Positions 1 through 64,000 of a DNA stretch of 64,000 nt are shown piece after piece. Both the position numbers and the translations under genes were made by a program. Under the pieces are notes generated by a model. That model was not told the DNA's origin. It did not search any database and saw nothing but the letters and a program-made list of their open reading frames with translations. Origin of the DNA: Absidia repens (lineage: Eukaryota > Mucoromycota > Mucoromycetes > Mucorales > Cunninghamellaceae); the NCBI GenBank assembly GCA_002105175.1, contig MCGE01000040.1:62001-126000 (forward strand), written 5' to 3'. The first letter of the stretch is position 1. The number at the start of each line of letters is the position of its first letter.

Positions 1-1474
1 GATCTGGAGAAACAAGCCATGCGAGAAATGACCAAGGCCACTGAACTAACGAAAGGACTCTGGGTAAGTGAACGACCCCCCATCCTTAGGAGAATGATGT
101 GCAAAAGCCAAACTCACCACACCACATCTTTCTCTCTTTTTCTGGTTGCCATATCTCCATGATTTAGATTGGTAATACAGCCGATGCACCGACCGACGAC
201 TTAGATGACGAAGACGAAGACGACGACGAGCACGACACCAACATGGACGATTATACAGTCTGTATTGAATGTCATGATTTAGCGGATATGCCGACCCCAT
301 CGATCCTGACGTTAGCACGCGAAACACTGAACGACATCTACAATGGTGAAGGAAGTACGGGTGGTGTGATTCATTTAGACATGATCTCGACATGTGCGGA
401 TTTAGAACAACCACAACAAGGCATCCACGATCTGATTGGGTTTCTTGGTTTCATGGACGACATCCTTTGTCAGGGCAAGAAAATCCTGATGCATTGTGCG
501 GACGGCTATACCGAAACAAGTGTGCTGGCCCTGGCTTGGCTCATGTACAAACACCATCTCACTTTACCAGACGCCTACCTGGCATTACAATCACAACGCA
601 GCTTTTTTGTCATGTCGACCGAAGTACCGTTTTTACAACAAGTCGAAGCCACCTTACTTGGCACCATTTCCACCCCTATTGCATCATCATCATCATCTAC
701 ATCATCGGCAACAGCTGTACGTACAACGACGCGGACGCTCTATGATGATCAGTATCTTTTAGGCACCTCGTCGTCGGCCGCCACCACCATGATCGATGAA
801 CGCACCACCCTCTCCCTACCACCATCACCGTCGTCGGCGGTGGCGTCCCATTGGTTTGCATCGCCACGTTTCGAAGGCTCATTCCCATCACGCATCCTTG
901 ACTTTTTATACCTGGGCAACCTCAACCATGCCACCAATCCGGGGATGCTGCATGCGCTTGGCATCACGCATGTCGTCAGTGTGGGCGAAAACACCAACCT
1001 CGATAGCTCGACGTTCCGACTTCTGTACCTGGATAATTTATATGACGATGGAATTGATTCGATCAAGCCACGATACCAAGAAACCATGGCTTTTATCGGT
1101 AAATGAAACAACAACAGCAACAACAACAACATATGAACTGACTATTTTTTTTTTTGGTTGTAGATGAGGCTCGACAACAAGGCACCAAATGTCTTGTGCA
1201 TTGTCGTGTGGGTGTGAGTCGTAGTGCCGCCTTGACCATCGGCTATGTGATGCAACATGGAGGCCTATCCCTTGTGGATGCATATATCTTTGTACGTGCG
1301 CATCGCTTGAATGTGATTATTCAACCAAACTTGAAATTCATGTATGAATTGTTACAGTTGGAACAACAGCTTCGTGGCTCGGTGGGGTATACTTGGCCGG
1401 TACTTTGTCATCGAATCCATGGATTGAATGAAGCTTATGATCAGGACGACGAAGACGAGAATCTAGGGTGCTAG
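1..1474 (+). CDS. PPS1: Dual-specificity protein phosphatase, PPS1-like (5' partial)
   Basis: Exons 1-63 (open at the window edge), 168-1098 and 1164-1474 join in frame to give 434 residues ending in TAG; both introns are GT-AG (64-167 and 1099-1163). The protein has two phosphatase-like modules. The first contains HCADGYTETS (Cys about residue 131 of the visible part), in which the CX5R arginine is replaced by Glu, so it is probably catalytically dead. The second, encoded at about 1199-1225, has the complete loop HCRVGVSRSA and should be active on phospho-Tyr/Ser/Thr. The paired degenerate and active loops, and the wording of the degenerate one, match the Pps1 family of fungal dual-specificity phosphatases, which is linked to cell-cycle control in yeasts (family knowledge). 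An acidic Asp/Glu run follows the first splice junction, and a Ser/Thr-rich linker separates the modules. The N-terminus lies outside the window. The assignment to a DSP is firm; the PPS1 orthology is likely. Confidence 0.88.
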
Positions 1475-1752
1475 TGGTAGCCCATTGTTATTTTTTTTTA
1501 ATTTTAGTAGTACAGCATGTATAGTGTAGATAGATTTTTTCCCCCCTTTAGAATAAAAAAAAATTCCTTGGCTTCTGTCTTTCTCTCTCTCTTCTCCGAT
1601 ACCCACTAATCAATCTCCGCCGGGCTCATTTTCATATTTAAATTATTTTTTTTTTCTGTGTTTTTTTTATAGTTTTTTAGTTTTTGAGGGGCCTCTTTTT
1701 TTTTCTTTTTTTTTGTTGTTGTATTTGTACTTGTATATCTTTCATCATCTAA

Positions 1753-4043
1753 ATGGCGGCCACAAAACCTTTTAATTCCAATGATTACCCTGTAGTCATT
1801 GGTATTGATTTTGGTAATACATTTATAATCATGATGATATAAATACACACACAGACACTCATCCCTTGTTATTTAGGTACCACGTTTTCCGGGTGTTCAT
1901 ATTCTTTTATTCAAAATGACGAAGTAGTGGATATTGTTCGATGGTAAGTAAAGATGCCCTTACCAATGACATAAGGTGGAGCTAACCTTTGTCTTCATTT
2001 AGGCCCAAGCAAAACAACAATGTGTATCCCAAGGTAAAAAAAAGATGATGATGAAGAATAGTACTGATAACACAGCCTCATCTCACTTTTTTTTTGTTTT
2101 TTTCTGGAAATTAGACACCTACACTCAACTTTTATCAGGGCAACTCGAACCAAATGACACAATGGGGGAATGCAGCCAGGCTAGAAATGCAACGCCCCAC
2201 AGCCCGCAATTCGGTGTTGTTGAAACAATACAAACTGTATCTGGATGAAAACATTGCCAAGGATTTGCCTCCTTTACCCAACGGACTCACCATTGTCGAT
2301 GCCATTGCCGATTATCTGCATGCCTTCCATGAACATGTCGTCAATGAACTGAAAAAGGGTTTTGCTCGTAATTATGGTCAACATCAATTCCGCTACGTAA
2401 GTCGAACCATGGGTTCCCCTTTTTTTTTATGGATAGTTGAAAACAACTCGGTCCTTTCTTCCCCGACAAAAAAAAAAATACTAACCTTTCCTTTTTTTCT
2501 TGGCTTTTTTTTTTCTTTTTCTTTTTGGCTAGTGTCTGACGGTGCCAGCCATGTGGTCCGATCGTGCCAAAGCAACCATGCGTGAAGCCGCCATCAAGGC
2601 CGGACTGATTGAAGAAAACGACCACCGTGATCGCCTGATGCTGATTTCTGAACCCGAAGCCGCTGCCCTGTACTGTGAAAAGAAATGTGAACAATTTGAT
2701 TTACGTCATGGGGACAAGTTTATGATTTGTGATGCTGGTGGTAAGTAAACAATCTATGCCATACATTGCTAATAGTAGTAGACAAAAAAAAAAGGGGGGA
2801 TGATGGTTCGCTCACACCCCAGCTTCTTATTCCTAGGTGGTACGGTGGATTTGATTGTGTTTGAAATCGACGAACGTAGTGGACGCAAACTCCGTGAATC
2901 CACCAAGGGTCATGGTCAATCGTGTGGGTCTGTGTTTTTGGACCGACGTATGCGCAAACTGTTGAAAAAGAAGTTCAAGGAATACCTATCGTCGATCCCG
3001 GCGTCTGCTTTCGAAACCATGATGGATACCTTTGTGGATTTGATCAAACCTCAATTTGATGGTGTGGAAGACCAATTCATCTCGTTGCCGGCCTCCATGA
3101 ACCTCGAATCACTCACCAACCCTGCCATTGGCTTGGAAGATGGCATGTTATGTATCACCGCCCAAGAATTGAAACAAGATGTGTTTGAACCTGTCATCAA
3201 GGAAGTCCTGGCATTGATTGAAGACCAACTGATCAAGGCCGGCACCATGCAAGCCATCTTTTTGGTCGGTGGGTTTGGGTCCTCGAATTATTTGTTTGAA
3301 CGGGTCCATCAAGAATTCAGTGGCCGTGTGGGCCTGGTGGCCGTCCCGCCTCGTTGTGAATTGGCCGTCGTGCGTGGTGCCGTGTACTTTGGTCTCAACC
3401 CTCGTGTCGTCCAAACTCGTATTCCTCGGTCTTGGTATGGTATTGATACAACCACTACCTTTGAAGAAGGCATTGATCCCCCAAGTTACAAAATCGTGCG
3501 TGCCGATGGATCGGTGCGGTGTGATAATCGATTCTCGGTCTATGTCAAACGTGGTCAACCCCTGGGTAAGTGCTGTTGTTGTTAGAGGGGGACGTAGATG
3601 AGGAGAGGGGGGGGGGTGGAGGGAAAGAGGGTTTTCAACTCACCTCTATTTTTTTCAATACGGAACAAATAGATATCGACAATTGTGTAAGCAAAGACTT
3701 TTTTGCCTATTATCCTCATCATACCACGTGTACGCTGTATGCCGCCGATACCGAAGAAAAACCACGCTACACAACCAGTCCCGGTGTACGCAAAATCGCC
3801 AATTTCACCATCCCTATGCCGGCGCTCACAGGGGTCATGGAAGGTGAAAAGGTCGACTTGTCCATCAAAATGTACTTTGGTGAAGTCGAACTCCGAGTAG
3901 AAGGTAAAAATAAAAAAAGGGTTCACTTTGTGTGTGTGTGTATATGAGTGGGCGAATTGGAACTCAACTTTTTTTTTTCTTTTTTGATAGCTGTGATCCG
4001 TGGCAAAACGTATGGTACAAGTTACACCTTTGATACGGACTAG
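1753..4043 (+). CDS. Hsp70-family protein, HSPA12-like
   Basis: Eight exons (1753-1813, 1877-1943, 2003-2033, 2115-2396, 2533-2740, 2837-3565, 3673-3903, 3991-4043), all with GT-AG junctions, give 553 residues. The actin-like ATPase signatures are in order: phosphate-1 loop GIDFGTTFSG (residues 17-26, split by intron 1), connect-1-like SEPEAAALY, phosphate-2 loop DAGGGTVDL (about 213-221, split by intron 5) and adenosine loop LVGGFGSSNYL (about 358-368). The C-terminal ~150 residues do not look like the canonical Hsp70 peptide-binding domain and there is no EEVD tail, which is the pattern of the diverged HSPA12A/B group, expanded in some fungi (family knowledge). It is probably cytosolic; substrate unknown. 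The start is the first ATG before the ATPase domain. The 3' region has a TATA-like AT stretch and a CAATAAAA signal near 4210. Exon 3 is only 31 nt. Exon boundaries were checked by phase and by the recovered motifs. Confidence 0.9.
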
Positions 4044-4394
4044 AAATCCCTCCTTTTCTCTCTCTATTTTTTTCTTCTTCTTTTGTTTACACACCATTTT
4101 ACCTCCCTCGCCCCTTTCTTCTTTCTTCAACCCTCTTTTTTTTTTTAGTAGTATATATACATATGTCTTCCTTTATCTATCTATTGTTTTTGTTTTGTTT
4201 TGTTTTGCCTCAATAAAAACCAAAATGTCAAATAACGAACCCCGACTTTGAAATGTGGTGTGTTATATCATTGTGAACCCCTCTCCACACTGAAATCACG
4301 TAATATTCAAACGCCGCCAACATGGTTTTTATTGTATTTTTTATTTTTTCTTTCTGTTCTCTTTCTCTTTTGTTTCCAGCACATCATCTCCTTT

Positions 4395-4640
4395 CTCAAC
4401 CTCACTGGCGCAAAAGCGATTATGGATCAGTAGTTAAAAAGTGAATTAGGGGCATTTTAAAAACTGCAATCAAACATGCATGGGGAAACCCTTTCATTTT
4501 GAAATCCATGACCCCATGCTGCCATGAGAGTAGTCTTCATCTTAAAAGTAGTATTATAGAAGCCCATTATTAGTGTTAGTTTGTCATAGTTTATATATCT
4601 TTTTTTTTTTTCAATAAAATGTGTCTTGTATTTTCCACCA
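4395..4640 (+). repeat. Dispersed ~250-bp SINE-like repeat, copy 1
   Basis: The conserved core is a TGGATYAGTRG box, then GTGAATYAGGGGCATTTT, ACATGCATGGGGAAACCC and TTTCATTTTG, closing with a TTAGTTTGTCATAG segment and TCAATAAAATGTGTCTT. The same order of boxes recurs at ten other places in the window on both strands, so this is a repeat family and not a gene 3' end. The first box differs at one position from a tRNA-type pol III A box (TRGYNNANNNG); no convincing B box was found. The SINE nature is therefore inference. Confidence 0.7.
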
Positions 4641-4659
4641 TTCAAACTCCCCTACTTTT

Positions 4660-4832
4660 GTTTGTAATGTGTCGTTTATTGAATAAAGACTTGGACTCAC
4701 GTCAAAAGAGCGGTGGCCAATAAATTAATAATTATATATATAATGGAGGGGGCGATTCTGAAGAATGTATAGATAGAGGGTGATAGAAGTATAGTGGTGT
4801 TGGGAGATAAAAGAGGATGGAACAAGGAAAGT
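4660..4832 (-). mobile_element. Solo 3' tail of the LINE (extreme 5' truncation)
   Basis: Read on the minus strand, this 173-bp piece ends TTGACGTGAGTCCAAGTC ... TTTATTCAATAAACGACACA followed by a short A-rich tail. This matches the 3' end of the truncated LINE at 12997-14480 and, more distantly, the 3' end of the full-length element at 59795-59856. It is flanked by a perfect 9-bp direct repeat, CCTACTTTT, at 4651-4659 and 4833-4841, as expected of target-primed reverse transcription that stopped in the 3' UTR. No coding sequence is left. Confidence 0.75.
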
Positions 4833-4989
4833 CCTACTTTTATATTGTCCTCGACAGTAGATTGTTTCTTTTTTTTTTTATTTTTTTTTGACAAAGCGCC
4901 AGTCCAGTATTCAACATTCATGGCTTTGTATATGCTTACATTTATGGTTCAGATATATATATATATATATACGTATTTAGTTTCTCTTT

Positions 4990-5200
4990 ATTTAAAATCT
5001 TGCCTTACTACAGGTCGCCTCTTTGGTGCCGACTGGAAATCCACCTTGCCTATTTTTTGACAGCATTTCTCCGCCTCCCACTTGTTCTTTATAGAAACTG
5101 TGTTTTTATTCTACATCTTAATAGTATAATGTTTCTCTTTATCAATCTATTGCTATTTGCTTTTTCTCAATAAAATTCAAATGTCTAATAAACAAAAAAT
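4990..5200 (+). pseudogene. Possible 3' exon relic of a second Hsp70-like gene
   Basis: After an acceptor-like TTACTACAG (ending 5013), a short open frame reads RLFGADWKSTLPIF and stops at 5058-5060. The following sequence (5120-5200: AATAGTATA, CTTTATCAATCTATTG, CTCAATAAAA, AAATGTC) parallels the 3' UTR of the Hsp70-like gene at 4145-4230 in the same order. I read this as the leftover last exon and UTR of a duplicated Hsp70-like gene. No upstream exons are recognisable. The UTR similarity is seen directly; the coding interpretation is weak. Confidence 0.35.
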
Positions 5201-5404
5201 CACTTTAAATTGTACGGCATCATAGTACAAAATTGGAGACAAATATGGACGAATGGTTTGGGCTTTGAGGGAGAGATGATGTATCTATGTCGTTGTCGGA
5301 GGCCGTCCTCTCAAAGAAAAGGCCCAATAAATCTATCATATACAGTGTAGTGTTTGTTCCAAAGAGTAACAACTTTATTGATTGATTAAATGAATGGATG
5401 GATT

Positions 5405-7530
5405 TCAATAAATCTTGAAGCCATCACTCTTTGCTTCCATATACCCAAGTTCAATAAGATGAGGATGATTGCCGACATGTAACATCCATTTGTTTTTTTT
5501 AAAACTTCCAATCAAGTATATGGAAGGCAAAAATCTGCCTTTGCGGAGAAACGCGAGATCATCGACTTTGATGAAAGAGGCTACACTCCGAATTTTCACA
5601 GCGCTCAGATCATCATCATCATTAGTAAGTCCAAGTCGGTCGAAACTAGCTTGTGTTTGTTGGAAATCAATGCTCGACGTTGAAACGAGGATATATTCTT
5701 TTGGCTTTAAATGTATAAAATACAAGCCGCCCACGCCCTGATGCTCCTTCTCTTGATAAAGCATCACGGTGGATGGGTCAGTCACATCAAAGTTAAAGTC
5801 CTTCCAATCCGCAACCCCTGATACATATACGTCCGTTGATTTCCATGGAATCACCGTGGTAGCAAACGTTGGTAAGATATGGCCTTGACTGGACCGGTTA
5901 TATCGACCCGCCAAAAAAAGGAGATTCAGTTTGTCCTTGGTGTCCATCCATTCAAAGAGTTGCAACTTGACTGCCACCATGTTATGGATGTTCCAGACCT
6001 GTTGACAATGACTGCGACAACCCTCTTCTTGCGCTTTGATGATGTTGTTGTTGTGGCTTCTCATCATTTTTTCCTTGTATTTGGAGATGGGAAGCACGGA
6101 ATAAAATCGATCTTCACATTTGCTAGCCTTGGATCGCAGCATCATTTCCAAAAATGTCCGCTCTTTGAGTTGGTTGCTCATGGTGAGATGGAATTCGGGT
6201 TTCACAGGTTTCACAGGATGCGAATTGAACCTCATCTTTTGGAGTTTGTGATGCAAAATGTATTCATCAGCCCGTTCATCGTTAAAGTCAAATGCAAAAA
6301 ACGTGAATCCTCCTTTGTTTCGTTTAATAAATTTAGAAAAATCATCGTGATATGGTGAAAGTTGAATGAACCAATATTTGAGATTGTTGTTCTTCTTGGC
6401 AATGCTGTATTCACTGATCACCCACACACGAGAAGACCAATCCACAATGAGGCTTTGTAAAAATGTCATTGATTTCCGGATAGCCTGGCTTCTTTCAAGG
6501 ATGGTTTGTTTCCATGGCTGTTGTTTGACCGTATGGAGTTGCTTGGTCCCGGGCTTGTAAAAACGCAAAGGACAATACGGCTCGTCACAATGAAAACCGT
6601 CAGGGGCATCAAGAACGTTACTGTTTTTTGGCATACAATTCGTCGCGGCGTTAGCCAATCTTTTTTGGTGTACGCTGTTGGTTGCATTTGGTTTTTCACC
6701 CGAGGAGGCTTGTTGACTGACGTGATAGATATGATCGACACCGTGTTCGGCATCATAGCCATACCGGTGGTTTTCACCATTTGTAAAACCTTCGGTAAAA
6801 TGCTCCGTATAATTGATCAGCCACGGCCTTGTTTCTATGGGTACGTTTAATCTGTCCAGAAACGTTTCATCGAAGGCAACTAGTTGATCGGTGTTTCCGT
6901 GAATAAGGTGATAAATATATTCATGGTGAGCATAAGAGCCGTTGATTATGTCCATATTCAGTGCATTGGTATCTTTCAAGTGCTGTAGATGCAGGTCAGG
7001 GACTGCCAGAATATAATTGGCTTGTTCGTAGATATTGGTCATTTGATAAATGGTGGCTTTTCGCCGATCGTGGTTGGCTTGATCCACACAAATCGCATCC
7101 ACCCACACATAATCCATGTCCTTCAAGTCGGACTCCAACAAGATCATTTTGCAAAGATGGATAAAATGAAACAAATCAAAGGACGTGACGGAGGCGACAT
7201 AGCCACATTCTGTGTCCACCATGGTCTCTTGCAATTCGCCCCAACGATAAGATAGTGCCACATAGTTCAGGTCACCGCCATCACCTTCTTTTAGCGGTTT
7301 CTCAACACAGCGGATTTTGTTGTCTTGAACGGTCTTTTTGATATCAACAAGCACAATGTAAAATGGGGTTTCCTGATTTTGCTTGTCGTTGAAAGATAAA
7401 TCTATGCACCGTTTATGTTAATAAATACAGTCATTTTTTTTTTTTTATTTCCTTTCGATTTTGTTTGTTCGTCTATGTGTCGATTACACGTACCTTCAAA
7501 ATATTCTTCCACCTGATCGTCTTTGGTCAT
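5405..7530 (-). CDS. HET-domain (heterokaryon incompatibility-like) protein
   Basis: Two exons on the minus strand: 7530-7494 (ATG and 12 codons plus one base) and 7401-5405; the intron 7493-7402 has GTACGT donor and CATAG acceptor. The product is 677 residues. The three HET blocks are visible: YVALSYRWG (about 59-67), YVWVDAICVDQ followed by an MTNIYEQA helix (about 110-140), and DWSSRVWVISEYSIAKK (about 333-349). The start was placed by comparison with the paralog at 61414-63626, which has an equally long 37-nt first exon beginning MTKD-QVE. HET domains act in non-self recognition and programmed cell death in ascomycetes (family knowledge); here the role is unproven. A conserved C-x(4)-CPL pair sits between blocks 2 and 3 in both paralogs, and the C-terminal ~300 residues are conserved between them without a recognised domain. 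Confidence 0.87.
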
Positions 7531-9191
7531 GAATTGTAAAATGAAGAAGAAAAATATCAAAATGACAAACTCGAGAACTGGCAACTGTTTTGAAAGATGC
7601 GCCCGACGGTAGTGTGATACAGCATGGAAGTGCGGATGCCGAACGAAGAATAACGCCAACCATGTGTAACAAACAAGTCAATGTTATCCCATTTTTTTAT
7701 TCCAGAAGTAAAAACATCAATCCATAATGTTCGCTACATCATTCATTTACCTGGATAGATATAATTCATGTACGGTTGACGGTAGTAAAAATGGATTTTA
7801 TCGTTGCAATGTTTCCTTTTTTTTTTTGGTTCCTGAATTTTTTTTTTTTTGTTGTTATTCAAATACCGCTCATCTTGGGAATATAGGAACACGGCGACGA
7901 TCTTTTTATTTATTTATTCATTTTCATTGTATCTTCCGCTCATCAATACCCTGGAAAAATTGTTACCCACTTACGACAGTCATGTAAAAAAAAAAAAAAA
8001 ATAGAATACTTTCAGCAGCCAAGAAACGAACGAAGCATGCTCATGATGGCTAACCCAACTATGATGTCGATGATGATATCGGCCGCTGGAAATATTTAAA
8101 TGCCTCTCGCATGCGCTTTCTATTTTTTATTTAATTTTCTCCGTCCCTCGCCCCATTCTCTTTTCCTTTTTCTTTGCTTTTTTTTTCAGAGCATCATCTT
8201 GACTGGTAACCTCATTGGGATAAAATGATGAACTTGGAATAGTGGTTAAAAAGTGAATCAGGGGCATTTTCCAAAATGTAAGACAAACATCATGGGGAGA
8301 CCTTTTCATTTTGGTTGCAGGATTTGCAGACGTACCGATTAGCTTTGGTCATCATCTTAAAGACGAATGTCATGAAACCGTCATTAGTTTATATTAGCGT
8401 TAGTTGTCCTGATTGAAATCCGCATTTGAATAAATTGTGTCTAGTCTTTTTTTATTATTATTATTATTGTTATAAGCACCATCAGCTTCTCTCATATGAT
8501 TATAATAGTTCTCTTCGACAGTAAATCGCTTTTTTTCACATTCATTTAGATTAGGTTGGATCATCCCCAAGTATGTGCTTGTTTATGCAATACTTTAATA
8601 AAACATAAAAAAACCATTGATTCAAATCCATGTTGAGCACTAGTTCAAACCTCTTTATTTTAACATTGTATGCTGTAGAGCATGTCAAGCAACTCTTTGT
8701 TCCTCTCCGTCCCCCCCCTTTTTATGTGTTTCATATCCCTTTACCTTTACTTTAAAATACTAGTCATATTCATGTTTAAACAGGGGATAATATCTCAAAC
8801 TCCAATACATCATACTATAGTATGCTACATTATTGTCAACAAGACCTGTCACTGGGAGGAAAGGTGATGGTACCCCTTCCCCCCTTAGATGTCTTTTGTG
8901 TAAATCTCAAAAAAGGAATCCTACAGATTACTGTAAATTCCCAAATTCTACTTCAATGGGCATTCTTTTTAATCAAGATATCAACAAATTAAAAAAATAA
9001 AATCAGAAGCGACCATAGTTGATAGTGATGTCATTTCTTATTTCAAGCAATTAGTATATATACATTTCATTTTTGTTTGTTACCTATATACCATGTTTTT
9101 CTGGGAGATACCGAATAATATATATAATCAATTTATTTTATTTTATTTTTATTTTTTTAAAAAAAAAAGAATAATATGTCAATGGTAAATA
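7531..9191. other. Intergenic, no supported gene
   Basis: AT-rich, with pyrimidine runs, a poly(A) run at 7986-8001 and SINE-like copy 2. Open frames here are short and low-complexity. A motif CGACAGTARATYG followed by a T run occurs at 8516 and at 4850, suggesting another old repeat. Nothing else seen. Confidence 0.5.
8190..8445 (+). repeat. SINE-like repeat, copy 2
   Basis: It carries the family boxes in order: TGGAATAGTGGTTAAAAAGTG, AATCAGGGGCATTTT, CATGGGGAGACC, TTTTCATTTTGG and TTTGAATAAATTGTGTCT. It is the closest match to copy 1 in the first half and diverges in the middle. Confidence 0.65.
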
Positions 9192-9572
9192 TTAATAAGA
9201 CCGTAATGTCACTTCTTCATAACACATGAGCGCTCTGATACCATCTCGGCTTGGAGGAATGTACGTCAATTCTTTTGGTCCAAGATGGATATAAAGTTCG
9301 TCTGGATAGCGCTCGGAGCAGTTCACGTCGCCAAAGGTATAACATGAGTCATACGTCAAGGATGCTCCTGCTACCGCAGGGTAGTTGCCTGTGTTGAGAT
9401 ATGGAATACACGCACCTTTTTTGAATGGCACCCGGCTCTCCGAGCTTTGATATATCATCTGGATGTCACCACCCACAGCTGGATCCATGGAGAAACACGG
9501 TGCTGCCTTGACAACAAGTGTGGACAGAGTGACTGTCACTGCAAGAAAGAAGAGGACGGTGTTGTGGTTCAT
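9192..9572 (-). CDS. Small secreted four-cysteine protein (family A)
   Basis: An intronless 126-residue protein. Residues 1-23 form a signal peptide (MNHN, a hydrophobic core, then VKA-A). The mature part carries the superfamily framework: a GGDIQMIY strand, ACIPY, DSCYTFGDVNC and a C-terminal ALMCYEE. That is C-x(~22)-C-x(6)-C-x(~34)-C, plus one extra Cys near the mature N-terminus (APCFSMDP). MDPxVGGDIQ is shared with the gene at 11962-12357, so these two are close paralogs. A long (TA)n run at 9621-9648 lies just upstream and may hold the TATA element. Secretion is well supported; function is unknown and I recognise no named domain. Confidence 0.8.
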   Translation of the reverse strand: MNHNTVLFFLAVTVTLSTLVVKAAPCFSMDPAVGGDIQMIYQSSESRVPFKKGACIPYLNTGNYPAVAGASLTYDSCYTFGDVNCSERYPDELYIHLGPKELTYIPPSRDGIRALMCYEEVTLRSY

Positions 9573-10514
9573 TGTTTGTTTGATTTGGATAAAAAAAAAA
9601 GTGGGCCTTTTTTGTCAGCATAATTATATATATATATATATATATATTTGGAAGTCCCTGGCATTGAAGATGATTGTTTTTTGTTTTTGTTTTTTTGCGG
9701 GGATGGCATCAAATACATATCCCTTATTGCTTTAGACTAGTTCTACGCCTAAAGCTGTTTGCAGCACTCCATCCCTTCCCCTTTTTAACATGTTACGTAC
9801 AGCATTTTGCATACATCTACTGTATTTCTCTTTGTTTTTTTTTGCAGGTAGAAGGGACCGGGGTAAACAAAGAAAAAATGTATAAGGAGATAATAATCGT
9901 CACCTTGCAGCGGTCCAATTTTCTCAATTCATGTAATTCTTTCTTTTATATATATATATATATATATATACGTCCAACTAGTCAAGCAGTTTTCTATTCT
10001 TAGCGACCAGGGCCACCACTTTTTTCAACTTGAAAGAGTAACAAAAAAAAAAAAAAAAAAAAAAAAAAGAAGGTTCGCATACAGTGCTTAAAAGTTATAG
10101 ATTTGCGTGGTGACAAAAATAAAAAATAAAAATAAAGTGGTAAAGCAATAACATTTTATTTAGATAGAATAGCTATTCTACATACTAATGAAATGGTCAC
10201 TACTATATATGTAATCTACGGGGGTAGATGCTATTTCTATGCGATGCCTTCCAACTAAGTCATAAGGAGTCAAACCAGCAAGTTGTATAAGTTGTATCAA
10301 GCATCGGTATATAAAAAAATATCACCTGGCAATAGAAGCAAATTGTCAATCCTATAACGATCATCGCTTTGCGCAGTAACGTAGATTCCACCAGCGAGAT
10401 TGGTCCACTCATTCATTCCAGGTAATTCATTCCAGGTAGCTTGTCGATCAAATCAACTTACTGCCATATTCAAACGCCGACCATTTTTGAGTTTTCTGTT
10501 TATTTCGATGAGAT

Positions 10515-10745
10515 ATTGCTGTAATTGGATTAATGGTTAGAATATGAATTAGGGGAATCTTCCAAAAAAAAAAAAAATGCAATCTAAACATGCATGGAGA
10601 AACCCTTTCATTTTGGATGTAAGGATTTGAGAACCACCTACTATAGACTAGCCTTCATATTCAGAATAGTGTCAATAGGTTAGTGTAGTGTTAATTTCGC
10701 ATACTTTTATATCTACGTGAATAAATATTGTCTTGTTCCTTTACC
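10515..10745 (+). repeat. SINE-like repeat, copy 3
   Basis: TGGATTAATGGTTAG, AATTAGGGG, ACATGCATGGAGAAACCC, TTTCATTTTGGAT and a terminal GTGAATAAATATTGTCTT are in the family order. A 13-A insertion splits the GCATTTT box. Confidence 0.65.
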
Positions 10746-10775
10746 GTATGTATCTCTTATACCTATACCTGTTGA

Positions 10776-10779
<4 letters not shown>

Positions 10780-10854
<75 letters not shown>
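10780..10854. repeat. (AT)n-(GT)n compound microsatellite
   Basis: About 30 bp of perfect TA repeat passes directly into about 46 bp of GT repeat, followed 50 bp later by a ~28-bp poly(A) run (10903-10932). It immediately follows SINE-like copy 3. Alternating purine-pyrimidine tracts can adopt Z-DNA; no regulatory role can be claimed. Confidence 0.9.
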
Positions 10855-10857
<3 letters not shown>

Positions 10858-10903
10858 GATGCCTCCTTCAAAAATCAATTCACTCTCTAGTAAAGATATT
10901 TAC

Positions 10904-10934
<31 letters not shown>

Positions 10935-11022
10935 TAAGAGACGAAGTTACACCTTGACATGGAGGTATAGCTTTATTCCAAAAGACACTGTTATTGTCAG
11001 GTAACCTAGGATATATAATGTA

Positions 11023-11298
11023 CAGTGCCCTAACAAAGAAAATGCACACTTTTTGAGATACCGCTTGGAAGTAACCAGAACCGTAAAAATGAAAAGCGAT
11101 ATTGCTCCTACTTCTACGCTAGCTTTATGGTAGGCGATTGCATGTGCTTTTTGTATAGTTGTTAAAGCCATTGTTTGAGTAAAAAAGAAAATACCGTATA
11201 CGCGTAGAAGTAGGAGCAATATCGCTTTTCATTTTTACGGTTCTGGTTACTTCCAAGCGGTATCTTAAAAAGTGTGCATTTTCTTTGTTAGGGCACTG
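11023..11298. mobile_element. Palindromic MITE with 97-bp TIRs, TA-flanked (Tc1/mariner-type)
   Basis: The arms 11023-11119 and 11202-11298 are inverted copies that differ at one base in 97 by my reading, around an 82-bp spacer. The termini read CAGTGCCCTAACAAAG... and the element is bounded on both sides by TA (11021-11022 and 11299-11300). CAGT ends with a TA duplication are characteristic of Tc1/mariner elements (established knowledge). No transposase is encoded, so this is a non-autonomous MITE or foldback element. The near-identity of the arms suggests recent insertion or arm conversion. A transcript through it would form a long hairpin. Confidence 0.85.
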
Positions 11299-11794
11299 TA
11301 CTGTACTGTGCTGTATATCCAATCTACCATACCCGTCCTGTTTCTGTAAAAAATGTCTTCTTCCGACCCTGCGCCTGCGGCCACTGAGAAACATGTACCC
11401 TATCATACCTACCTAACCTCTTTTATTTCACACTCTACATATTGTATTGAAAAAATGCACCTTTCTCTTCTTTTCACTCAAGTGACACCAAAAACATGAT
11501 ATAATTTCAATTGTGTTTCTTATTTAACCGCTACTACTGCTTAACAGTATGTATCATAAAGCGTCATCCAATCAGCACCAGTTGAATCATTTTCCCGCTT
11601 CATTGACTTGGCTCTTGCGACTATAACCATCACTCATATACGAATGAAACCAGTCAACAATATTTTGTTTTTTAATACATATATATATATATATCCTCCC
11701 CGTTTCGACATGACAAACTAAACATAAAAGAGGCGCGATTAATCATCAACTTATGGTGAAAGATTCATCACCCTCTTCACTTCCGTTATAATAT

Positions 11795-11866
11795 AAGGCT
11801 TCAACAATTTTAACTTTTTTATTAGCGGACACACAAAACAATGTCCGATTCATATCATACTGCTTG
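11795..11866 (-). mobile_element. Fragment of the CGGACA TIR element
   Basis: Read on the minus strand it starts CAAGCAGTATGATATGAATC, then GGACATTG...TGTCCG, CTAATAAAAAAGT and TTGAAGCC. This matches the left end of the element at 25722-26309 (CAAGTGGTAATGAATCGGAC ... CTAATAAAAAGTG ... TTGAAGCG). The other end was not found. Confidence 0.55.
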
Positions 11867-11961
11867 TTTTTATCCTAAAGTCAATGAAAAGTAGTAACTT
11901 CCAATATATATATATATATATATATAATGCTATGTATCATCCTTGGCAGGCAATGATGTAT

Positions 11962-12357
11962 TTATCCAAAAATCGATTCTGTTTCTTCTTCATCAACGCA
12001 GGATAACGCTTGTACTCCACCTCTGGTGAGGTCATTGATGGGTGTCATTTGTGTTGTGGAAAGACGTTCCGTACCATACGAAGAATGGACAATGCGGCAG
12101 TTCACATCCTCGTAGAGAGTACACAAGCTAAATCTGACGGTCGTGGCTGCATTGATACGAGCATTGTTGTTGTTGTAATAAGGGATACAGGTCCCCGCTT
12201 TGAATGGCACACGCTGCGTTTGACCTCCGTAGATCACCTGGATGTCCCCACCCACAGAAGGATCCATGCCTGCCCCTGGTGCTGCCGCATTGGTGCCGGT
12301 GGAAAAGAACGCTGTTGCTGCAAGAAAGAAGAAGAGGAGGTTGGGGCTGGATTTCAT
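11962..12357 (-). CDS. Small secreted four-cysteine protein (family A)
   Basis: A 131-residue intronless protein with a clear signal peptide (MKSSPN, a Phe/Leu/Ala core, cut near GTNA-AA). The mature part shows GGDIQVIYGG, TCIPYY, SLCTLYEDVNC and a C-terminal ALSCVDEEE, the four-Cys superfamily framework with a 6-residue gap in the central C-C pair. I chose the ATG at 12357 because the signal peptide begins there and a TATATAAAT box lies about 54 nt upstream; the open frame continues for ~94 more codons, but that extension crosses the TATA box and homopolymers. It is closest to the gene at 9192-9572. Asn-rich NNNNAR follows the first Cys. Function unknown. Confidence 0.82.
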   Translation of the reverse strand: MKSSPNLLFFFLAATAFFSTGTNAAAPGAGMDPSVGGDIQVIYGGQTQRVPFKAGTCIPYYNNNNARINAATTVRFSLCTLYEDVNCRIVHSSYGTERLSTTQMTPINDLTRGGVQALSCVDEEETESIFG

Positions 12358-12403
12358 TTTGGATGTTTGAGATGATAAATGTGAATGGAACACTTTATTG
12401 CAA

Positions 12404-12420
12404 CCGGCGTATTTATATAT
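12404..12420 (-). promoter_or_regulatory. TATA box of the 12-kb secreted-protein gene
   Basis: On the minus strand the sequence reads GATATATAAATACG, about 54 nt upstream of the chosen ATG, which supports transcription starting within the ~30 nt before the coding region. Confidence 0.5.
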
Positions 12421-12497
12421 CTTTTTTTTTCGAATATCCAGCCCCCTCTTTCCCATCCCCCCTGAATCATAGTATCTTTTTTTTTTTTTTTTCCTTC

Positions 12498-12755
12498 TGC
12501 AAGGCAAGGAGGCAGAGAAAAATCCTAAACGGGGAGGGCGGGGGAACCAAGGGGTAAATAGAAAAGGAGGTGATATGTATATTACAGTAAAACGGTAATG
12601 TTGAACTATAAAGCGCTCCCATGTACAAAGGTTCTGCAAGGAGAGAGAGAGAGATAGAGAAAAATCCTGGGCAGAAATAAAGGGGCAATTACATATAAAA
12701 TGAGGCGATATGTATAGTAGAGTAGAAAGGCAACGTTGAACTATAAAACGATTAA
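12498..12755. repeat. Imperfect ~120-bp direct duplication
   Basis: TCTGCAAGG ... GAGAAAAATCCT ... GGGG ... GGYGATATGTATA ... GTTGAACTATAAARCG occurs at 12498-12615 and again at 12636-12750. The two halves differ by small indels. No coding potential seen. Confidence 0.55.
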
Positions 12756-12996
12756 TGAAATAAGGAGATAATTTACTGAAGATATATAGTGCTTTTTAAA
12801 AAAAAAAAAAAAAAAGTGTAGGGAAGTGGGGGACGTACTGATAAGCACGACATTCCGTAGGCGTAAAAGTCGTCAAGATAGATGCTGTACCTACAAGTCA
12901 ACCCACGTACATATGATACAAGCTTTTTTTTTCGAATTGGTTCGGAGGCCAAGAGAGGGCCTTGGGTAGAAAATATATTCGCACTCCGCCTCGCAT

Positions 12997-13263
12997 TTTT
13001 TTTTTTTTTTTTTGTAATGTGTCGTTTATTGAATAAAGACTTGGGCTCACGTCAAAACGAGCGGTGGCCAATAAATAAAATAAAATATAATATATAAAAA
13101 TGAAGAAGAGGGGGTGGTGCGGAAGAGCGAAAATCTAGAGGGTAGTAGTATCATACAGGAGGAGGGAGGTAAAACGTGAGGGCGCAATGAGGGAGAGATG
13201 AAAACAAGAGACAGGCGAGGGGGAGAGTTGTGTGAGAGGAGGAGAGGGGAGAAAGACTATATA

Positions 13264-13296
<33 letters not shown>

Positions 13297-14480
13297 TTTA
13301 TATTTTACTTTTTAGACTTACCATCAAAGATATCATTGGCCAGCAGACGATGTGGGGGCGTGGAAGGTGGAGAGGGTGCGGATGATCGAGGGGACAATAG
13401 TGGTGGGGCGAAGAGGACGGTTCTCAAAGACAAGAGCCCAGTGGGCGTTCCATATAGCATGGAGGGTGGACCCGAGGTATTGAAACCAGAGCGTTGTGGG
13501 GATGAGGGAGGGGGAGGGAGGAGGGCGGAGGAAAAGAAGAGAAAACCAGATGGTATCGGTGGAGAAAGGGATGGACGGGAAAAGGTGGGACCAAGAAGCT
13601 TGCCAGATAAGAGCTCGGATGGGGCAGTCCAGAGCCATGTGGCGGGTTGTTTGATAAAGGAGAGGGCAAGCAGGGCAGAAGGGAGATGGGAATTGGTGTG
13701 GCAGGAAAAAATGAAGTCGAGTGAGGGCGGGCCATTTGTTGAGGATCAGGCGATACCACACGTTGCGAGCCGTAGGAGTGAGTCGGATTTTCCAAAACCT
13801 TTTCCATTGCGTAGGGGGGATCGAAGGAGGGCCATATTGGATCGTGTGGCAAGATTGGTAGTGGAGTTGACGAATGGTGCGGCTAGACCAGCGAAGAGTT
13901 TTGATGTGATCCCATGTTTGCGAGGTGAGTGGTGGGGAGGGTGAGTGATCAGGTTCGTCCACGGGTGAGAGGGCGGCGGAAATGTGTTGATGGAATGGGA
14001 AGGAGGGGGAGGAAGTAAGGGTGGATCTTATCTGATTCAGATAGTAGCGACCTACAGGAAGATCAGGAGAAACAGTGGGTTGAGCCATCAGAGAGTTGGA
14101 GGAAGGGGACAAAGTAAAAAATCACGGCCTCGGAGGAACCTGTATTTGGGCTTGTGGAGCCAATGGGAGGAGGGGACCTGATATAAAAACCAAAGTGGGG
14201 CATCCAAACACATCGCTGAGGACCAAGATATTTTGATGGAATCTATGGATACAAAAGAGAGTAGGTGAGCAATGAGTAGAAAAGGAGAGTGGAAAGGGAG
14301 TCGGGTGCCTATTTTGAGGGGGGGAGGAGCAAAGAGAAAAAGGAGTTATGAGGAGGGGAGAGGGAATGAATGTACGCCTGCATCCAGAAAGATAGAGGGG
14401 AGGAGCGGGTTGTGAGGGGACGGAGGAGGAGAGGAAGCCATCTGGATTGGAGAGAGATTTGTTGGGCTTGTGGGTCGAAT
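12997..14480 (-). mobile_element. 5'-truncated LINE copy with 9-bp TSD
   Basis: On the minus strand the piece covers the last part of ORF2, the 3' UTR and a poly(A) tail (the T run at 12997-13012). A perfect direct repeat GCCTCGCAT at 12988-12996 and 14481-14489 marks the target-site duplication. The 5' break falls within ORF2: the first readable residues correspond to the DPQAQQISLQ segment at about 58485 of the full-length element. The 3' UTR ends GACGTGAGCCCAAGTCTTTA ... AACGACACATTAC-A(n), close to the tail at 4660-4832. Amino-acid identity to the full copy is only moderate, so it comes from a related but different lineage. Confidence 0.88.
13333..14112 (-). pseudogene. LINE ORF2 C-terminal remnant (zf-RVT-like region)
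   Basis: A 259-residue open frame without the endonuclease or reverse transcriptase core. Segments such as GPPSIPPTQW, RFWKIRLTPTARN, W-RLILNKWPALTRLHFF and STLHAIWNAHW align in order with the last ~290 residues of the intact ORF2 at 55823-59563. The C-x2-C and H-x(4)-C residues of the terminal zinc-binding region are kept (CPACPLLYQTTRHMALDC). It is a dead fragment, not a gene. Confidence 0.85.
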
Positions 14481-14554
14481 GCCTCGCATGATTTTTATTG
14501 TTCCCACTTTTCCCACTGTTTTTTTTTTTTTTGTCTTTTTTCCTTCAAAAAAAT

Positions 14555-14800
14555 CAACCTCATTGAAGCTCCGTTGAGGTAATGGAAAGCTTGGATTAGA
14601 GGTTAGAATGTGAATCAGGGGCATCTTGAAAATGCGAAACGAACATGCACGGGGAAGCTCTGTCTTTCTGAAATCGGGATGCCCACCATTAGATTAGTTT
14701 TCATCTTAGTTGGTGTTATTAGTGTAGCTTAGTGTTCAGTATGTCATAGGTTATCTATTTGAATAAAACGAATTGTTTTGTGTTCTACCATTAGTCTCTC
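14555..14800 (+). repeat. SINE-like repeat, copy 4
   Basis: TCAACCTCATTGAAG, TGGATTAGAGGTTAG, GTGAATCAGGGGCATCTT, ACATGCACGGGGAAGC and TTTGAATAAAACG follow the family order. It lies directly behind the truncated LINE. Confidence 0.65.
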
Positions 14801-15940
14801 TGTCATAAGTTCAGCTTGATATTTTTATCAGACCCCTATCGCTTCCCGTCCCGCCCCCTCATACTTTATATATTTGTGTGGGCAACATCCAGTAGATGAT
14901 CCTACTTGCATCAATAAAACAAGTCATTTAAAGAAAAACAGAAAAAGAGGATGGTCCAACATCCCTCCGTCCGTCTTATGCCACTAGGAACGGTATTTAT
15001 TTCAAATCCATCGTTACAATCCACTCACTCTTTAATGCTGAGATAGGGTGTGACAATGCGTGCGGGATCAGTGATCGCGATGAAGGTGATCTCAGTTTTT
15101 GTATGTATAGTAAAAATTCATGGGTAAATATAATATGAAATAAACTGAGGAAAAGGATGAGACACCAACATTTCGCAAAAGGTTATTATTGGGGTAATGG
15201 TCATTATTCTAAAGTTATACTGCTATGTACTATCATGGATATTTTGATCCCCCCCCATGTAGTCCCACAAAACTAAATCGTTATCCACATAACTGTCTCA
15301 GGATAGAACCAAGGTGACAGGTCACAAAAAAAAAAAAAAAAAAAAAACACGAAGGTAAAGCAAATGACAAGATTTTTTATTATTGTTAGTGATAGTGATA
15401 AGCCATTTTTGAATTTTGTATAGGTAGTAACGAAGTGAAGTTAACTTTCTGATATAACTTCACGTGTGTCTTGTATCAATTAGATAGAGTAAAAATTAGA
15501 TTTTCTTGGTTTTTTGATTTAATTTCTCTTGAATGTGTCAATACCTGCGCAAAGGAATCTGTGTGTGTAAAACAACTATTGCGGGGAATGAGTTTTTTAT
15601 ATATACTGTTTTGTCGTCTCCGCCATGTTACGCTTTGGTGGGAGAGTCCCTTGGCGGAACTAACCCACGTGCTCTACGGTCCTTCGACAAAAAAAAAAAA
15701 AAGCACGAAAACATTCATATATAGCGTGCATTGTGAGATAATCACTACTACTACCATCCACCATTCTTGTCATTCAACCGCCCTTCCTTCCCTCCTCTCT
15801 TCGCAGTACAAACAAAAAAAAATAGTCATCAATGACAGTACGAAAATATTCATGGCACCTTTCCTTCCCCTACCCCCCAAAAAAAGGACTAAAAAAAAAA
15901 GTGATATGGTTCAAATGATGTCTTTATTTTTTTTTTTTTT
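14801..15940. other. Intergenic, no supported gene
   Basis: Convergent 3' flank of the GTPase gene, with T/A runs (15326-15347, 15690-15703). Open frames are short, run through homopolymers and show no domain. Confidence 0.45.
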
Positions 15941-17596
15941 TCATTGAATCGCACGCTCGCCCGAGCCAAAGAATTTACGGACCTGTCCACGGAACTCGAA
16001 CGGCATGAAGGGCGGGTCACGCAGGGCAAATGCGGTAGGCGGCAAGGCGGGATCGAGCCAGATGCGGAGCGACGCACGACCAAAGGCGCCTGTCAGGGCC
16101 ACCCAGCCCAGGCCGCCGGCGAATGCCAGATCCACCACCGCCTGTGAGCTGTTCAAGGCATGACTCTGGACTGTCACCACCTTCGGCAGCGCATGCATTT
16201 CTGCGGAGGCGGCAGCGTCGATCAATTTCGCGGTTTTGGTGATATGGGGTGCCACCGTGGACGAAAAGAACGTCATGAGGATCGGGTGTTGTGTGTCCAG
16301 GACATCGATGCGTGCTTGATGCTGGCCCAAGATCAACGATTGGTGCGCATGCAGTCGGAACGTCACCGGTCGCATCGGTTGTTGTTGTTGCTGTTTGTGG
16401 ATGGCGGTGGATGCCATGATCAAGCCCGGGGTATCGATCAAAAAATGGTCTCTTATTGTTGTTGTTGTCTTTCTACCCTCTTGTTGTTGTTGTTGTTGTT
16501 GTAAGCCTAGGATATGTAAGGGGATCCGCACAAGCCCCAAGGTGGTGCCAGGAACCGCCGAGCTGGTGGGTTTGTAGTGGTGTTTGTTCAATGTGCGTGC
16601 ATGGTTGAGCAGTTGTTGGATCAGCGCGGATTTGCCAGCATTCACACTCCCGACCACATACACATCGTCGGTGGGTAACATGTGGTGTTGCAGACGTTTG
16701 ATCAAGGTCTTGACGCCCCATCCCTTTTTAGCACTGACCAGATGCACCGCTTCAATCGTGTTGTTATGTTGTTGTTGTGACGATGATCCAAGGGTGTGTC
16801 GGATGGTCTTGGTAATACTGTCCCGGATCCGTTGGTCATGATGCTTTATGGCCCGCGACGGTAAGAGATCCACCTTGTTGGCTACCACTATGACACGCGC
16901 CCCATTGTTGTTGTTGTCGTTAACCAGTTGCTGGAGTGCATCGATCGACCATGGCATATCGGTAGCGTCCATCACGTAGATGAGTAGGGGTTGGCGCTTG
17001 GTGCGTAAGAAGGAGACCAATGAGCTGTATTGTTGTGATGAACGTAAAAAGGCGGCGTTCCCGGGTTCATTGGCTCGTGTATGGTGATGTGTTAATTGAT
17101 GGCATCGTTGGCAGATGGGTGTGCTTGAGCGAGGATGAGATGGGGTGGTATTATCGGGAGTCGTTGTCATGTCGTCTTGGTTGAGGGCATCCGCCGGCGT
17201 GCCTCCTTCCAAAAGTGCTCGTGTTGCAGGATCCAAAGCTTCCACTAGAGAAGCATAGCTGGCATGATCAAGTCCCGATGTTGGTTTCCTTTTCTTGATG
17301 GGCGTGGTCGTGGGTGTGGAAGGTGTCACCAAATACCCGGGTTGATCAGGTTGTGATTGTTGAAAAGGGGCACCACATCCTGGACAATGCGTAGCAGGAG
17401 TACTTGGGCTGGTGGTAGTGGTAGAATTTGTGCTGGTAGAGTAGCTTGGTGATGATGAGAGCCAAGATCGTTGACGTACACAAGGGAGTTGGCACACGGT
17501 CTTTGATCTTGCTGCTGAGACCACCCATACCAATGGAGTCCGGATAAGACTTGTTGCACGTAATGATCTACGCCCCAAAGTGATGGTACGGAGCAT
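15941..17596 (-). CDS. GEP3: Mitochondrial circularly permuted GTPase, NOA1/YqeH-like (Gep3/Mtg3-type)
   Basis: An intronless 551-residue protein. The N-terminus from the ATG at 17596 (MLRTITLGRRSLRATSLIR) is Arg/Leu/Ser-rich without acidic residues, as in mitochondrial presequences; an upstream GTG at 17668 was not used. A two-part zinc site, CPGCGAPF (Cys 71/74) and CQRCHQLTH (Cys 162/165), precedes a GTPase core in permuted order: G4 NKVD (240-243), G5 SAKKGWG (288-), G1 GSVNAGKS (316-323), the PGTT switch, and G3 DTPG (388-391). That order and zinc finger define the YqeH/NOA1 family, involved in small-subunit mitoribosome assembly (family knowledge). Gln and Asn runs (about residue 366-372 and elsewhere) are inserted between motifs. 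The family is certain; the yeast-type symbol is an orthology guess. Confidence 0.9.
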   Translation of the reverse strand: MLRTITLGRRSLRATSLIRTPLVWVVSAARSKTVCQLPCVRQRSWLSSSPSYSTSTNSTTTTSPSTPATHCPGCGAPFQQSQPDQPGYLVTPSTPTTTPIKKRKPTSGLDHASYASLVEALDPATRALLEGGTPADALNQDDMTTTPDNTTPSHPRSSTPICQRCHQLTHHHTRANEPGNAAFLRSSQQYSSLVSFLRTKRQPLLIYVMDATDMPWSIDALQQLVNDNNNNGARVIVVANKVDLLPSRAIKHHDQRIRDSITKTIRHTLGSSSQQQHNNTIEAVHLVSAKKGWGVKTLIKRLQHHMLPTDDVYVVGSVNAGKSALIQQLLNHARTLNKHHYKPTSSAVPGTTLGLVRIPLHILGLQQQQQQQEGRKTTTTIRDHFLIDTPGLIMASTAIHKQQQQQPMRPVTFRLHAHQSLILGQHQARIDVLDTQHPILMTFFSSTVAPHITKTAKLIDAAASAEMHALPKVVTVQSHALNSSQAVVDLAFAGGLGWVALTGAFGRASLRIWLDPALPPTAFALRDPPFMPFEFRGQVRKFFGSGERAIQ

Positions 17597-17699
17597 ATTA
17601 TTGTGTGTAAGAAAAAAGCGGTGAAAAGCGTCCCCTCCTCTTCCATGCACCTGGGCTCTGTCTGCCACGACTACTGTTTAAGCCTCTTTTTTTTTTTTT

Positions 17700-18815
17700 T
17701 TTTTGGCAGGGTGGATTTCCTTCTCCGCGCAATGTCCAACTTTTACGTCCCCATTTACATACAAATAAAAACTACTCTTATTTACTTTTCAATGACTCCA
17801 CGGCGACACCGGCAAAGGAGAATATGATTTCTTTGTATGGAAGTGACCCCTTGGCTGAACCACACAATGGTGTTGGCATGCGAAATAGCCCTAGTTGTGT
17901 TGAAATGCCGCTTGCTGAATCACCCATCCCTCCTTTTTAATTGTGCGAGAACAGGGAGCGCCACACGCGCCATTTAGAATTGACGTCCACGTTACTCTGC
18001 ATGGTCGAGCACAATCTTTAAAAAAATTAAACTTGTGCCACCCCCTTCAGCACCCCCCCAAAAAAAAGAGTTTATGCACAGGTTCCCTTTTTTTTTTCAC
18101 GAATGCATTTATAGCATCAGAACACACCATTCCTAGACTTTTTTTTTTTAACTCGGGAGGATCCTTTTGGTCGCACAATGTGTTTATTGTTAGAAATGTA
18201 TTCGTATACAAACAAACGGATATGGACAGAACTCGGAGATTTTTTTTTTTTTTGCAGGGCATAAATGGCAGTAATTAGGTATGGTAATAGACAATTCTGG
18301 AAGTAAAGTGTGGAGTCATTGATAATCATTTATTTGCTTATAAACTCTTTCTACATGCAACAAAGCAAAAAGCAATGCATTTTTTTTTTTTTTGATTTGA
18401 TAGCTTCCAATCGAAGCAAAAACATAGTAGATAGAATCCATTCAAATAGATGCATAATTTAAGTGATATCAAAATAAAATTAAAAAAGGAGTGGGCCCCT
18501 TTTTCATTTCCGTGACAACCACTTTTTCGGTTTCAGCGAGAGAGATCAATCCCAAATATTGGTATGATGATGGGCATTTGTTTTTTACGCATTGAAACAC
18601 GGTCAATTTCAACTTTGTTATTTACTGAAAAATCCACACTTTTTTTTTTATTATCTGACTGACCAGCGACCTCATTTCACCTCTTTTGCCTCTTTCTCTT
18701 TCCCTTGTATACTTGAACACAGTTTCGATATATCTCTAACTTTATTTTTTTTTACTTGATTCTTGAATATATATGAAAAGATAAAAAAAAGCAAGCGGCT
18801 CCTTTTTTCATTTCA
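17700..18815. other. Intergenic between divergent genes
   Basis: Holds the presumed promoters of the GTPase gene (leftward) and of the two-TM protein (rightward), plus poly(T) runs at 17684-17704, 18240-18254 and 18380-18394. A TATATATG stretch at about 18768 lies ~50 nt upstream of the rightward ATG. No gene supported. Confidence 0.45.
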
Positions 18816-20337
18816 ATGTCAGAACTCCTTCCACTTCCACCTTTATCACATTATTTGGATGTAGCTGAACCTGACACTACTTCCACTACAAAAAAAGTAA
18901 CTACTACTAATACATCAGCCAGCACCACCCTACCAAAGACAAGCAAACGTTTGAAACGATCTGCAACCTTGGCTTCCCGATTCAAACATACCGCCGAGAA
19001 ACCAACCTCATCGCCAGTCCGACGTTCATTTTCTGTATCCGCTACAACCAAACGCCCATCTCCAGTACCAGCAGCAGCCATGCCAGCACCCTTACGTCAA
19101 GATGCCCATTGGGACGACACATCGCCTTGGGAAATGTATTTCGATCCCAATTATACATTTTTCGGCGGCAAAGTATTGGATCCAAGACAACGACAACGGC
19201 AACAAGAGGTGTTAAAAGCCATGGCCCTACATGACCATTATTTACATTTACATCCACCACCCAGTGCGGGTGCCAGTACGGCGGCGGATCAATTGCAACA
19301 GCCCTCTTTACCGTATACCGTCATGGATGCGGTGCACCATCAACAACAACAGTACGCCTCGTTGCTCGATCTCTCCCAAGCACGTGGTCGTCTTCTCCCA
19401 CCCTTACCCAACAACAATGCCGACGACAATGAAGAGAATCCGTCCCCGATGTCCATCCAAACCATGTATTATCCAGCAGAATCGCCTACACATGACGTGA
19501 ACGAACACGACGACGTCCAAGACGGCCATGAGCATCATATACGGACCATGAGCCACCAAGATCATCAAGCACGCCTGGCATTATTGCAAGCCATTCGCAC
19601 CGAATCGTACCACCCAGCTCCTATGCATGCGTCCAACGCTGCCCTTGTGAAACAACAAACTACCATCGCCACCACGCCGCCTCAGCCAGCCTCCGTCGTC
19701 GCAGCAACTGGCGGAGGACAGAGCGCCGCCAAGGTGTCCCATCAGCAGCATCAGAATCGCCGGTACCGAGATCCCAGCCGCTACATTTGGATGGAAACGC
19801 CGTCTCCCACCAAAAAAGAAAAAGCGCAATCGGCATCCACCTTTGATCTGGCCTCTCTCCAAGGTAATAATAATAATAATAATAAGAAAAAAATCAACCG
19901 TCGAGCCCGATGGGGGCGGTGTTTGTAATGCAAACTGATCATTTTATTTTTTTTAAAAAAAAATAGAGGCAGGTCAAGTGCCATTGACACAGAAACCCAA
20001 CCAGGCCACCCACCATTCCAGCACCCGCAGCGACAATGAGCGGCGGTACCGGACGTCGTTTTTGTATTTTGTGTTTGGGTTTGTGTTCCCGCCGGTGTGG
20101 GTGATTGGGGCGTTGTATACACCGCCCGACAACCAACAGTCGTACCAATCGTCGCATGGGCGGCGGATTGATTTGATGTGGAAACGTGCCTGTCGTCTGG
20201 CGTTTGCGTTGTTCACGTTTGGCTTGTTGGTCATGGTGGTGATCATTCTTGCGCTGAATCCCGGTGCCCTGGGTTGGCGCACCAGTCGCACGGATCTCAA
20301 TTCCGCACAACAATTTATTCCTGTGGTGGCCCAATAA
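18816..20337 (+). CDS. Two-exon, two-TM protein with long disordered N-terminus, unknown function
   Basis: Exon 1 is 18816-19863 and exon 2 is 19967-20337; the intron begins GTAATAATAAT and ends AATAG, keeping phase, for 472 residues. The first ~350 residues are low-complexity (Thr/Ser-, Gln-, His- and Pro-rich) with basic stretches (KTSKRLKRSATLASRFK). The ordered part is C-terminal: a basic RRYR segment, a first membrane span (FLYFVFGFVFPPVWVIGALY), a loop with RRIDLMWKRACR, and a second span (LAFALFTFGLLVMVVIILAL). Two closely spaced spans joined by a basic loop suggest a hairpin in an internal membrane. I do not recognise a named family. Stopping at the exon-1 frame's own TAA would lose both spans, so the spliced model is preferred. 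Confidence 0.72.
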
Positions 20338-20814
20338 ATAACAAAAATAAAAAAGAGTAGTGAAGTAATAGAAGAAACAGTTCTTGTGCATTACTATAAG
20401 TCATATAATAATTATATGAATAATAATAATAAAAAAAAATAGATATATTGGTGATGGATTTCCCCATACCAAAAAAAAAAAAAAAAAAGCTATTGATAGG
20501 GTAGAAGAGGGTATGGGGGTGAAGGGACGGGAAGGAAAAAAGCGAAAAATAGATGTAGAAGAAACAGATACACAATCATTATGTACAGTATAATGAGTAC
20601 AGCAGGATAATTGCGAAGATGGCTTTGGTTGTTGAATTAGATATATATATATATATATATATAATATGAAAAAAAGAATGAATGCCTGGACGATTTGAAA
20701 TCCCGTCCACGTCAATTTCACTCCTCGTTTTTATTTGCCATGCTCCTTCTTCTTTTTCTTTTTTCTTTCCCAAGAAAACTGATATCACAATTTTGGCTTT
20801 TTTGAATTGATGGC

Positions 20815-21005
20815 GAACTCTCGATTAGTATTAGGACAAGTTTAGAGCGGGTTTCTGCTCAGGGATGACAACATGCGTGAGGAACCCCTTTCCTTTTGGA
20901 TGTCGGATGTAGATGAACTCCAATGTGTCCTTCTTGGCTTAGTTTAGTATTCATTTTACCCATAGTTTTGTTTTTTGCATCTGAATAAAATATGTCTCTT
21001 TTTAC
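20815..21005 (+). repeat. SINE-like repeat, copy 5 (second subfamily)
   Basis: AGGACAAGTTTAGAGCGGG, CTCAGGGATGACAACATGCG, GAACCCCTTTCCTTTTGGAT and CTGAATAAAATATGTCTC. The same variant boxes (TAGTTTAGAAGGG, CAGGG-TAACAACAT) occur in copies 6 and 7, defining a subfamily. Confidence 0.6.
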
Positions 21006-21170
21006 AGTCTTCAATAAAACAACAATATCTCATTAATCTTTCATTTACACTGTACAGTACTGTACAATCTCTACCATCGTTCACTTTAGATCAGTGTTGA
21101 CCGTTGGTTGTGCTTCAATCATAGATGTCATTGTCATCTTTCTCATGCATTGCACTGTGTATACTACCTC

Positions 21171-21175
<5 letters not shown>

Positions 21176-21238
<63 letters not shown>
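21176..21238. repeat. Poly(T) tract of 63 bases
   Basis: Uninterrupted T run, the longest homopolymer in the window. Length in the assembly is probably approximate. Confidence 0.9.
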
Positions 21239-21241
<3 letters not shown>

Positions 21242-22197
21242 TTCATCTCTTTAGACTCGTGCCGCCTCATTTCATGCCTTGTTATCCAAAGATCTCTGTT
21301 TTTGAACAATCGTTCCTCCCCAACGAGATGAGTGCTGACCATTCCTTAAGCCTTCCCCTTCCCCCCCAAAAAAAAAACAAATCGCTAACTGACTGACGTT
21401 CGTCCCTGTTGTGCGACAGAACCCCTCTGAATACGATCCTATATATATATAACATACGAATTCGGTCGAAGTCGGCCTTTACCGTTTTTCAAATCACTTT
21501 CAGCGGTTGCTGTTTCAGCTAGGAACTCCGCTCGTCTACTTAACCTTCCACATCGTCATTGTTCTTTTTTATCATTATCCTCCATTTGCTTCACTAGCGG
21601 CATCCCATGGCATAGAATAAATAAATCGTCCCCCTCCCCTTTCCTCCTCAAATTCTTCCATTTTATGACGTCAAGACACACACACACTCAGAGAGGACAA
21701 CAAGGGGAATTACATGAGCCTATATCATTATCGTTGATGCGGACGGTAGAAGACGTCCGACTCACCGCATGGGTGGTGAAACGGAAAAAAAAAAAAAAAA
21801 AACATGCGTTTTGTCAAGGTAGTGATGCATATTCAAATGGTATTTTTCAAGTGAAATGTGCGGGTGACCCACATAATGATGATTGTATATCATAGACCAT
21901 GATGATAATGACATAACAAATGGAGGGCTTTTTTTTGGAAGGGGATTGGCTTGTAGGATAGGAAGCAACGGGCAACAAAGTATTATTATTAGTATTATTT
22001 TTCCCCTTCCCCAGGCAGTCTTTGCTGTCTTCTATTAACCAAATACAGAAATAAAGTCAACTTGAAAAAAGAGAATAAAAAAGCTTTTTTTTTAAAAAAG
22101 TTATATTTATTCTTTTCAGTACACAGACACACACAGACAAAAGAAAAAGAAAAAATCGGAAGAGGAGGTGGAGAGGAACAAAAAAAAAAAACCATTG

Positions 22198-22521
22198 CTA
22201 GTCATTGCTTAATTCACACCGAATGCTTCCATATGGTGATATGGGAAAAAAGGAAAGGTCCACTGGCTCACTACCGAGCGGCAAGGGAGGTAAGTTTGTA
22301 AGGACACGGCATTCTCTTTCTCTGTAGAAATAGCACTCGAGAGGCCCAGAAGCAGAGATCTGCATGGGTAGCCGTCCGACCGCATTAACCTGGGGAAAAC
22401 ACTGTCCCACAGGTTGAGTTGTTGGTTGGGATTGCTCCGGATAGTAGACGAAGACGGATTGCGCACTGGCTATCGTCATGGTGGCTGCAATACATAGGGT
22501 GACGAGAATTGATTTTATCAT
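22198..22521 (-). CDS. Small secreted four-cysteine protein (MMKSI family, family B)
   Basis: A 107-residue intronless protein. The signal peptide MIKSILVTLCIAATMTIASA is followed by QSVFVYYPEQSQ. The four mature cysteines are at QCFPQ, LECYFYRERECRV and IRCELSND, spaced 23, 7 and about 33 residues. It is the inverted member of the set at 37186, 40507, 43095, 44351, 49681 and 53410, which share the signal peptide nearly letter for letter while the mature part varies. The ATG used is the one directly before the ATA-AAA-TCA codons. The promoter and CT-rich leader are conserved too. Confidence 0.83.
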   Translation of the reverse strand: MIKSILVTLCIAATMTIASAQSVFVYYPEQSQPTTQPVGQCFPQVNAVGRLPMQISASGPLECYFYRERECRVLTNLPPLPLGSEPVDLSFFPISPYGSIRCELSND

Positions 22522-22685
22522 TGTCAAAAGAGAGAGAGAGAAAGAGGTTTATATGAGTATATAATAGTAGAGGAAGAAAGAAAGAAAAAAGGTTTTTTAT
22601 TCATCTTCCCTTATATATAGATCTTTTTTTTAAGGAGTACTGTTTTTTTTTCAAGGTTTGTAGGAACATCTCACCCATCTACTGA

Positions 22686-22925
22686 TTATCCCTGAACGCC
22701 CGCTACTCCTGAATTTTTTTTAGCATTGTATAGATGAGAAGAATCGCCGATAGGGGAGACGTTCCTAAGTTCATGCTCTGCCTTCCATGTATTCAGTTGA
22801 TCATGATGGGATTCACAAATTTGTGTTTCTTCCAGTCCGCCACATTGAACTTTCTCCACGCCCCGCCCCCTCTCCCACGCGCACACCTCACTTAGATTGA
22901 TATTGACAATATCAGTTGATGCCAT
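22686..22925 (-). CDS. Small conserved ORF upstream of the MMKSI gene (hypothetical)
   Basis: A 79-residue frame starting MASTDIVNINLSEVCAWERG, with GVEKVQCGGLEETQICESHH and DQLNTWKAEHEL. The block recurs before the genes at 40507, 43095, 44351, 49681 and 53410. In several of those (e.g. 43918 and 52926) a 7-nt insertion after GCATCAAC puts the start out of frame, although the downstream reading GVEKAQCGGLKETRICESYH is kept. Either this is the only copy still open, or the frame is coincidental within a duplicated promoter-proximal block. No signal peptide, no known domain. Confidence 0.28.
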   Translation of the reverse strand: MASTDIVNINLSEVCAWERGRGVEKVQCGGLEETQICESHHDQLNTWKAEHELRNVSPIGDSSHLYNAKKNSGVAGVQG

Positions 22926-23439
22926 GGGTGAAAAAAAAAATTGTATATATGTCTTTTTTTTAAAAAATAAATGCCCCGTCCATCTTTAGCATTGGCTTTT
23001 GAAATCCTGCTTTTCGTATGTCAATTTTCCCTTTCAAACAATTCCCATCATCTAGAAATTATCCCCCCCCCCTCCGATTCACTTTAGATTAATCCACCCC
23101 ACCCGTCCTGTCTAGGATTATTTCAATGTCATGGCTCCCCTCCCTCCCTCCACCCGACCAATTTGTCCCCAAACACCGACCACCTTTGAACGCTAAAAAC
23201 GTTTTTTTTTTATAAAAAAACAAAAAAAAATTCTAAACTTCAATAAATGTTCTTAAAGACCGTAAAAAAAATAATGGTGGAAGCTTTTTGTTTATTGCAT
23301 TTCATTTCCTGTTTTCATCCGCAACTCCCTTAAAAAAGGGGGATCAGACATACTTCAGAGCGATGATTCCAATATATCATGATCGGTGCAACCAACTCTA
23401 CATGACATCAAATGGGATAAGTATGTTTTTTTTTTTTTT

Positions 23440-23790
23440 GCTATTGGATGATCATTGTGTGCATTTGACCCGCTGCAGATGGTGGGTTGGGGGGAGGACT
23501 TGAAGGTAGACGATTTGGTTAGGTGTGAGTTGTGTAACTAGCTTGCTGGGCAACAATGGAGTGCCACATTCCTGGTCTTGGAAGTAGTAGCAAGTACCCG
23601 ATCTAGTGCTAGTGACAAACCGGGACGGTGATTTTTACCAGCCGGATCTAGAAACGCAATACATTTGTTGTAGGCATCTTACTTGACTGTTGGGTTAGGA
23701 TTGCTCTCATAAAGGAAAGATATGCCCCTGAACACTGACTGTCATCATCGTCGCTATCGTGCGTCATAGGAATGGGATTGATTTCATCAT
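23440..23790 (-). pseudogene. Disabled four-cysteine secreted-protein gene (family B2)
   Basis: The minus strand opens MMKSIPFL then meets TGA; relative to the copies at 48729 and 52083 a few bases are lost in the signal-peptide coding part. A second lesion, GTCAAG-TAA, corresponds to the stop shared by other B2 copies. Further on, the frame that reads DPAGK ... GTCYYFQDQEC ... TPNQ-VYLQV is still visible, so the ancestral gene had the same four-Cys layout. It was not rebuilt here. Confidence 0.72.
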
Positions 23791-23806
23791 AACAGTTGTC
23801 AAGTTC

Positions 23807-23849
<43 letters not shown>

Positions 23850-24246
23850 GAAGTAGTAGATGGATAATCGAAAAAAAAAGTCTTTCATTTACATACGGCC
23901 CTACGTATAGAATGTTATCCGTTACACATAAAATCCAAAACCAACTAAACCCATAGATTGAACGTCATGATGCCATGGAATTCAAAACGAGAAAATGCCC
24001 GATGAGTGGAGGGGGAATATGCGCTTCATTGAGGCAAGGGCCCACGATGGGATTGATAGGATCTCGGGTCACCTACCTTTTCTTTGATACAAATCCATCC
24101 ATCCACAGCGCCTCCCCATAACCAAACCCCCCCGTCCCAACAATGCATCATGTCGTGTTTCCTCCCCTTTGGATGGTCGGCCCCTCCGTCTCCTGCTTCG
24201 ACGTTTCTCACAAACACAAGATTAGTGGATGCAAAAAAAAATCAAG

Positions 24247-24289
<43 letters not shown>
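24247..24289. repeat. Poly(A) tract of ~43 bases
   Basis: Uninterrupted A run within AT-rich intergenic DNA between two secreted-protein loci. Confidence 0.9.
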
Positions 24290-24290
<1 letters not shown>

Positions 24291-24496
24291 GTACATGATA
24301 ACTAAGCGCAACGAAAACCGAACACGCACACACAAAAAAAAAGTCCTTTGTACCCACCCACACCCCTCTCCTCTTCACTGGCAGGACAGCGCTTTAAATT
24401 TCAGGGCGGGTTTACCGTTTTTTCTTTTCTTAAAAAACAAATGCAAACGGTTGGTATAGAGAGAAAAAAAAAATAAAAAAGAGAGGCAGGGGTTTA

Positions 24497-24859
24497 TCAT
24501 TTATACTTGTAGCACAAAATGGCTGGTCCAGGATCAACAGGAGCACGAATACGCAATACACGAGAATACATCACCATGAGTGGACCATTGACATCCACGT
24601 CTTTGCATTGGGTATCTTTGGTGAAATAACATGGGAAGGAATCATCGATACCATAACTGAAGGTGGCAGGGTTTCCTTTCTTGTTGATGTAAGGAATACA
24701 GTCTCTAGCCTTGAACGCCTGGGGTTTTGTTTCGGCGTTATACAGCACTTGGAAATCGCCGCCTTGCAGCTTTGGATCAGGAAAAACAACCCCAGCTGGT
24801 AGTTTTGCTGCTCCTGGTGGACCTTGTTGCGCAGCGCTGCTCAAGGTGCCAAGAATCAA
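24497..24859 (-). CDS. Small secreted four-cysteine protein, start codon unresolved
   Basis: The frame is open from the stop at 24497 back beyond 24880. The mature part carries GGDFQVLYNAE, DCIPYINK, FPCYFTKDTQC and a C-terminal AILCYKYK, matching the superfamily (23, 7 and ~33 residue spacing). Upstream of LSSAAQQ the frame reads STFLFSLLILGTLSSA, a good signal-peptide core, preceded by a Lys/Arg run from a 15-A tract. No ATG occurs in this frame between an upstream in-frame TAA (about 24958) and the core; coordinates start at an in-frame TTG. Possible explanations are a mutated start, an unseen upstream exon, an indel in the A tract, or non-AUG initiation. A TTAAATA box is present upstream. 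Confidence 0.6.
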   Translation of the reverse strand: MILGTLSSAAQQGPPGAAKLPAGVVFPDPKLQGGDFQVLYNAETKPQAFKARDCIPYINKKGNPATFSYGIDDSFPCYFTKDTQCKDVDVNGPLMVMYSRVLRIRAPVDPGPAILCYKYK

Positions 24860-25721
24860 TAATGAAAATAAAAATGTAGAAAAATACTTTTGTCTTCTTT
24901 TTTTTTTTTTTTGAGGGAAAGAGGGAGGACAAAAAAAAAAAAAATAAGGACGATGTATTTAAGTACTTTTTTTTTGGCAAGAGCAAGGAGGTCCGCAACC
25001 CCGAAAAAAAAGATGTATCATATACGGGGATAGTATCTCTTTTTTTTTCCAATGTTTTGTATAGTTTTGTTCTATCCAAAATGTGCAATCCATTTGGGTT
25101 GATGTGAACAGCAAAAGCAGGGGAGGGGGCCAAAACGGTTAGGAGGTAACTTTGGGGCGTGTGCATACAGTGTTTTCAACCCCAGCCAAGCAGTGACTCC
25201 TGTATACAGAAGACTACTATCAAAGAGACACATCTTTCTGAAGACATTTTTTTCTTGGATGGATATATGTCCAAAAAAAAAAAAAATATCGTCATCATCA
25301 AGATTTCTTTTCCATAGCACGTGGCGTGGTAACTAAGTCGTCATGACGCAAATATGGACATTCACTTTCCTAATTTTTATTCTTCCCAGCTCCATATAGT
25401 ATGGACTAGTAAAAAGAAAAAAAAATAGTAATCTCATTCACGAATTGACTTTTTTGTAATATATTTATTTATTTATTATTCATCATAAGAGAGAGAGAGA
25501 GAAAAAACAAACAAACCAAGCTTTACTCATCATACATGATATGTACCGCCCAATCAAGTCTATTTCATACAACAGAACGAAAATGTATATCGGAACTAAT
25601 TATCATACATAAACGATCAGATCATCATCATCATTTCTTTTTTTTTTTAGGTACTTACACTAGAGGCAGATTCACAACTTCGGTTAAGGATCCCATTTAT
25701 TCGTTATTTTCATTCATTAGT

Positions 25722-26309
25722 CAAGTGGTAATGAATCGGACATTTGTGTCCGATCGGACGCCAATGTCCGCTAATAAAAAGTGAAATTTTGAAGCGTTAT
25801 TATGAATATTTTTTTATGACTTGCAATACGAGAAAGCCTGAAATGCGTATACTATTACCCATTTTTCCGCATATCAATATCTTTACTCAATGAGATTTTT
25901 CCCAAAGTAAGAAAAAAAATAGTGCATTTCCCGTACCACACAAATATGCTATGTCTGTAAACCTGCTCTTAATGCCTTTTCCTGAAAAATCGCGTATAGA
26001 AAAGAGTCCATATTAATATGGATGGTTAATATAGTTTTTTCTTGAAAAAAATCAGTTTTTTCGCTTCTGTTTTGCAACATTAATGATAAGTTTTAAAATC
26101 AGACATTATTGTCCGCTGTTCAAATAAGGAAAATGATCCTTTCAAAATATATATTTTGCTAATATAAACACGTCCTAAAATTAATTCCATATAATATACT
26201 ACACTAAAACAATTGATGCATAAAATTTCGTAAATGAGAGATGCTTTATTGTGAAGATATTTTGCTTTAAAGATCGGACATTTGTGTCCGTTGAGTTATA
26301 TACCACTTG
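25722..26309. mobile_element. 588-bp TIR element with terminal CGGACA hairpins
   Basis: The ends are CAAGTGGTA (25722-25730) and TACCACTTG (26301-26309), exact inverted copies. Just inside each is the same self-complementary 16-mer CGGACATTTGTGTCCG (25737-25752 and 26275-26290). A further CGGACG-CAATGTCCG pair follows at the left, and CAGACATTATTGTCCG lies inside at about 26099. The interior is AT-rich and noncoding. A related end occurs at 11795-11866. The flanking duplication is unclear, so the superfamily is not assigned. Confidence 0.62.
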
Positions 26310-26353
26310 TTAATTAATTACAAAAAAAAAAAGGGGGTGTTTGATAATGAAAA

Positions 26354-26824
26354 CTATGGCACGGCGGGCGCTGGTTTTTCTTTCAAATGTTGGGGATGAT
26401 CCAAGATCGACTTCAATGTGACGGGATGACATACAAAGGACTGGCCGCCGACCGTGAAGAGGCCTAGGACATTATCGGTATCAACAGCGGGCGGCAACGG
26501 AAAGGTCACGGGCGCTTTGATCTGTGTACAAGTCGTGTCGGCATACGTGATACACGACGTCAGTTGTGCCGCCCTGCCCGAGGTAATAAGCTTGCCATCC
26601 TTTCTGGCTGGAAAACATTGGCCATAGGCGACATAGTCAGGCTGCGGATGGCCTTCGTAAGTAACCAACAGTGGAGGAGATCCATTCTGGTTTGGCACAG
26701 GAGGAGGAACATTCGATAAGATGTCGGTGACACCGCCGCCTTGCGATGGTCCCATGTTTCCATGTAAACCTTGGGCAGGACCTAGAGTCGTTGTCATGAC
26801 GAAGAACAACACCATCCATTTCAT
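26354..26824 (-). CDS. Small secreted four-cysteine protein, proline-rich variant
   Basis: A 156-residue intronless protein. Signal peptide MKWMVLFFVMTTTLGPAQG; a Gly/Pro-rich stretch follows (GPSQGGGVTD, PPPVPNQNGSPP). The conserved core is LLVTYEGHPQPD, GQCFPARK, TSCITYADTTC and SFVCHPVTLK. The first internal spacing matches the MMKSI family; the C-terminus is extended by about 20 residues rich in His, Lys and Pro. The ATG at 26824 was chosen because it starts the signal peptide; upstream in-frame sequence encodes a Glu run from a (GAG)n tract and is probably untranslated. Closest in layout to the gene at 29242-29931. Confidence 0.8.
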   Translation of the reverse strand: MKWMVLFFVMTTTLGPAQGLHGNMGPSQGGGVTDILSNVPPPVPNQNGSPPLLVTYEGHPQPDYVAYGQCFPARKDGKLITSGRAAQLTSCITYADTTCTQIKAPVTFPLPPAVDTDNVLGLFTVGGQSFVCHPVTLKSILDHPQHLKEKPAPAVP

Positions 26825-27369
26825 CGTTAAAAAAAAAAGAACAGAAGCCAAACGGAAAGAAAAAAAAAAAAGTTTTTTTTTGAGGAGGAGGGTTTTTATG
26901 TCCTCCTCCTCCTCCTCCTCCTCCTCTCCCCCTTTGTTTTTATACCTCCAACAAAACTCCGTGATGCGATGGAAATAAGATGTGTGTATTTTATTCATGA
27001 ATAAACAAAATCAATGCAAAAAAAAGATCCATCGTTTTTAAAGCGCGCCCCGCCTTAGTTTGCTTTAGGGAGGATGATAAGCGGACGATCATTGTTTTGC
27101 GTTTGCCGATCCTGTGTTCGGTTCTATCGAAATGTAGATCATTTTTTCTTTTTATATGTCAACTGGCAACTACAATTCATCGGGAAGGTGAATTTTATAA
27201 GATGCAGTTCATTCAGAACCGTCCTAACGCCACCCTTTATTAGTTTGAAAGACATTTCAAATTCAAATGCCGCCCGGTGCGGGTCTTTTTCAATTTTTGA
27301 AGGGGTGTCTCTTCCTTCCCTTTTTTTTTTTTTTTTTTTTTTGCTTCATCATTAAGGCTTTATGGTAAT

Positions 27370-27570
27370 TCTAATGATATTAGATTAGCGTTAGATCTAG
27401 TTTAGAAGGGGCTTCAATTCAGGGATTACAACATGCACAGGGAAACCTTTTCATTTTGGATCTAGCATCTGAAGACATGATTAGTTTAACTTGACTTCGT
27501 TTAGTGTAAATTGGTGCCATGGAAGCTTTGTGTGCGCTTTTATCTACACGGGAATAAAATAAGTCCTGTA
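27370..27570 (+). repeat. SINE-like repeat, copy 6 (second subfamily)
   Basis: TAGATCTAGTTTAGAAGGGG, CAGGGATTACAACATGCACA, GGGAAACCTTTTCATTTTGG and ACGGGAATAAAATAAGTCCT appear in family order. Confidence 0.6.
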
Positions 27571-29241
27571 TGTTTTTACCATTAGCAATCCTATCATGCA
27601 TTTAGTTGATTAGATCCTTCCCTTTTTTACATATCCCGTTCTTATTGATGGCTAATTGATTTTCCCTGATTTGTGTTCTTTTGTTTTTAATAAAATGTGT
27701 CTTCTTTTATTTTAATGCCTAATCTCTATTATGATATCAGACCCGCCGGTTATTAAACAATGTGTTTTGTGTATGTGTGAATTTATTTTATTGGTGACAT
27801 AAAAAAAAAAAACTAGCCATGTCACACTTCCACGATGATTCTGGGAAAAAACGTTTCTGATTACATACATGTTTACTGTTAACTAGCATCCACTTTGATT
27901 TAGTTATTTAGTTGCGAGTATGATATGATAGACAACCATGTATCCATATCTCTTAACATTGATGATACTGTCAAAAAAAAAAAAATTAGAGATAGGCAGT
28001 AAAAGATATATTCAAGTTCCTCTCTTTTATTTTATGGAAAAAAGACTACTTAATGTATTATAGATGTTAGTACCCCCCAATACCCTTCCCCTTTACTAGT
28101 CCCTCGCTGCCCCTTTCTTTTTAATCAATGCGGGGAATCGTTCAAAAAAAAAAAAAAAAAAGAACAAAGCGCAGTGTTCTATACTTTTTTTTTTGGTGCG
28201 TCTTTGTACGAACATGGGCAGATTAATCATATTGTGTATGTATTTTGATGGCAATGAAAAAAAGCAGAATCACCAATGTTGCCACTTTTTAAGCTATCAT
28301 CATGCCCGAATCTTTTTTCTTTTTTGTTGCAAAAGCATTTTTGATAGCGCTTTTCCATGCCATCTCTATCAGTGCAATTTCGTCCAAGAAACATTTGACT
28401 GATTACTTTATTAATACTCATAATAAAAGTTGATGTTGTTAAAAAATTTTCGATATGATAAAAGAAAGATCTTTCTCCTCCCCCTCCTCAACTCAGTACA
28501 TTTAACACCATTTACATGGGACGATGGAATGGCTCTATACTATTCACTTTATTGTTGGCTGTAGATAATGATAAAAAATAACATTGAAAGCTTTTTCTTT
28601 TTTTCTGTGCTGTTCCTCTTCTTCTTAGTGTATGCAAGCTAACAAAAATATCAATGACCAGTTTTGCCCCTGGCACCGGAGTTATGCACAAAGGATGATC
28701 GTACTTTGAACGCCGCTCATCCATGTATTTTACTTTTTCTGTCACCCTTCACAGTCTGGACCGACTAACTTTACATGCCTAGGCATTTTTTTTTTTTTAT
28801 TATGGAAGTTGATAAAAAAAAATTGTATGGATTCATGTTTGTCAAGACCTATACTATTCAGATCCCTATTGAAACCCCCCCCCATCACCACCAAAGAAAA
28901 ATGGCCACAGGCTTTCTAGATTGATGTCGGAATATTTAGGTTATAAACTGTTCGCTCCATACGATGATGCATAGAAAAAAAGTGAAAAAATTCAAACGGG
29001 TATCAAAAACAAGCACATGATACACATACATGCATAATCCTCACTGTAAAATCAATGTTTCTTCATGTCATATCATATCATACGTGGAATGGTTAAACAT
29101 TGACAACAAATAACCATCGGTGTTTTTTTATTTTTATCTTTTATTTTTTTTTGTTTAAATACAAATCATCAAATAAACAATCATACAACATTTTCTTTTG
29201 TCCCTTTCCGTTCCTCGCCTACATAGCCCGGCTCCACATAA
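27571..29241. other. Intergenic, no supported gene
   Basis: AT-rich, with many A/T runs (27969-27984, 28144-28161). Short frames at 28193-28420 and 28512-28745 lack signal peptides, domains or repeats in the window. Nothing else seen. Confidence 0.45.
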
Positions 29242-29931
29242 TTAAGGCACTGGCGGCAACACTGGGTCATCTTGCGAGGGGTTGAGGTTCTGTGGCAGGG
29301 TATCCAGCTTGACTTCATCACACGAATACGAGCCCACCAATTCTGAGCCAACCCCCAATACATTTTGCACATTGATACATGGCGCCAAAGGAATCGGCAC
29401 CTCATGCTGTAATTGTTGGCAAGCTTCGTCCGAATAGATCTTACATACGGAGGTCTTGGAGAATTTGGCAAAATTGACGCGTTTGGCCTGCTTGCGGAAC
29501 GGAATACATTGGTGAAATTGGACCATGTCGGGTGCCGGATTGTCGTTGTAATAGATCAAAATATCACTTTGCGGGCTGCCAGGGATGCCGGAGCCTTGTG
29601 CTGAACCTAGTGAACCTAGTGATAAAGGGTCATTTGCTTGTTGACCTTGACCAGCAGACGATGGTACTAAAGTTGATACGCCGCCCTGAACGATGCAACG
29701 GAGTTGGTCTTGCCCATGGCTTGTCTGAGGCCCCACGCCCGCCTGGTTGACGCCGGATGGAGGTTTTCCACGATTGCGTTGTCCACCACCGCCCAGCAAG
29801 CTTGGGAGGAGACCTGAAAGTGGGTCGCTGGAGGAGCCGGATGGCGGGTTTTCAGTGCGGCCAGATAGTGGCTGGGCACTGGTCGTCACTCCCATAACAG
29901 TCAATGCCAACAAAAATGGTGTCAATTTCAT
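29242..29931 (-). CDS. Secreted four-cysteine protein with long Gly/Ser/Gln linker
   Basis: A 229-residue intronless protein, the largest of the superfamily. Signal peptide MKLTPFLLALTVMGVTTSA-Q. Residues ~25-130 are low-complexity (PPSGSSSDPLSG, LLGGGGQRNRG, SAGQGQQAND) and contain one Cys (LRCIVQGG). The C-terminal ~100 residues are the family core: DILIYYNDNPAPD, HQCIPFRKQ, SVCKIYSDEAC and SYSCDEVK, plus an extra Cys in LAPCINV, six in all. The extra pair might form a fifth-sixth disulfide. The upstream start at 30291 was rejected because it has no signal peptide and crosses (AT)n. A TTAAATAG box lies ~80 nt upstream. Function unknown. Confidence 0.82.
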   Translation of the reverse strand: MKLTPFLLALTVMGVTTSAQPLSGRTENPPSGSSSDPLSGLLPSLLGGGGQRNRGKPPSGVNQAGVGPQTSHGQDQLRCIVQGGVSTLVPSSAGQGQQANDPLSLGSLGSAQGSGIPGSPQSDILIYYNDNPAPDMVQFHQCIPFRKQAKRVNFAKFSKTSVCKIYSDEACQQLQHEVPIPLAPCINVQNVLGVGSELVGSYSCDEVKLDTLPQNLNPSQDDPVLPPVP

Positions 29932-30899
29932 AGTAAAAAAATAAAATAAAATAGCTTTTGACCAAAAATTGAGAGAAAAGGAGAGAAAGAGACTTTTTTT
30001 GGAGCTATTTAAGTTCTTCATCAGGTCTAACAAATAGAGTTCTCCTTTCCACCCTACTACTTTTTGTGAATTGGCGTTTTGATTTGCATGATGCATCAAC
30101 TCAATTGGTGATAAAAGGAGTAATAAGCGAGCGTTCCTCATGAAAAGAAACCGCAAAAGATTTTCTCTATTTTTATTTTTAACAAGACCATCCACAGGGC
30201 TAGTAAAAGGGGAAACTGTGCTATTTGTCTTTGTCCTTTCGTCATAAAATAATAATAATAATATATATATATATATGTATATTGGATTCAATCGCAGTGA
30301 CGATCCATCCTTTCTTTTCTCCTTATTGACGTACAGTACTGCACTGTTCAGTAGTTCAACAAAAGAATGACCGGTTTCTCTCTTAGATATAAAAGATTCT
30401 TTTTGATGATGACGTGTGTAGTGCCCAAGGACATAAGAACCTGATATGATGCTGAAAAAAAATCTAATGTACAGTACATGTCAATACAATAGAGTGCATA
30501 TCCAATAAGTGGATTATCCATGCCTTTCACTTAATCGAGTAAAAATAAAAAAAAATTGGATCGTCGTGTATTTCTTGTTTGTTTGTGTTACGAGCATGTA
30601 TGCGCTTTGAAGAAAAGAGAAACCATTTTCTCATCCATTATCTTGATTTCTTTCTTTCAATGCCGTATTTTTATGAGATGGCCTTCCATTTTCTTTGCGT
30701 CATCTAAATATATATATATATATATATATATTATCTGTGAGTGGTTTCGATAAAATCGTTTCTGTTGTTAATAGAACCCTAAAATGAGCCTAGGGTGTTT
30801 TTCTCACCTTCTCAAATTCTTACTCCGCCCACATGATTTTCGATTTTCCGCATATTCCTTTTCTCTTTTCTTTTTCTCTTTCACCATTCAACTTCTTCG

Positions 30900-31110
30900 A
30901 GATTACGACGATCTTAGGTTAGTGTCAGGACTAGTTTAGAAGGGATCTCAGCTCAGGGGTAACAACATACATGGGGAAACCTTTTTATTTTGGATTTAGG
31001 ATCTCATGACCACCATGAGATAACTTTCACGATGCCTTCCCTTCATTAGCTTAGTTTGGTTGCAGATGGTATTTGTATCAATATAAAATACAATTTCTCT
31101 TCCTCCCTTT
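30900..31110 (+). repeat. SINE-like repeat, copy 7 (second subfamily)
   Basis: AGGACTAGTTTAGAAGGGAT, CTCAGGGGTAACAACATACA, TGGGGAAACC, TTTTATTTTGGAT and TATAAAATACAATTTCTC. Copies 5-7 share an altered middle box. Confidence 0.6.
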
Positions 31111-33190
31111 TTACCTGCTTTAATAAATAAATAAAAAGGTCGCAATGATAGGTCTCTTTCATGTTATATCTGTTAGATCCTTTTTTCTTGTTTACCATGT
31201 CGCCGTTTCTTTAGAATTCGTGATGACCAATGTTATACTCTTAATAATAAAAAAAGAATTCCTCATTCGTTATTCTCATTCTTTGTAACAAGAAATATGA
31301 TTTCAAATTAGATGAGCACTGGTCATTCGCTGTCTGTCATGGTATCGTCAATAGATCGCTTTTTCTCTGCTTAATAAAGTCTACCTTTACCCATCCACCA
31401 CTACTATCTCACCCGCGGAGATTGAACCATCGTACCCCCTCCCCTATTTTTTTTTGTGTTCCCATAAAAACAACAAACCTAGTGAAATGTTCATTCTATG
31501 TTGTTTTTTGTTCGTATTATCATTATTAAAGCCGAATGAGTGAAATATGTAGTGTAATAGAGTAGGGGGGGGGAGTTTTCAAGTAGGGACGGCCGGAGGC
31601 ATGAGACAGTTCCAGGCAGGAGACACACGCCAAAAAAAAAAAAAAAAAAAAGGGAGCGGAAAAGAATGGGGAACGACCAGCGGTAATACTACGATGGGGT
31701 GGGGGCTAGCCAATAGATCATTCGATCTACCTTCGTTGGGTAAAAAAAAAAAAAAAAAAAAAAAGGGAAGGGTCGTACCGTGCCTGGTGATAGAGTGGTT
31801 GGATAGACTTGGGAAACACTTCCCATGGCTAATACCAACAATAAAGATGTCTTCATAGTGAAATTGGGGACTGCTTTTTTTCTTCTTCTAGGGAGGGAAG
31901 GCAGGAGGTTGCCCAGTGTGGGATCTTTGCGGTTATGCAGAAAAAAAAAAAGGAGTTCTTCACTTTACTATCGTAGGACACTTTCTCCCCCTCCCTCCTT
32001 GATTTTTTTGGAGGCCAGGGGAATCACAAATGGATGCTCCTTCCACTTCTCTATACCTATTTCTTTCTCTCTTGCCTATTTTGACAGAGTGAATTTTCTT
32101 TTCCCGTCTTTAGAGAATGATCATATGATACATCTTCGAAAAAAAAAACAAAACAAAAAAAAACTGCATCCGTTGTAAGAAATAAAAAAAGTAAAAAATG
32201 AAATGCATCTCTGCGAAAAATGCTTGCGGTGCATTTTGTATAGGATGCAGTACACTATGTATAGTATTGGACCGGGAGGGTTCAAGATGGTGTCCGGTCA
32301 AATCAGGGTTAGCGCATGGCTAAAGGACAATTCTACCTCCCCCCTCCCCCCTCTTATTTGAAAGAAATAAGGTTTACTTTTTTGATGGTGGTGGTGGTGG
32401 TGTTGCACAAAACACAAATAACCGTCGATCACATAAATCCCTCCCCCTGATTTTTTGATAGGCTACACCTCTTTAGGTGTGGATGTATGTGTGTACAGCT
32501 CTCCAATAAAAGGAGTGGGACAAATCCGGTAAGTAAAAAGTGTGCAGTGAACGGATCGTCGGCATTTATTCCAGTTTGTGTTACCTGGAATGAGGCTGCA
32601 AAACCTCTCTTTTTATATAAAGGAGTTTATTAGCCACTCGGGTTCAAGGAGGGATCAGTGGATTCATGAGGTTGACTTTGTTGTTCTTTCTTTCCTTTTC
32701 TTATGTATACAATCTATTTCTCCTCGTTATTTTGTTCAACTTGCGTATACTACAGTACCGTATGTACTATGAGTCTTCACTTTTATTATACCTGAATAAA
32801 TAAAAAACAACAACATATCCTATCTCAATTTTGCAATATATATATATATGTGTGTGTTTGGTAGGATGAAATGACCTACATTTCATGCAGTATCTCGTTG
32901 AAAGCTTAACTCTGAGCATATGATCCAATTCATCATACATACGTATTTCGTTCTAGGCTAATGTCATTGGATCAAATTTATCCATCTATCAAAAAAAAAA
33001 TACAAAAAAAGGCCATCCAAATCATCAAAATAATGAGACCAAATCAAATCCAAAAAAAAAGACAACATATCATTTCAAAACTATATACATAGTCACCAAT
33101 ATTTTATTTCCTTTTTTTTTCAAATGTATGTAAAAATCATCTCTAAATCTATTCTAAGAACTAAAATTGCTATATATTGCCCATCCCATC
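31111..33190. other. Intergenic, no supported gene
   Basis: Contains A runs (31631-31650, 31742-31764), a (GGT)n run at 32385-32401 and an AT run at 32840. Open frames at 31601-31858 and 31825-32178 are carried by homopolymers and show no domain. Nothing else seen. Confidence 0.45.
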
Positions 33191-33191
33191 A

Positions 33192-34565
33192 CTAGCCTAT
33201 CAACGCACTATCGACTTGCATCTGCCTCTGCTTTTTGCGTTCCAGTTTCGCCTGATACTTTTCCCGTTTGACTTGGTCGGAATCGGCTCGTGCACGTTGT
33301 AATAAGGGACGGTACTTGGTGCTACGAATGGTCTGGCCGGCACCCAGCACCACGGTCTTCCTTTCACTCATTGCATGAGGGTCGTTGTCGATGGAGGAGA
33401 TCGCTGGTTGTTGGACATGATTGGCGAAACTTTGGTATATCCATGCACGCACCGTCTGATCATACTGGGCATCGTCGAAATGTTGGTGTAAACGGTAGGG
33501 TCGTGTGGGGGCTTGCCAATCCAGGGCACCAGGTGGGTACGTACAGTCCCATAAGACCAACGGCACGTCACTGGCCAAAGGATAATCCGGTTTGCCTTCT
33601 TCCGGTCGACGAGGGTCCAATAAGCTATCGACGATCGTCACAGGTTCCAACCGCTGGCCCACCAACAACAACACCGACATGATACATCGCACTTGGTGCC
33701 ATAAAAATGCCGAGCCACAAATCACCACCTCATACGCGTCTTTCCCTCCTAAATGAGAGGGTTGGATGTCGATGGCATGGATGGTTCGAAGATGATTCAG
33801 TTGTTTCGATGGATCCAGTTTACAGAAATGCCGAAAATCATGCGTGCCCACCATACGCGCCGCCGCTTGTTGCATGGCCGCCACATCCAGGTCTTGTTTG
33901 AGAAACATGTACTTGTACGTGCGATGCACACAATCAAACCGTGCATTGAACGCCGGCGACACCGGTGACCATGCCAAGATGCGAATATCGTCCGGTAACA
34001 CGTTGTTCAATATCTCCACATACGGCATCCCCCTTGGTATCATCGCACCACCACCACCACCCATAGTTCCGCTGTCATCCGATGGCTGCTGTTTGGTACT
34101 GGATTGACGCACATTCAGCGCCACCACCTGGCCTAATCCACTGACCCCTTTATCCGTCCGTCCACATCGTGTAAAGTCGCACAACTCGGGATCTTCAATC
34201 AAACGTGTCGCCTGGAGTGCCTGGAATAACGCTGCCTCCACCGTTTGCTGTGTGTCCTTTTGCGCGGCAAATCCCAAATACCGCCACCCAACGTATGCCA
34301 CCTTGAGCGCTATCCGATGGTGTGGGTACGCATTGAATTCAAACGGCCGTTGCAACGCATGGACGGAAGAAGAACACGTCGGTCGATGATGATGCTGTTG
34401 ATGCTGATGGTGATGATGGGGTGCTGGTAATGTTGATGATTCGAGAAGCCTGAGGCGATCGATGAGTTGTTGACGTGTCCATGATTGATAGTTGCCCAAT
34501 GGTGCTGCTGCTGCCGCTGCGGAGGATGGTTTGAACCATGACGCTAATCGGGAAGTCCATGACAT
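33192..34565 (-). CDS. DEG1: tRNA pseudouridine synthase, Pus3/Deg1 type
   Basis: An intronless 457-residue TruA-family enzyme. The catalytic motif RCGRTDKGVSG (134-144) contains the nucleophilic Asp138. Family segments follow in order: HRIALKVAYVGWRYLGFAAQ (83-102), NNVLPDDIRILAW, FNARFDCVHRTYKYMF, DFRHFCKLDPSK and the C-terminal FLWHQVRCIMSVLLLVGQ. HFCK-D and VGWRYLGFA-Q point to Pus3/Deg1, which makes pseudouridine at positions 38/39 of tRNA anticodon stems (family knowledge), rather than Pus1. The first ~80 residues hold Ala and His/Gln runs. The C-terminal Lys/Arg-rich tail (KREKYQAKLERKKQR) probably contacts RNA or directs nuclear entry. The ATG at 34565 is the only in-frame candidate near the start. 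Confidence 0.92.
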   Translation of the reverse strand: MSWTSRLASWFKPSSAAAAAAPLGNYQSWTRQQLIDRLRLLESSTLPAPHHHHQHQQHHHRPTCSSSVHALQRPFEFNAYPHHRIALKVAYVGWRYLGFAAQKDTQQTVEAALFQALQATRLIEDPELCDFTRCGRTDKGVSGLGQVVALNVRQSSTKQQPSDDSGTMGGGGGAMIPRGMPYVEILNNVLPDDIRILAWSPVSPAFNARFDCVHRTYKYMFLKQDLDVAAMQQAAARMVGTHDFRHFCKLDPSKQLNHLRTIHAIDIQPSHLGGKDAYEVVICGSAFLWHQVRCIMSVLLLVGQRLEPVTIVDSLLDPRRPEEGKPDYPLASDVPLVLWDCTYPPGALDWQAPTRPYRLHQHFDDAQYDQTVRAWIYQSFANHVQQPAISSIDNDPHAMSERKTVVLGAGQTIRSTKYRPLLQRARADSDQVKREKYQAKLERKKQRQMQVDSALIG

Positions 34566-34819
34566 TTTGTGTGTGTTTGTATATATGTGTAGAGAAAGAG
34601 AGAGAGAGAGAGATAGTATGGCCGTGGGTTCAAGACGGGGAAAACATGTCGGTTAAGAAAAAAAAAAAAATAGAATTGGGAACAGATTGACAAAATAAAT
34701 AAAAAATACAAAATCATTGAAGGTCCGCTTGTGTCTTTTTTTTTTTTTGCCAGATTTTTTTTTTTCAAGAGCCATCTTCCTTTAGTAGTCCATCCATCCT
34801 TCATCTTTATCGGAAACGT

Positions 34820-35055
34820 CATTGTGGGTGCTAGCGGTCTCGGATTAGTGGTTAGAAAGTGAATTAGAGGCATTTTGAAAAATGTAATATAAACATGCGT
34901 TGGGGGAACCCCCTTCATTTTGGAACCAGGCTTCAGAACATCATTTTTGGTTAGTCGACCACCGTTAGAGAAATAGTGTCTGTCATTAGTTTAGCTTTTG
35001 TTGCCATTGTTTTCTATCAACATCGAAATAAAAATATGTGTGTTTTGTTCTTTAC
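34820..35055 (+). repeat. SINE-like repeat, copy 8
   Basis: CGGATTAGTGGTTAGAAAGT, GAATTAGAGGCATTTTGAAA, ACATGCGTTGGGGGAACCCC and GAAATAAAAATATGTGTG. It lies ~250 bp upstream of the DEG1-like gene in divergent orientation and may contribute to its promoter region. Confidence 0.7.
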
Positions 35056-35909
35056 TGTCTTGATCTCTCCTACGTTTTCATTTGTCTTTGTACAAAGTTT
35101 GCCTTCCTTTTAAATTAGTATTATTCGTCCTCGTTGATATGCTTTGAATTAGAGTGGTCTCTTTTTTTTTTTAATTATTATTTTGCCTCCAACTCAACTA
35201 CAGCTTGAGTTACTAGATGGCGGTTGATCTCTCTGTTCCCGTTTTGCTGACCGATTTCTCTACTAGTGTGTCAATGTGACGTGTGGCGTCCAATGGATAT
35301 AATTCAGCGATGTCAATGCTGCCCAGCCCGAAAATGCTTGCGCCTCTTTCTCTGATCCAGGTTCCACACACACACATATGCACATAGAACAACCTTTTTC
35401 TTAAAAAAATAAAATGAATTCTCCTTTCCTTTTTATTTTTATTTTCATTTTAATCTATTCCTTTCTTTATAATATATAGTAAATGGCTGGGCGATGGTAT
35501 GAGGGGAGCGAGGTGTGTGTGATATTCAGTGATCAATCTGGCGGGTACAAAAAAAGGTGGGGCAATAGTTGTGAATGATTTTCAAACAGGAAGATGAAGG
35601 ACTACAGGGGTCACATTGTTATGTGGAAGTACTTGATCCTTTTTACATACAAAACGACACATACATACATAAAAAAAAAAAAAAAATGGGGAAGGAGAAT
35701 GGCGTGCTGTTAAAGGAAATAAGGAGATCGCAGTCAATAATTTTTTTATCTGTTCACTTGACAGCCAACCCCCTTCCCTCGGCTTTCATTGATCATACTC
35801 AGAGGGAGGGGGAATAGACTTGAAGATGTATAAAGCATGCTCTATTTTTGTTTTGTTTTTGTTTTTTTGTTTTTTTCACTCATCTATACCAATTTCTTGG
35901 GGACTAGTA

Positions 35910-36230
35910 ATGAAACCATTCTTCGCATTCATCTTTTGTATGATGGCAACCGTCATGGTGGCATGTGCGCAATTCTTCCAAGTCGTTTATAATGAACAAG
36001 TCCCGCCAACGAACGTCTCATTGGCGCAATGTTTCCCCGTGATGGATGCCGGAGGTGTCTGGGCCCAACAGTTAGATACGTCGGTGCCAATCGTCTGTGC
36101 TTACTTTAACGACCCACAATGTCGCCAAATCCAACGCCAAGGTTTTTCAGTCTATGTGTATCCTCCAGGAAAAAAGATCATTCAAGGATCCGCTGTACCC
36201 TATCAAACCATGGCGTGTATCCGTCGTTAA
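35910..36230 (+). CDS. Small secreted four-cysteine protein (diverged family B member)
   Basis: A 106-residue intronless protein. Signal peptide MKPFFAFIFCMMATVMVACA-Q. Mature core FFQVVYNEQVPPTN, AQCFPVMDAGG, IVCAYFNDPQC and a C-terminal MACIRR: four mature cysteines with spacing 22, 7 and ~35. The CFP-x-(M/V)-(D/N)-A-(G/A)-G stretch ties it to the MMKSI family, while the signal peptide differs. The GTATAAAG box at about 35827 lies ~80 nt upstream. It heads the tandem array but is not itself inside a duplicated unit. A 50-T run follows 20 nt after the stop region. Confidence 0.83.
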   Translation: MKPFFAFIFCMMATVMVACAQFFQVVYNEQVPPTNVSLAQCFPVMDAGGVWAQQLDTSVPIVCAYFNDPQCRQIQRQGFSVYVYPPGKKIIQGSAVPYQTMACIRR

Positions 36231-36250
36231 AACGAGTTCTCGTCTCCTTA

Positions 36251-36252
<2 letters not shown>

Positions 36253-36302
<50 letters not shown>
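36253..36302. repeat. Poly(T) tract of ~50 bases
   Basis: Uninterrupted T run in the 3' flank of the gene at 35910-36230. Confidence 0.9.
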
Positions 36303-36305
<3 letters not shown>

Positions 36306-37083
36306 GATGTAATGATGGTACTGAATAAACCATTTATTGTATTAAAAAACCTCCCAAGTCGTCCCCTTTTGTCTATTTTTTCTTTTCTTCTAAAAAACAA
36401 ACAAACAATGGGAGCCTCCTTTGATTGGGTGATAGATAGGGAATGATAAAAAAAAAAAACAAAAAACAGAGCATCAAACAGGCATTGTTAAATAGGATTA
36501 AAAATAGAGGCATTGGATGATCAGACTGCGTCACAGTGATGTGTTGTACGGTTCATGAGTCAATTTGCCCAGTTGTTCATGAGAGAATGAACTATCTGGT
36601 GTAGTTGGGGTGGTCAAACTCAATGTGGGCGGGTCGACTGAAAAACTAGAGTTTGTGATCTGTACATACTATGACAGATCAACTGGATGCATGAAGGGCG
36701 GATGAGCAAGATCCGGATGGGCGTTCTTCTATTACACTTGTGCAATAAACGGATTGTGTATATGTTGTTACTGTTTTTTTCTATGCTAAGTGTTCACACT
36801 TCTGCATGAAGCAGCAGCAGCAGCTGAAAATATGCAAAAAACTTGAAATCTACCATGAAAAAATGTAGGGAGGCATGGCTTTGAGAAATAATAAAAGGAG
36901 ATGTGTATATTTGATAGCTAAACTCTTCCTCTTGTTCATGTAAAAGAGTTGAAAAGCAGGCTTTTTTTTTCTCCAAAAAAAAAAAAAAGAATCGGGAGGA
37001 GCGGGCGTTCAGGGATAATCAGGAGATGAGTAAGGTGCGCTTACAAACCTTGAAAAAAAACCAGTACTCCTTAAAAAAACGAT

Positions 37084-37150
37084 CTAGATATAAGGAAGAT
37101 GAATAAAAGGCTTTTCTTTCTTTCTTCCTTTACTATTATATACTCACATA
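37084..37150 (+). promoter_or_regulatory. Conserved promoter of the MMKSI genes
   Basis: CTAGATATAAGGAAGATGAA, AAAAGGCTTTTCTTTC, ACTATTATATACTCACATAA and a (CT)n leader precede the ATG in all seven copies (also near 22600 on the minus strand, 40410, 43000, 44240, 49575 and 53275). The TATATACTC box lies 45-60 nt from the ATG, so it is the likely TATA element. Confidence 0.6.
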
Positions 37151-37185
37151 AATCTTTCTCTCTCTCTTTTCTGTCACTTTTGACG

Positions 37186-37512
37186 ATGATGAAATCAATT
37201 TCCGTCATCTTATGTATTGCAGCCACCATGACGATAGCCAGTGCGCAATCCATCTTACTCGACTATCCGGGGCAATCTCAATCAACAACTCAACCTGCGG
37301 GACAGTGTTTTACTCTAGCTAATGCCGCCGAACAGCTACCCAGGCGGGCCGTTGCTTCGGAGCCTCTCGTATGCGAAGTTTACCAAGACGAAGAATGCTA
37401 TGTCCCTGAGTATGAATTACCTCAATTGTCGCTCACCGGTAATCCAACGGACCTTTCATCTTTGCGCATACCACAATATGGAAGCCTCCGCTGTCTACCC
37501 AGCCTTGGCTAG
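37186..37512 (+). CDS. Small secreted four-cysteine protein (MMKSI family)
   Basis: A 108-residue intronless protein: signal peptide MMKSISVILCIAATMTIASA, then QSILLDYPGQSQS. The cysteines are in GQCFTLANAAEQ, LVCEVYQDEEC and a C-terminal LRCLPSLG. The two adjacent ATGs (37186, 37189) are both usable. It differs from its nearest neighbour at 40507 mainly between the third and fourth cysteines. Its tail LPSLG replaces the usual acidic end. Confidence 0.85.
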   Translation: MMKSISVILCIAATMTIASAQSILLDYPGQSQSTTQPAGQCFTLANAAEQLPRRAVASEPLVCEVYQDEECYVPEYELPQLSLTGNPTDLSSLRIPQYGSLRCLPSLG

Positions 37513-37986
37513 CAACGTTTTTCTTTTTTTGTCCCCCCCCCTTCCTCTTCCGCCTTTTTTCTTCTTCTTTTGTCTGTGTGTCTCTGTGCGCTGAAAGGAA
37601 TAAATATATATCTTTTTTTTTAAATAAAAAGGTTTTTTGTTCTCTTTTTTCAAGTTGACTTATTTCTGCATTTGGTTAATAGAAGACAGCAAAGAATGCC
37701 GGTGGAAGGAGGAGGGAGTGGTATGGACCTTTTTTTTTTGCTTGTTTGGGTACGTGACAAAAAGCCGGGTCAGAATTTTTATTTTTTGAAAAGTAATAAT
37801 AATACTAATAGTAATAATAATACTTTGTTGGACATTGCTTCCTATTCTACAAGTCAACCCCCCCTTAAAAAAAAGACCCTCCATTTGTTGTGGCATTATC
37901 ACCATGGTCTATGATATACAATCATCATTATGTGGGCCACTCACACATTTAACTTGAAAAAATGCCAATTGAATATGCATCACTAC

Positions 37987-37989
<3 letters not shown>

Positions 37990-38048
<59 letters not shown>
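37990..38048. repeat. Poly(T) tract of ~59 bases
   Basis: Uninterrupted T run between the MMKSI gene at 37186 and the TM/coiled-coil remnant; the matching place at 47816-47840 has only short T runs. Confidence 0.9.
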
Positions 38049-38053
<5 letters not shown>

Positions 38054-38089
38054 ATAATAACATCATCCAGTGTTCCATTGTTCAGTAAA

Positions 38090-38425
38090 AATGCCAGCCA
38101 GCCAAATTGATTCGACCAGCATTTGTCAGGTAACTCAGCCATCGTCCATCACCATCATCATGAAAACTGGACTCAACGACTGACCATTCCGTCGATTTGC
38201 ATAATAGCAGTAGTCATATCCATTGCGTCGTTGCTGTCATTGTCATTGGTCTATCCGTCAAATACTTTTGGCCAAGAACAGTTCCAACCAAGATATTCAC
38301 AGCAAAATAAAACTTTACTGGGAGTTGTTGCAGGAATTTCATCTACATATATATAAAAGGGACGGGGAGCAAGAGAGAATCATCATGTTGTGGGAAGCTG
38401 AATATGAAAAATTGAAAAAAAAGAA
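38090..38425 (+). pseudogene. Remnant of a TM/coiled-coil protein gene
   Basis: One frame encodes a membrane-like segment (IPSICIIAVVISIASLLSLS), and a second frame then reads KNSSNQDIHSKIKLYW and a charged helix (EQERIIMLWEAEYEKLKKKN). In the second copy at 47885-48250 the two parts lie in one frame (LVYLSNTLSKNSSNQDIHSK), so a one-base difference near 38268 breaks this copy. The start is uncertain; no known domain. Confidence 0.4.
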
Positions 38426-39136
38426 TGATGGTTGGGTTCGTTATGGTTTCCCGTTTGACAATGCATCCTACTGTATTGTACATACTGTAGTACATAGAAG
38501 GAGTCCGGCCGAGAACTGTGTTTTGAAATTTCTGGAAAGAAGACCACTGTCCGTCTCTATTTGTTTTGTGTTTATTTATGTTGGGGTAAGACTACTTTCC
38601 TCCAAAAAGTGAGCGTAAACTGTGCATCTAACAAGAATATATGGATTGTCTAAAAAAAAGGTGTCGTATTTGTCACTTGCCACTAATTATTTCCCACACT
38701 ATCACACTTGTCATTCCTATACAGGTATAACACACAGCCTCAAGTATCCACTACTTAGGCATATACACTTACACCTACAGAGGCCCAACTTTCCATATTA
38801 CTATTCTTCGATCACATCCACAGCTCCAAATACCACAACCTTCCGTTTCCCTATCTATTATAAAAAAACCCTTCCTCATTTTATTCAATAAAAACTATAT
38901 CTGTTATATCACTTACTTTATAACGTTTTCTTATTTTCTATCAAATATTACAAAGGGAAAGAAAGGGCGTCCAGAAAACGGCCCACGTACTGAGACCTGC
39001 ACACAGTTATGATGGCAAAATAATCACCTGTTCACGGTAGAACTTGAAAAATCGGCATTTTCCTTGATCTTTCCCTCCTTCCCCTCTTTTATCACTCCTC
39101 CCGACATAAATGCAAGTGGGGCTGTATGTAAATGAA

Positions 39137-39173
<37 letters not shown>

Positions 39174-39235
39174 TTTCCTTCGATTATCAATCTACTACTT
39201 CTATACACACACACAAGCACTTGACAATAGTTACG

Positions 39236-39560
39236 ATGACATCGATCCTATTCGTATTTTGCATGATAGCGACGATGACGACGGTCACTGTTCAGGGCAT
39301 CCTTTTCCTTTATGAAAGCAACCCTAATCCAACAGCCATGGAAGATGTCTACAACAAATGTATTGCGTTTTCTAGATCCGGCTGGTAAAATCATCCTCGT
39401 TTGTCACTAGTACAAGATCAGACACCTGCTACTACCTCCAAGACAAGGAATGTAGCACACTCCATTGTCGCCCAGAGCGCTTGTCACACAACTCACACCT
39501 AACCAAATGGACTACCTTCAAGTTCCCCCAACCTACCACCTGCAGGTGGTTCAAATACTC
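39236..39560 (+). pseudogene. Disabled four-cysteine secreted-protein gene (family B2)
   Basis: The frame opens MTSILFVFCMIATMTTVTVQ and GILFLYESNPNPTAME, passes the first cysteine (NKCIAF) and then breaks at a TTTTCT run (one T more than in related copies), ending after 50 residues. The remaining segments (GTCYYLQDKEC and a C-terminal TTC) are readable in a shifted frame. It is the only B2 copy lacking the common AAG-TAA stop, so it is the least damaged. Confidence 0.75.
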
Positions 39561-40506
39561 ACAATAATCGTCCAATAGCAAAAAAAAACATACCTATCAC
39601 ACTTAGTTCATGTAGTATTGGTTGCCCCGGTTATAATTTATTGGAATCACAAGTCTGTCTGATTCCTTTTTTTTTGGGGGGGGAGGGGTGGCAGATGAAA
39701 ACAGGAACTGAAATGAATAAACAAAAAGCTTCCACCATCGTTTTTTTTTTAAGGTCTTTAATAACATTTATTGAAGTATAGAATTTTTTTTTTCTTTTTA
39801 TAAGAAAAAACGTTTTTAACGTTCAGAAGTGGTCGTTGTTGGGGGACAACTTGGCTGGGTGGAGGGAGGGAGGAGAGCCATGACATTGAAATGATCCTAG
39901 ACAGGATGAGTGGGGGGGGATTAATTTAATGTGAATTGGGGGCGAGAGATAATTTCAGGATGATGGGAATTGTTGGAAAAGGAAAATTGACATACGTAAA
40001 ACAGGATTTCAAAAACCAATGCTAAAGAAAGACGGGCAGTTAAAAAAAAAAGACATATACAATTTTTTTTTCACTCATGGCATCAACATTAAACTGATAT
40101 CGTCAATATTAATCCAAGTGAGGTGTGCGCGCGGGAGGAGGGGGAGAGGGTGGAGAAGGCTCAATGTGGCGGATTAAAAAAAACACGAATTTGTAAATCC
40201 TACGATGATTAACTGGATATTTGGAAGGCAGAGCATGAACCAAGGACCTCCTCCCCCCCCCACGCGCCCAACTGCGATTCTTCTCATCTATGCAATGACA
40301 AAAAAAAAAAAAAAAATTGAGAGGAGCGGGCGTTCAGGGATAATCAGGAGATGGGTGAGATGTTCCTACAAACCTTGAAAAAAAAAGAGTACTCCTTAAA
40401 AAAAAAGATCTTAGATATAAGGAAAGATGAATAAAAGGCTTTTTTTTTTCTTTCTTCCTCTACTATTATATACTTACATAAACCTCTCTCTCTCTCTCTC
40501 TTGACG

Positions 40507-40833
40507 ATGATGAAATCAATTCCTGTCATGTTATGTATTGCAGCCACCATGACGATTGCCAGTGCGCAATCCATCATACTTGACTACCCGGGGCAATCCC
40601 AATCAACAAGACAACGTGTGGCACAGTGTTTTCCCCTAGTTAATGCGGCCGGACAGCTGCCCAGGCAGGCCTCTGGTATTGGGGCTATTGACTGCTTTTT
40701 TTACAAAGACAGAGAATGCCGTGTCCCTACGACCGAAGTACTTGTCGTGCCGCTCGATAGATATCCAAAGAACCTTTCATCTTTGCCCATACCACCTAAT
40801 GGAAGCGTCCGGTGTGAATTAAGCTATGAATAG
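40507..40833 (+). CDS. Small secreted four-cysteine protein (MMKSI family)
   Basis: A 108-residue intronless protein: MMKSIPVMLCIAATMTIASA, then QSIILDYPGQSQSTRQ. The cysteines are in AQCFPLVNAAGQ, IDCFFYKDREC and VRCELSYE. The C-terminal LSSLPIPPNGSVRCE is nearly the same in the genes at 44351 and, less closely, 37186. It lies behind an ATGGCATCAAC block at 40079 and a conserved promoter. Confidence 0.85.
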   Translation: MMKSIPVMLCIAATMTIASAQSIILDYPGQSQSTRQRVAQCFPLVNAAGQLPRQASGIGAIDCFFYKDRECRVPTTEVLVVPLDRYPKNLSSLPIPPNGSVRCELSYE

Positions 40834-41824
40834 CAACACTTTTTTTATGTCCCTCCCCTCCTCCTCCGCTTCCGCTTTTTTCTTCTTCTTTTTGTCTGTG
40901 TGTCTGTGTGCTGAGAAGAATAAATATATTTTTTTTTTAAAAAAAAAAGGAGCTTTTGTGTTCTCTTTTTCAAGTTGACTTTATTGCTGTATTTGGTTAA
41001 TAGAAGGCAGCCAAGAATGCCTGGTTAAGTTGAGTGGGCGTGGTATGGAATGTTTTTTTGCTTGCTTGGATTCGTGACAAAAAGCCGGGTCAGAATTTTT
41101 ATTTTTTGAAAAATGATAATAATATTAATAATAATAATTTGTTGCCCGTTGCTCCCTATTCTACAAGTCAACCCCCCCCCCGCAAAAAAAAAGACCCTCC
41201 ATTTGTTATGTCACAATCACCATGATCTATAATATAAAAAAAAAGAAAAGGAGGGGGACGAGTGGGACGGGTAGCAAGAGATGAACATCACGTTGTTGGA
41301 AGTTGAATCAAAAAAATCGAAAAAAAAAGAATGAAGGCTGGGTTTGTTATGATTTCCAGATCGCAATGCATCCAACTGTATTGTACAGTATGTAATGTAG
41401 TACACACAAGGAGTCCATCTGAGCAGTGTGTTTTGCAACTTCTGGAACGAAAACCACTTTCCATCTCTATTTGTTTTGTGTTTATTTATGTCAGGGGTAG
41501 GATTATTTTTCTATAAAAAGTGAGCATAAACTGTGCATCTAACAAGAAAATAAGAATTGTTGAAGTAAGGGGGGGGGGGAAGGGCGTCCAGAAAATGCCT
41601 ACGTACTGAAATCTGCACACTGTTATGATGGCAAAATAATCATCTATTTACGGTAGAAGTTGAAACATCGGCATTTTTCTTGATCTTCCCCTCTGCCCCC
41701 CTTTTTTTAACTCCTCTCGACATAAATGCATGTAGGGCCGTATGTAAATGAAAGACTTTCTTTTTATTCTTTCGATTATCAACCTACTACTTCTATACAC
41801 ACACACAAGCACTTGACGACAGTT

Positions 41825-42150
41825 ATGGTGACATCGATTCCATTCCTATTATGCATGAGAACGATGATGATGCTGGCCAGTGCTCAGGGCACCCTTTTTC
41901 CTTTATGAGAGCAATCCTAATCCAACAGCCAAGTAAGATGCCTACAATTAATATATTGCGTTTCTAGATCCGGCTGGTAAACCACTCCGGCTTGTCACTA
42001 GCGCAAGATCGGGCACCTACTACTACATCCAAGTTAAGGAATGTGTCACTCCATTGTCGCCCAGAACGCTAGTCACACAACTTTCACCTAACCAAATGGT
42101 CTACCTTCAAGTCACCTAACCCACCACATGCAGGGGTCAAATGCACACAA
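41825..42150 (+). pseudogene. Disabled four-cysteine secreted-protein gene (family B2)
   Basis: Begins MVTSIPFLLCMRTMMMLASA-QG and is frameshifted within the LFLYE segment (one extra T at about 41893), stopping after 27 residues. The AAG-TAA lesion shared with other B2 copies follows, and the first cysteine codon is changed (AATTAATATATTG). The GTYYYIQVKEC segment has also lost a cysteine. Clearly non-functional. Confidence 0.78.
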
Positions 42151-42379
42151 TGATCATCCAATAGCAAAAAACATACTTATCACACTTGGTATCATGTAGT
42201 GTTGGTTGCACCGGTCATGATTTATTGGAAGTCTGTCTGATCCCCTTTTTTTTTGGGGGGGGAGCGGATAAAAACAGGATATGAAATGAATAAACAAAAA
42301 GCTTCCACCATCATTTTTTTTTCATGGTCTTTAAGAGCATTTATTAAAGTTTAGAATATTTTTTTCTTCTTTTTTTATG

Positions 42380-42410
<31 letters not shown>

Positions 42411-43094
42411 GTTGTTAGCGTTCAAAGGTGGTTGGTGTTTGGGGACAACGTGGCTGGGTGAAGGGAAAGCGAGGAGCCATGACATGGAAATGATCCTAGA
42501 CAGAATGGGTGGGGGGGGTTTAATCTAAAGTGAATCGGGGCGGGGGGCTAATAATTTTGGGATGACGGGAATTGTTTGAAAAGGAAAATTGGCATACGTA
42601 AAGCAGTATTTCAAAAGCCAATGCAATAGAAGGACGGGGCAGATTTTTTTTTTTTAAAAAAAAGACATATACATAATTTTTTTCTTTTTTGTTTTCACCC
42701 GTACAATCAACGTTCAATTAATATCGTCAATCTTAATCTAAGTGAGCTGTGTGTGCGGGGTGAAGAAAGTTCAATATGGCGGATTGAAAGAAACGCAAAT
42801 TAGCGAATACTACCATGATCAACTGGACACATGACAGGTGAAGCATGAACTTAGGACCCCCCCTTTCCCCAACGGCGATTCTTCTCATCTATACATTGAC
42901 CAAAAAAAAAAAACAAATCAGGAGTAGCTGGCGTTCAGGGATAATGTTCCTACAAACCTTGAAAAAAAAAAAAAAACAGTGCTCCTTAAAAAAAGGACCT
43001 AGATACAAGGGAAGATGAGTAAAAGGCTTTTTTTTTTTCTTTCTTCCTCTATTACTGTATACTCTCATATAAACCTTTCTGTCTCTCTCTTTTG

Positions 43095-43421
43095 ATGATG
43101 ATGAAATCAATTCCTGTCATCTTATGTATTGCAGCCTCCATGACGATAGCCAGTGCGCAATCCGTCTTTCTCTACTACCCGGAGCAACCCGAACCAACAC
43201 CTCAACCTGTGGGACCATGTTTTCTCCTAATGAATGCTGCCGGACAGCTACCTTATCATGCCACTGGTTCTGTGCCTCTCGACTGCTCTTTCCACCTAGA
43301 CACAAAATGCCGTGACGGTAAAAACAGACGTCCCTTGCCGATTGGCAGTGAGCCAATGGATATTTCATCGTTGCCCGAATCATCCTCTTTAAGCTTCCAG
43401 TGTAAATTAAGCTCTGACTAG
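43095..43421 (+). CDS. Small secreted four-cysteine protein (MMKSI family)
   Basis: A 108-residue intronless protein: MMMKSIPVILCIAASMTIASA, then QSVFLYYPEQPEPTPQ. The cysteines are in GPCFLLMNAAGQ, LDCSFHLDTKC and FQCKLSSD. Three consecutive ATGs open the frame. The central segment SFHLDTKCRDGKNRR is unusually basic for the family. The unit is short and has no B2 pseudogene before the next gene. Confidence 0.85.
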   Translation: MMMKSIPVILCIAASMTIASAQSVFLYYPEQPEPTPQPVGPCFLLMNAAGQLPYHATGSVPLDCSFHLDTKCRDGKNRRPLPIGSEPMDISSLPESSSLSFQCKLSSD

Positions 43422-43917
43422 CAACACTTTTTTTTTTTTTTTTTGTCCCTCCTGCCCCTCCTCTTCCGCTTTCTTCTTCTTCTTTTGTCTGTGTGTGTCT
43501 GTGTGCTGATAAGAATAAATATAATTTAAAAAAAAGGGCTTTTTTGTTCGCGTTTTTTCAAGTTGATTTTATTTCTGTATTTGGTTAATACACGACAGCA
43601 CAGAATTGCTGGGACGGGAGCGGGGGGCGGTGGCGTGGACTGTTTATTTTGCATTGCTTGGATTCGTGACAAAAGGTCGGATCAGAATTTTTATATTTTT
43701 GAAAAATGAAAATAATAATAATAAGAATAATAATGATAATACTTTGTTGCCCGTTACTCCCTATTCTACAAGTCAACCCCGCCCCCCAAAAAAAAGGCCC
43801 AATTGTTTGAAAGGGAAAATTGACATACGTAAAGCAGGATTTCAAAAACCAACACTAAAGAAGAACGGGGCAGTTAAAAAAAAAAAAAAGACATATACAA
43901 TTTTTTTTTTTTCACCC

Positions 43918-44174
43918 ATGGCATCAACATTCAACTAATATCGTCAATATTCATCTAAGTGAGGTGTGCGTGCGGGAGGAGGGGGGTGGAGAAAGCTCAA
44001 TGTGGCAGACTGAAAGAAACACGAATGTGTGAATCCTACCATGATCAACTGGATACATGGAAGTCAGAGCATGAACTTAAGACCCCCCCCTCCGCCAACG
44101 TAGATTCTTCTCAACTTTACAATGACAAAAAAAGGGAAACAAAAAATTCTGGAGGAGTGGGCGTTCAGGGATAA
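43918..44174 (+). pseudogene. Broken copy of the ATGGCATCAAC small ORF
   Basis: The start ATGGCATCAAC is followed by ATTCAAC, a 7-nt insertion relative to 22925 on the minus strand, giving an early stop. Further on, the frame reading GVEKAQCGRLKETRMCESYH, DQLDTWKSEHELK and NSGGVGVQG is open to 44174. Similar broken copies start at 40079, 49244 and 52926. Confidence 0.35.
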
Positions 44175-44350
44175 TCAGGGGGGTGGGTGAGGTGCTCCTG
44201 CAAACGTTGAGAAAAAACAGTACTCCTTAAAAAAAAGATCTAGATATAAAGGAAGATCAATAGAAGGATTTTTTTCTTTCTTTCTTTACTATTATATACT
44301 CACATAAACCTTTCTCTCTCTCTCTCTCTCTCTCTCGCTCCCTTTTGACG

Positions 44351-44674
44351 ATGATGAAATCAATTCTCGTCACCTTATGTATTGCAGCCACTACGACAAT
44401 AGCCAGTGCACAATCCGTTTTTCTCTATTACCCGGGGCAATCCCAACCGACGACTCAACGTGTGGGACCATGTTTCCCTCTAGCTAATGCGGCCGGACAG
44501 CTACCCAGTCAGGCGTCTGGTACGGGGCCTATCGGCTGCTATTTTTTCGAAGACAGAGCATGCCGTGTCCCTGTAATCGAATTACCTGGCGTGCTGTTCG
44601 AGAGAGATCCCAAGAGCCTTTCATCTTTGGCCATACCACCAAATGGAAGCGTCCGGTGTGAAACAAGCTATTAA
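44351..44674 (+). CDS. Small secreted four-cysteine protein (MMKSI family)
   Basis: A 107-residue intronless protein: MMKSILVTLCIAATTTIASA, then QSVFLYYPGQSQPTTQ. The cysteines are in GPCFPLANAAGQ, IGCYFFEDRAC and VRCETSY. A (CT)n leader of about 30 nt lies directly before the ATG. The block holding this gene is duplicated around 53410-61100, whose MMKSI member is the divergent one. Confidence 0.85.
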   Translation: MMKSILVTLCIAATTTIASAQSVFLYYPGQSQPTTQRVGPCFPLANAAGQLPSQASGTGPIGCYFFEDRACRVPVIELPGVLFERDPKSLSSLAIPPNGSVRCETSY

Positions 44675-45235
44675 TAGCAACACTCTTTTTTTTTTTTTTT
44701 TTGGGTCCCTCGCCTCCTCCTCCTCCTCCTCCTCCTCCTCGTCCGCTTTTTTTCTTCTTCTTTTTTCTGTGTGTGTGTGTCTGTGTGCTGAAAAGAATAA
44801 ATAGAATTTTTTTTTTAAAAAAAAGGGGCTTTTTTTGTTCTCGTTTTTCAAGTTGACTTTATTTCTGTATTTGGTTAATAGAAGACAGCATAGAATGCCT
44901 GGTGAAGGGTGGTGGGGAAGTGATATGGACTGTTTTTTTGCTTGCTTGGATTCGTGACAAACAGCCGGATTTGAATTTTTATTTTTTTGGAGAATGATAA
45001 TAATGATAATAATACTTTGTTGCCCGTTGCTTCCTATTCTACAAGTCAACTCCCCTTCCCCAGCAAAAAGGCCCTCCATTTTTAATGTCACTATCACCAT
45101 GGTTTATGATATATAATCATCATTATGTAGGTCACCGCACATTTCGCTTAAAAAAAAAAGCCAATTGAATATGGATCACTACCTTGGCGTAAAGCACGTT
45201 TTTCAACACCTCACTCGGGGGTTTTTTTTCCGAGA

Positions 45236-46490
45236 TGGTGTTTAATTTAGTACCACCTTTGAGTCAATGTGGTCAAGCGGGGTAGGACGTTGGTTGACAT
45301 GATCGACCCCAAAATTAAAAAAAAAGGAACATCTCTAACGGGTATCCGTTGGATACGTAAATTTAAACTAGGGTACGATGGATGGAGGGTTGGGTCTAAA
45401 ATAAATTGGACAGGAGCCATTTCTGGATGATGAGAACCATTTGAAGGGGAAAGTTGACATACTTAAAACGGGATTTGAAATTAAAGAAAAACCAATACTA
45501 AAGTGAGAGGACACCGTCTTTTTCTGAAAAAAAAAAGGCAAAAGAAGACGTATACATTTTATTTTTTATCTTTCAAGCATGACATAAACATTAAAAAGGG
45601 ATGATCAATACTAATCTAAGTGAAGTGTGCAGGGGATGGGAGAGAGAAAGAGATGGTAAACAAGGAGACTGAACTAGACGAATAACATAAAAAAAAAGGC
45701 AGCAAAATATTTTATTCAAACGTAGAGATAAACTATGACAAGCTAATACTGAGCTAATCAAATGGCGGTTTCATAACAATCTTCTCCAAGATGAGGTCCT
45801 AATCTATTGGTGGTTTCTAAATCCTAAATCCAAAATGAAAGGGGTCCCCATGTACTTTGTATTGCATTTTACAAAATGCCCCTGATTTACTTTCTAACAA
45901 CTAATCCAGAATCGTCAGCACGGCAATGAGGCCTTGAATGAGGTTGATGTTTTGAAAAATAAAAAGAAAGAAAAAAAAAAGGAAGTAGGAGAAAAATAAA
46001 TAGAAAATCGAAAATCATGTGCGTCGGTATTTGCATCTTCCGGTAGATTCGATATGAAATCTGCGTATGTATAGTTCAGTGACATTCTCTTATATATGTA
46101 GATATATACAGAATACCATTAAATTAAATAAATCAAATGAGACCATTTTGTATTTTTTTTCAAACTATTTATTACAATAGCCTGAACAAAGGAACTAGCA
46201 AAAGAAAAGGAAAAAATTAACAAGGAGTTAAACTATAATTGTTCATGACACAAGTTTACTTCGCTGCCTTGGATCATGTTGATGAAATACGTTGTAATTG
46301 TAATGACAATCGTTAGAAAGGACAGAAGGAAAAATCATATGTGAGAGAGGATGTCTTCGGCAAAAAACACAGCGCGTGGCGTACAAGATATAGAGGAGAG
46401 CGACGTTTAAACTACGAAATTTAGGAACCAAAAAAACGTATTTCAAACAAAAAAACCCTGTTGTAACCAAATAAAATAACATATACCAAA
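45236..46490. repeat. Segmental duplication block, copy 1
   Basis: This ~1.25-kb block corresponds in order and orientation to 54240-54347 plus 59883-61100, and its first ~230 bp also to 50248-50480. It contains SINE-like copy 9. Near the end both long copies keep a minus-strand frame (46482-46243 and 61090-60872) that shares ALLYILYATRCVF and RRHPLSH; whether it codes is unclear. Copy 1 is the uninterrupted version of the LINE target site. Confidence 0.8.
45695..45945 (-). repeat. SINE-like repeat, copy 9
   Basis: On the minus strand: ATCAACCTCATTCAAGG, TGGATTAGTTGTTAGAAAG, AATCAGGGGCATTTTG, GTACATGGGGACCCC and TTTGAATAAAATATTTTGCT. The same copy sits at the same place in the duplicated block (60330-60575). 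Confidence 0.72.
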
Positions 46491-46734
46491 ACCTTGTTTA
46501 TTGCAAAATAAGAATAGGATATAAAATAAGAATAAGATAAAATGAAGAGAGGGGAAGAGAGAAAAAGTACTTACCGTTATTTTGACAACGGGTTCGAGTA
46601 TGGAAAAAAGAATAATATAAAGTGAGAAAAAGGGGAAAGATAGATAAAAATATAAATGTCAAAAATAAATAAAAGTCTAAATTCTAAAAAGGAGTCGGAG
46701 TAAAAAGAAAAAGAGAAATGAAAAGGGTCTCTAT

Positions 46735-46870
46735 CACAACAGGAACTCTTTCATTTGAGATCTAATATTTGGAGGCCACCATTAGCATGGCTTTTTAGAG
46801 TCTTGATTAGTTTCGCTTTATTCTTTGTTGGTTCATAATAAATAAAATATGATTTCTTTTTACATGTCTC
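46735..46870 (+). repeat. SINE-like repeat, copy 11 (3' half only)
   Basis: AACAGGAACTCTTTCATTTG, AGGCCACCATTAGCATGG, GATTAGTTTCG and ATAAATAAAATATGATTTC match the second half of the family; the 5' box is absent. Confidence 0.45.
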
Positions 46871-47482
46871 AATGAAAAAGATGTACCATTCGTCTCATTC
46901 TCATATCTCGTGCAATAGATTCCTTTTTTGCTATAATCACCCGTAGTTGATTAATGCCATTGACTTTTGTTGCTCTCCGGTGACAAATGTATATCTTTAG
47001 TAGTCTTTCTGATACATACGTACATTTAAAGTCTATTATCTCCCATGTTTCTTCCATTAAATCCCCTAGTTACAATGAACCCAATCTACTTTAGTTTCAG
47101 TATCTAACAATATTTCTTCAATACAGTATGTCGTTTTTACTCCCATTTTTACTGGGAAAAAGCTGCTATTGTAGCCGTAGTGTGAGTGTACTCTTATCAT
47201 TCATTATCTTTCCATCACAACCCCCTGTCTTAGTATGGTGACTTTGCCCCAGAGTCTTAGCGACTGATAGACAATTTCAAGTCACTTTATATCAAATGTT
47301 GGCCTCCTCTTATCATAATCGACCAAATATATTTAACAAACACAAGACTGTTTTAACCACCACTGCAACCTATCCTCCTCGTTCTGCTCTTGAATTGCCT
47401 TTTGTCATGTATGCATGTGTTATTACATAAACTTAACAACCGAAATTCTACAACCCATCTTTCCATGCACATTTTAATGATA

Positions 47483-47522
<40 letters not shown>

Positions 47523-47880
47523 TGAAAATGCCTTTTTTTAGTTGACAAGATTACAAAGGATAAATAGACTAAGACTAAACTATGAAAGAATTTATTTTCA
47601 CAGTCGAGAGCTCGGGTTTGATGAATCTGATAAAAATACCACGAAATTCCGAAAAACATCATATTACGTACACTGCCCAAAGGAGAGAAACAGGACACAC
47701 CATAAACGGTGATTAGACACTACATATAATCCATCGTTGTTTTTTGATCGACAAATTGCCCATCAAATACATTATATTGAGCGTTCATCTCTAGTCATTT
47801 TGTATACAGTCATCTTTTTTTTTATTTTAATATTTTTTTTACTTACCCAATATTAACATTGTCAAGTGCTCCATTGCTCA
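46871..47880. other. Single-copy spacer inside the array
   Basis: AT-rich, with a 34-A run at 47486-47519. No supported gene; short frames lack recognisable features. Confidence 0.45.
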
Positions 47881-47884
47881 GTAA

Positions 47885-48250
47885 AAATGCCAGTCAGCCA
47901 AATTGAATCGAGCAGAGTCACTTACTACCCATCATTGGCATTTGCCAGATAACTCAGTCATCGTCTACCACCATCATCATCAAAACTAGACCCAACAACC
48001 GACCATTCCGTCGATTTTCATGATAGCAGTAGTTATATCCATTGCGTCGTTGCTGTCATTGTCATTGGTTTATCTGTCAAATACTTTGTCCAAGAACAGC
48101 TCCAATCAGGATATTCACAGCAAAATAAAACGGTACTGGGAGGTGTTGCAGAAAGTTTATATCTATATATATATAAAAAGGGACGCGTAGCGAGAGAGAA
48201 ATATAACGTTGTCGGAAGTTGAATCTAAAGAATTGAAAAAAAAAAAAGAA
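47885..48250 (+). pseudogene. Second remnant of the TM/coiled-coil protein gene
   Basis: The membrane segment (MIAVVISIASLLSLSLVYLS) runs in one frame into NTLSKNSSNQDIHSKIKRYW, then stops after a TATATA stretch. A TAG lies just upstream of the segment (HHHHQN-stop-TQQP). Shorter pieces of the same block are at 41230-41515 and 51590-51790. Confidence 0.35.
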
Positions 48251-48728
48251 TGAAGGTTGGGTTTGTTATGATTCCCCGGTGACACTGCATCCTACTGTAT
48301 TGTACTGTAGTACATACAAGGAATCTAGCCAAGCACTCTGTTTTGAAACTTCCGGAAAGAAAACTACTTTCCATCTCTATTTGTTTTGTGTTTATTTATG
48401 TCAGGGGTAAGATTACTTTTCTACAAAAAGTGAGCATAAACTGTGCATCTAAATAGAATATAAGAATTGTCGAAATAAGGGGAGGAAAGGGCGTCCAGAA
48501 AATGCCTACGTATTGAGATCTGCACAGAGTTATGACGGCAAAATAATCACCTATTGACGGTGGAAGTTGAAACATCGGCGTTTTTCTTGATCTTCCCCTC
48601 TCTCCCCCTTTTTTTTTAACTCCTCTCGACAGAAATGCAAGTTGGTCCGTATGTAAATGTAAGACTTTTTTTTTCGCTTATCAATCTACTACTTCTATAC
48701 ACACACACACAAGCACCTGACGACAGTT

Positions 48729-49075
48729 ATGATGAAATCGATCCCATTCCTATTATACCTGATAACGGCGATGGTGATGGCCAGTGTTCAGGGCGTCTCT
48801 TTCCCTTATGAGGGCATTCCTAACCCAAAAGCCAAGTAAGATGCCTAAAACAAATGTATTGTGTTTCTAGATCCTCCAGGTAGATCACCCCCCCGGTTTT
48901 TCTTTAGCACGAGATCGGGCACATGCTACTATATCCAAGAGATGGAATGTGTCACTCCATTGTAGTCCAGCGCGCTTGTCACACACCTCACACCTAACCA
49001 AATGGTCTACCTTCGAGTTCCCCCCGCAAACCACCACCTGCAGATGTCAAATGCGCATAATGATCATCCAATAGC
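48729..49075 (+). pseudogene. Disabled four-cysteine secreted-protein gene (family B2)
   Basis: An intact signal peptide region MMKSIPFLLYLITAMVMASV-QG is followed by SFPYEGIPNPKAK and TAA, 37 residues in all. Note that it opens MMKSI like the active family, which links the B2 and MMKSI groups. The rest of the ancestral gene (GTCYYIQEMEC and a C-terminal C) is readable beyond the stop but with further changes. Confidence 0.75.
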
Positions 49076-49680
49076 AAAAACATTCTTATCACACTTGGCG
49101 TCATGTAAGGTTGGTTGCACCGGTTATGATTTATTGGAATCTTCGCTCTGAAGTCTGTCTGATCCCTTTTTTTGGGAGGGGGACGGATGAAAACATGAAA
49201 AAAAAAACGACATATACGTAATTTTTTTCTTTTTTGTTTTCACCCATGGCATCAACATTATTCAATTAGTATTGTCAATATTAATCTAAGTGAGGTGTGC
49301 GCTCGGGAGAGGGGGCGGGGGTGGAGAAAGCTCAATATGGCGGATTGAAAGAAACACGAATTTGTAAATCCTACCATGATCAACTGGATACATGGAAAGC
49401 AGAGCATAAACTTAAGGACCCCCTTTCCTCCCAACTGCGATTCTTCTCATCTATACAAAGACAGAAGAGAAAAAAAAAATTCGGAAGGAGCGGGCGTTCA
49501 GGGATAATCAGGAGATGGATGAGATGTTCCTACAACCTTGACAAAAAAAAAAAAAAAAAAAGAAAAAAAAAGAGCTAGATAAAAGGGAAGATGATTAAAA
49601 GACCTCTTTTCTTTTCTTTCCTCCTCTACTATTATACACTCACATAAACCTTTCTTTCTCTCTATCTCTCTATTTCGACG

Positions 49681-50001
49681 ATGATGAAATCAATTTTCGT
49701 CATCTTATGTATTGCAGTCACCATGACGATAGCCGATCCGATATCCATCTTACTCTACTACCCTGGGCAACCCCAACCAATTAGCCAACCGGTGCCACAG
49801 TGTTTTCCCGTAGCTAATGCGGCCGGACAGCTACCCAAGCAGGCCTCCTCTAATTCTAGGAATCTCTTCTGCAGTTTCTACATGGATAAATTTTGCAATG
49901 GGATTTTAGCTAACGAGATGGTCAGGAAGAATCGAGTGGACCTTTCAAAGCTTCCCATATCATCATCTACATACGGCTTGTGTGAATTAAGCGATTACTA
50001 G
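49681..50001 (+). CDS. Small secreted four-cysteine protein (MMKSI family, divergent)
   Basis: A 106-residue intronless protein: MMKSIFVILCIAVTMTIA-D, then PISILLYYPGQPQPIS. The cysteines are in PQCFPVANAAGQ, LFCSFYMDKFC and GLCELSDY. The signal-peptide end ASAQ is replaced by ADP, and the stretch between cysteines three and four is basic (EMVRKNRVDLSK), setting it apart from its neighbours. The promoter and CT leader are kept. Confidence 0.84.
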   Translation: MMKSIFVILCIAVTMTIADPISILLYYPGQPQPISQPVPQCFPVANAAGQLPKQASSNSRNLFCSFYMDKFCNGILANEMVRKNRVDLSKLPISSSTYGLCELSDY

Positions 50002-50485
50002 CAACGCTTTTTTTTTTTTTGTCTCTCTCCCCCTTCCTCTTCCGCTTTTTTCTTCTTCTTTTGTCTGTGTATGTCTGTGTGCTGAAAAGAATAAATATAA
50101 TTTTTTTTAAAAAAATGAGGTTTTTTGTTCTCTTTTTTCAAGTTGACTTTTATTTCTGTAATTGGTTAATAGAAGACAGCCAAGAGTGCCTGGGAAGGGG
50201 GGGGGAGGGAGTGGTATGGATTTTTTTTTTTTTTTTTTTTCCGAGAAGGTGCTTAATTCAGTACCACCTTTGAGTCAATGTGGTCAAGCGGGGTAGGACG
50301 TTGGTTGACATGATAAACACCCCAAAATAAAACAAATAATAATAATAGCAATAATAATAATAAAGGAACATCTCTAACAGGTATCCTTGGATACGTAAAT
50401 TTAAACTAGGATGTGATGGAGGGAGGGTTGGGTCTAAAATAAGTTGGAGAGTGATCATTTCTGGATAATGACAACCATTATAAAA

Positions 50486-51590
50486 GGGAATTGCTCCATT
50501 TCAGAGGATTTTTCAGAGACCGTCCCGTACCACCTTTATTCTATCGCCGATAACTATCAGTTTAAACAAGCTTTGTGACATTAGCGATGTAAAAAATTGG
50601 CATTGTTTATTCAATAGAGTAATGCTTTAAAAAAATAAAAATAAAAATCATGATTATCATTTTCGTTTTGGAATGAAATTTGTTTGGCATATATTTTCCT
50701 CATGACGGACTTTTTGGTAATAGTGCTTGATGATCGTTTTTGTCTTAGTGGCTGTTAGTGGTGGTGTTGCCTCTTGATAAAGATGGGTTACTAGTAAAGG
50801 TGTAGGTGGTGATGGTGCTAAATTTGATATTGAAGGAGGAGGCGGTAGAACTGATGGAAAAGTTTATGTTTCTATTGGTGATTCCAGCGTAGACGGTGGT
50901 GGTTATAATGGTTTTTTAGACAGATCTTGCAATAGACGTTTTTAGAGTTCTGATAATTGGTATCGTTCAGGTGAGTCAATCTGTTGATAAAAAGGAAGCA
51001 TATATGCTGTTTGTCATTTTCCCATCCAAACTGAAAAATTCCAAGTCGACCATCCTTTTGTGCCTATCATCTACTTTGTAAACTTTGTCGCCAATTTACA
51101 TGTTCGTGTAAAAATGCCAACTAGTAGGTTCCATAGCCATGATCCGACCAGGAATCATGTAATCTTGTTCTAAGAAACTGTCCTTAATTATAATTTTTAT
51201 AAAATAATTGCGTTGATCATTGTTGTCGTTGCTGTTCATATTATCGGATACAGTCAGAAGTAGTGTTTCATTGCAATACGTGTATTCGGTAAAATAAATC
51301 TTCAACGAGAGGGTCAATGCTTTACATCGTCGACCATACTCCTTGGTAAGGATAGATTTCTCCAATTGGAAGATGGATAATCATAACAGATAGAAACGAT
51401 AGCGCTTCAAATAATATGGCAAAAAGAAATAAAGAAGTAAGTGTCAATTTCTTTTTTATTGCTATTGTCACAAAGCTTGTTTAAACTGGTAGTTATCAGC
51501 GATACAATAAAGGTGGTACGGGACGATCTCTGAAAAATCCTCTGAAATTCCTCTGAAGCCTCTGAAAATCCTCTGAAATGGAGCAATCCC
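50486..51590. mobile_element. 1.1-kb TIR DNA element within the array
   Basis: The left end GGGAATTGCTCCATTTCAGA ... (50486-50587) and right end (51462-51590) are inverted copies of ~100 bp. They share TTTTTCAGAGA-CGTCCCG, TACCACCTTTATT and GTTTAAACAAGCTTTGTGAC. The right end has an extra ~30 bp of CCTCTGAAA-type subterminal repeats (five copies). The interior holds an 89-residue minus-strand frame (51365-51096) without a known domain, so it is non-autonomous or decayed. The left flank belongs to the 45.2-kb block and the right flank to the TM-remnant block, so no target duplication is visible. Confidence 0.72.
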
Positions 51591-52082
51591 CCCAAAAAAG
51601 AATGAAGGTTAGGTTTGTTATGATTTCCCGATGACAATGAATCCTACTGTATTGTACTGTAGTACACACAAGGAGTCCATCCGAGCAGTGTGTTTTGCAA
51701 CTTCTGGAACGAAAACCACTTTCCATCTCTATTTGTTTTGTGTTTCTTTTTTCAGGGGTAGGATTATTTTTCTATAAAAAGTGAGCATAAACTGTGCATC
51801 TAACAAGAAAATAAGAATTGTTGAAGTAAGGGGGGGGGAGGGCGTCCAGAAAATGCCTACGTACTGAGATCTGCACACTGTTATGATGGCAAAATAATCA
51901 TCTATTTACGGTAGAAGTTGAAACATCGGCATTTTTCTTGATCTTCCCCTCTGCCCCCCTTTTTTTAACTCCTCTCGACATAAATGCAAGTAGGGCCGTA
52001 TGTAAATGAAAGACTTTCTTTTTATTCTTTCGATTATCAACCTACTACTTCTATACACACACACAAGCACTTGACGACAGTT

Positions 52083-52420
52083 ATGGTGACATCGATTCCA
52101 TTCCTATTATACCTGATAACGACGATGATGATGGCCAGTGTTCAGGGCATCTCTTTTCTTTATGAGAGCAGTCCAAATCCAACAGCCACGTAAGATGCCT
52201 AACAACAAATGTATTGCATTTTCTAGATCCGACTGGTAAATCACCCCCGGCTTGTCACTAGCACGAGATCGGGCACCTGCTACTACTTCCAAGACAAGGA
52301 ATGTGTCACTCCATTGTGGCCCAGCACGCAAGTCACATAACTCACACCTAACCAAATGGTCTACCTTCAAGTCCTCCAATCCACCACCTGCAGGGGCCAA
52401 ATGCACACAATGATCATCCA
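52083..52420 (+). pseudogene. Disabled four-cysteine secreted-protein gene (family B2)
   Basis: MVTSIPFLLYLITTMMMASV-QG, then SFLYESSPNPTAT and TAA (the common lesion, here ACG-TAA). Downstream, GKSPRLVTSTRSGTCYYFQD and KECVTPL are intact in another frame. This copy shows best what the B2 protein looked like. Confidence 0.76.
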
Positions 52421-53213
52421 ATAGCAAAAAACATACTTATCACACTTGGTGTCCTGTAGTGTTGGTTGCTCTGGTTATAATTTATTGGAATCACCGCTCT
52501 GAAGTCTGTCTGATCCTTTTTTTGGGTTGGGGGGCGGATGAAAACAGAAAATGAAATGAATAAACAAAACGCTTCCACCATCGTCTTTTTTTACGGTCCT
52601 TAAGAAAATTTATTGAGGTTTAGAATTTTTTTTTTCTTTTTTTTAATAAAAAAAATAAATAAACGTTTTTAGCGTTCAAAGGTGGTCAGTGTTTGGGGAC
52701 AACTTGACTGGGTGGAGGGAGGGGAGCCACGACATTGAAATGATCCTAGACAGGATGGGTGGGCGGGGGGTATCAATCTAAAGTGGATCGGCAGGAGGAT
52801 AATTTCAGGATGATGGGAATTGCTTGAAAAGAAAAATTGACATACGCAAAGCAGTATTTCAAAAACCAATGCTAAAGAAGGACAGGGCAGTTAAAAAAAA
52901 AGGCATATACAATTTTTTTTCACCCATGGCATCAACATTCAACAGATATCGTCAATATTAATCTAAGTGAGGTATGTGTGCGGGAGGGAGAGGCGTGGAG
53001 AAAGCTCAATGTGGCGGACTGAAACAAACACGAATTTGTGAATCCTACCATGATCGACTGGATACATGGAAGTCAGAGCATGAACTTAAGAACCCCCCTC
53101 CGCCAACGTGGATTCTTCTCATCTTTACAATGACAAAAAAAGGAAAAAAAATAAGGGAGGAGCGGGCGTTCAGGGATAATCAGGGGATGGGTGAGGTGTT
53201 CCTACAAATCTTG

Positions 53214-53253
<40 letters not shown>
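53214..53253. repeat. Poly(A) tract of ~40 bases
   Basis: It replaces the short A run found at the same point of the other array promoters, just upstream of the TATATAAAGG box. Confidence 0.9.
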
Positions 53254-53257
<4 letters not shown>

Positions 53258-53409
53258 TTAAAAAAAGATGTAGATATAAAGGAAGTTGAATAAAAGGGGG
53301 GATTTTTTTTCTTTCTTCCTCTACTATTATATATTAACATAAACCTTTCTCTCTCTCTCTCTATCTCTCTCTCTCTCTCTCTTTCTCTCTCGCTCGCTCC
53401 CTTTTGACG

Positions 53410-53718
53410 ATGATGAAATCAATTCTCGGCCTCTTATGTATTGCAGCCACCATGACGATAGCCAATCCGACAACCGTCTCTCTCTACTACCCGGGGCAAT
53501 CCCAACCAACAATTCAACCTCTGGAAAAGTGCTTTACTGTAGCTAATGCGGCCGGACAGCTACCCACGAAGGCCACTGCTTCTGGTTTTGCCGAATGCGC
53601 TGTCTACATAGACAGAGAATGCGGTAACTTGCCAAACCCATACATTCATTTCGATGTCGGTCCTTCATTTGGTGTAACGGACGTTAAAAATATCGCTTGC
53701 CACCATCTCAATACATGA
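53410..53718 (+). CDS. Small secreted four-cysteine protein (MMKSI family, divergent)
   Basis: A 102-residue intronless protein: MMKSILGLLCIAATMTIA-N, then PTTVSLYYPGQSQPTI. The cysteines are in EKCFTVANAAGQ, AECAVYIDREC and a C-terminal IACHHLNT. The last third (NPYIHFDVGPSFGVTDVKN) has no match to the other MMKSI proteins although the signal peptide and 5' flank do, so this end was replaced or diverged quickly. A (CT)n leader of ~50 nt precedes it. Confidence 0.83.
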   Translation: MMKSILGLLCIAATMTIANPTTVSLYYPGQSQPTIQPLEKCFTVANAAGQLPTKATASGFAECAVYIDRECGNLPNPYIHFDVGPSFGVTDVKNIACHHLNT

Positions 53719-54020
53719 TGTGTCTATTCTATGATTAGTAGCAACCTTTCTTTTTTTTTTTTTTTTTTTTTGGTCCACCCCTTCCCTCCTTCTCTTGCTC
53801 TTTCTTCTTCTTTTGTCTGTGTGCTGAAAAGAATAAATATAATTTTTTAAAAAAATAAGGTTTTTTGTTCTCTTTTTTCAAGTTGACTTTATTTCTGTAT
53901 TTGGTTAATAGAAGACGGCAAAGTGTGCCTGGGAAGGGGAAGGGGGAGTGGTATGGACTGTTTTTTGCTTTCTTGGATTCGTGACAAAAAGCCGGATCAA
54001 AATTTTTATTTTTTGAAAAA

Positions 54021-54042
54021 TAATAATAATAATAATAATAAT

Positions 54043-54081
<39 letters not shown>
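54021..54081. repeat. (AAT)n microsatellite
   Basis: About 20 AAT units with one ATT break. Shorter versions stand at the same position behind the other MMKSI genes (e.g. 37794, 41117, 43709 and 44996), so the repeat was in the ancestral unit and expanded here. Confidence 0.9.
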
Positions 54082-54085
<4 letters not shown>

Positions 54086-54335
54086 TGTTGCCCGTTGCTT
54101 CCTATTCTACAAGTCAACCCCTTCCAAAAAAAAAAAGGCCCTCTATTTATTATGTCACTATCACCATGGTCTATGATATACAATCATCATTATATGGGCC
54201 ACTAGCACATTTCACTTGAAAAAATGCCAATTGAATATGGATCACTACCTTGACGTAAAGCACGTTTTCAACACCTTTTTTTTTTTTTTTCTTTTTTTTT
54301 GTGATGATGCTTAATTCAGTACCACCTTTGATTCA

Positions 54336-55820
54336 ATGTGGTCAAGTCATGGCTCTTTCCGACAAAATCAGAACACCCGCCTTACGCCTAACTCCGGTCA
54401 GACGTGGGCCCAAATTGCACAAGCCACTCCCCAACACCAACGCTCCGCCAGAGTGTCCCTCCTCGCCAACACTACATCCACACCCACCACGGCAACTTCC
54501 ACCAACACCTCCAACATCATTCGCACCAGACTCTTTCGCACCGGTCGAAACGATGGCTCCTTTTTCGTTGACGTCTCTTCTCGTCCTGAATCTGAGTCCG
54601 CCCTCTTCCAGCTAATCCTCAAGCAATTCCCGTCCTGTCGAGGTGCTGCACCCTTCCGCGAAGGGCGTCGACGCTTCATCGAAGTTAATTTGGATCCTTT
54701 GCAACCAATCGACATCTCCACCTTCAAGACTACTGGACTCAAATTTGCCGATGGTAAGCAAATCCTCCCCTCTGTCGCCCTCCCTGACCGTGCCAACCCC
54801 AAGCGGGTCACCCTATCTCGTATGCCTTTCCTGTCCAAAGACGAAATCCACCAAGGCCTCACCACTACCCTCAAACTATACGGCAAAGTCATTGATGTGG
54901 GTGTCCTCACAGACCCCATCTCTGGTATGTACCTCGGCTCCGGTTACGCCATTATAGATACAACTACTCCTCAAACTGGTTCCCCTTACCCCCCCCTAGT
55001 CCATAACCTACCTTGGCCTGGCCTTCAAAATGGCTTTCTCGCCACGTGTGAAAGTATGACCAATTTCTGCAAATACTGCCACAAAGATGGTCATGTCCGG
55101 GACAACTGTCCTACTGCTCCCCCAATTCGTCTCTGTTACAACTGCAAACGTCCTGGACATATTGCGGCATACTGCCCTGACACCTCTTCCCACCTTGAAG
55201 CTCCTCCCACCTCTGTTCCTTCTCCCATGCTGACTCACCAGCATTCAGCTGCCGCCACCCGACTTTCCCCTAGTGCGCTTGCTAATCAACAACCAACTCC
55301 TACGTCGGCTTCCAATTCGCCAGCCCGCTCCGATGCCTCCACCTCTGATGATACTCCCGAAGATCAACTTCAAGAAGGTTCCTCCTCTCCATCTTCAGAT
55401 TCTGATGACTTCTCGGAAATCAACCAAGCAATTCGGGATACGGGATCCCCGGCAGGTAATTCTAACATGGAAGTTTCTTCTATTATTAGTAACCACGGAC
55501 CCTCAACCTCGGACGACCCTTCCACAACTGATGCCGCCGACTTCACCCTCTTCCCGGACACCCAACATCAACCCAGCTCTCTCACTCCGCCACCCACGAC
55601 GCAAAAACAGTCATCCACCAACCTTCAAGAGGATCGGTCTTTTTTACAAGACCACAACACTTCATCCTCCTCAAAAAAAGCTCGTACGACAACTGAAGAC
55701 CTTCACGATCGACTACTCCGACTCGCTCACCCCTCATCCACTTCTGACACACCATCGTCGGCCTCCCCTCGTCGCTCCGCTCGCTTTGACTCCCACCCAC
55801 CCATTAATTATTTTAAATAA
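54336..55820 (+). CDS. LINE ORF1, gag-like nucleic-acid-binding protein
   Basis: A 494-residue frame if started at the ATG at 54336, which lies in the target-site duplication, not in the element (MWSS, then HGSFRQNQNTRLTP). Two zinc knuckles, CKYCHKDGHVRDNC (about 245-258) and CYNCKRPGHIAAYC (about 267-280), follow an RRM-like region with FFVDVSSRP and RRFIEVNLDP. The C-terminal ~190 residues are Ser/Thr/Pro-rich with acidic clusters. The protein should coat element RNA in ribonucleoprotein particles (family role). The stop is followed after two bases by the ORF2 ATG. Confidence 0.85.
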   Translation: MWSSHGSFRQNQNTRLTPNSGQTWAQIAQATPQHQRSARVSLLANTTSTPTTATSTNTSNIIRTRLFRTGRNDGSFFVDVSSRPESESALFQLILKQFPSCRGAAPFREGRRRFIEVNLDPLQPIDISTFKTTGLKFADGKQILPSVALPDRANPKRVTLSRMPFLSKDEIHQGLTTTLKLYGKVIDVGVLTDPISGMYLGSGYAIIDTTTPQTGSPYPPLVHNLPWPGLQNGFLATCESMTNFCKYCHKDGHVRDNCPTAPPIRLCYNCKRPGHIAAYCPDTSSHLEAPPTSVPSPMLTHQHSAAATRLSPSALANQQPTPTSASNSPARSDASTSDDTPEDQLQEGSSSPSSDSDDFSEINQAIRDTGSPAGNSNMEVSSIISNHGPSTSDDPSTTDAADFTLFPDTQHQPSSLTPPPTTQKQSSTNLQEDRSFLQDHNTSSSSKKARTTTEDLHDRLLRLAHPSSTSDTPSSASPRRSARFDSHPPINYFK

Positions 55821-58800
55821 TTATGATAGATACGAAACCAATCAACTTTAAAATGGGGTCCCTCAACTGTAGGAGCCTCATTAAAATTAATTCACCAAAG
55901 ACCCGTACCGACATGATCAGATACCTCTACTCTCAATCACTATCCATACTAGCCGTCCAAGAATCTCATGCTACCGAAACCCACCAGCCCACCCTCAATC
56001 GACACTTTCCCCACCACAATCAAACATTATGGACATCTAACTGTGGTCTTATATCCTTTTCCCCTGACTATCAACTTAACTCAATTCCTTTCACAACGAA
56101 CTCACGATGCTTAGCAGCACGTATTACCAATCCTGCTAACCGTTTCCCTCCTTTCTTTGTTTTAGTGATATATGCACCTTCCACCTCTCCCTCCGATCGA
56201 CAACATTTCTACGCCCAGCTCACGTCCCTGTTACATGCACCTACCAGCCCCCTCCCACTTGATCAACTAATTATTCTGGGCGATTTCAACTATTCACTTA
56301 TCTCACCCAATCGTACACTGCATCGTGTGGGCGAGTGGTCACGTCTACTATCCACCCACTTCACGAATTGCCTCTCCATCCACTCAGACAACCACCTCCT
56401 TCCCACCTTTCACCATACGGTGGCTCCCCATCCGCCCACGATTGATCACATATTCGCCTCTCACACGATGGCACAGTCTGTATGCTCATCCTCCGTTGAA
56501 TTTATGTCTCCCGTGTGGACGGATCATTGTCTTATTACGGCCACTTTCCAACTTCATTCGAATACACCCATCGGCAAAGGAGTTTGGCGTGCGAACCCCA
56601 TCTTCACCTCGCACAAAGCTTTTCAACATGCTTTACATACACACCTCAACAAAATTATCCCTGCCCTCGACTCCTACACTCCACAAGCTCAATGGGAAAA
56701 AATTAAAACATCTGTCCGACAATTTACAAAACGCTATGGCAGGACTCATACAAGTTGGCGCATTAAAACGCTTAAATCCCTCCAAAGTGGTCGAAATGCC
56801 CTTCTTCGCACGAAATCCAACACTCCCTCCATCAAACGTCAATTGTACTGGCACAACCAACTTATCGCACATCTTCAACAGGAACAGACCTCCATCCTGC
56901 AATTACGATCTCACACACAATGGGTCGAAAAAAGTGAAAAGTCCCCTAAATACTTAGCTCGCAAGATTCGAACACGCCAAATCCAACAAACCATGCCAGC
57001 CCTCCACAATCCACACTCTACCAGTGAATCCGAGCGTACAGACGACCCTGAAATAATGAAACGATATGCCTCAACTTTTTACAACAACCTATTCGCCAAA
57101 GAACCGGTCCAACAATCGGCTATCGATTCAATCCTCGCACACATACCAGCTTCCCGACAACTTACTCAGGAACAACAACACAATCTTACCCGCCCCTGCT
57201 CACTACTCGATCTTCAACAACAGGCGGCGCGATGCTCCACCAACAGTAGTCCTGGGCTTGATGGATTGGGTTATGCCTTTCTCTCTCTAATCTTTGCACA
57301 CCCTTTAGCTACCCCTATTGTACTTCAGGTATATAATGATGCTCTTTCTGGCAATGGATTCCCTCCCTCTTGGCAAGACATCACAATGAGGTTGCTTCCA
57401 AAAAAAGGCGATTTAGGGCTTTTAAGAAACTGGCGGCCCATTTCCCTGATTAACTGTGACGCAAAGATCTTCACCCGACTCATCAATACCAGGCTGGCAC
57501 CATTAGCAGGTAAAATACTGACTTCATATCAAACTGGCTTTGTTCCCTCGAGGTACATAGCCGACAACTTTTTCCTATTACGGCTTATCATGCATCTAGC
57601 GCCTCATACGACCCCCTCTGCCATTGGGCTGCTCCTTGACCAAGAAAAAGCATATGACAGAATTCATCCCTCCTATCTTCGTCAAACCTTGATTGCCTTT
57701 GGTATACCCTCCTCCTTTTGCCATATGCTTATTACATTATTTTTTGGCAACCGCCTTCAGGTAAACATTAATGGACATCTCACTAACCCCATCTTCCAAG
57801 AAAGAGGTCTCCGTCAAGGGGACCCTCTCTCTCCAATCCTCTTTAACTTTGCTTTAGAACCTTTATTGCGCGGAATCATGGCAAATCCCCGTCTTCAGGG
57901 AATATCCACTCTTGGCCAACCCTCTCCGATCACAACCAAGGTACTAGCCTATGCTGATGATATATGCCTTTTTCTCCAGAAGCCTTCCGAGTTTACTGCT
58001 GCGCAAAGTCTCCTCCACACCTATTGTAACGCCTCAAATGCTAAACTCAACATTGACAAGACTCAAGCCTTCTCCTTGTCTGGCGAAAGACTCCCGGAAT
58101 GGCAACCGGTGCTCCTTGAACATCAAATCACTCAATGGTTCGACAAATTCTCACCAACCTACCTGACCTACCTTGGCTATCCCCTGGTATATACACCCGC
58201 TCACCTGAATATTGTTGCCCACACCCTCCTCGCCAAAATAAACCGTATTCATTTTCACCTTTCCCTTCGCCACCTTACCTTCCGTGGGAAAGTCACCACT
58301 TGTAACGCCCTCTTTTCCTCCAAGCTATGGCACATCATGCGACTTGTCCCCCTTCCCACATGGTTTTTTCGAGCCGCTCGCTCCTCTCTGGCTCGTTTCA
58401 TCAATGGCACCAAAATACTCACACGCTTCTCAGTGGAATTCTTATGCCGCCCTATCAGTCACGGTGGTCTGGGCCTCATAGATCCACAGGCACAACAAAT
58501 TTCTTTGCAACAACGCTGGCTACCCTACTTCCTGTTACCTCTGACCTCCCACAGCTCACCCCTCTCTGTCTGGATTCACACATTTATCACCAATCTACCT
58601 ACACATCACAATTCTCTTTTCCCTTTTATCCTCCCCAACTTTAGATCTACTGACTGGCTCCCTTTCCACTCTCCTTTCCGTCTCATTACTCACCTTCTTT
58701 CCCTTTTACAAATAGACATAAGTCAACTATCATGGACACTACAGATGTGTTTGGATGCTCCGATGTGGTCTCTCATGGACTTACCTTCCTCCCATGGGCT

Positions 58801-59870
58801 CTATAAAAAACGCTATCGCTTTCTGCGTGGCTCGGATTTGTTTGCCAAGGCACCGTCCTCCATTAGCCTGACACCACGACCCAACATCGCCAATGACCTT
58901 CCCATAGGACCCACATACATTCGACAGCTCCTCTCAACCCTCTCCCCGACACCACGTTTTTCCCCTCTACCTTTCGTCACTCGGTTTTTTGACACCGCCG
59001 TTGGGCCACCGCACCAATCCACACCTGATCTCGGGACGCAAATTTGGCACCTCCTCCAAACACGCCGCCTTTCCAGCCACGACATCCGTTTCCTCCATTT
59101 CCAATCCGTTCATCCCCTTCACCATGGTCCTCCCTCTATACCACCCAAAAGCTGGTCTCGGTTTTGGAAACTACGTTTAACCCCCTCTGCCCGCAACACA
59201 TGGTTCCGGCTAATCCATCACAAATGGCCGGATCTTACTCGCCTACACTATTTCATGCCCCACCAATTCCCCTCCACTCAATGTCAATATTGCCTCGCTC
59301 CCCTTCAAGACACCAAACACCTCGCACTTTTGTGCCCTTCTCGTGCCGAGGTCTGGTCGACAGTCTGGACAACTGTGATACCCAATCATGATCTCGACCT
59401 CGACTCCCTTTGGATCGCCCTCCTCCACCTCCGACCACCACCCGCATCCTTCAACGTCCCCCTCTCCTTCTGGCACCAATTCCTCGGCATCACCCTTCAT
59501 GCTATTTGGACAGCCCATTGGAACAAGATTTTCCATAACGTCCCTTTCTCCCCCCATCGATAGCTCAAAACGCAATCTCCCTCCTGTCCTCCGAACCCCT
59601 TCTGGCTCCATCCACCCTGTAGTTCCCTGTCTGTTGGCCTTTTGTCTGTTCTCTCTCCCTCTAGCTTACTATCCCCCTCCCACTCTCAGTTTAGCTTACC
59701 CCCCTCCCTGCTTCCCTCTCTCATCTCTATATAGCCTTTTATCTCTTTTCCTACACCAGTTGATCTTTTCCCCCATTTTTCTTTTATATAACTGGACACC
59801 TCTCACTGTGACGTGACCCCAGGTCTTTTATTCAAATAAATAAAACGACATTATACAAAAAAAAAAAAAA
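54348..59870 (+). mobile_element. Apparently complete L1-like non-LTR retrotransposon (LINE)
   Basis: A ~5.5-kb element with two long open frames, a 3' UTR and an A14 tail (59857-59870). Exact 12-bp target-site duplications ATGTGGTCAAGT flank it (54336-54347 and 59871-59882). The uninterrupted target occurs in related blocks at about 45270 and 50278 (CAATGTGGTCAAGCGGGG). Two frames with a CCHC gag-like protein and an APE-endonuclease/RT/zinc-finger protein fit the L1 or Tad-like groups of fungi (family knowledge). Both frames are undamaged, so it may be active or very young. The 5' end may be slightly short, see ORF1. Confidence 0.92.
55823..59563 (+). CDS. LINE ORF2: APE endonuclease and reverse transcriptase
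   Basis: A 1246-residue open frame. The N-terminal exo/endo/phosphatase domain shows GSLNCRSL, LAVQESHA, ILGDFNYSL, PTIDHIFAS and WTDHCLIT (residues ~10-245). The reverse transcriptase has LLPKKGDLGLLRNWRPISL, LLLDQEKAYDRI, ERGLRQGDPLSPILFN and the catalytic AYADDICLF (about 707-715). A C-terminal zinc-binding region, C-x2-C with HLALLC (about 1155-1170), corresponds to zf-RVT. It nicks target DNA and reverse-transcribes the element. It starts two bases after the ORF1 stop (TAA-TT-ATG) in another frame, so translation probably relies on termination-reinitiation. No internal stops or shifts seen. Confidence 0.94.
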   Translation: MIDTKPINFKMGSLNCRSLIKINSPKTRTDMIRYLYSQSLSILAVQESHATETHQPTLNRHFPHHNQTLWTSNCGLISFSPDYQLNSIPFTTNSRCLAARITNPANRFPPFFVLVIYAPSTSPSDRQHFYAQLTSLLHAPTSPLPLDQLIILGDFNYSLISPNRTLHRVGEWSRLLSTHFTNCLSIHSDNHLLPTFHHTVAPHPPTIDHIFASHTMAQSVCSSSVEFMSPVWTDHCLITATFQLHSNTPIGKGVWRANPIFTSHKAFQHALHTHLNKIIPALDSYTPQAQWEKIKTSVRQFTKRYGRTHTSWRIKTLKSLQSGRNALLRTKSNTPSIKRQLYWHNQLIAHLQQEQTSILQLRSHTQWVEKSEKSPKYLARKIRTRQIQQTMPALHNPHSTSESERTDDPEIMKRYASTFYNNLFAKEPVQQSAIDSILAHIPASRQLTQEQQHNLTRPCSLLDLQQQAARCSTNSSPGLDGLGYAFLSLIFAHPLATPIVLQVYNDALSGNGFPPSWQDITMRLLPKKGDLGLLRNWRPISLINCDAKIFTRLINTRLAPLAGKILTSYQTGFVPSRYIADNFFLLRLIMHLAPHTTPSAIGLLLDQEKAYDRIHPSYLRQTLIAFGIPSSFCHMLITLFFGNRLQVNINGHLTNPIFQERGLRQGDPLSPILFNFALEPLLRGIMANPRLQGISTLGQPSPITTKVLAYADDICLFLQKPSEFTAAQSLLHTYCNASNAKLNIDKTQAFSLSGERLPEWQPVLLEHQITQWFDKFSPTYLTYLGYPLVYTPAHLNIVAHTLLAKINRIHFHLSLRHLTFRGKVTTCNALFSSKLWHIMRLVPLPTWFFRAARSSLARFINGTKILTRFSVEFLCRPISHGGLGLIDPQAQQISLQQRWLPYFLLPLTSHSSPLSVWIHTFITNLPTHHNSLFPFILPNFRSTDWLPFHSPFRLITHLLSLLQIDISQLSWTLQMCLDAPMWSLMDLPSSHGLYKKRYRFLRGSDLFAKAPSSISLTPRPNIANDLPIGPTYIRQLLSTLSPTPRFSPLPFVTRFFDTAVGPPHQSTPDLGTQIWHLLQTRRLSSHDIRFLHFQSVHPLHHGPPSIPPKSWSRFWKLRLTPSARNTWFRLIHHKWPDLTRLHYFMPHQFPSTQCQYCLAPLQDTKHLALLCPSRAEVWSTVWTTVIPNHDLDLDSLWIALLHLRPPPASFNVPLSFWHQFLGITLHAIWTAHWNKIFHNVPFSPHR

Positions 59871-59882
59871 ATGTGGTCAAGT
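59871..59882 (+). repeat. Right target-site duplication of the LINE
   Basis: ATGTGGTCAAGT, identical to 54336-54347, directly after the A14 tail. A thirteenth base (A) could be shared but cannot be told from the tail. Confidence 0.92.
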
Positions 59883-61100
59883 GGGGTAGGACGTTGGCTG
59901 ACATGCTAGACCCCAAAATAAAACAAATAATAATAATAAAAAAAAAGGAACATCTCTAACGGGTATCGGTTGGATACGTAAATTTAAACTAGGGTACGAT
60001 GGATGGAGGGTTGGGTCTAAAATAAACTGGAGAGAAGCCATTTCTGGATGATGAGAACCATTTGAAGGGGAAAGTTAACATACTTAAAACGGGATTTGAA
60101 ATTACAGAAAAACCAATGCTAAAGTGAGAGGAGACCGTCTTTTTCTGAAAAAAAAAAAAAGCAAAAGAAGACGCATACATTTTATTTTGTATCTTTCAAG
60201 CATGACATAAACATTAAAACGGGATGATCAATACTAATCTAAGTGAAGTGCGCAGGGGATGGGAGAGAGAGGGAGAGAGAGAGATGGTAAACAAGGAGAA
60301 TGAACTAGACGAAATAAAAAAAAAAAAAAAGACAGCAAAATATTTTATTCAAACGTAGAGATTAACTATGACAAACTAATACTAAGCTAAGCAAATGGCG
60401 GTTTCATGACAATCTTCACCAAGATGAGGTTCTAATCTATTGGTGGTTTCTAAATCCTGAATCCAAAATGAAAGAGGTTCCCCATGTACTTTGTATTGCA
60501 TTTTACAAAATGCCCCTGATTCACTTTCTAACCATTAATCCAGAATCTCCAGCACTGCAATGAGGCCTTGAATAATGTTGATGTTTTGAAAAATAAAAAA
60601 AAAAAGGAAGCAGGAGAAAAGTAAATAGAAAATAGAAGATCATGTGCGTCGGTATTTGAATCTTCCGGTAGCTTCAAAATGAAATCTCTGTTATGTATAG
60701 TTTAGTGACATTCTCTTATATATGTAGATATATACAGAATACCATAGAATCAAATAAATCAAATGAGGTGATTTTGTACGATTTTGTATTTTTTTTAAAA
60801 CTATTTATTACAATAGCCTAAACAAAGAAAACTAGCAAAAGAGGAGGAAAAAAAAATAACAAGGAGTCAAACTATAATTGTTTATGACACCAGCTTCCTT
60901 TGCTGTCTTGGATGGTTGTGATGAAATACGTTGTAATAAGCATATAATGACAGTCGTTCGGAAGGACAAGGGGAAAAATAATATGAGAGAGAGGATGTCT
61001 TCGGTAAAAAACGCATCGCGTGGCGTACAAGATATGGAGGAGAGCGGCGTTTAAACTAAGAAATTCAGGAACCAAAAAACCGTATTTCAAACAAAGAATC
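59883..61100. repeat. Segmental duplication block, copy 2 (interrupted by the LINE)
   Basis: Continues the 54240-54347 piece and is collinear with 45280-46490, including GGAACATCTCTAACGGGTAT, GGTTGGGTCTAAAATAAAYT, the SINE-like repeat and GATATATACAGAATACCAT. Similarity stops close to 61100, about 300 bp before the HET gene. Confidence 0.82.
60330..60575 (-). repeat. SINE-like repeat, copy 10
   Basis: Same insertion as copy 9 in the duplicated block. On the minus strand: TGGATTAATGGTTAGAAAG, TGAATCAGGGGCATTTTG, GTACATGGGGAACC and TTTGAATAAAATATTTTGC. Confidence 0.72.
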
Positions 61101-61413
61101 CCCTCTGCTTCACCTGTCAGATCCGATAAAAAGAAGAAAGGTATCTTAGTTACAGAAATAAATTAATATCCATCCAAGACGATGAAAAAAAAAAGCAGCA
61201 TATCTGGATTTGTGTTTTTCTTTTTTTTTGGGGGGGGAAGATATGAAAAAAATAAAATAAAATAAAGTGGATTCTATTGGGTTCGTGTGACGCACATCCT
61301 TGGTGTAACTTTTGGTCCTGATCAAATGCTGGTGCTCCCCTCCCCGTCCTCAAATACACCGCATGTAGGCTGGTTTTTTCCTTTTTGTTTTTATTTTCTT
61401 CCTCCTTTTCCTT

Positions 61414-63626
61414 ATGACGAAAGACGCCCAAGTGGAACAGCGTATGAAAGGTATATATAGCATCATGTCGCAGCACGCCCCTCCAAAAAAAAGGGATATT
61501 CATTAATATCATTTTCTTTTTCTTTTTTGTATCTATCCATAGAGCAATCTTACACTCAGCAACAACAAAAATCATTCCAAGTTGTTCTTGTGGATATCCA
61601 ACGGGCGGCGACCGACTGGGAGATCCATTGCGTGGAAAAACCTCTGGACGCACACGATCTCCAATTTGTAGCGCTGTCTTACCGGTGGGGGGAACTCGAA
61701 GAAACCATGGTGGATACCGAAGTTGGCTATATTGCATCCATCACCTCTTTTTTACTCCAAGATTTTTTTCGGCTTTGCCAATGGATCACGATGGAAACCG
61801 ATCTCCGACATCTCCAATATCTGTGGGTGGATGCGATTTGTGTGGATCAAACCAACTATGAGCGACGCAAATCCACCATTTATCAAATGAGCAACATTTA
61901 CGAAAAAGCCACTTATATTCTGGCGGTGCCTGATCTCCATTTAAAATACTTGAGGAACATCAGTACCGATAACCATGAGCTCATCAATTCCTCCGCGCTG
62001 TATTGGAAGGAGATTTATTTCCTGATTCATGGCCAGATCGATGCCTTCCTTGCCCTGGAATCTGCCCGTCTTGACGAATACAAGGTTCCCAAGGACGCAA
62101 CCACACGACACTTGCTGAAAACATATACGGATTATTTAACCGATGGTATGACAACCTACCGGGAACACCGATATCGATATAATCCAGAGGAAGCGTTGGA
62201 CCATTTATTTGAAATCAGTCAAGCATCCTCATCATCATCAGTACCTCACCTCGATTCTTCTGGTGACATGACCAGCAGCAACCTCCATGATCAACCATCT
62301 CAGGCGGATCCTACACCACCAACAACAACAAATAGTAGCAATGATGTTTTTATGGAGCAATTTGGGCGTTGGCATCGATGCGATAAAAAGGAGGCATGTC
62401 CTTTGACGCTTTTCCATTCCGAGGAACATTTGTATTCGTTTGAAGACGGAAGCGACGATTTTATGGCGGCCGACCGGAGTGGCAACAACCGTCAATGGAA
62501 GCAACAGATTGATGAACGAAGTCGTCGGATTCGGCAATCCATGGCGTTTTTGGGTGATCTCATTATCGACTGGTCGTCTCGTGTGTGGGTGATTAGTGAA
62601 TACAGTATTGCCAAAAGAAAACAAAAAAGTTCTCTCAAGTACTGGTTTCTTCAACTGGATCCCGAAAAGGACTATGGTCTTGGTGGCCTCCGGTTTTTTG
62701 AATTCAAATTCGACGATCCTTCGTTTTCTGCCATTCAACAGACCCGCACCTCCTCGCGGTTAGTGGGTATGCCTGACACTGCGACGTCCGACCCGGTGGC
62801 ACTCAAGTTTCATCAGACCTTGATTGGCCAATTGAACGACCAACCGTTTTTAGAAATGATGTTGAAATCCAAGGCGAGCAAGAACGAAGATCGGTTTTAT
62901 GCAGTGTTCCCGCTCACAACGAAATACAAGCACATGATCACCGACAAGACCCTCGTAGCAAGCTGGCAGATCCATACCATGGCATCGGTCAAGTTAAAAC
63001 TGTACGAGCTGATGGATACCAAGGACAAATTGAATCTGTTGTATTTAACGGGCAATTACTATACACGTCGTGGAGATATGATCTTGCCCACGTTTGCAAC
63101 ACCGACCTTATGCTGGTATGTGCCTACAGAATACCTGGTTGGACAACACAAAGGAAATCAACAACATGAGCCATGTAATTTTGATCTTGATGATCCATCC
63201 ACCCTACAATTATTCATCAACAAAAACAACAACAGCAGCAGCAGTGATAGTGATGATGGGCTGTTGTATCATCTCAATGTGAAACCAATGGAATATTACC
63301 TAGCATCGAAGCCACCTCAACGTGTGGATTATGTGAAACGAAAAAAAGCAACGGTATGTAAGCGTCTTGATCTGGATGTCAACATGGATATGCTTGACGT
63401 GGTTTGTATTCCTGCGTTCGGTGACATGGTCATGAAAGCACATGCGAATGACGACGACGACGAGGACTGGTCATCGCATGCTATTTGTCTGGTTGGAAGT
63501 ATGGAAAAGAACAAATGGGTGTTAAGTGCAATCCACCCGGATGATTTTGTTCCTGAAGAAGGAGCGCCTGGCTGGACTCATCATCATTGTGATAAGAGTA
63601 CGCATACTGGTTTTAATATATATTGA
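61414..63626 (+). CDS. HET-domain (heterokaryon incompatibility-like) protein, paralog 2
   Basis: Exons 61414-61450 and 61543-63626, with donor GTATAT and acceptor CCATAG, give 706 residues. The 37-nt first exon (MTKDAQVEQRMK) has the same length and phase as in the paralog at 5405-7530, which supports both models. HET blocks: FVALSYRWG (54-62), YLWVDAICVDQ (105-115) followed by QMSNIYEKA, and DWSSRVWVISEYSIAKR (about 356-372). ETMVDTE and ATYILAVPDLHL are nearly the same in both proteins. An inserted Ser/Thr/Asp-rich stretch (about 240-285) is absent from paralog 1. The C-terminal half is conserved between paralogs (LMDTKDKLNLL) and unassigned. A role in self/non-self recognition is family inference only. 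Confidence 0.88.
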
Positions 63627-64000
63627 ATACCTAGCCATCGTGGTCTTAAAATATCAAAAAAATAAAAAATTCTTCCTTTTTTTTTTTTTTTTTTTTCTTC
63701 TATGAAGACCTGTACCTCACATGCCTTTGACATTCGCTTCACACATCTGATCGTTAAAGAAAAGACTTTCCCCTTTGCTATTCTAAAATGTTCAGTATCC
63801 TATGTTTTCCTATTACTCTCTGTAGTAAATCATATTCACAAATATACCCAAGACAAACCCAACTATCAAATTAATCATCCATACAAACGCTAATAAAAGA
63901 CATCATATTATGATCACAAAAATATAAATAAATGTTTATTAAAAAAATAACAATCAAAACATCACCATCACCATCACCAACATCCTTTCTCTATAAACTA
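63627..64000. other. 3' flank of the HET gene
   Basis: AATAAAAAATTC at 63660 can serve as a poly(A) signal; a T run follows at 63677-63697. No further gene is supported before the window ends; a (CATCAC)n stretch lies at 63960-63980. Confidence 0.5.

Follow-up and report, generated by a model that had tools for sequence, protein, structure and literature searches.

Thirteen four-cysteine genes in one stretch of the Absidia repens genome (64,000 nucleotides of contig MCGE01000040.1; hereafter, the window) belong to a single family that is genome-wide, is larger than the array itself and multiplied by segmental and local duplication. Each of the small proteins is predicted to be secreted and to carry one crystallin-like domain, and one cluster outside the window has undergone an excess of amino-acid change. 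We give about even weight to reading the family as extracellular crystallin-fold proteins whose copies diverge against a changing target or competitor, with antagonism or recognition between fungi as their likeliest job. A. repens is a soil mould of the Mucorales (Cunninghamellaceae). The interpretation made originally from the DNA letters holds overall, with amendments: the family extends across the genome, some of its dead copies were copied from a gene that was already broken, and one member (24497) is doubtful.

A four-cysteine family in the window and the genome

The family pattern was read at all 13 positions proposed for its genes, and the five dead copies were all located and confirmed in the window:

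9192..9572, minus strand: member, 126 amino acids, groups with 11962 and 24497
11962..12357, minus strand: member, 131 amino acids, source of structure model 1
22198..22521, minus strand: member, subfamily I, 107 amino acids
24497..24889, minus strand: member 24497, open frame without an in-frame ATG
26354..26824, minus strand: member, 156 amino acids, linker separating signal from domain
29242..29931, minus strand: member, 229 amino acids, long Gly/Pro/Ser-rich linker ahead of the domain
35910..36230, plus strand: member, 106 amino acids, on a long branch of the tree
37186..37512, plus strand: member, subfamily I
40507..40833, plus strand: member, subfamily I
43095..43421, plus strand: member, subfamily I
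44351..44674, plus strand: member, subfamily I, source of structure model 2
49681..50001, plus strand: member, subfamily I, alone in the window in having aromatic-x6-Gly in its hairpin
53410..53718, plus strand: member, subfamily I
~23458-23793, minus strand: dead copy
~39236-39537, plus strand: dead copy
~41822-42092, plus strand: dead copy
~48726-49054, plus strand: dead copy
~52080-52404, plus strand: dead copy

We regard 24497 as doubtful as a gene; either its first exon went undetected or it has no start.

Each window protein has a hydrophobic start and then a strand that closes on a tyrosine. This tyrosine and the four cysteines are invariant in the alignment (13/13), and the aspartate of C-x-x-Y-x-D-x-x-C is kept in 12 of the 13. 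The cysteines are spaced as C-x(20-22)-C-x7-C-x(25-32)-C throughout, so that the middle gap, predicted to be six or seven residues, is always seven and never six. The predicted C-(I/F)-P motif is present in ten members and replaced by C-F-T or C-F-L in 37186, 43095 and 53410. A signal peptide had been proposed for every member, and hydropathy, by which we called it, agrees: averaged over 12 residues, it reaches at least 1.9 near the start of all 29 members checked. Stop-free segments with the pattern Y-x(12-15)-C-x(19-22)-C-x7-C-x(24-33)-C occur 13 times in the real window versus a mean of 0.01 and a maximum of 1 in 100 first-order Markov windows, which argues against frames arising by chance. 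A looser DNA pattern scanned over the whole genome was uninformative (209 matches versus 141 in the reversed control). Three linker-type members (C40:24329, L063; C29:224998, L062; C26:389814, L011; contigs are numbered with a C) have in common an L-x-x-R-Q stretch ahead of the linker, which could be a processing site.

The window proteins fall into two sides, which we compared as profiles of the mature parts after removal of signal peptides and linkers. The profile of eight proteins (A3) aligned with that of the other five (A4) over 52 columns (hhalign probability 95.8, P 7.4e-9). The score of 49.75 was reached by none of 100 shuffles of A4 (mean 12.6, maximum 27.2) in which the non-cysteine columns were permuted between cysteines kept in place. 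The likeness therefore exceeds cysteine spacing and signal peptide. A family held together by its signal peptide alone, one of the outcomes against which the original prediction was to be checked, is thus ruled out.

Single-protein searches of the assembly returned 29 members, all of which were read: 14 on the contig that carries the window (C35; 13 of them in the window), six on C46, three on C26 and one each on C14, C57, C67, C40, C29 and C1. Two later queries added 14 open loci (C14:496801, four on C30, two on C39, five on C29 and one each on C26 and C33). Six of these were read, and all have the four cysteines and a middle gap of x7, the first gap of the C33 locus being 29 residues; the other eight are assigned by search scores (E 3.9e-62 to 6.5e-4). 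The profile of this added branch (C30/C29/C39/C26/C33; A7) joins A4 at P 2.7e-9 and, weakly, A3 at P 3.2e-4. The family comprises at least 43 open loci, 24497 included, on 12 contigs (C1, C14, C26, C29, C30, C33, C35, C39, C40, C46, C57 and C67). Outside this count are C33:156392, which has two stops, and C16:190453 (E 0.055), which is unread. A further candidate, C3:202319, was rejected because it sits inside an unrelated gene, which we take to encode a nitrilase.

Four deposited hypothetical proteins of A. repens belong to the family (contigs C46, C57, C14 and C1). A profile search of 5.8 billion proteins gave nine matches, all from the window's own contig, and a further profile search gave four A. 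repens proteins, one of Absidia cylindrospora (P0013) and P0014; such searches depend on shared five-residue words, and distant relatives may escape them. P0013 and P0014, both close to the C1 member, are the only relatives found outside A. repens. The old origin and diversification proposed for the family fit the clusters elsewhere in the genome and the one relative conserved in A. cylindrospora. Viral origin was considered and rejected, as the matches were only weak (best E 0.055), one of them being named as a giant-virus Greek-key crystallin protein. The deposited P0010 and the open frame C46:120726-121046 differ at their ends, just past the last cysteine. Annotation errors may affect the family's small genes.

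Predicted crystallin-like fold

Structure models of one protein from each side point to a common fold. Model 1 (11962, from an alignment of all 13 proteins) has a pLDDT of 87.4, and model 2 (44351) one of 90.6; the eight-row alignment for model 2 was drawn from its own side and held none of model 1's side. Both have seven strands in identical order. Ranked by Z, the first PDB row for either model is the Abundant Perithecial Protein (APP) of Neurospora crassa (Z 5.9 for model 1 and 7.0 for model 2), and APP and the killer toxin WmKT (Z 5.8 and 6.5) are among the four best rows for both. The word 'crystallin' stands in the title of 36 (model 1) and 39 (model 2) of the 50 PDB rows listed. Foldseek probabilities reach 0.99 for model 1 and 1.00 for model 2. 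Unrelated folds, named in advance as grounds for abandoning the family, were not what the two models returned. Each protein is predicted to form one beta-gamma-crystallin-like domain of two Greek keys, as in the crystallins of the eye lens, locked by disulfides. Going by crystallin topology rather than coordinates, we infer Cys1-Cys4 and Cys2-Cys3 disulfides that both lie within one sheet.

The family resembles the classical beta-gamma-crystallins (PF00030) in its predicted two-Greek-key beta-sandwich of 80-90 residues. In crystallins, every Greek key bears an aromatic residue and, seven positions further on, a glycine. The hairpin aromatic (C-x-x-Y-x4-C) is kept in 33 of the 35 members read, whereas the signature glycine is present in only six (49681 and all five members read of the C30/C29/C39/C26/C33 branch), and (F/Y/W)-x6-G occurs at the hairpin in 1/13 window members. 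Scans at E up to 1 matched no crystallin profile in ten of the 13 window members, and the same held for four further proteins at E up to 5 and for five proteins (one among those four) at E up to 10. Because signature and profile tests both fail, we do not place the family in the classical beta-gamma-crystallins. The five proteins scanned at E up to 10 gave stray hits in one member each (CATSPERB_C, E 0.0026; SBSPON_C, E 0.049). The ten scanned window members gave two stray Pfam matches, weak and far below cut-off, and a named Pfam domain was rejected as the identity of the family. The earlier statement that no named domain is recognised therefore stands for Pfam, but the fold itself is recognisable. 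Profiles A2 and A5 matched no PDB chain at E up to 10, and the profile and PDB searches together gave stray hits only. The two Greek keys do not align with each other as an internal duplication would (P 0.17).

The structure matches also bear on what the domain might bind. Both models match GH29 fucosidases, near the C-terminal end of those enzymes, and X409 complexed with a Tn-glycopeptide, and a Streptomyces antifungal protein is among the matches of model 1. Such likenesses would suit inhibitors or lectins whose crystallin-fold domains bind proteases or wall polysaccharides and protect rather than kill. The family alignments, however, contain no conserved surface motif other than the tyrosine, aspartate and cysteines, and we assign this explanation a low probability.

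Duplication, dead copies and selection

The genes of subfamily I and their flanks are repeats, one unit being inverted. In comparisons of stretches cut to 1.3-2.8 kb, the matches reach 2.1 kb, with identities of 72 to 87% among the longer ones. In five of the seven units, a dead gene lies upstream of the living gene, at a distance of 0.95 to 1.33 kb. Aligned with one another, the five dead copies all have stop triplets at three common columns, but in differing frames; scored in the frame of the start-codon position, the five have no stop that all of them share. If each dead copy is named by its living neighbour, those of 22198, 40507 and 43095 share one stop; 22198 and 43095 share two more, 40507 and 43095 one, and 49681 and 53410 two. 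Stops held in common by subsets indicate that in some cases the gene was broken before it was copied. There were fewer deaths than dead copies, though not necessarily just one. The living gene 35910-36230 was weighed as a possible living form of the dead copies: its distance upstream of 37186 is similar to that between most dead copies and the genes they precede, but its DNA and theirs show no alignment.

The six genes on C46 have changed in protein sequence faster than silently. Their mature parts have a pN of 0.315 and a pS of 0.164 (dN/dS 2.21, codon bootstrap 1.55-3.25), with values above 1.4 in each of the 15 pairs; these and the following ratios are simple counts rather than site-wise models, and the pooled bootstrap takes no account of the tree. 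Three pairs without a common gene hold 203.5 replacement versus 26.5 silent changes at 606 and 171 sites (P 2e-5). Divergence is 0.126 to 0.189 in the near flanks, 0.200 in the signal part, 0.281 in the mature part and 0.344 in the farther 3' flank. An excess of amino-acid change is therefore shown in this one cluster. Subfamily I in the window has a dN/dS of 1.13 (0.83-1.54), which relaxed constraint and mixed selection fit equally well, and diverges by 0.110 in the signal, 0.202 and 0.235 in the near flanks, 0.329 in the mature part and 0.313 and 0.439 in the farther flanks. The C26 pair has a dN/dS of 1.03.

A ratio near 1 in subfamily I is also what might be seen if the diversity were mostly drift after duplication among wall or developmental proteins, in or on spores, sporangia or zygospores, as the name of APP places it in perithecia. 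APP heads the Z ranking of both models, and members with linkers might attach to the wall. Against such a role stand the dN/dS of 2.2 on C46, the highly variable charge of the domains and the dozens of divergent genes, which a structural protein would not obviously need. We consider it unlikely.

Possible roles and surroundings of the array

The reading as extracellular antagonists or recognition proteins is favoured because fungi are known to secrete proteins built on the crystallin fold, among them HM-1 and candidate effectors of the Pezizomycotina. By its predicted fold, the family is built like a secreted protein on that scaffold. WmKT, or HM-1, of Cyberlindnera (Williopsis) mrakii (PDB 1WKT) is likewise a secreted protein with a single crystallin-fold domain, as the family would be from structure prediction and hydropathy. 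WmKT/HM-1 toxins kill yeast and block glucan synthesis, and WmKT has more cysteines than the four of the family domain. By contrast, the family profiles A2 and A5 have no sequence match to PDB chains, and the family numbers dozens of genes. HM-1 binds a wall mannoprotein and inhibits beta-1,3-glucan synthase (PMC12715866). The predicted fold of the family also resembles that of APP (PDB 5Z6E and 5Z6D); the title of the APP entry mentions Ca2+, whereas the calcium motif (N/D)(N/D)xx(S/T)S is absent from 29/29 members. Likeness of fold does not by itself demonstrate function.

Secreted crystallin-fold proteins are known in Ascomycota through structure comparison: among the orphan candidate effectors of 20 Pezizomycotina species, the fold counts as one of 18 families that occur in more than 80% of the species (PMC10462633). 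Like the family (with fold predicted and secretion called by hydropathy), these crystallin/WmKT-fold candidates are described there as secreted, shorter than 300 amino acids and Pfam-less, with a conserved core and diverged sequence (PMC10462633). The same study suggests that segmental duplication was no major contributor, whereas here it made at least subfamily I (PMC10462633). This precedent would accommodate effectors aimed at a host or prey (plant, animal, alga or mycoparasitised fungus) instead of competitors. Papers listed for A. repens, however, to judge by the openings of their abstracts, deal with soil, leaf litter and old wood among other things and show no host link, and we think such targets improbable. 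Searches of open-licence papers brought no such family to light, either in Absidia or in Mucoromycota as a whole.

For antagonism or recognition between fungi, the proteins would leave the cell, and the crystallin-like fold may serve as a rigid framework with loops that bind an extracellular partner. Copies would diverge as the target or competitor changes, and the action could be toxin-like or inhibitor-like. Counted in favour of such an arms race are the C46 mature dN/dS of 2.21, the less diverged near flanks and the spread of isoelectric points (4.2 to 9.6 among 29 domains). The same span led us to reject simple cationic antimicrobial peptides. A bolder version, to which we lend only tentative credence, is a largely species-specific A. 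repens repertoire of dozens of killer-toxin-like crystallin-fold proteins in several clusters, driven apart by selection, that would constitute a Mucorales antagonism or self/non-self system invisible to sequence searches. About 40 genes without a Pfam match where scanned, together with one fast cluster, make it possible to test whether early-diverging moulds maintain toxin or recognition repertoires as yeasts and plant pathogens do. A natural contrast is offered by the fast clusters on one side and the conserved C1 member on the other.

A 24-base TTAGGG telomere repeat, sought to judge whether the array is subtelomeric, had no exact match in the 47.4 Mb assembly. The array is flanked by two genes with HET (heterokaryon incompatibility) domains (5405-7222, minus strand; 61707-63626, plus strand); HET genes are usually abundant. 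A LINE-like element (54336-59563, plus strand) has zinc-knuckle, endonuclease and reverse transcriptase frames, and the frame at 13333-14088 (minus strand) looks by eye like the end of its reverse transcriptase frame. An inverted repeat (11020-11119 and 11202-11301) has 100-base arms that are 99% complementary, with 82 bases between them.
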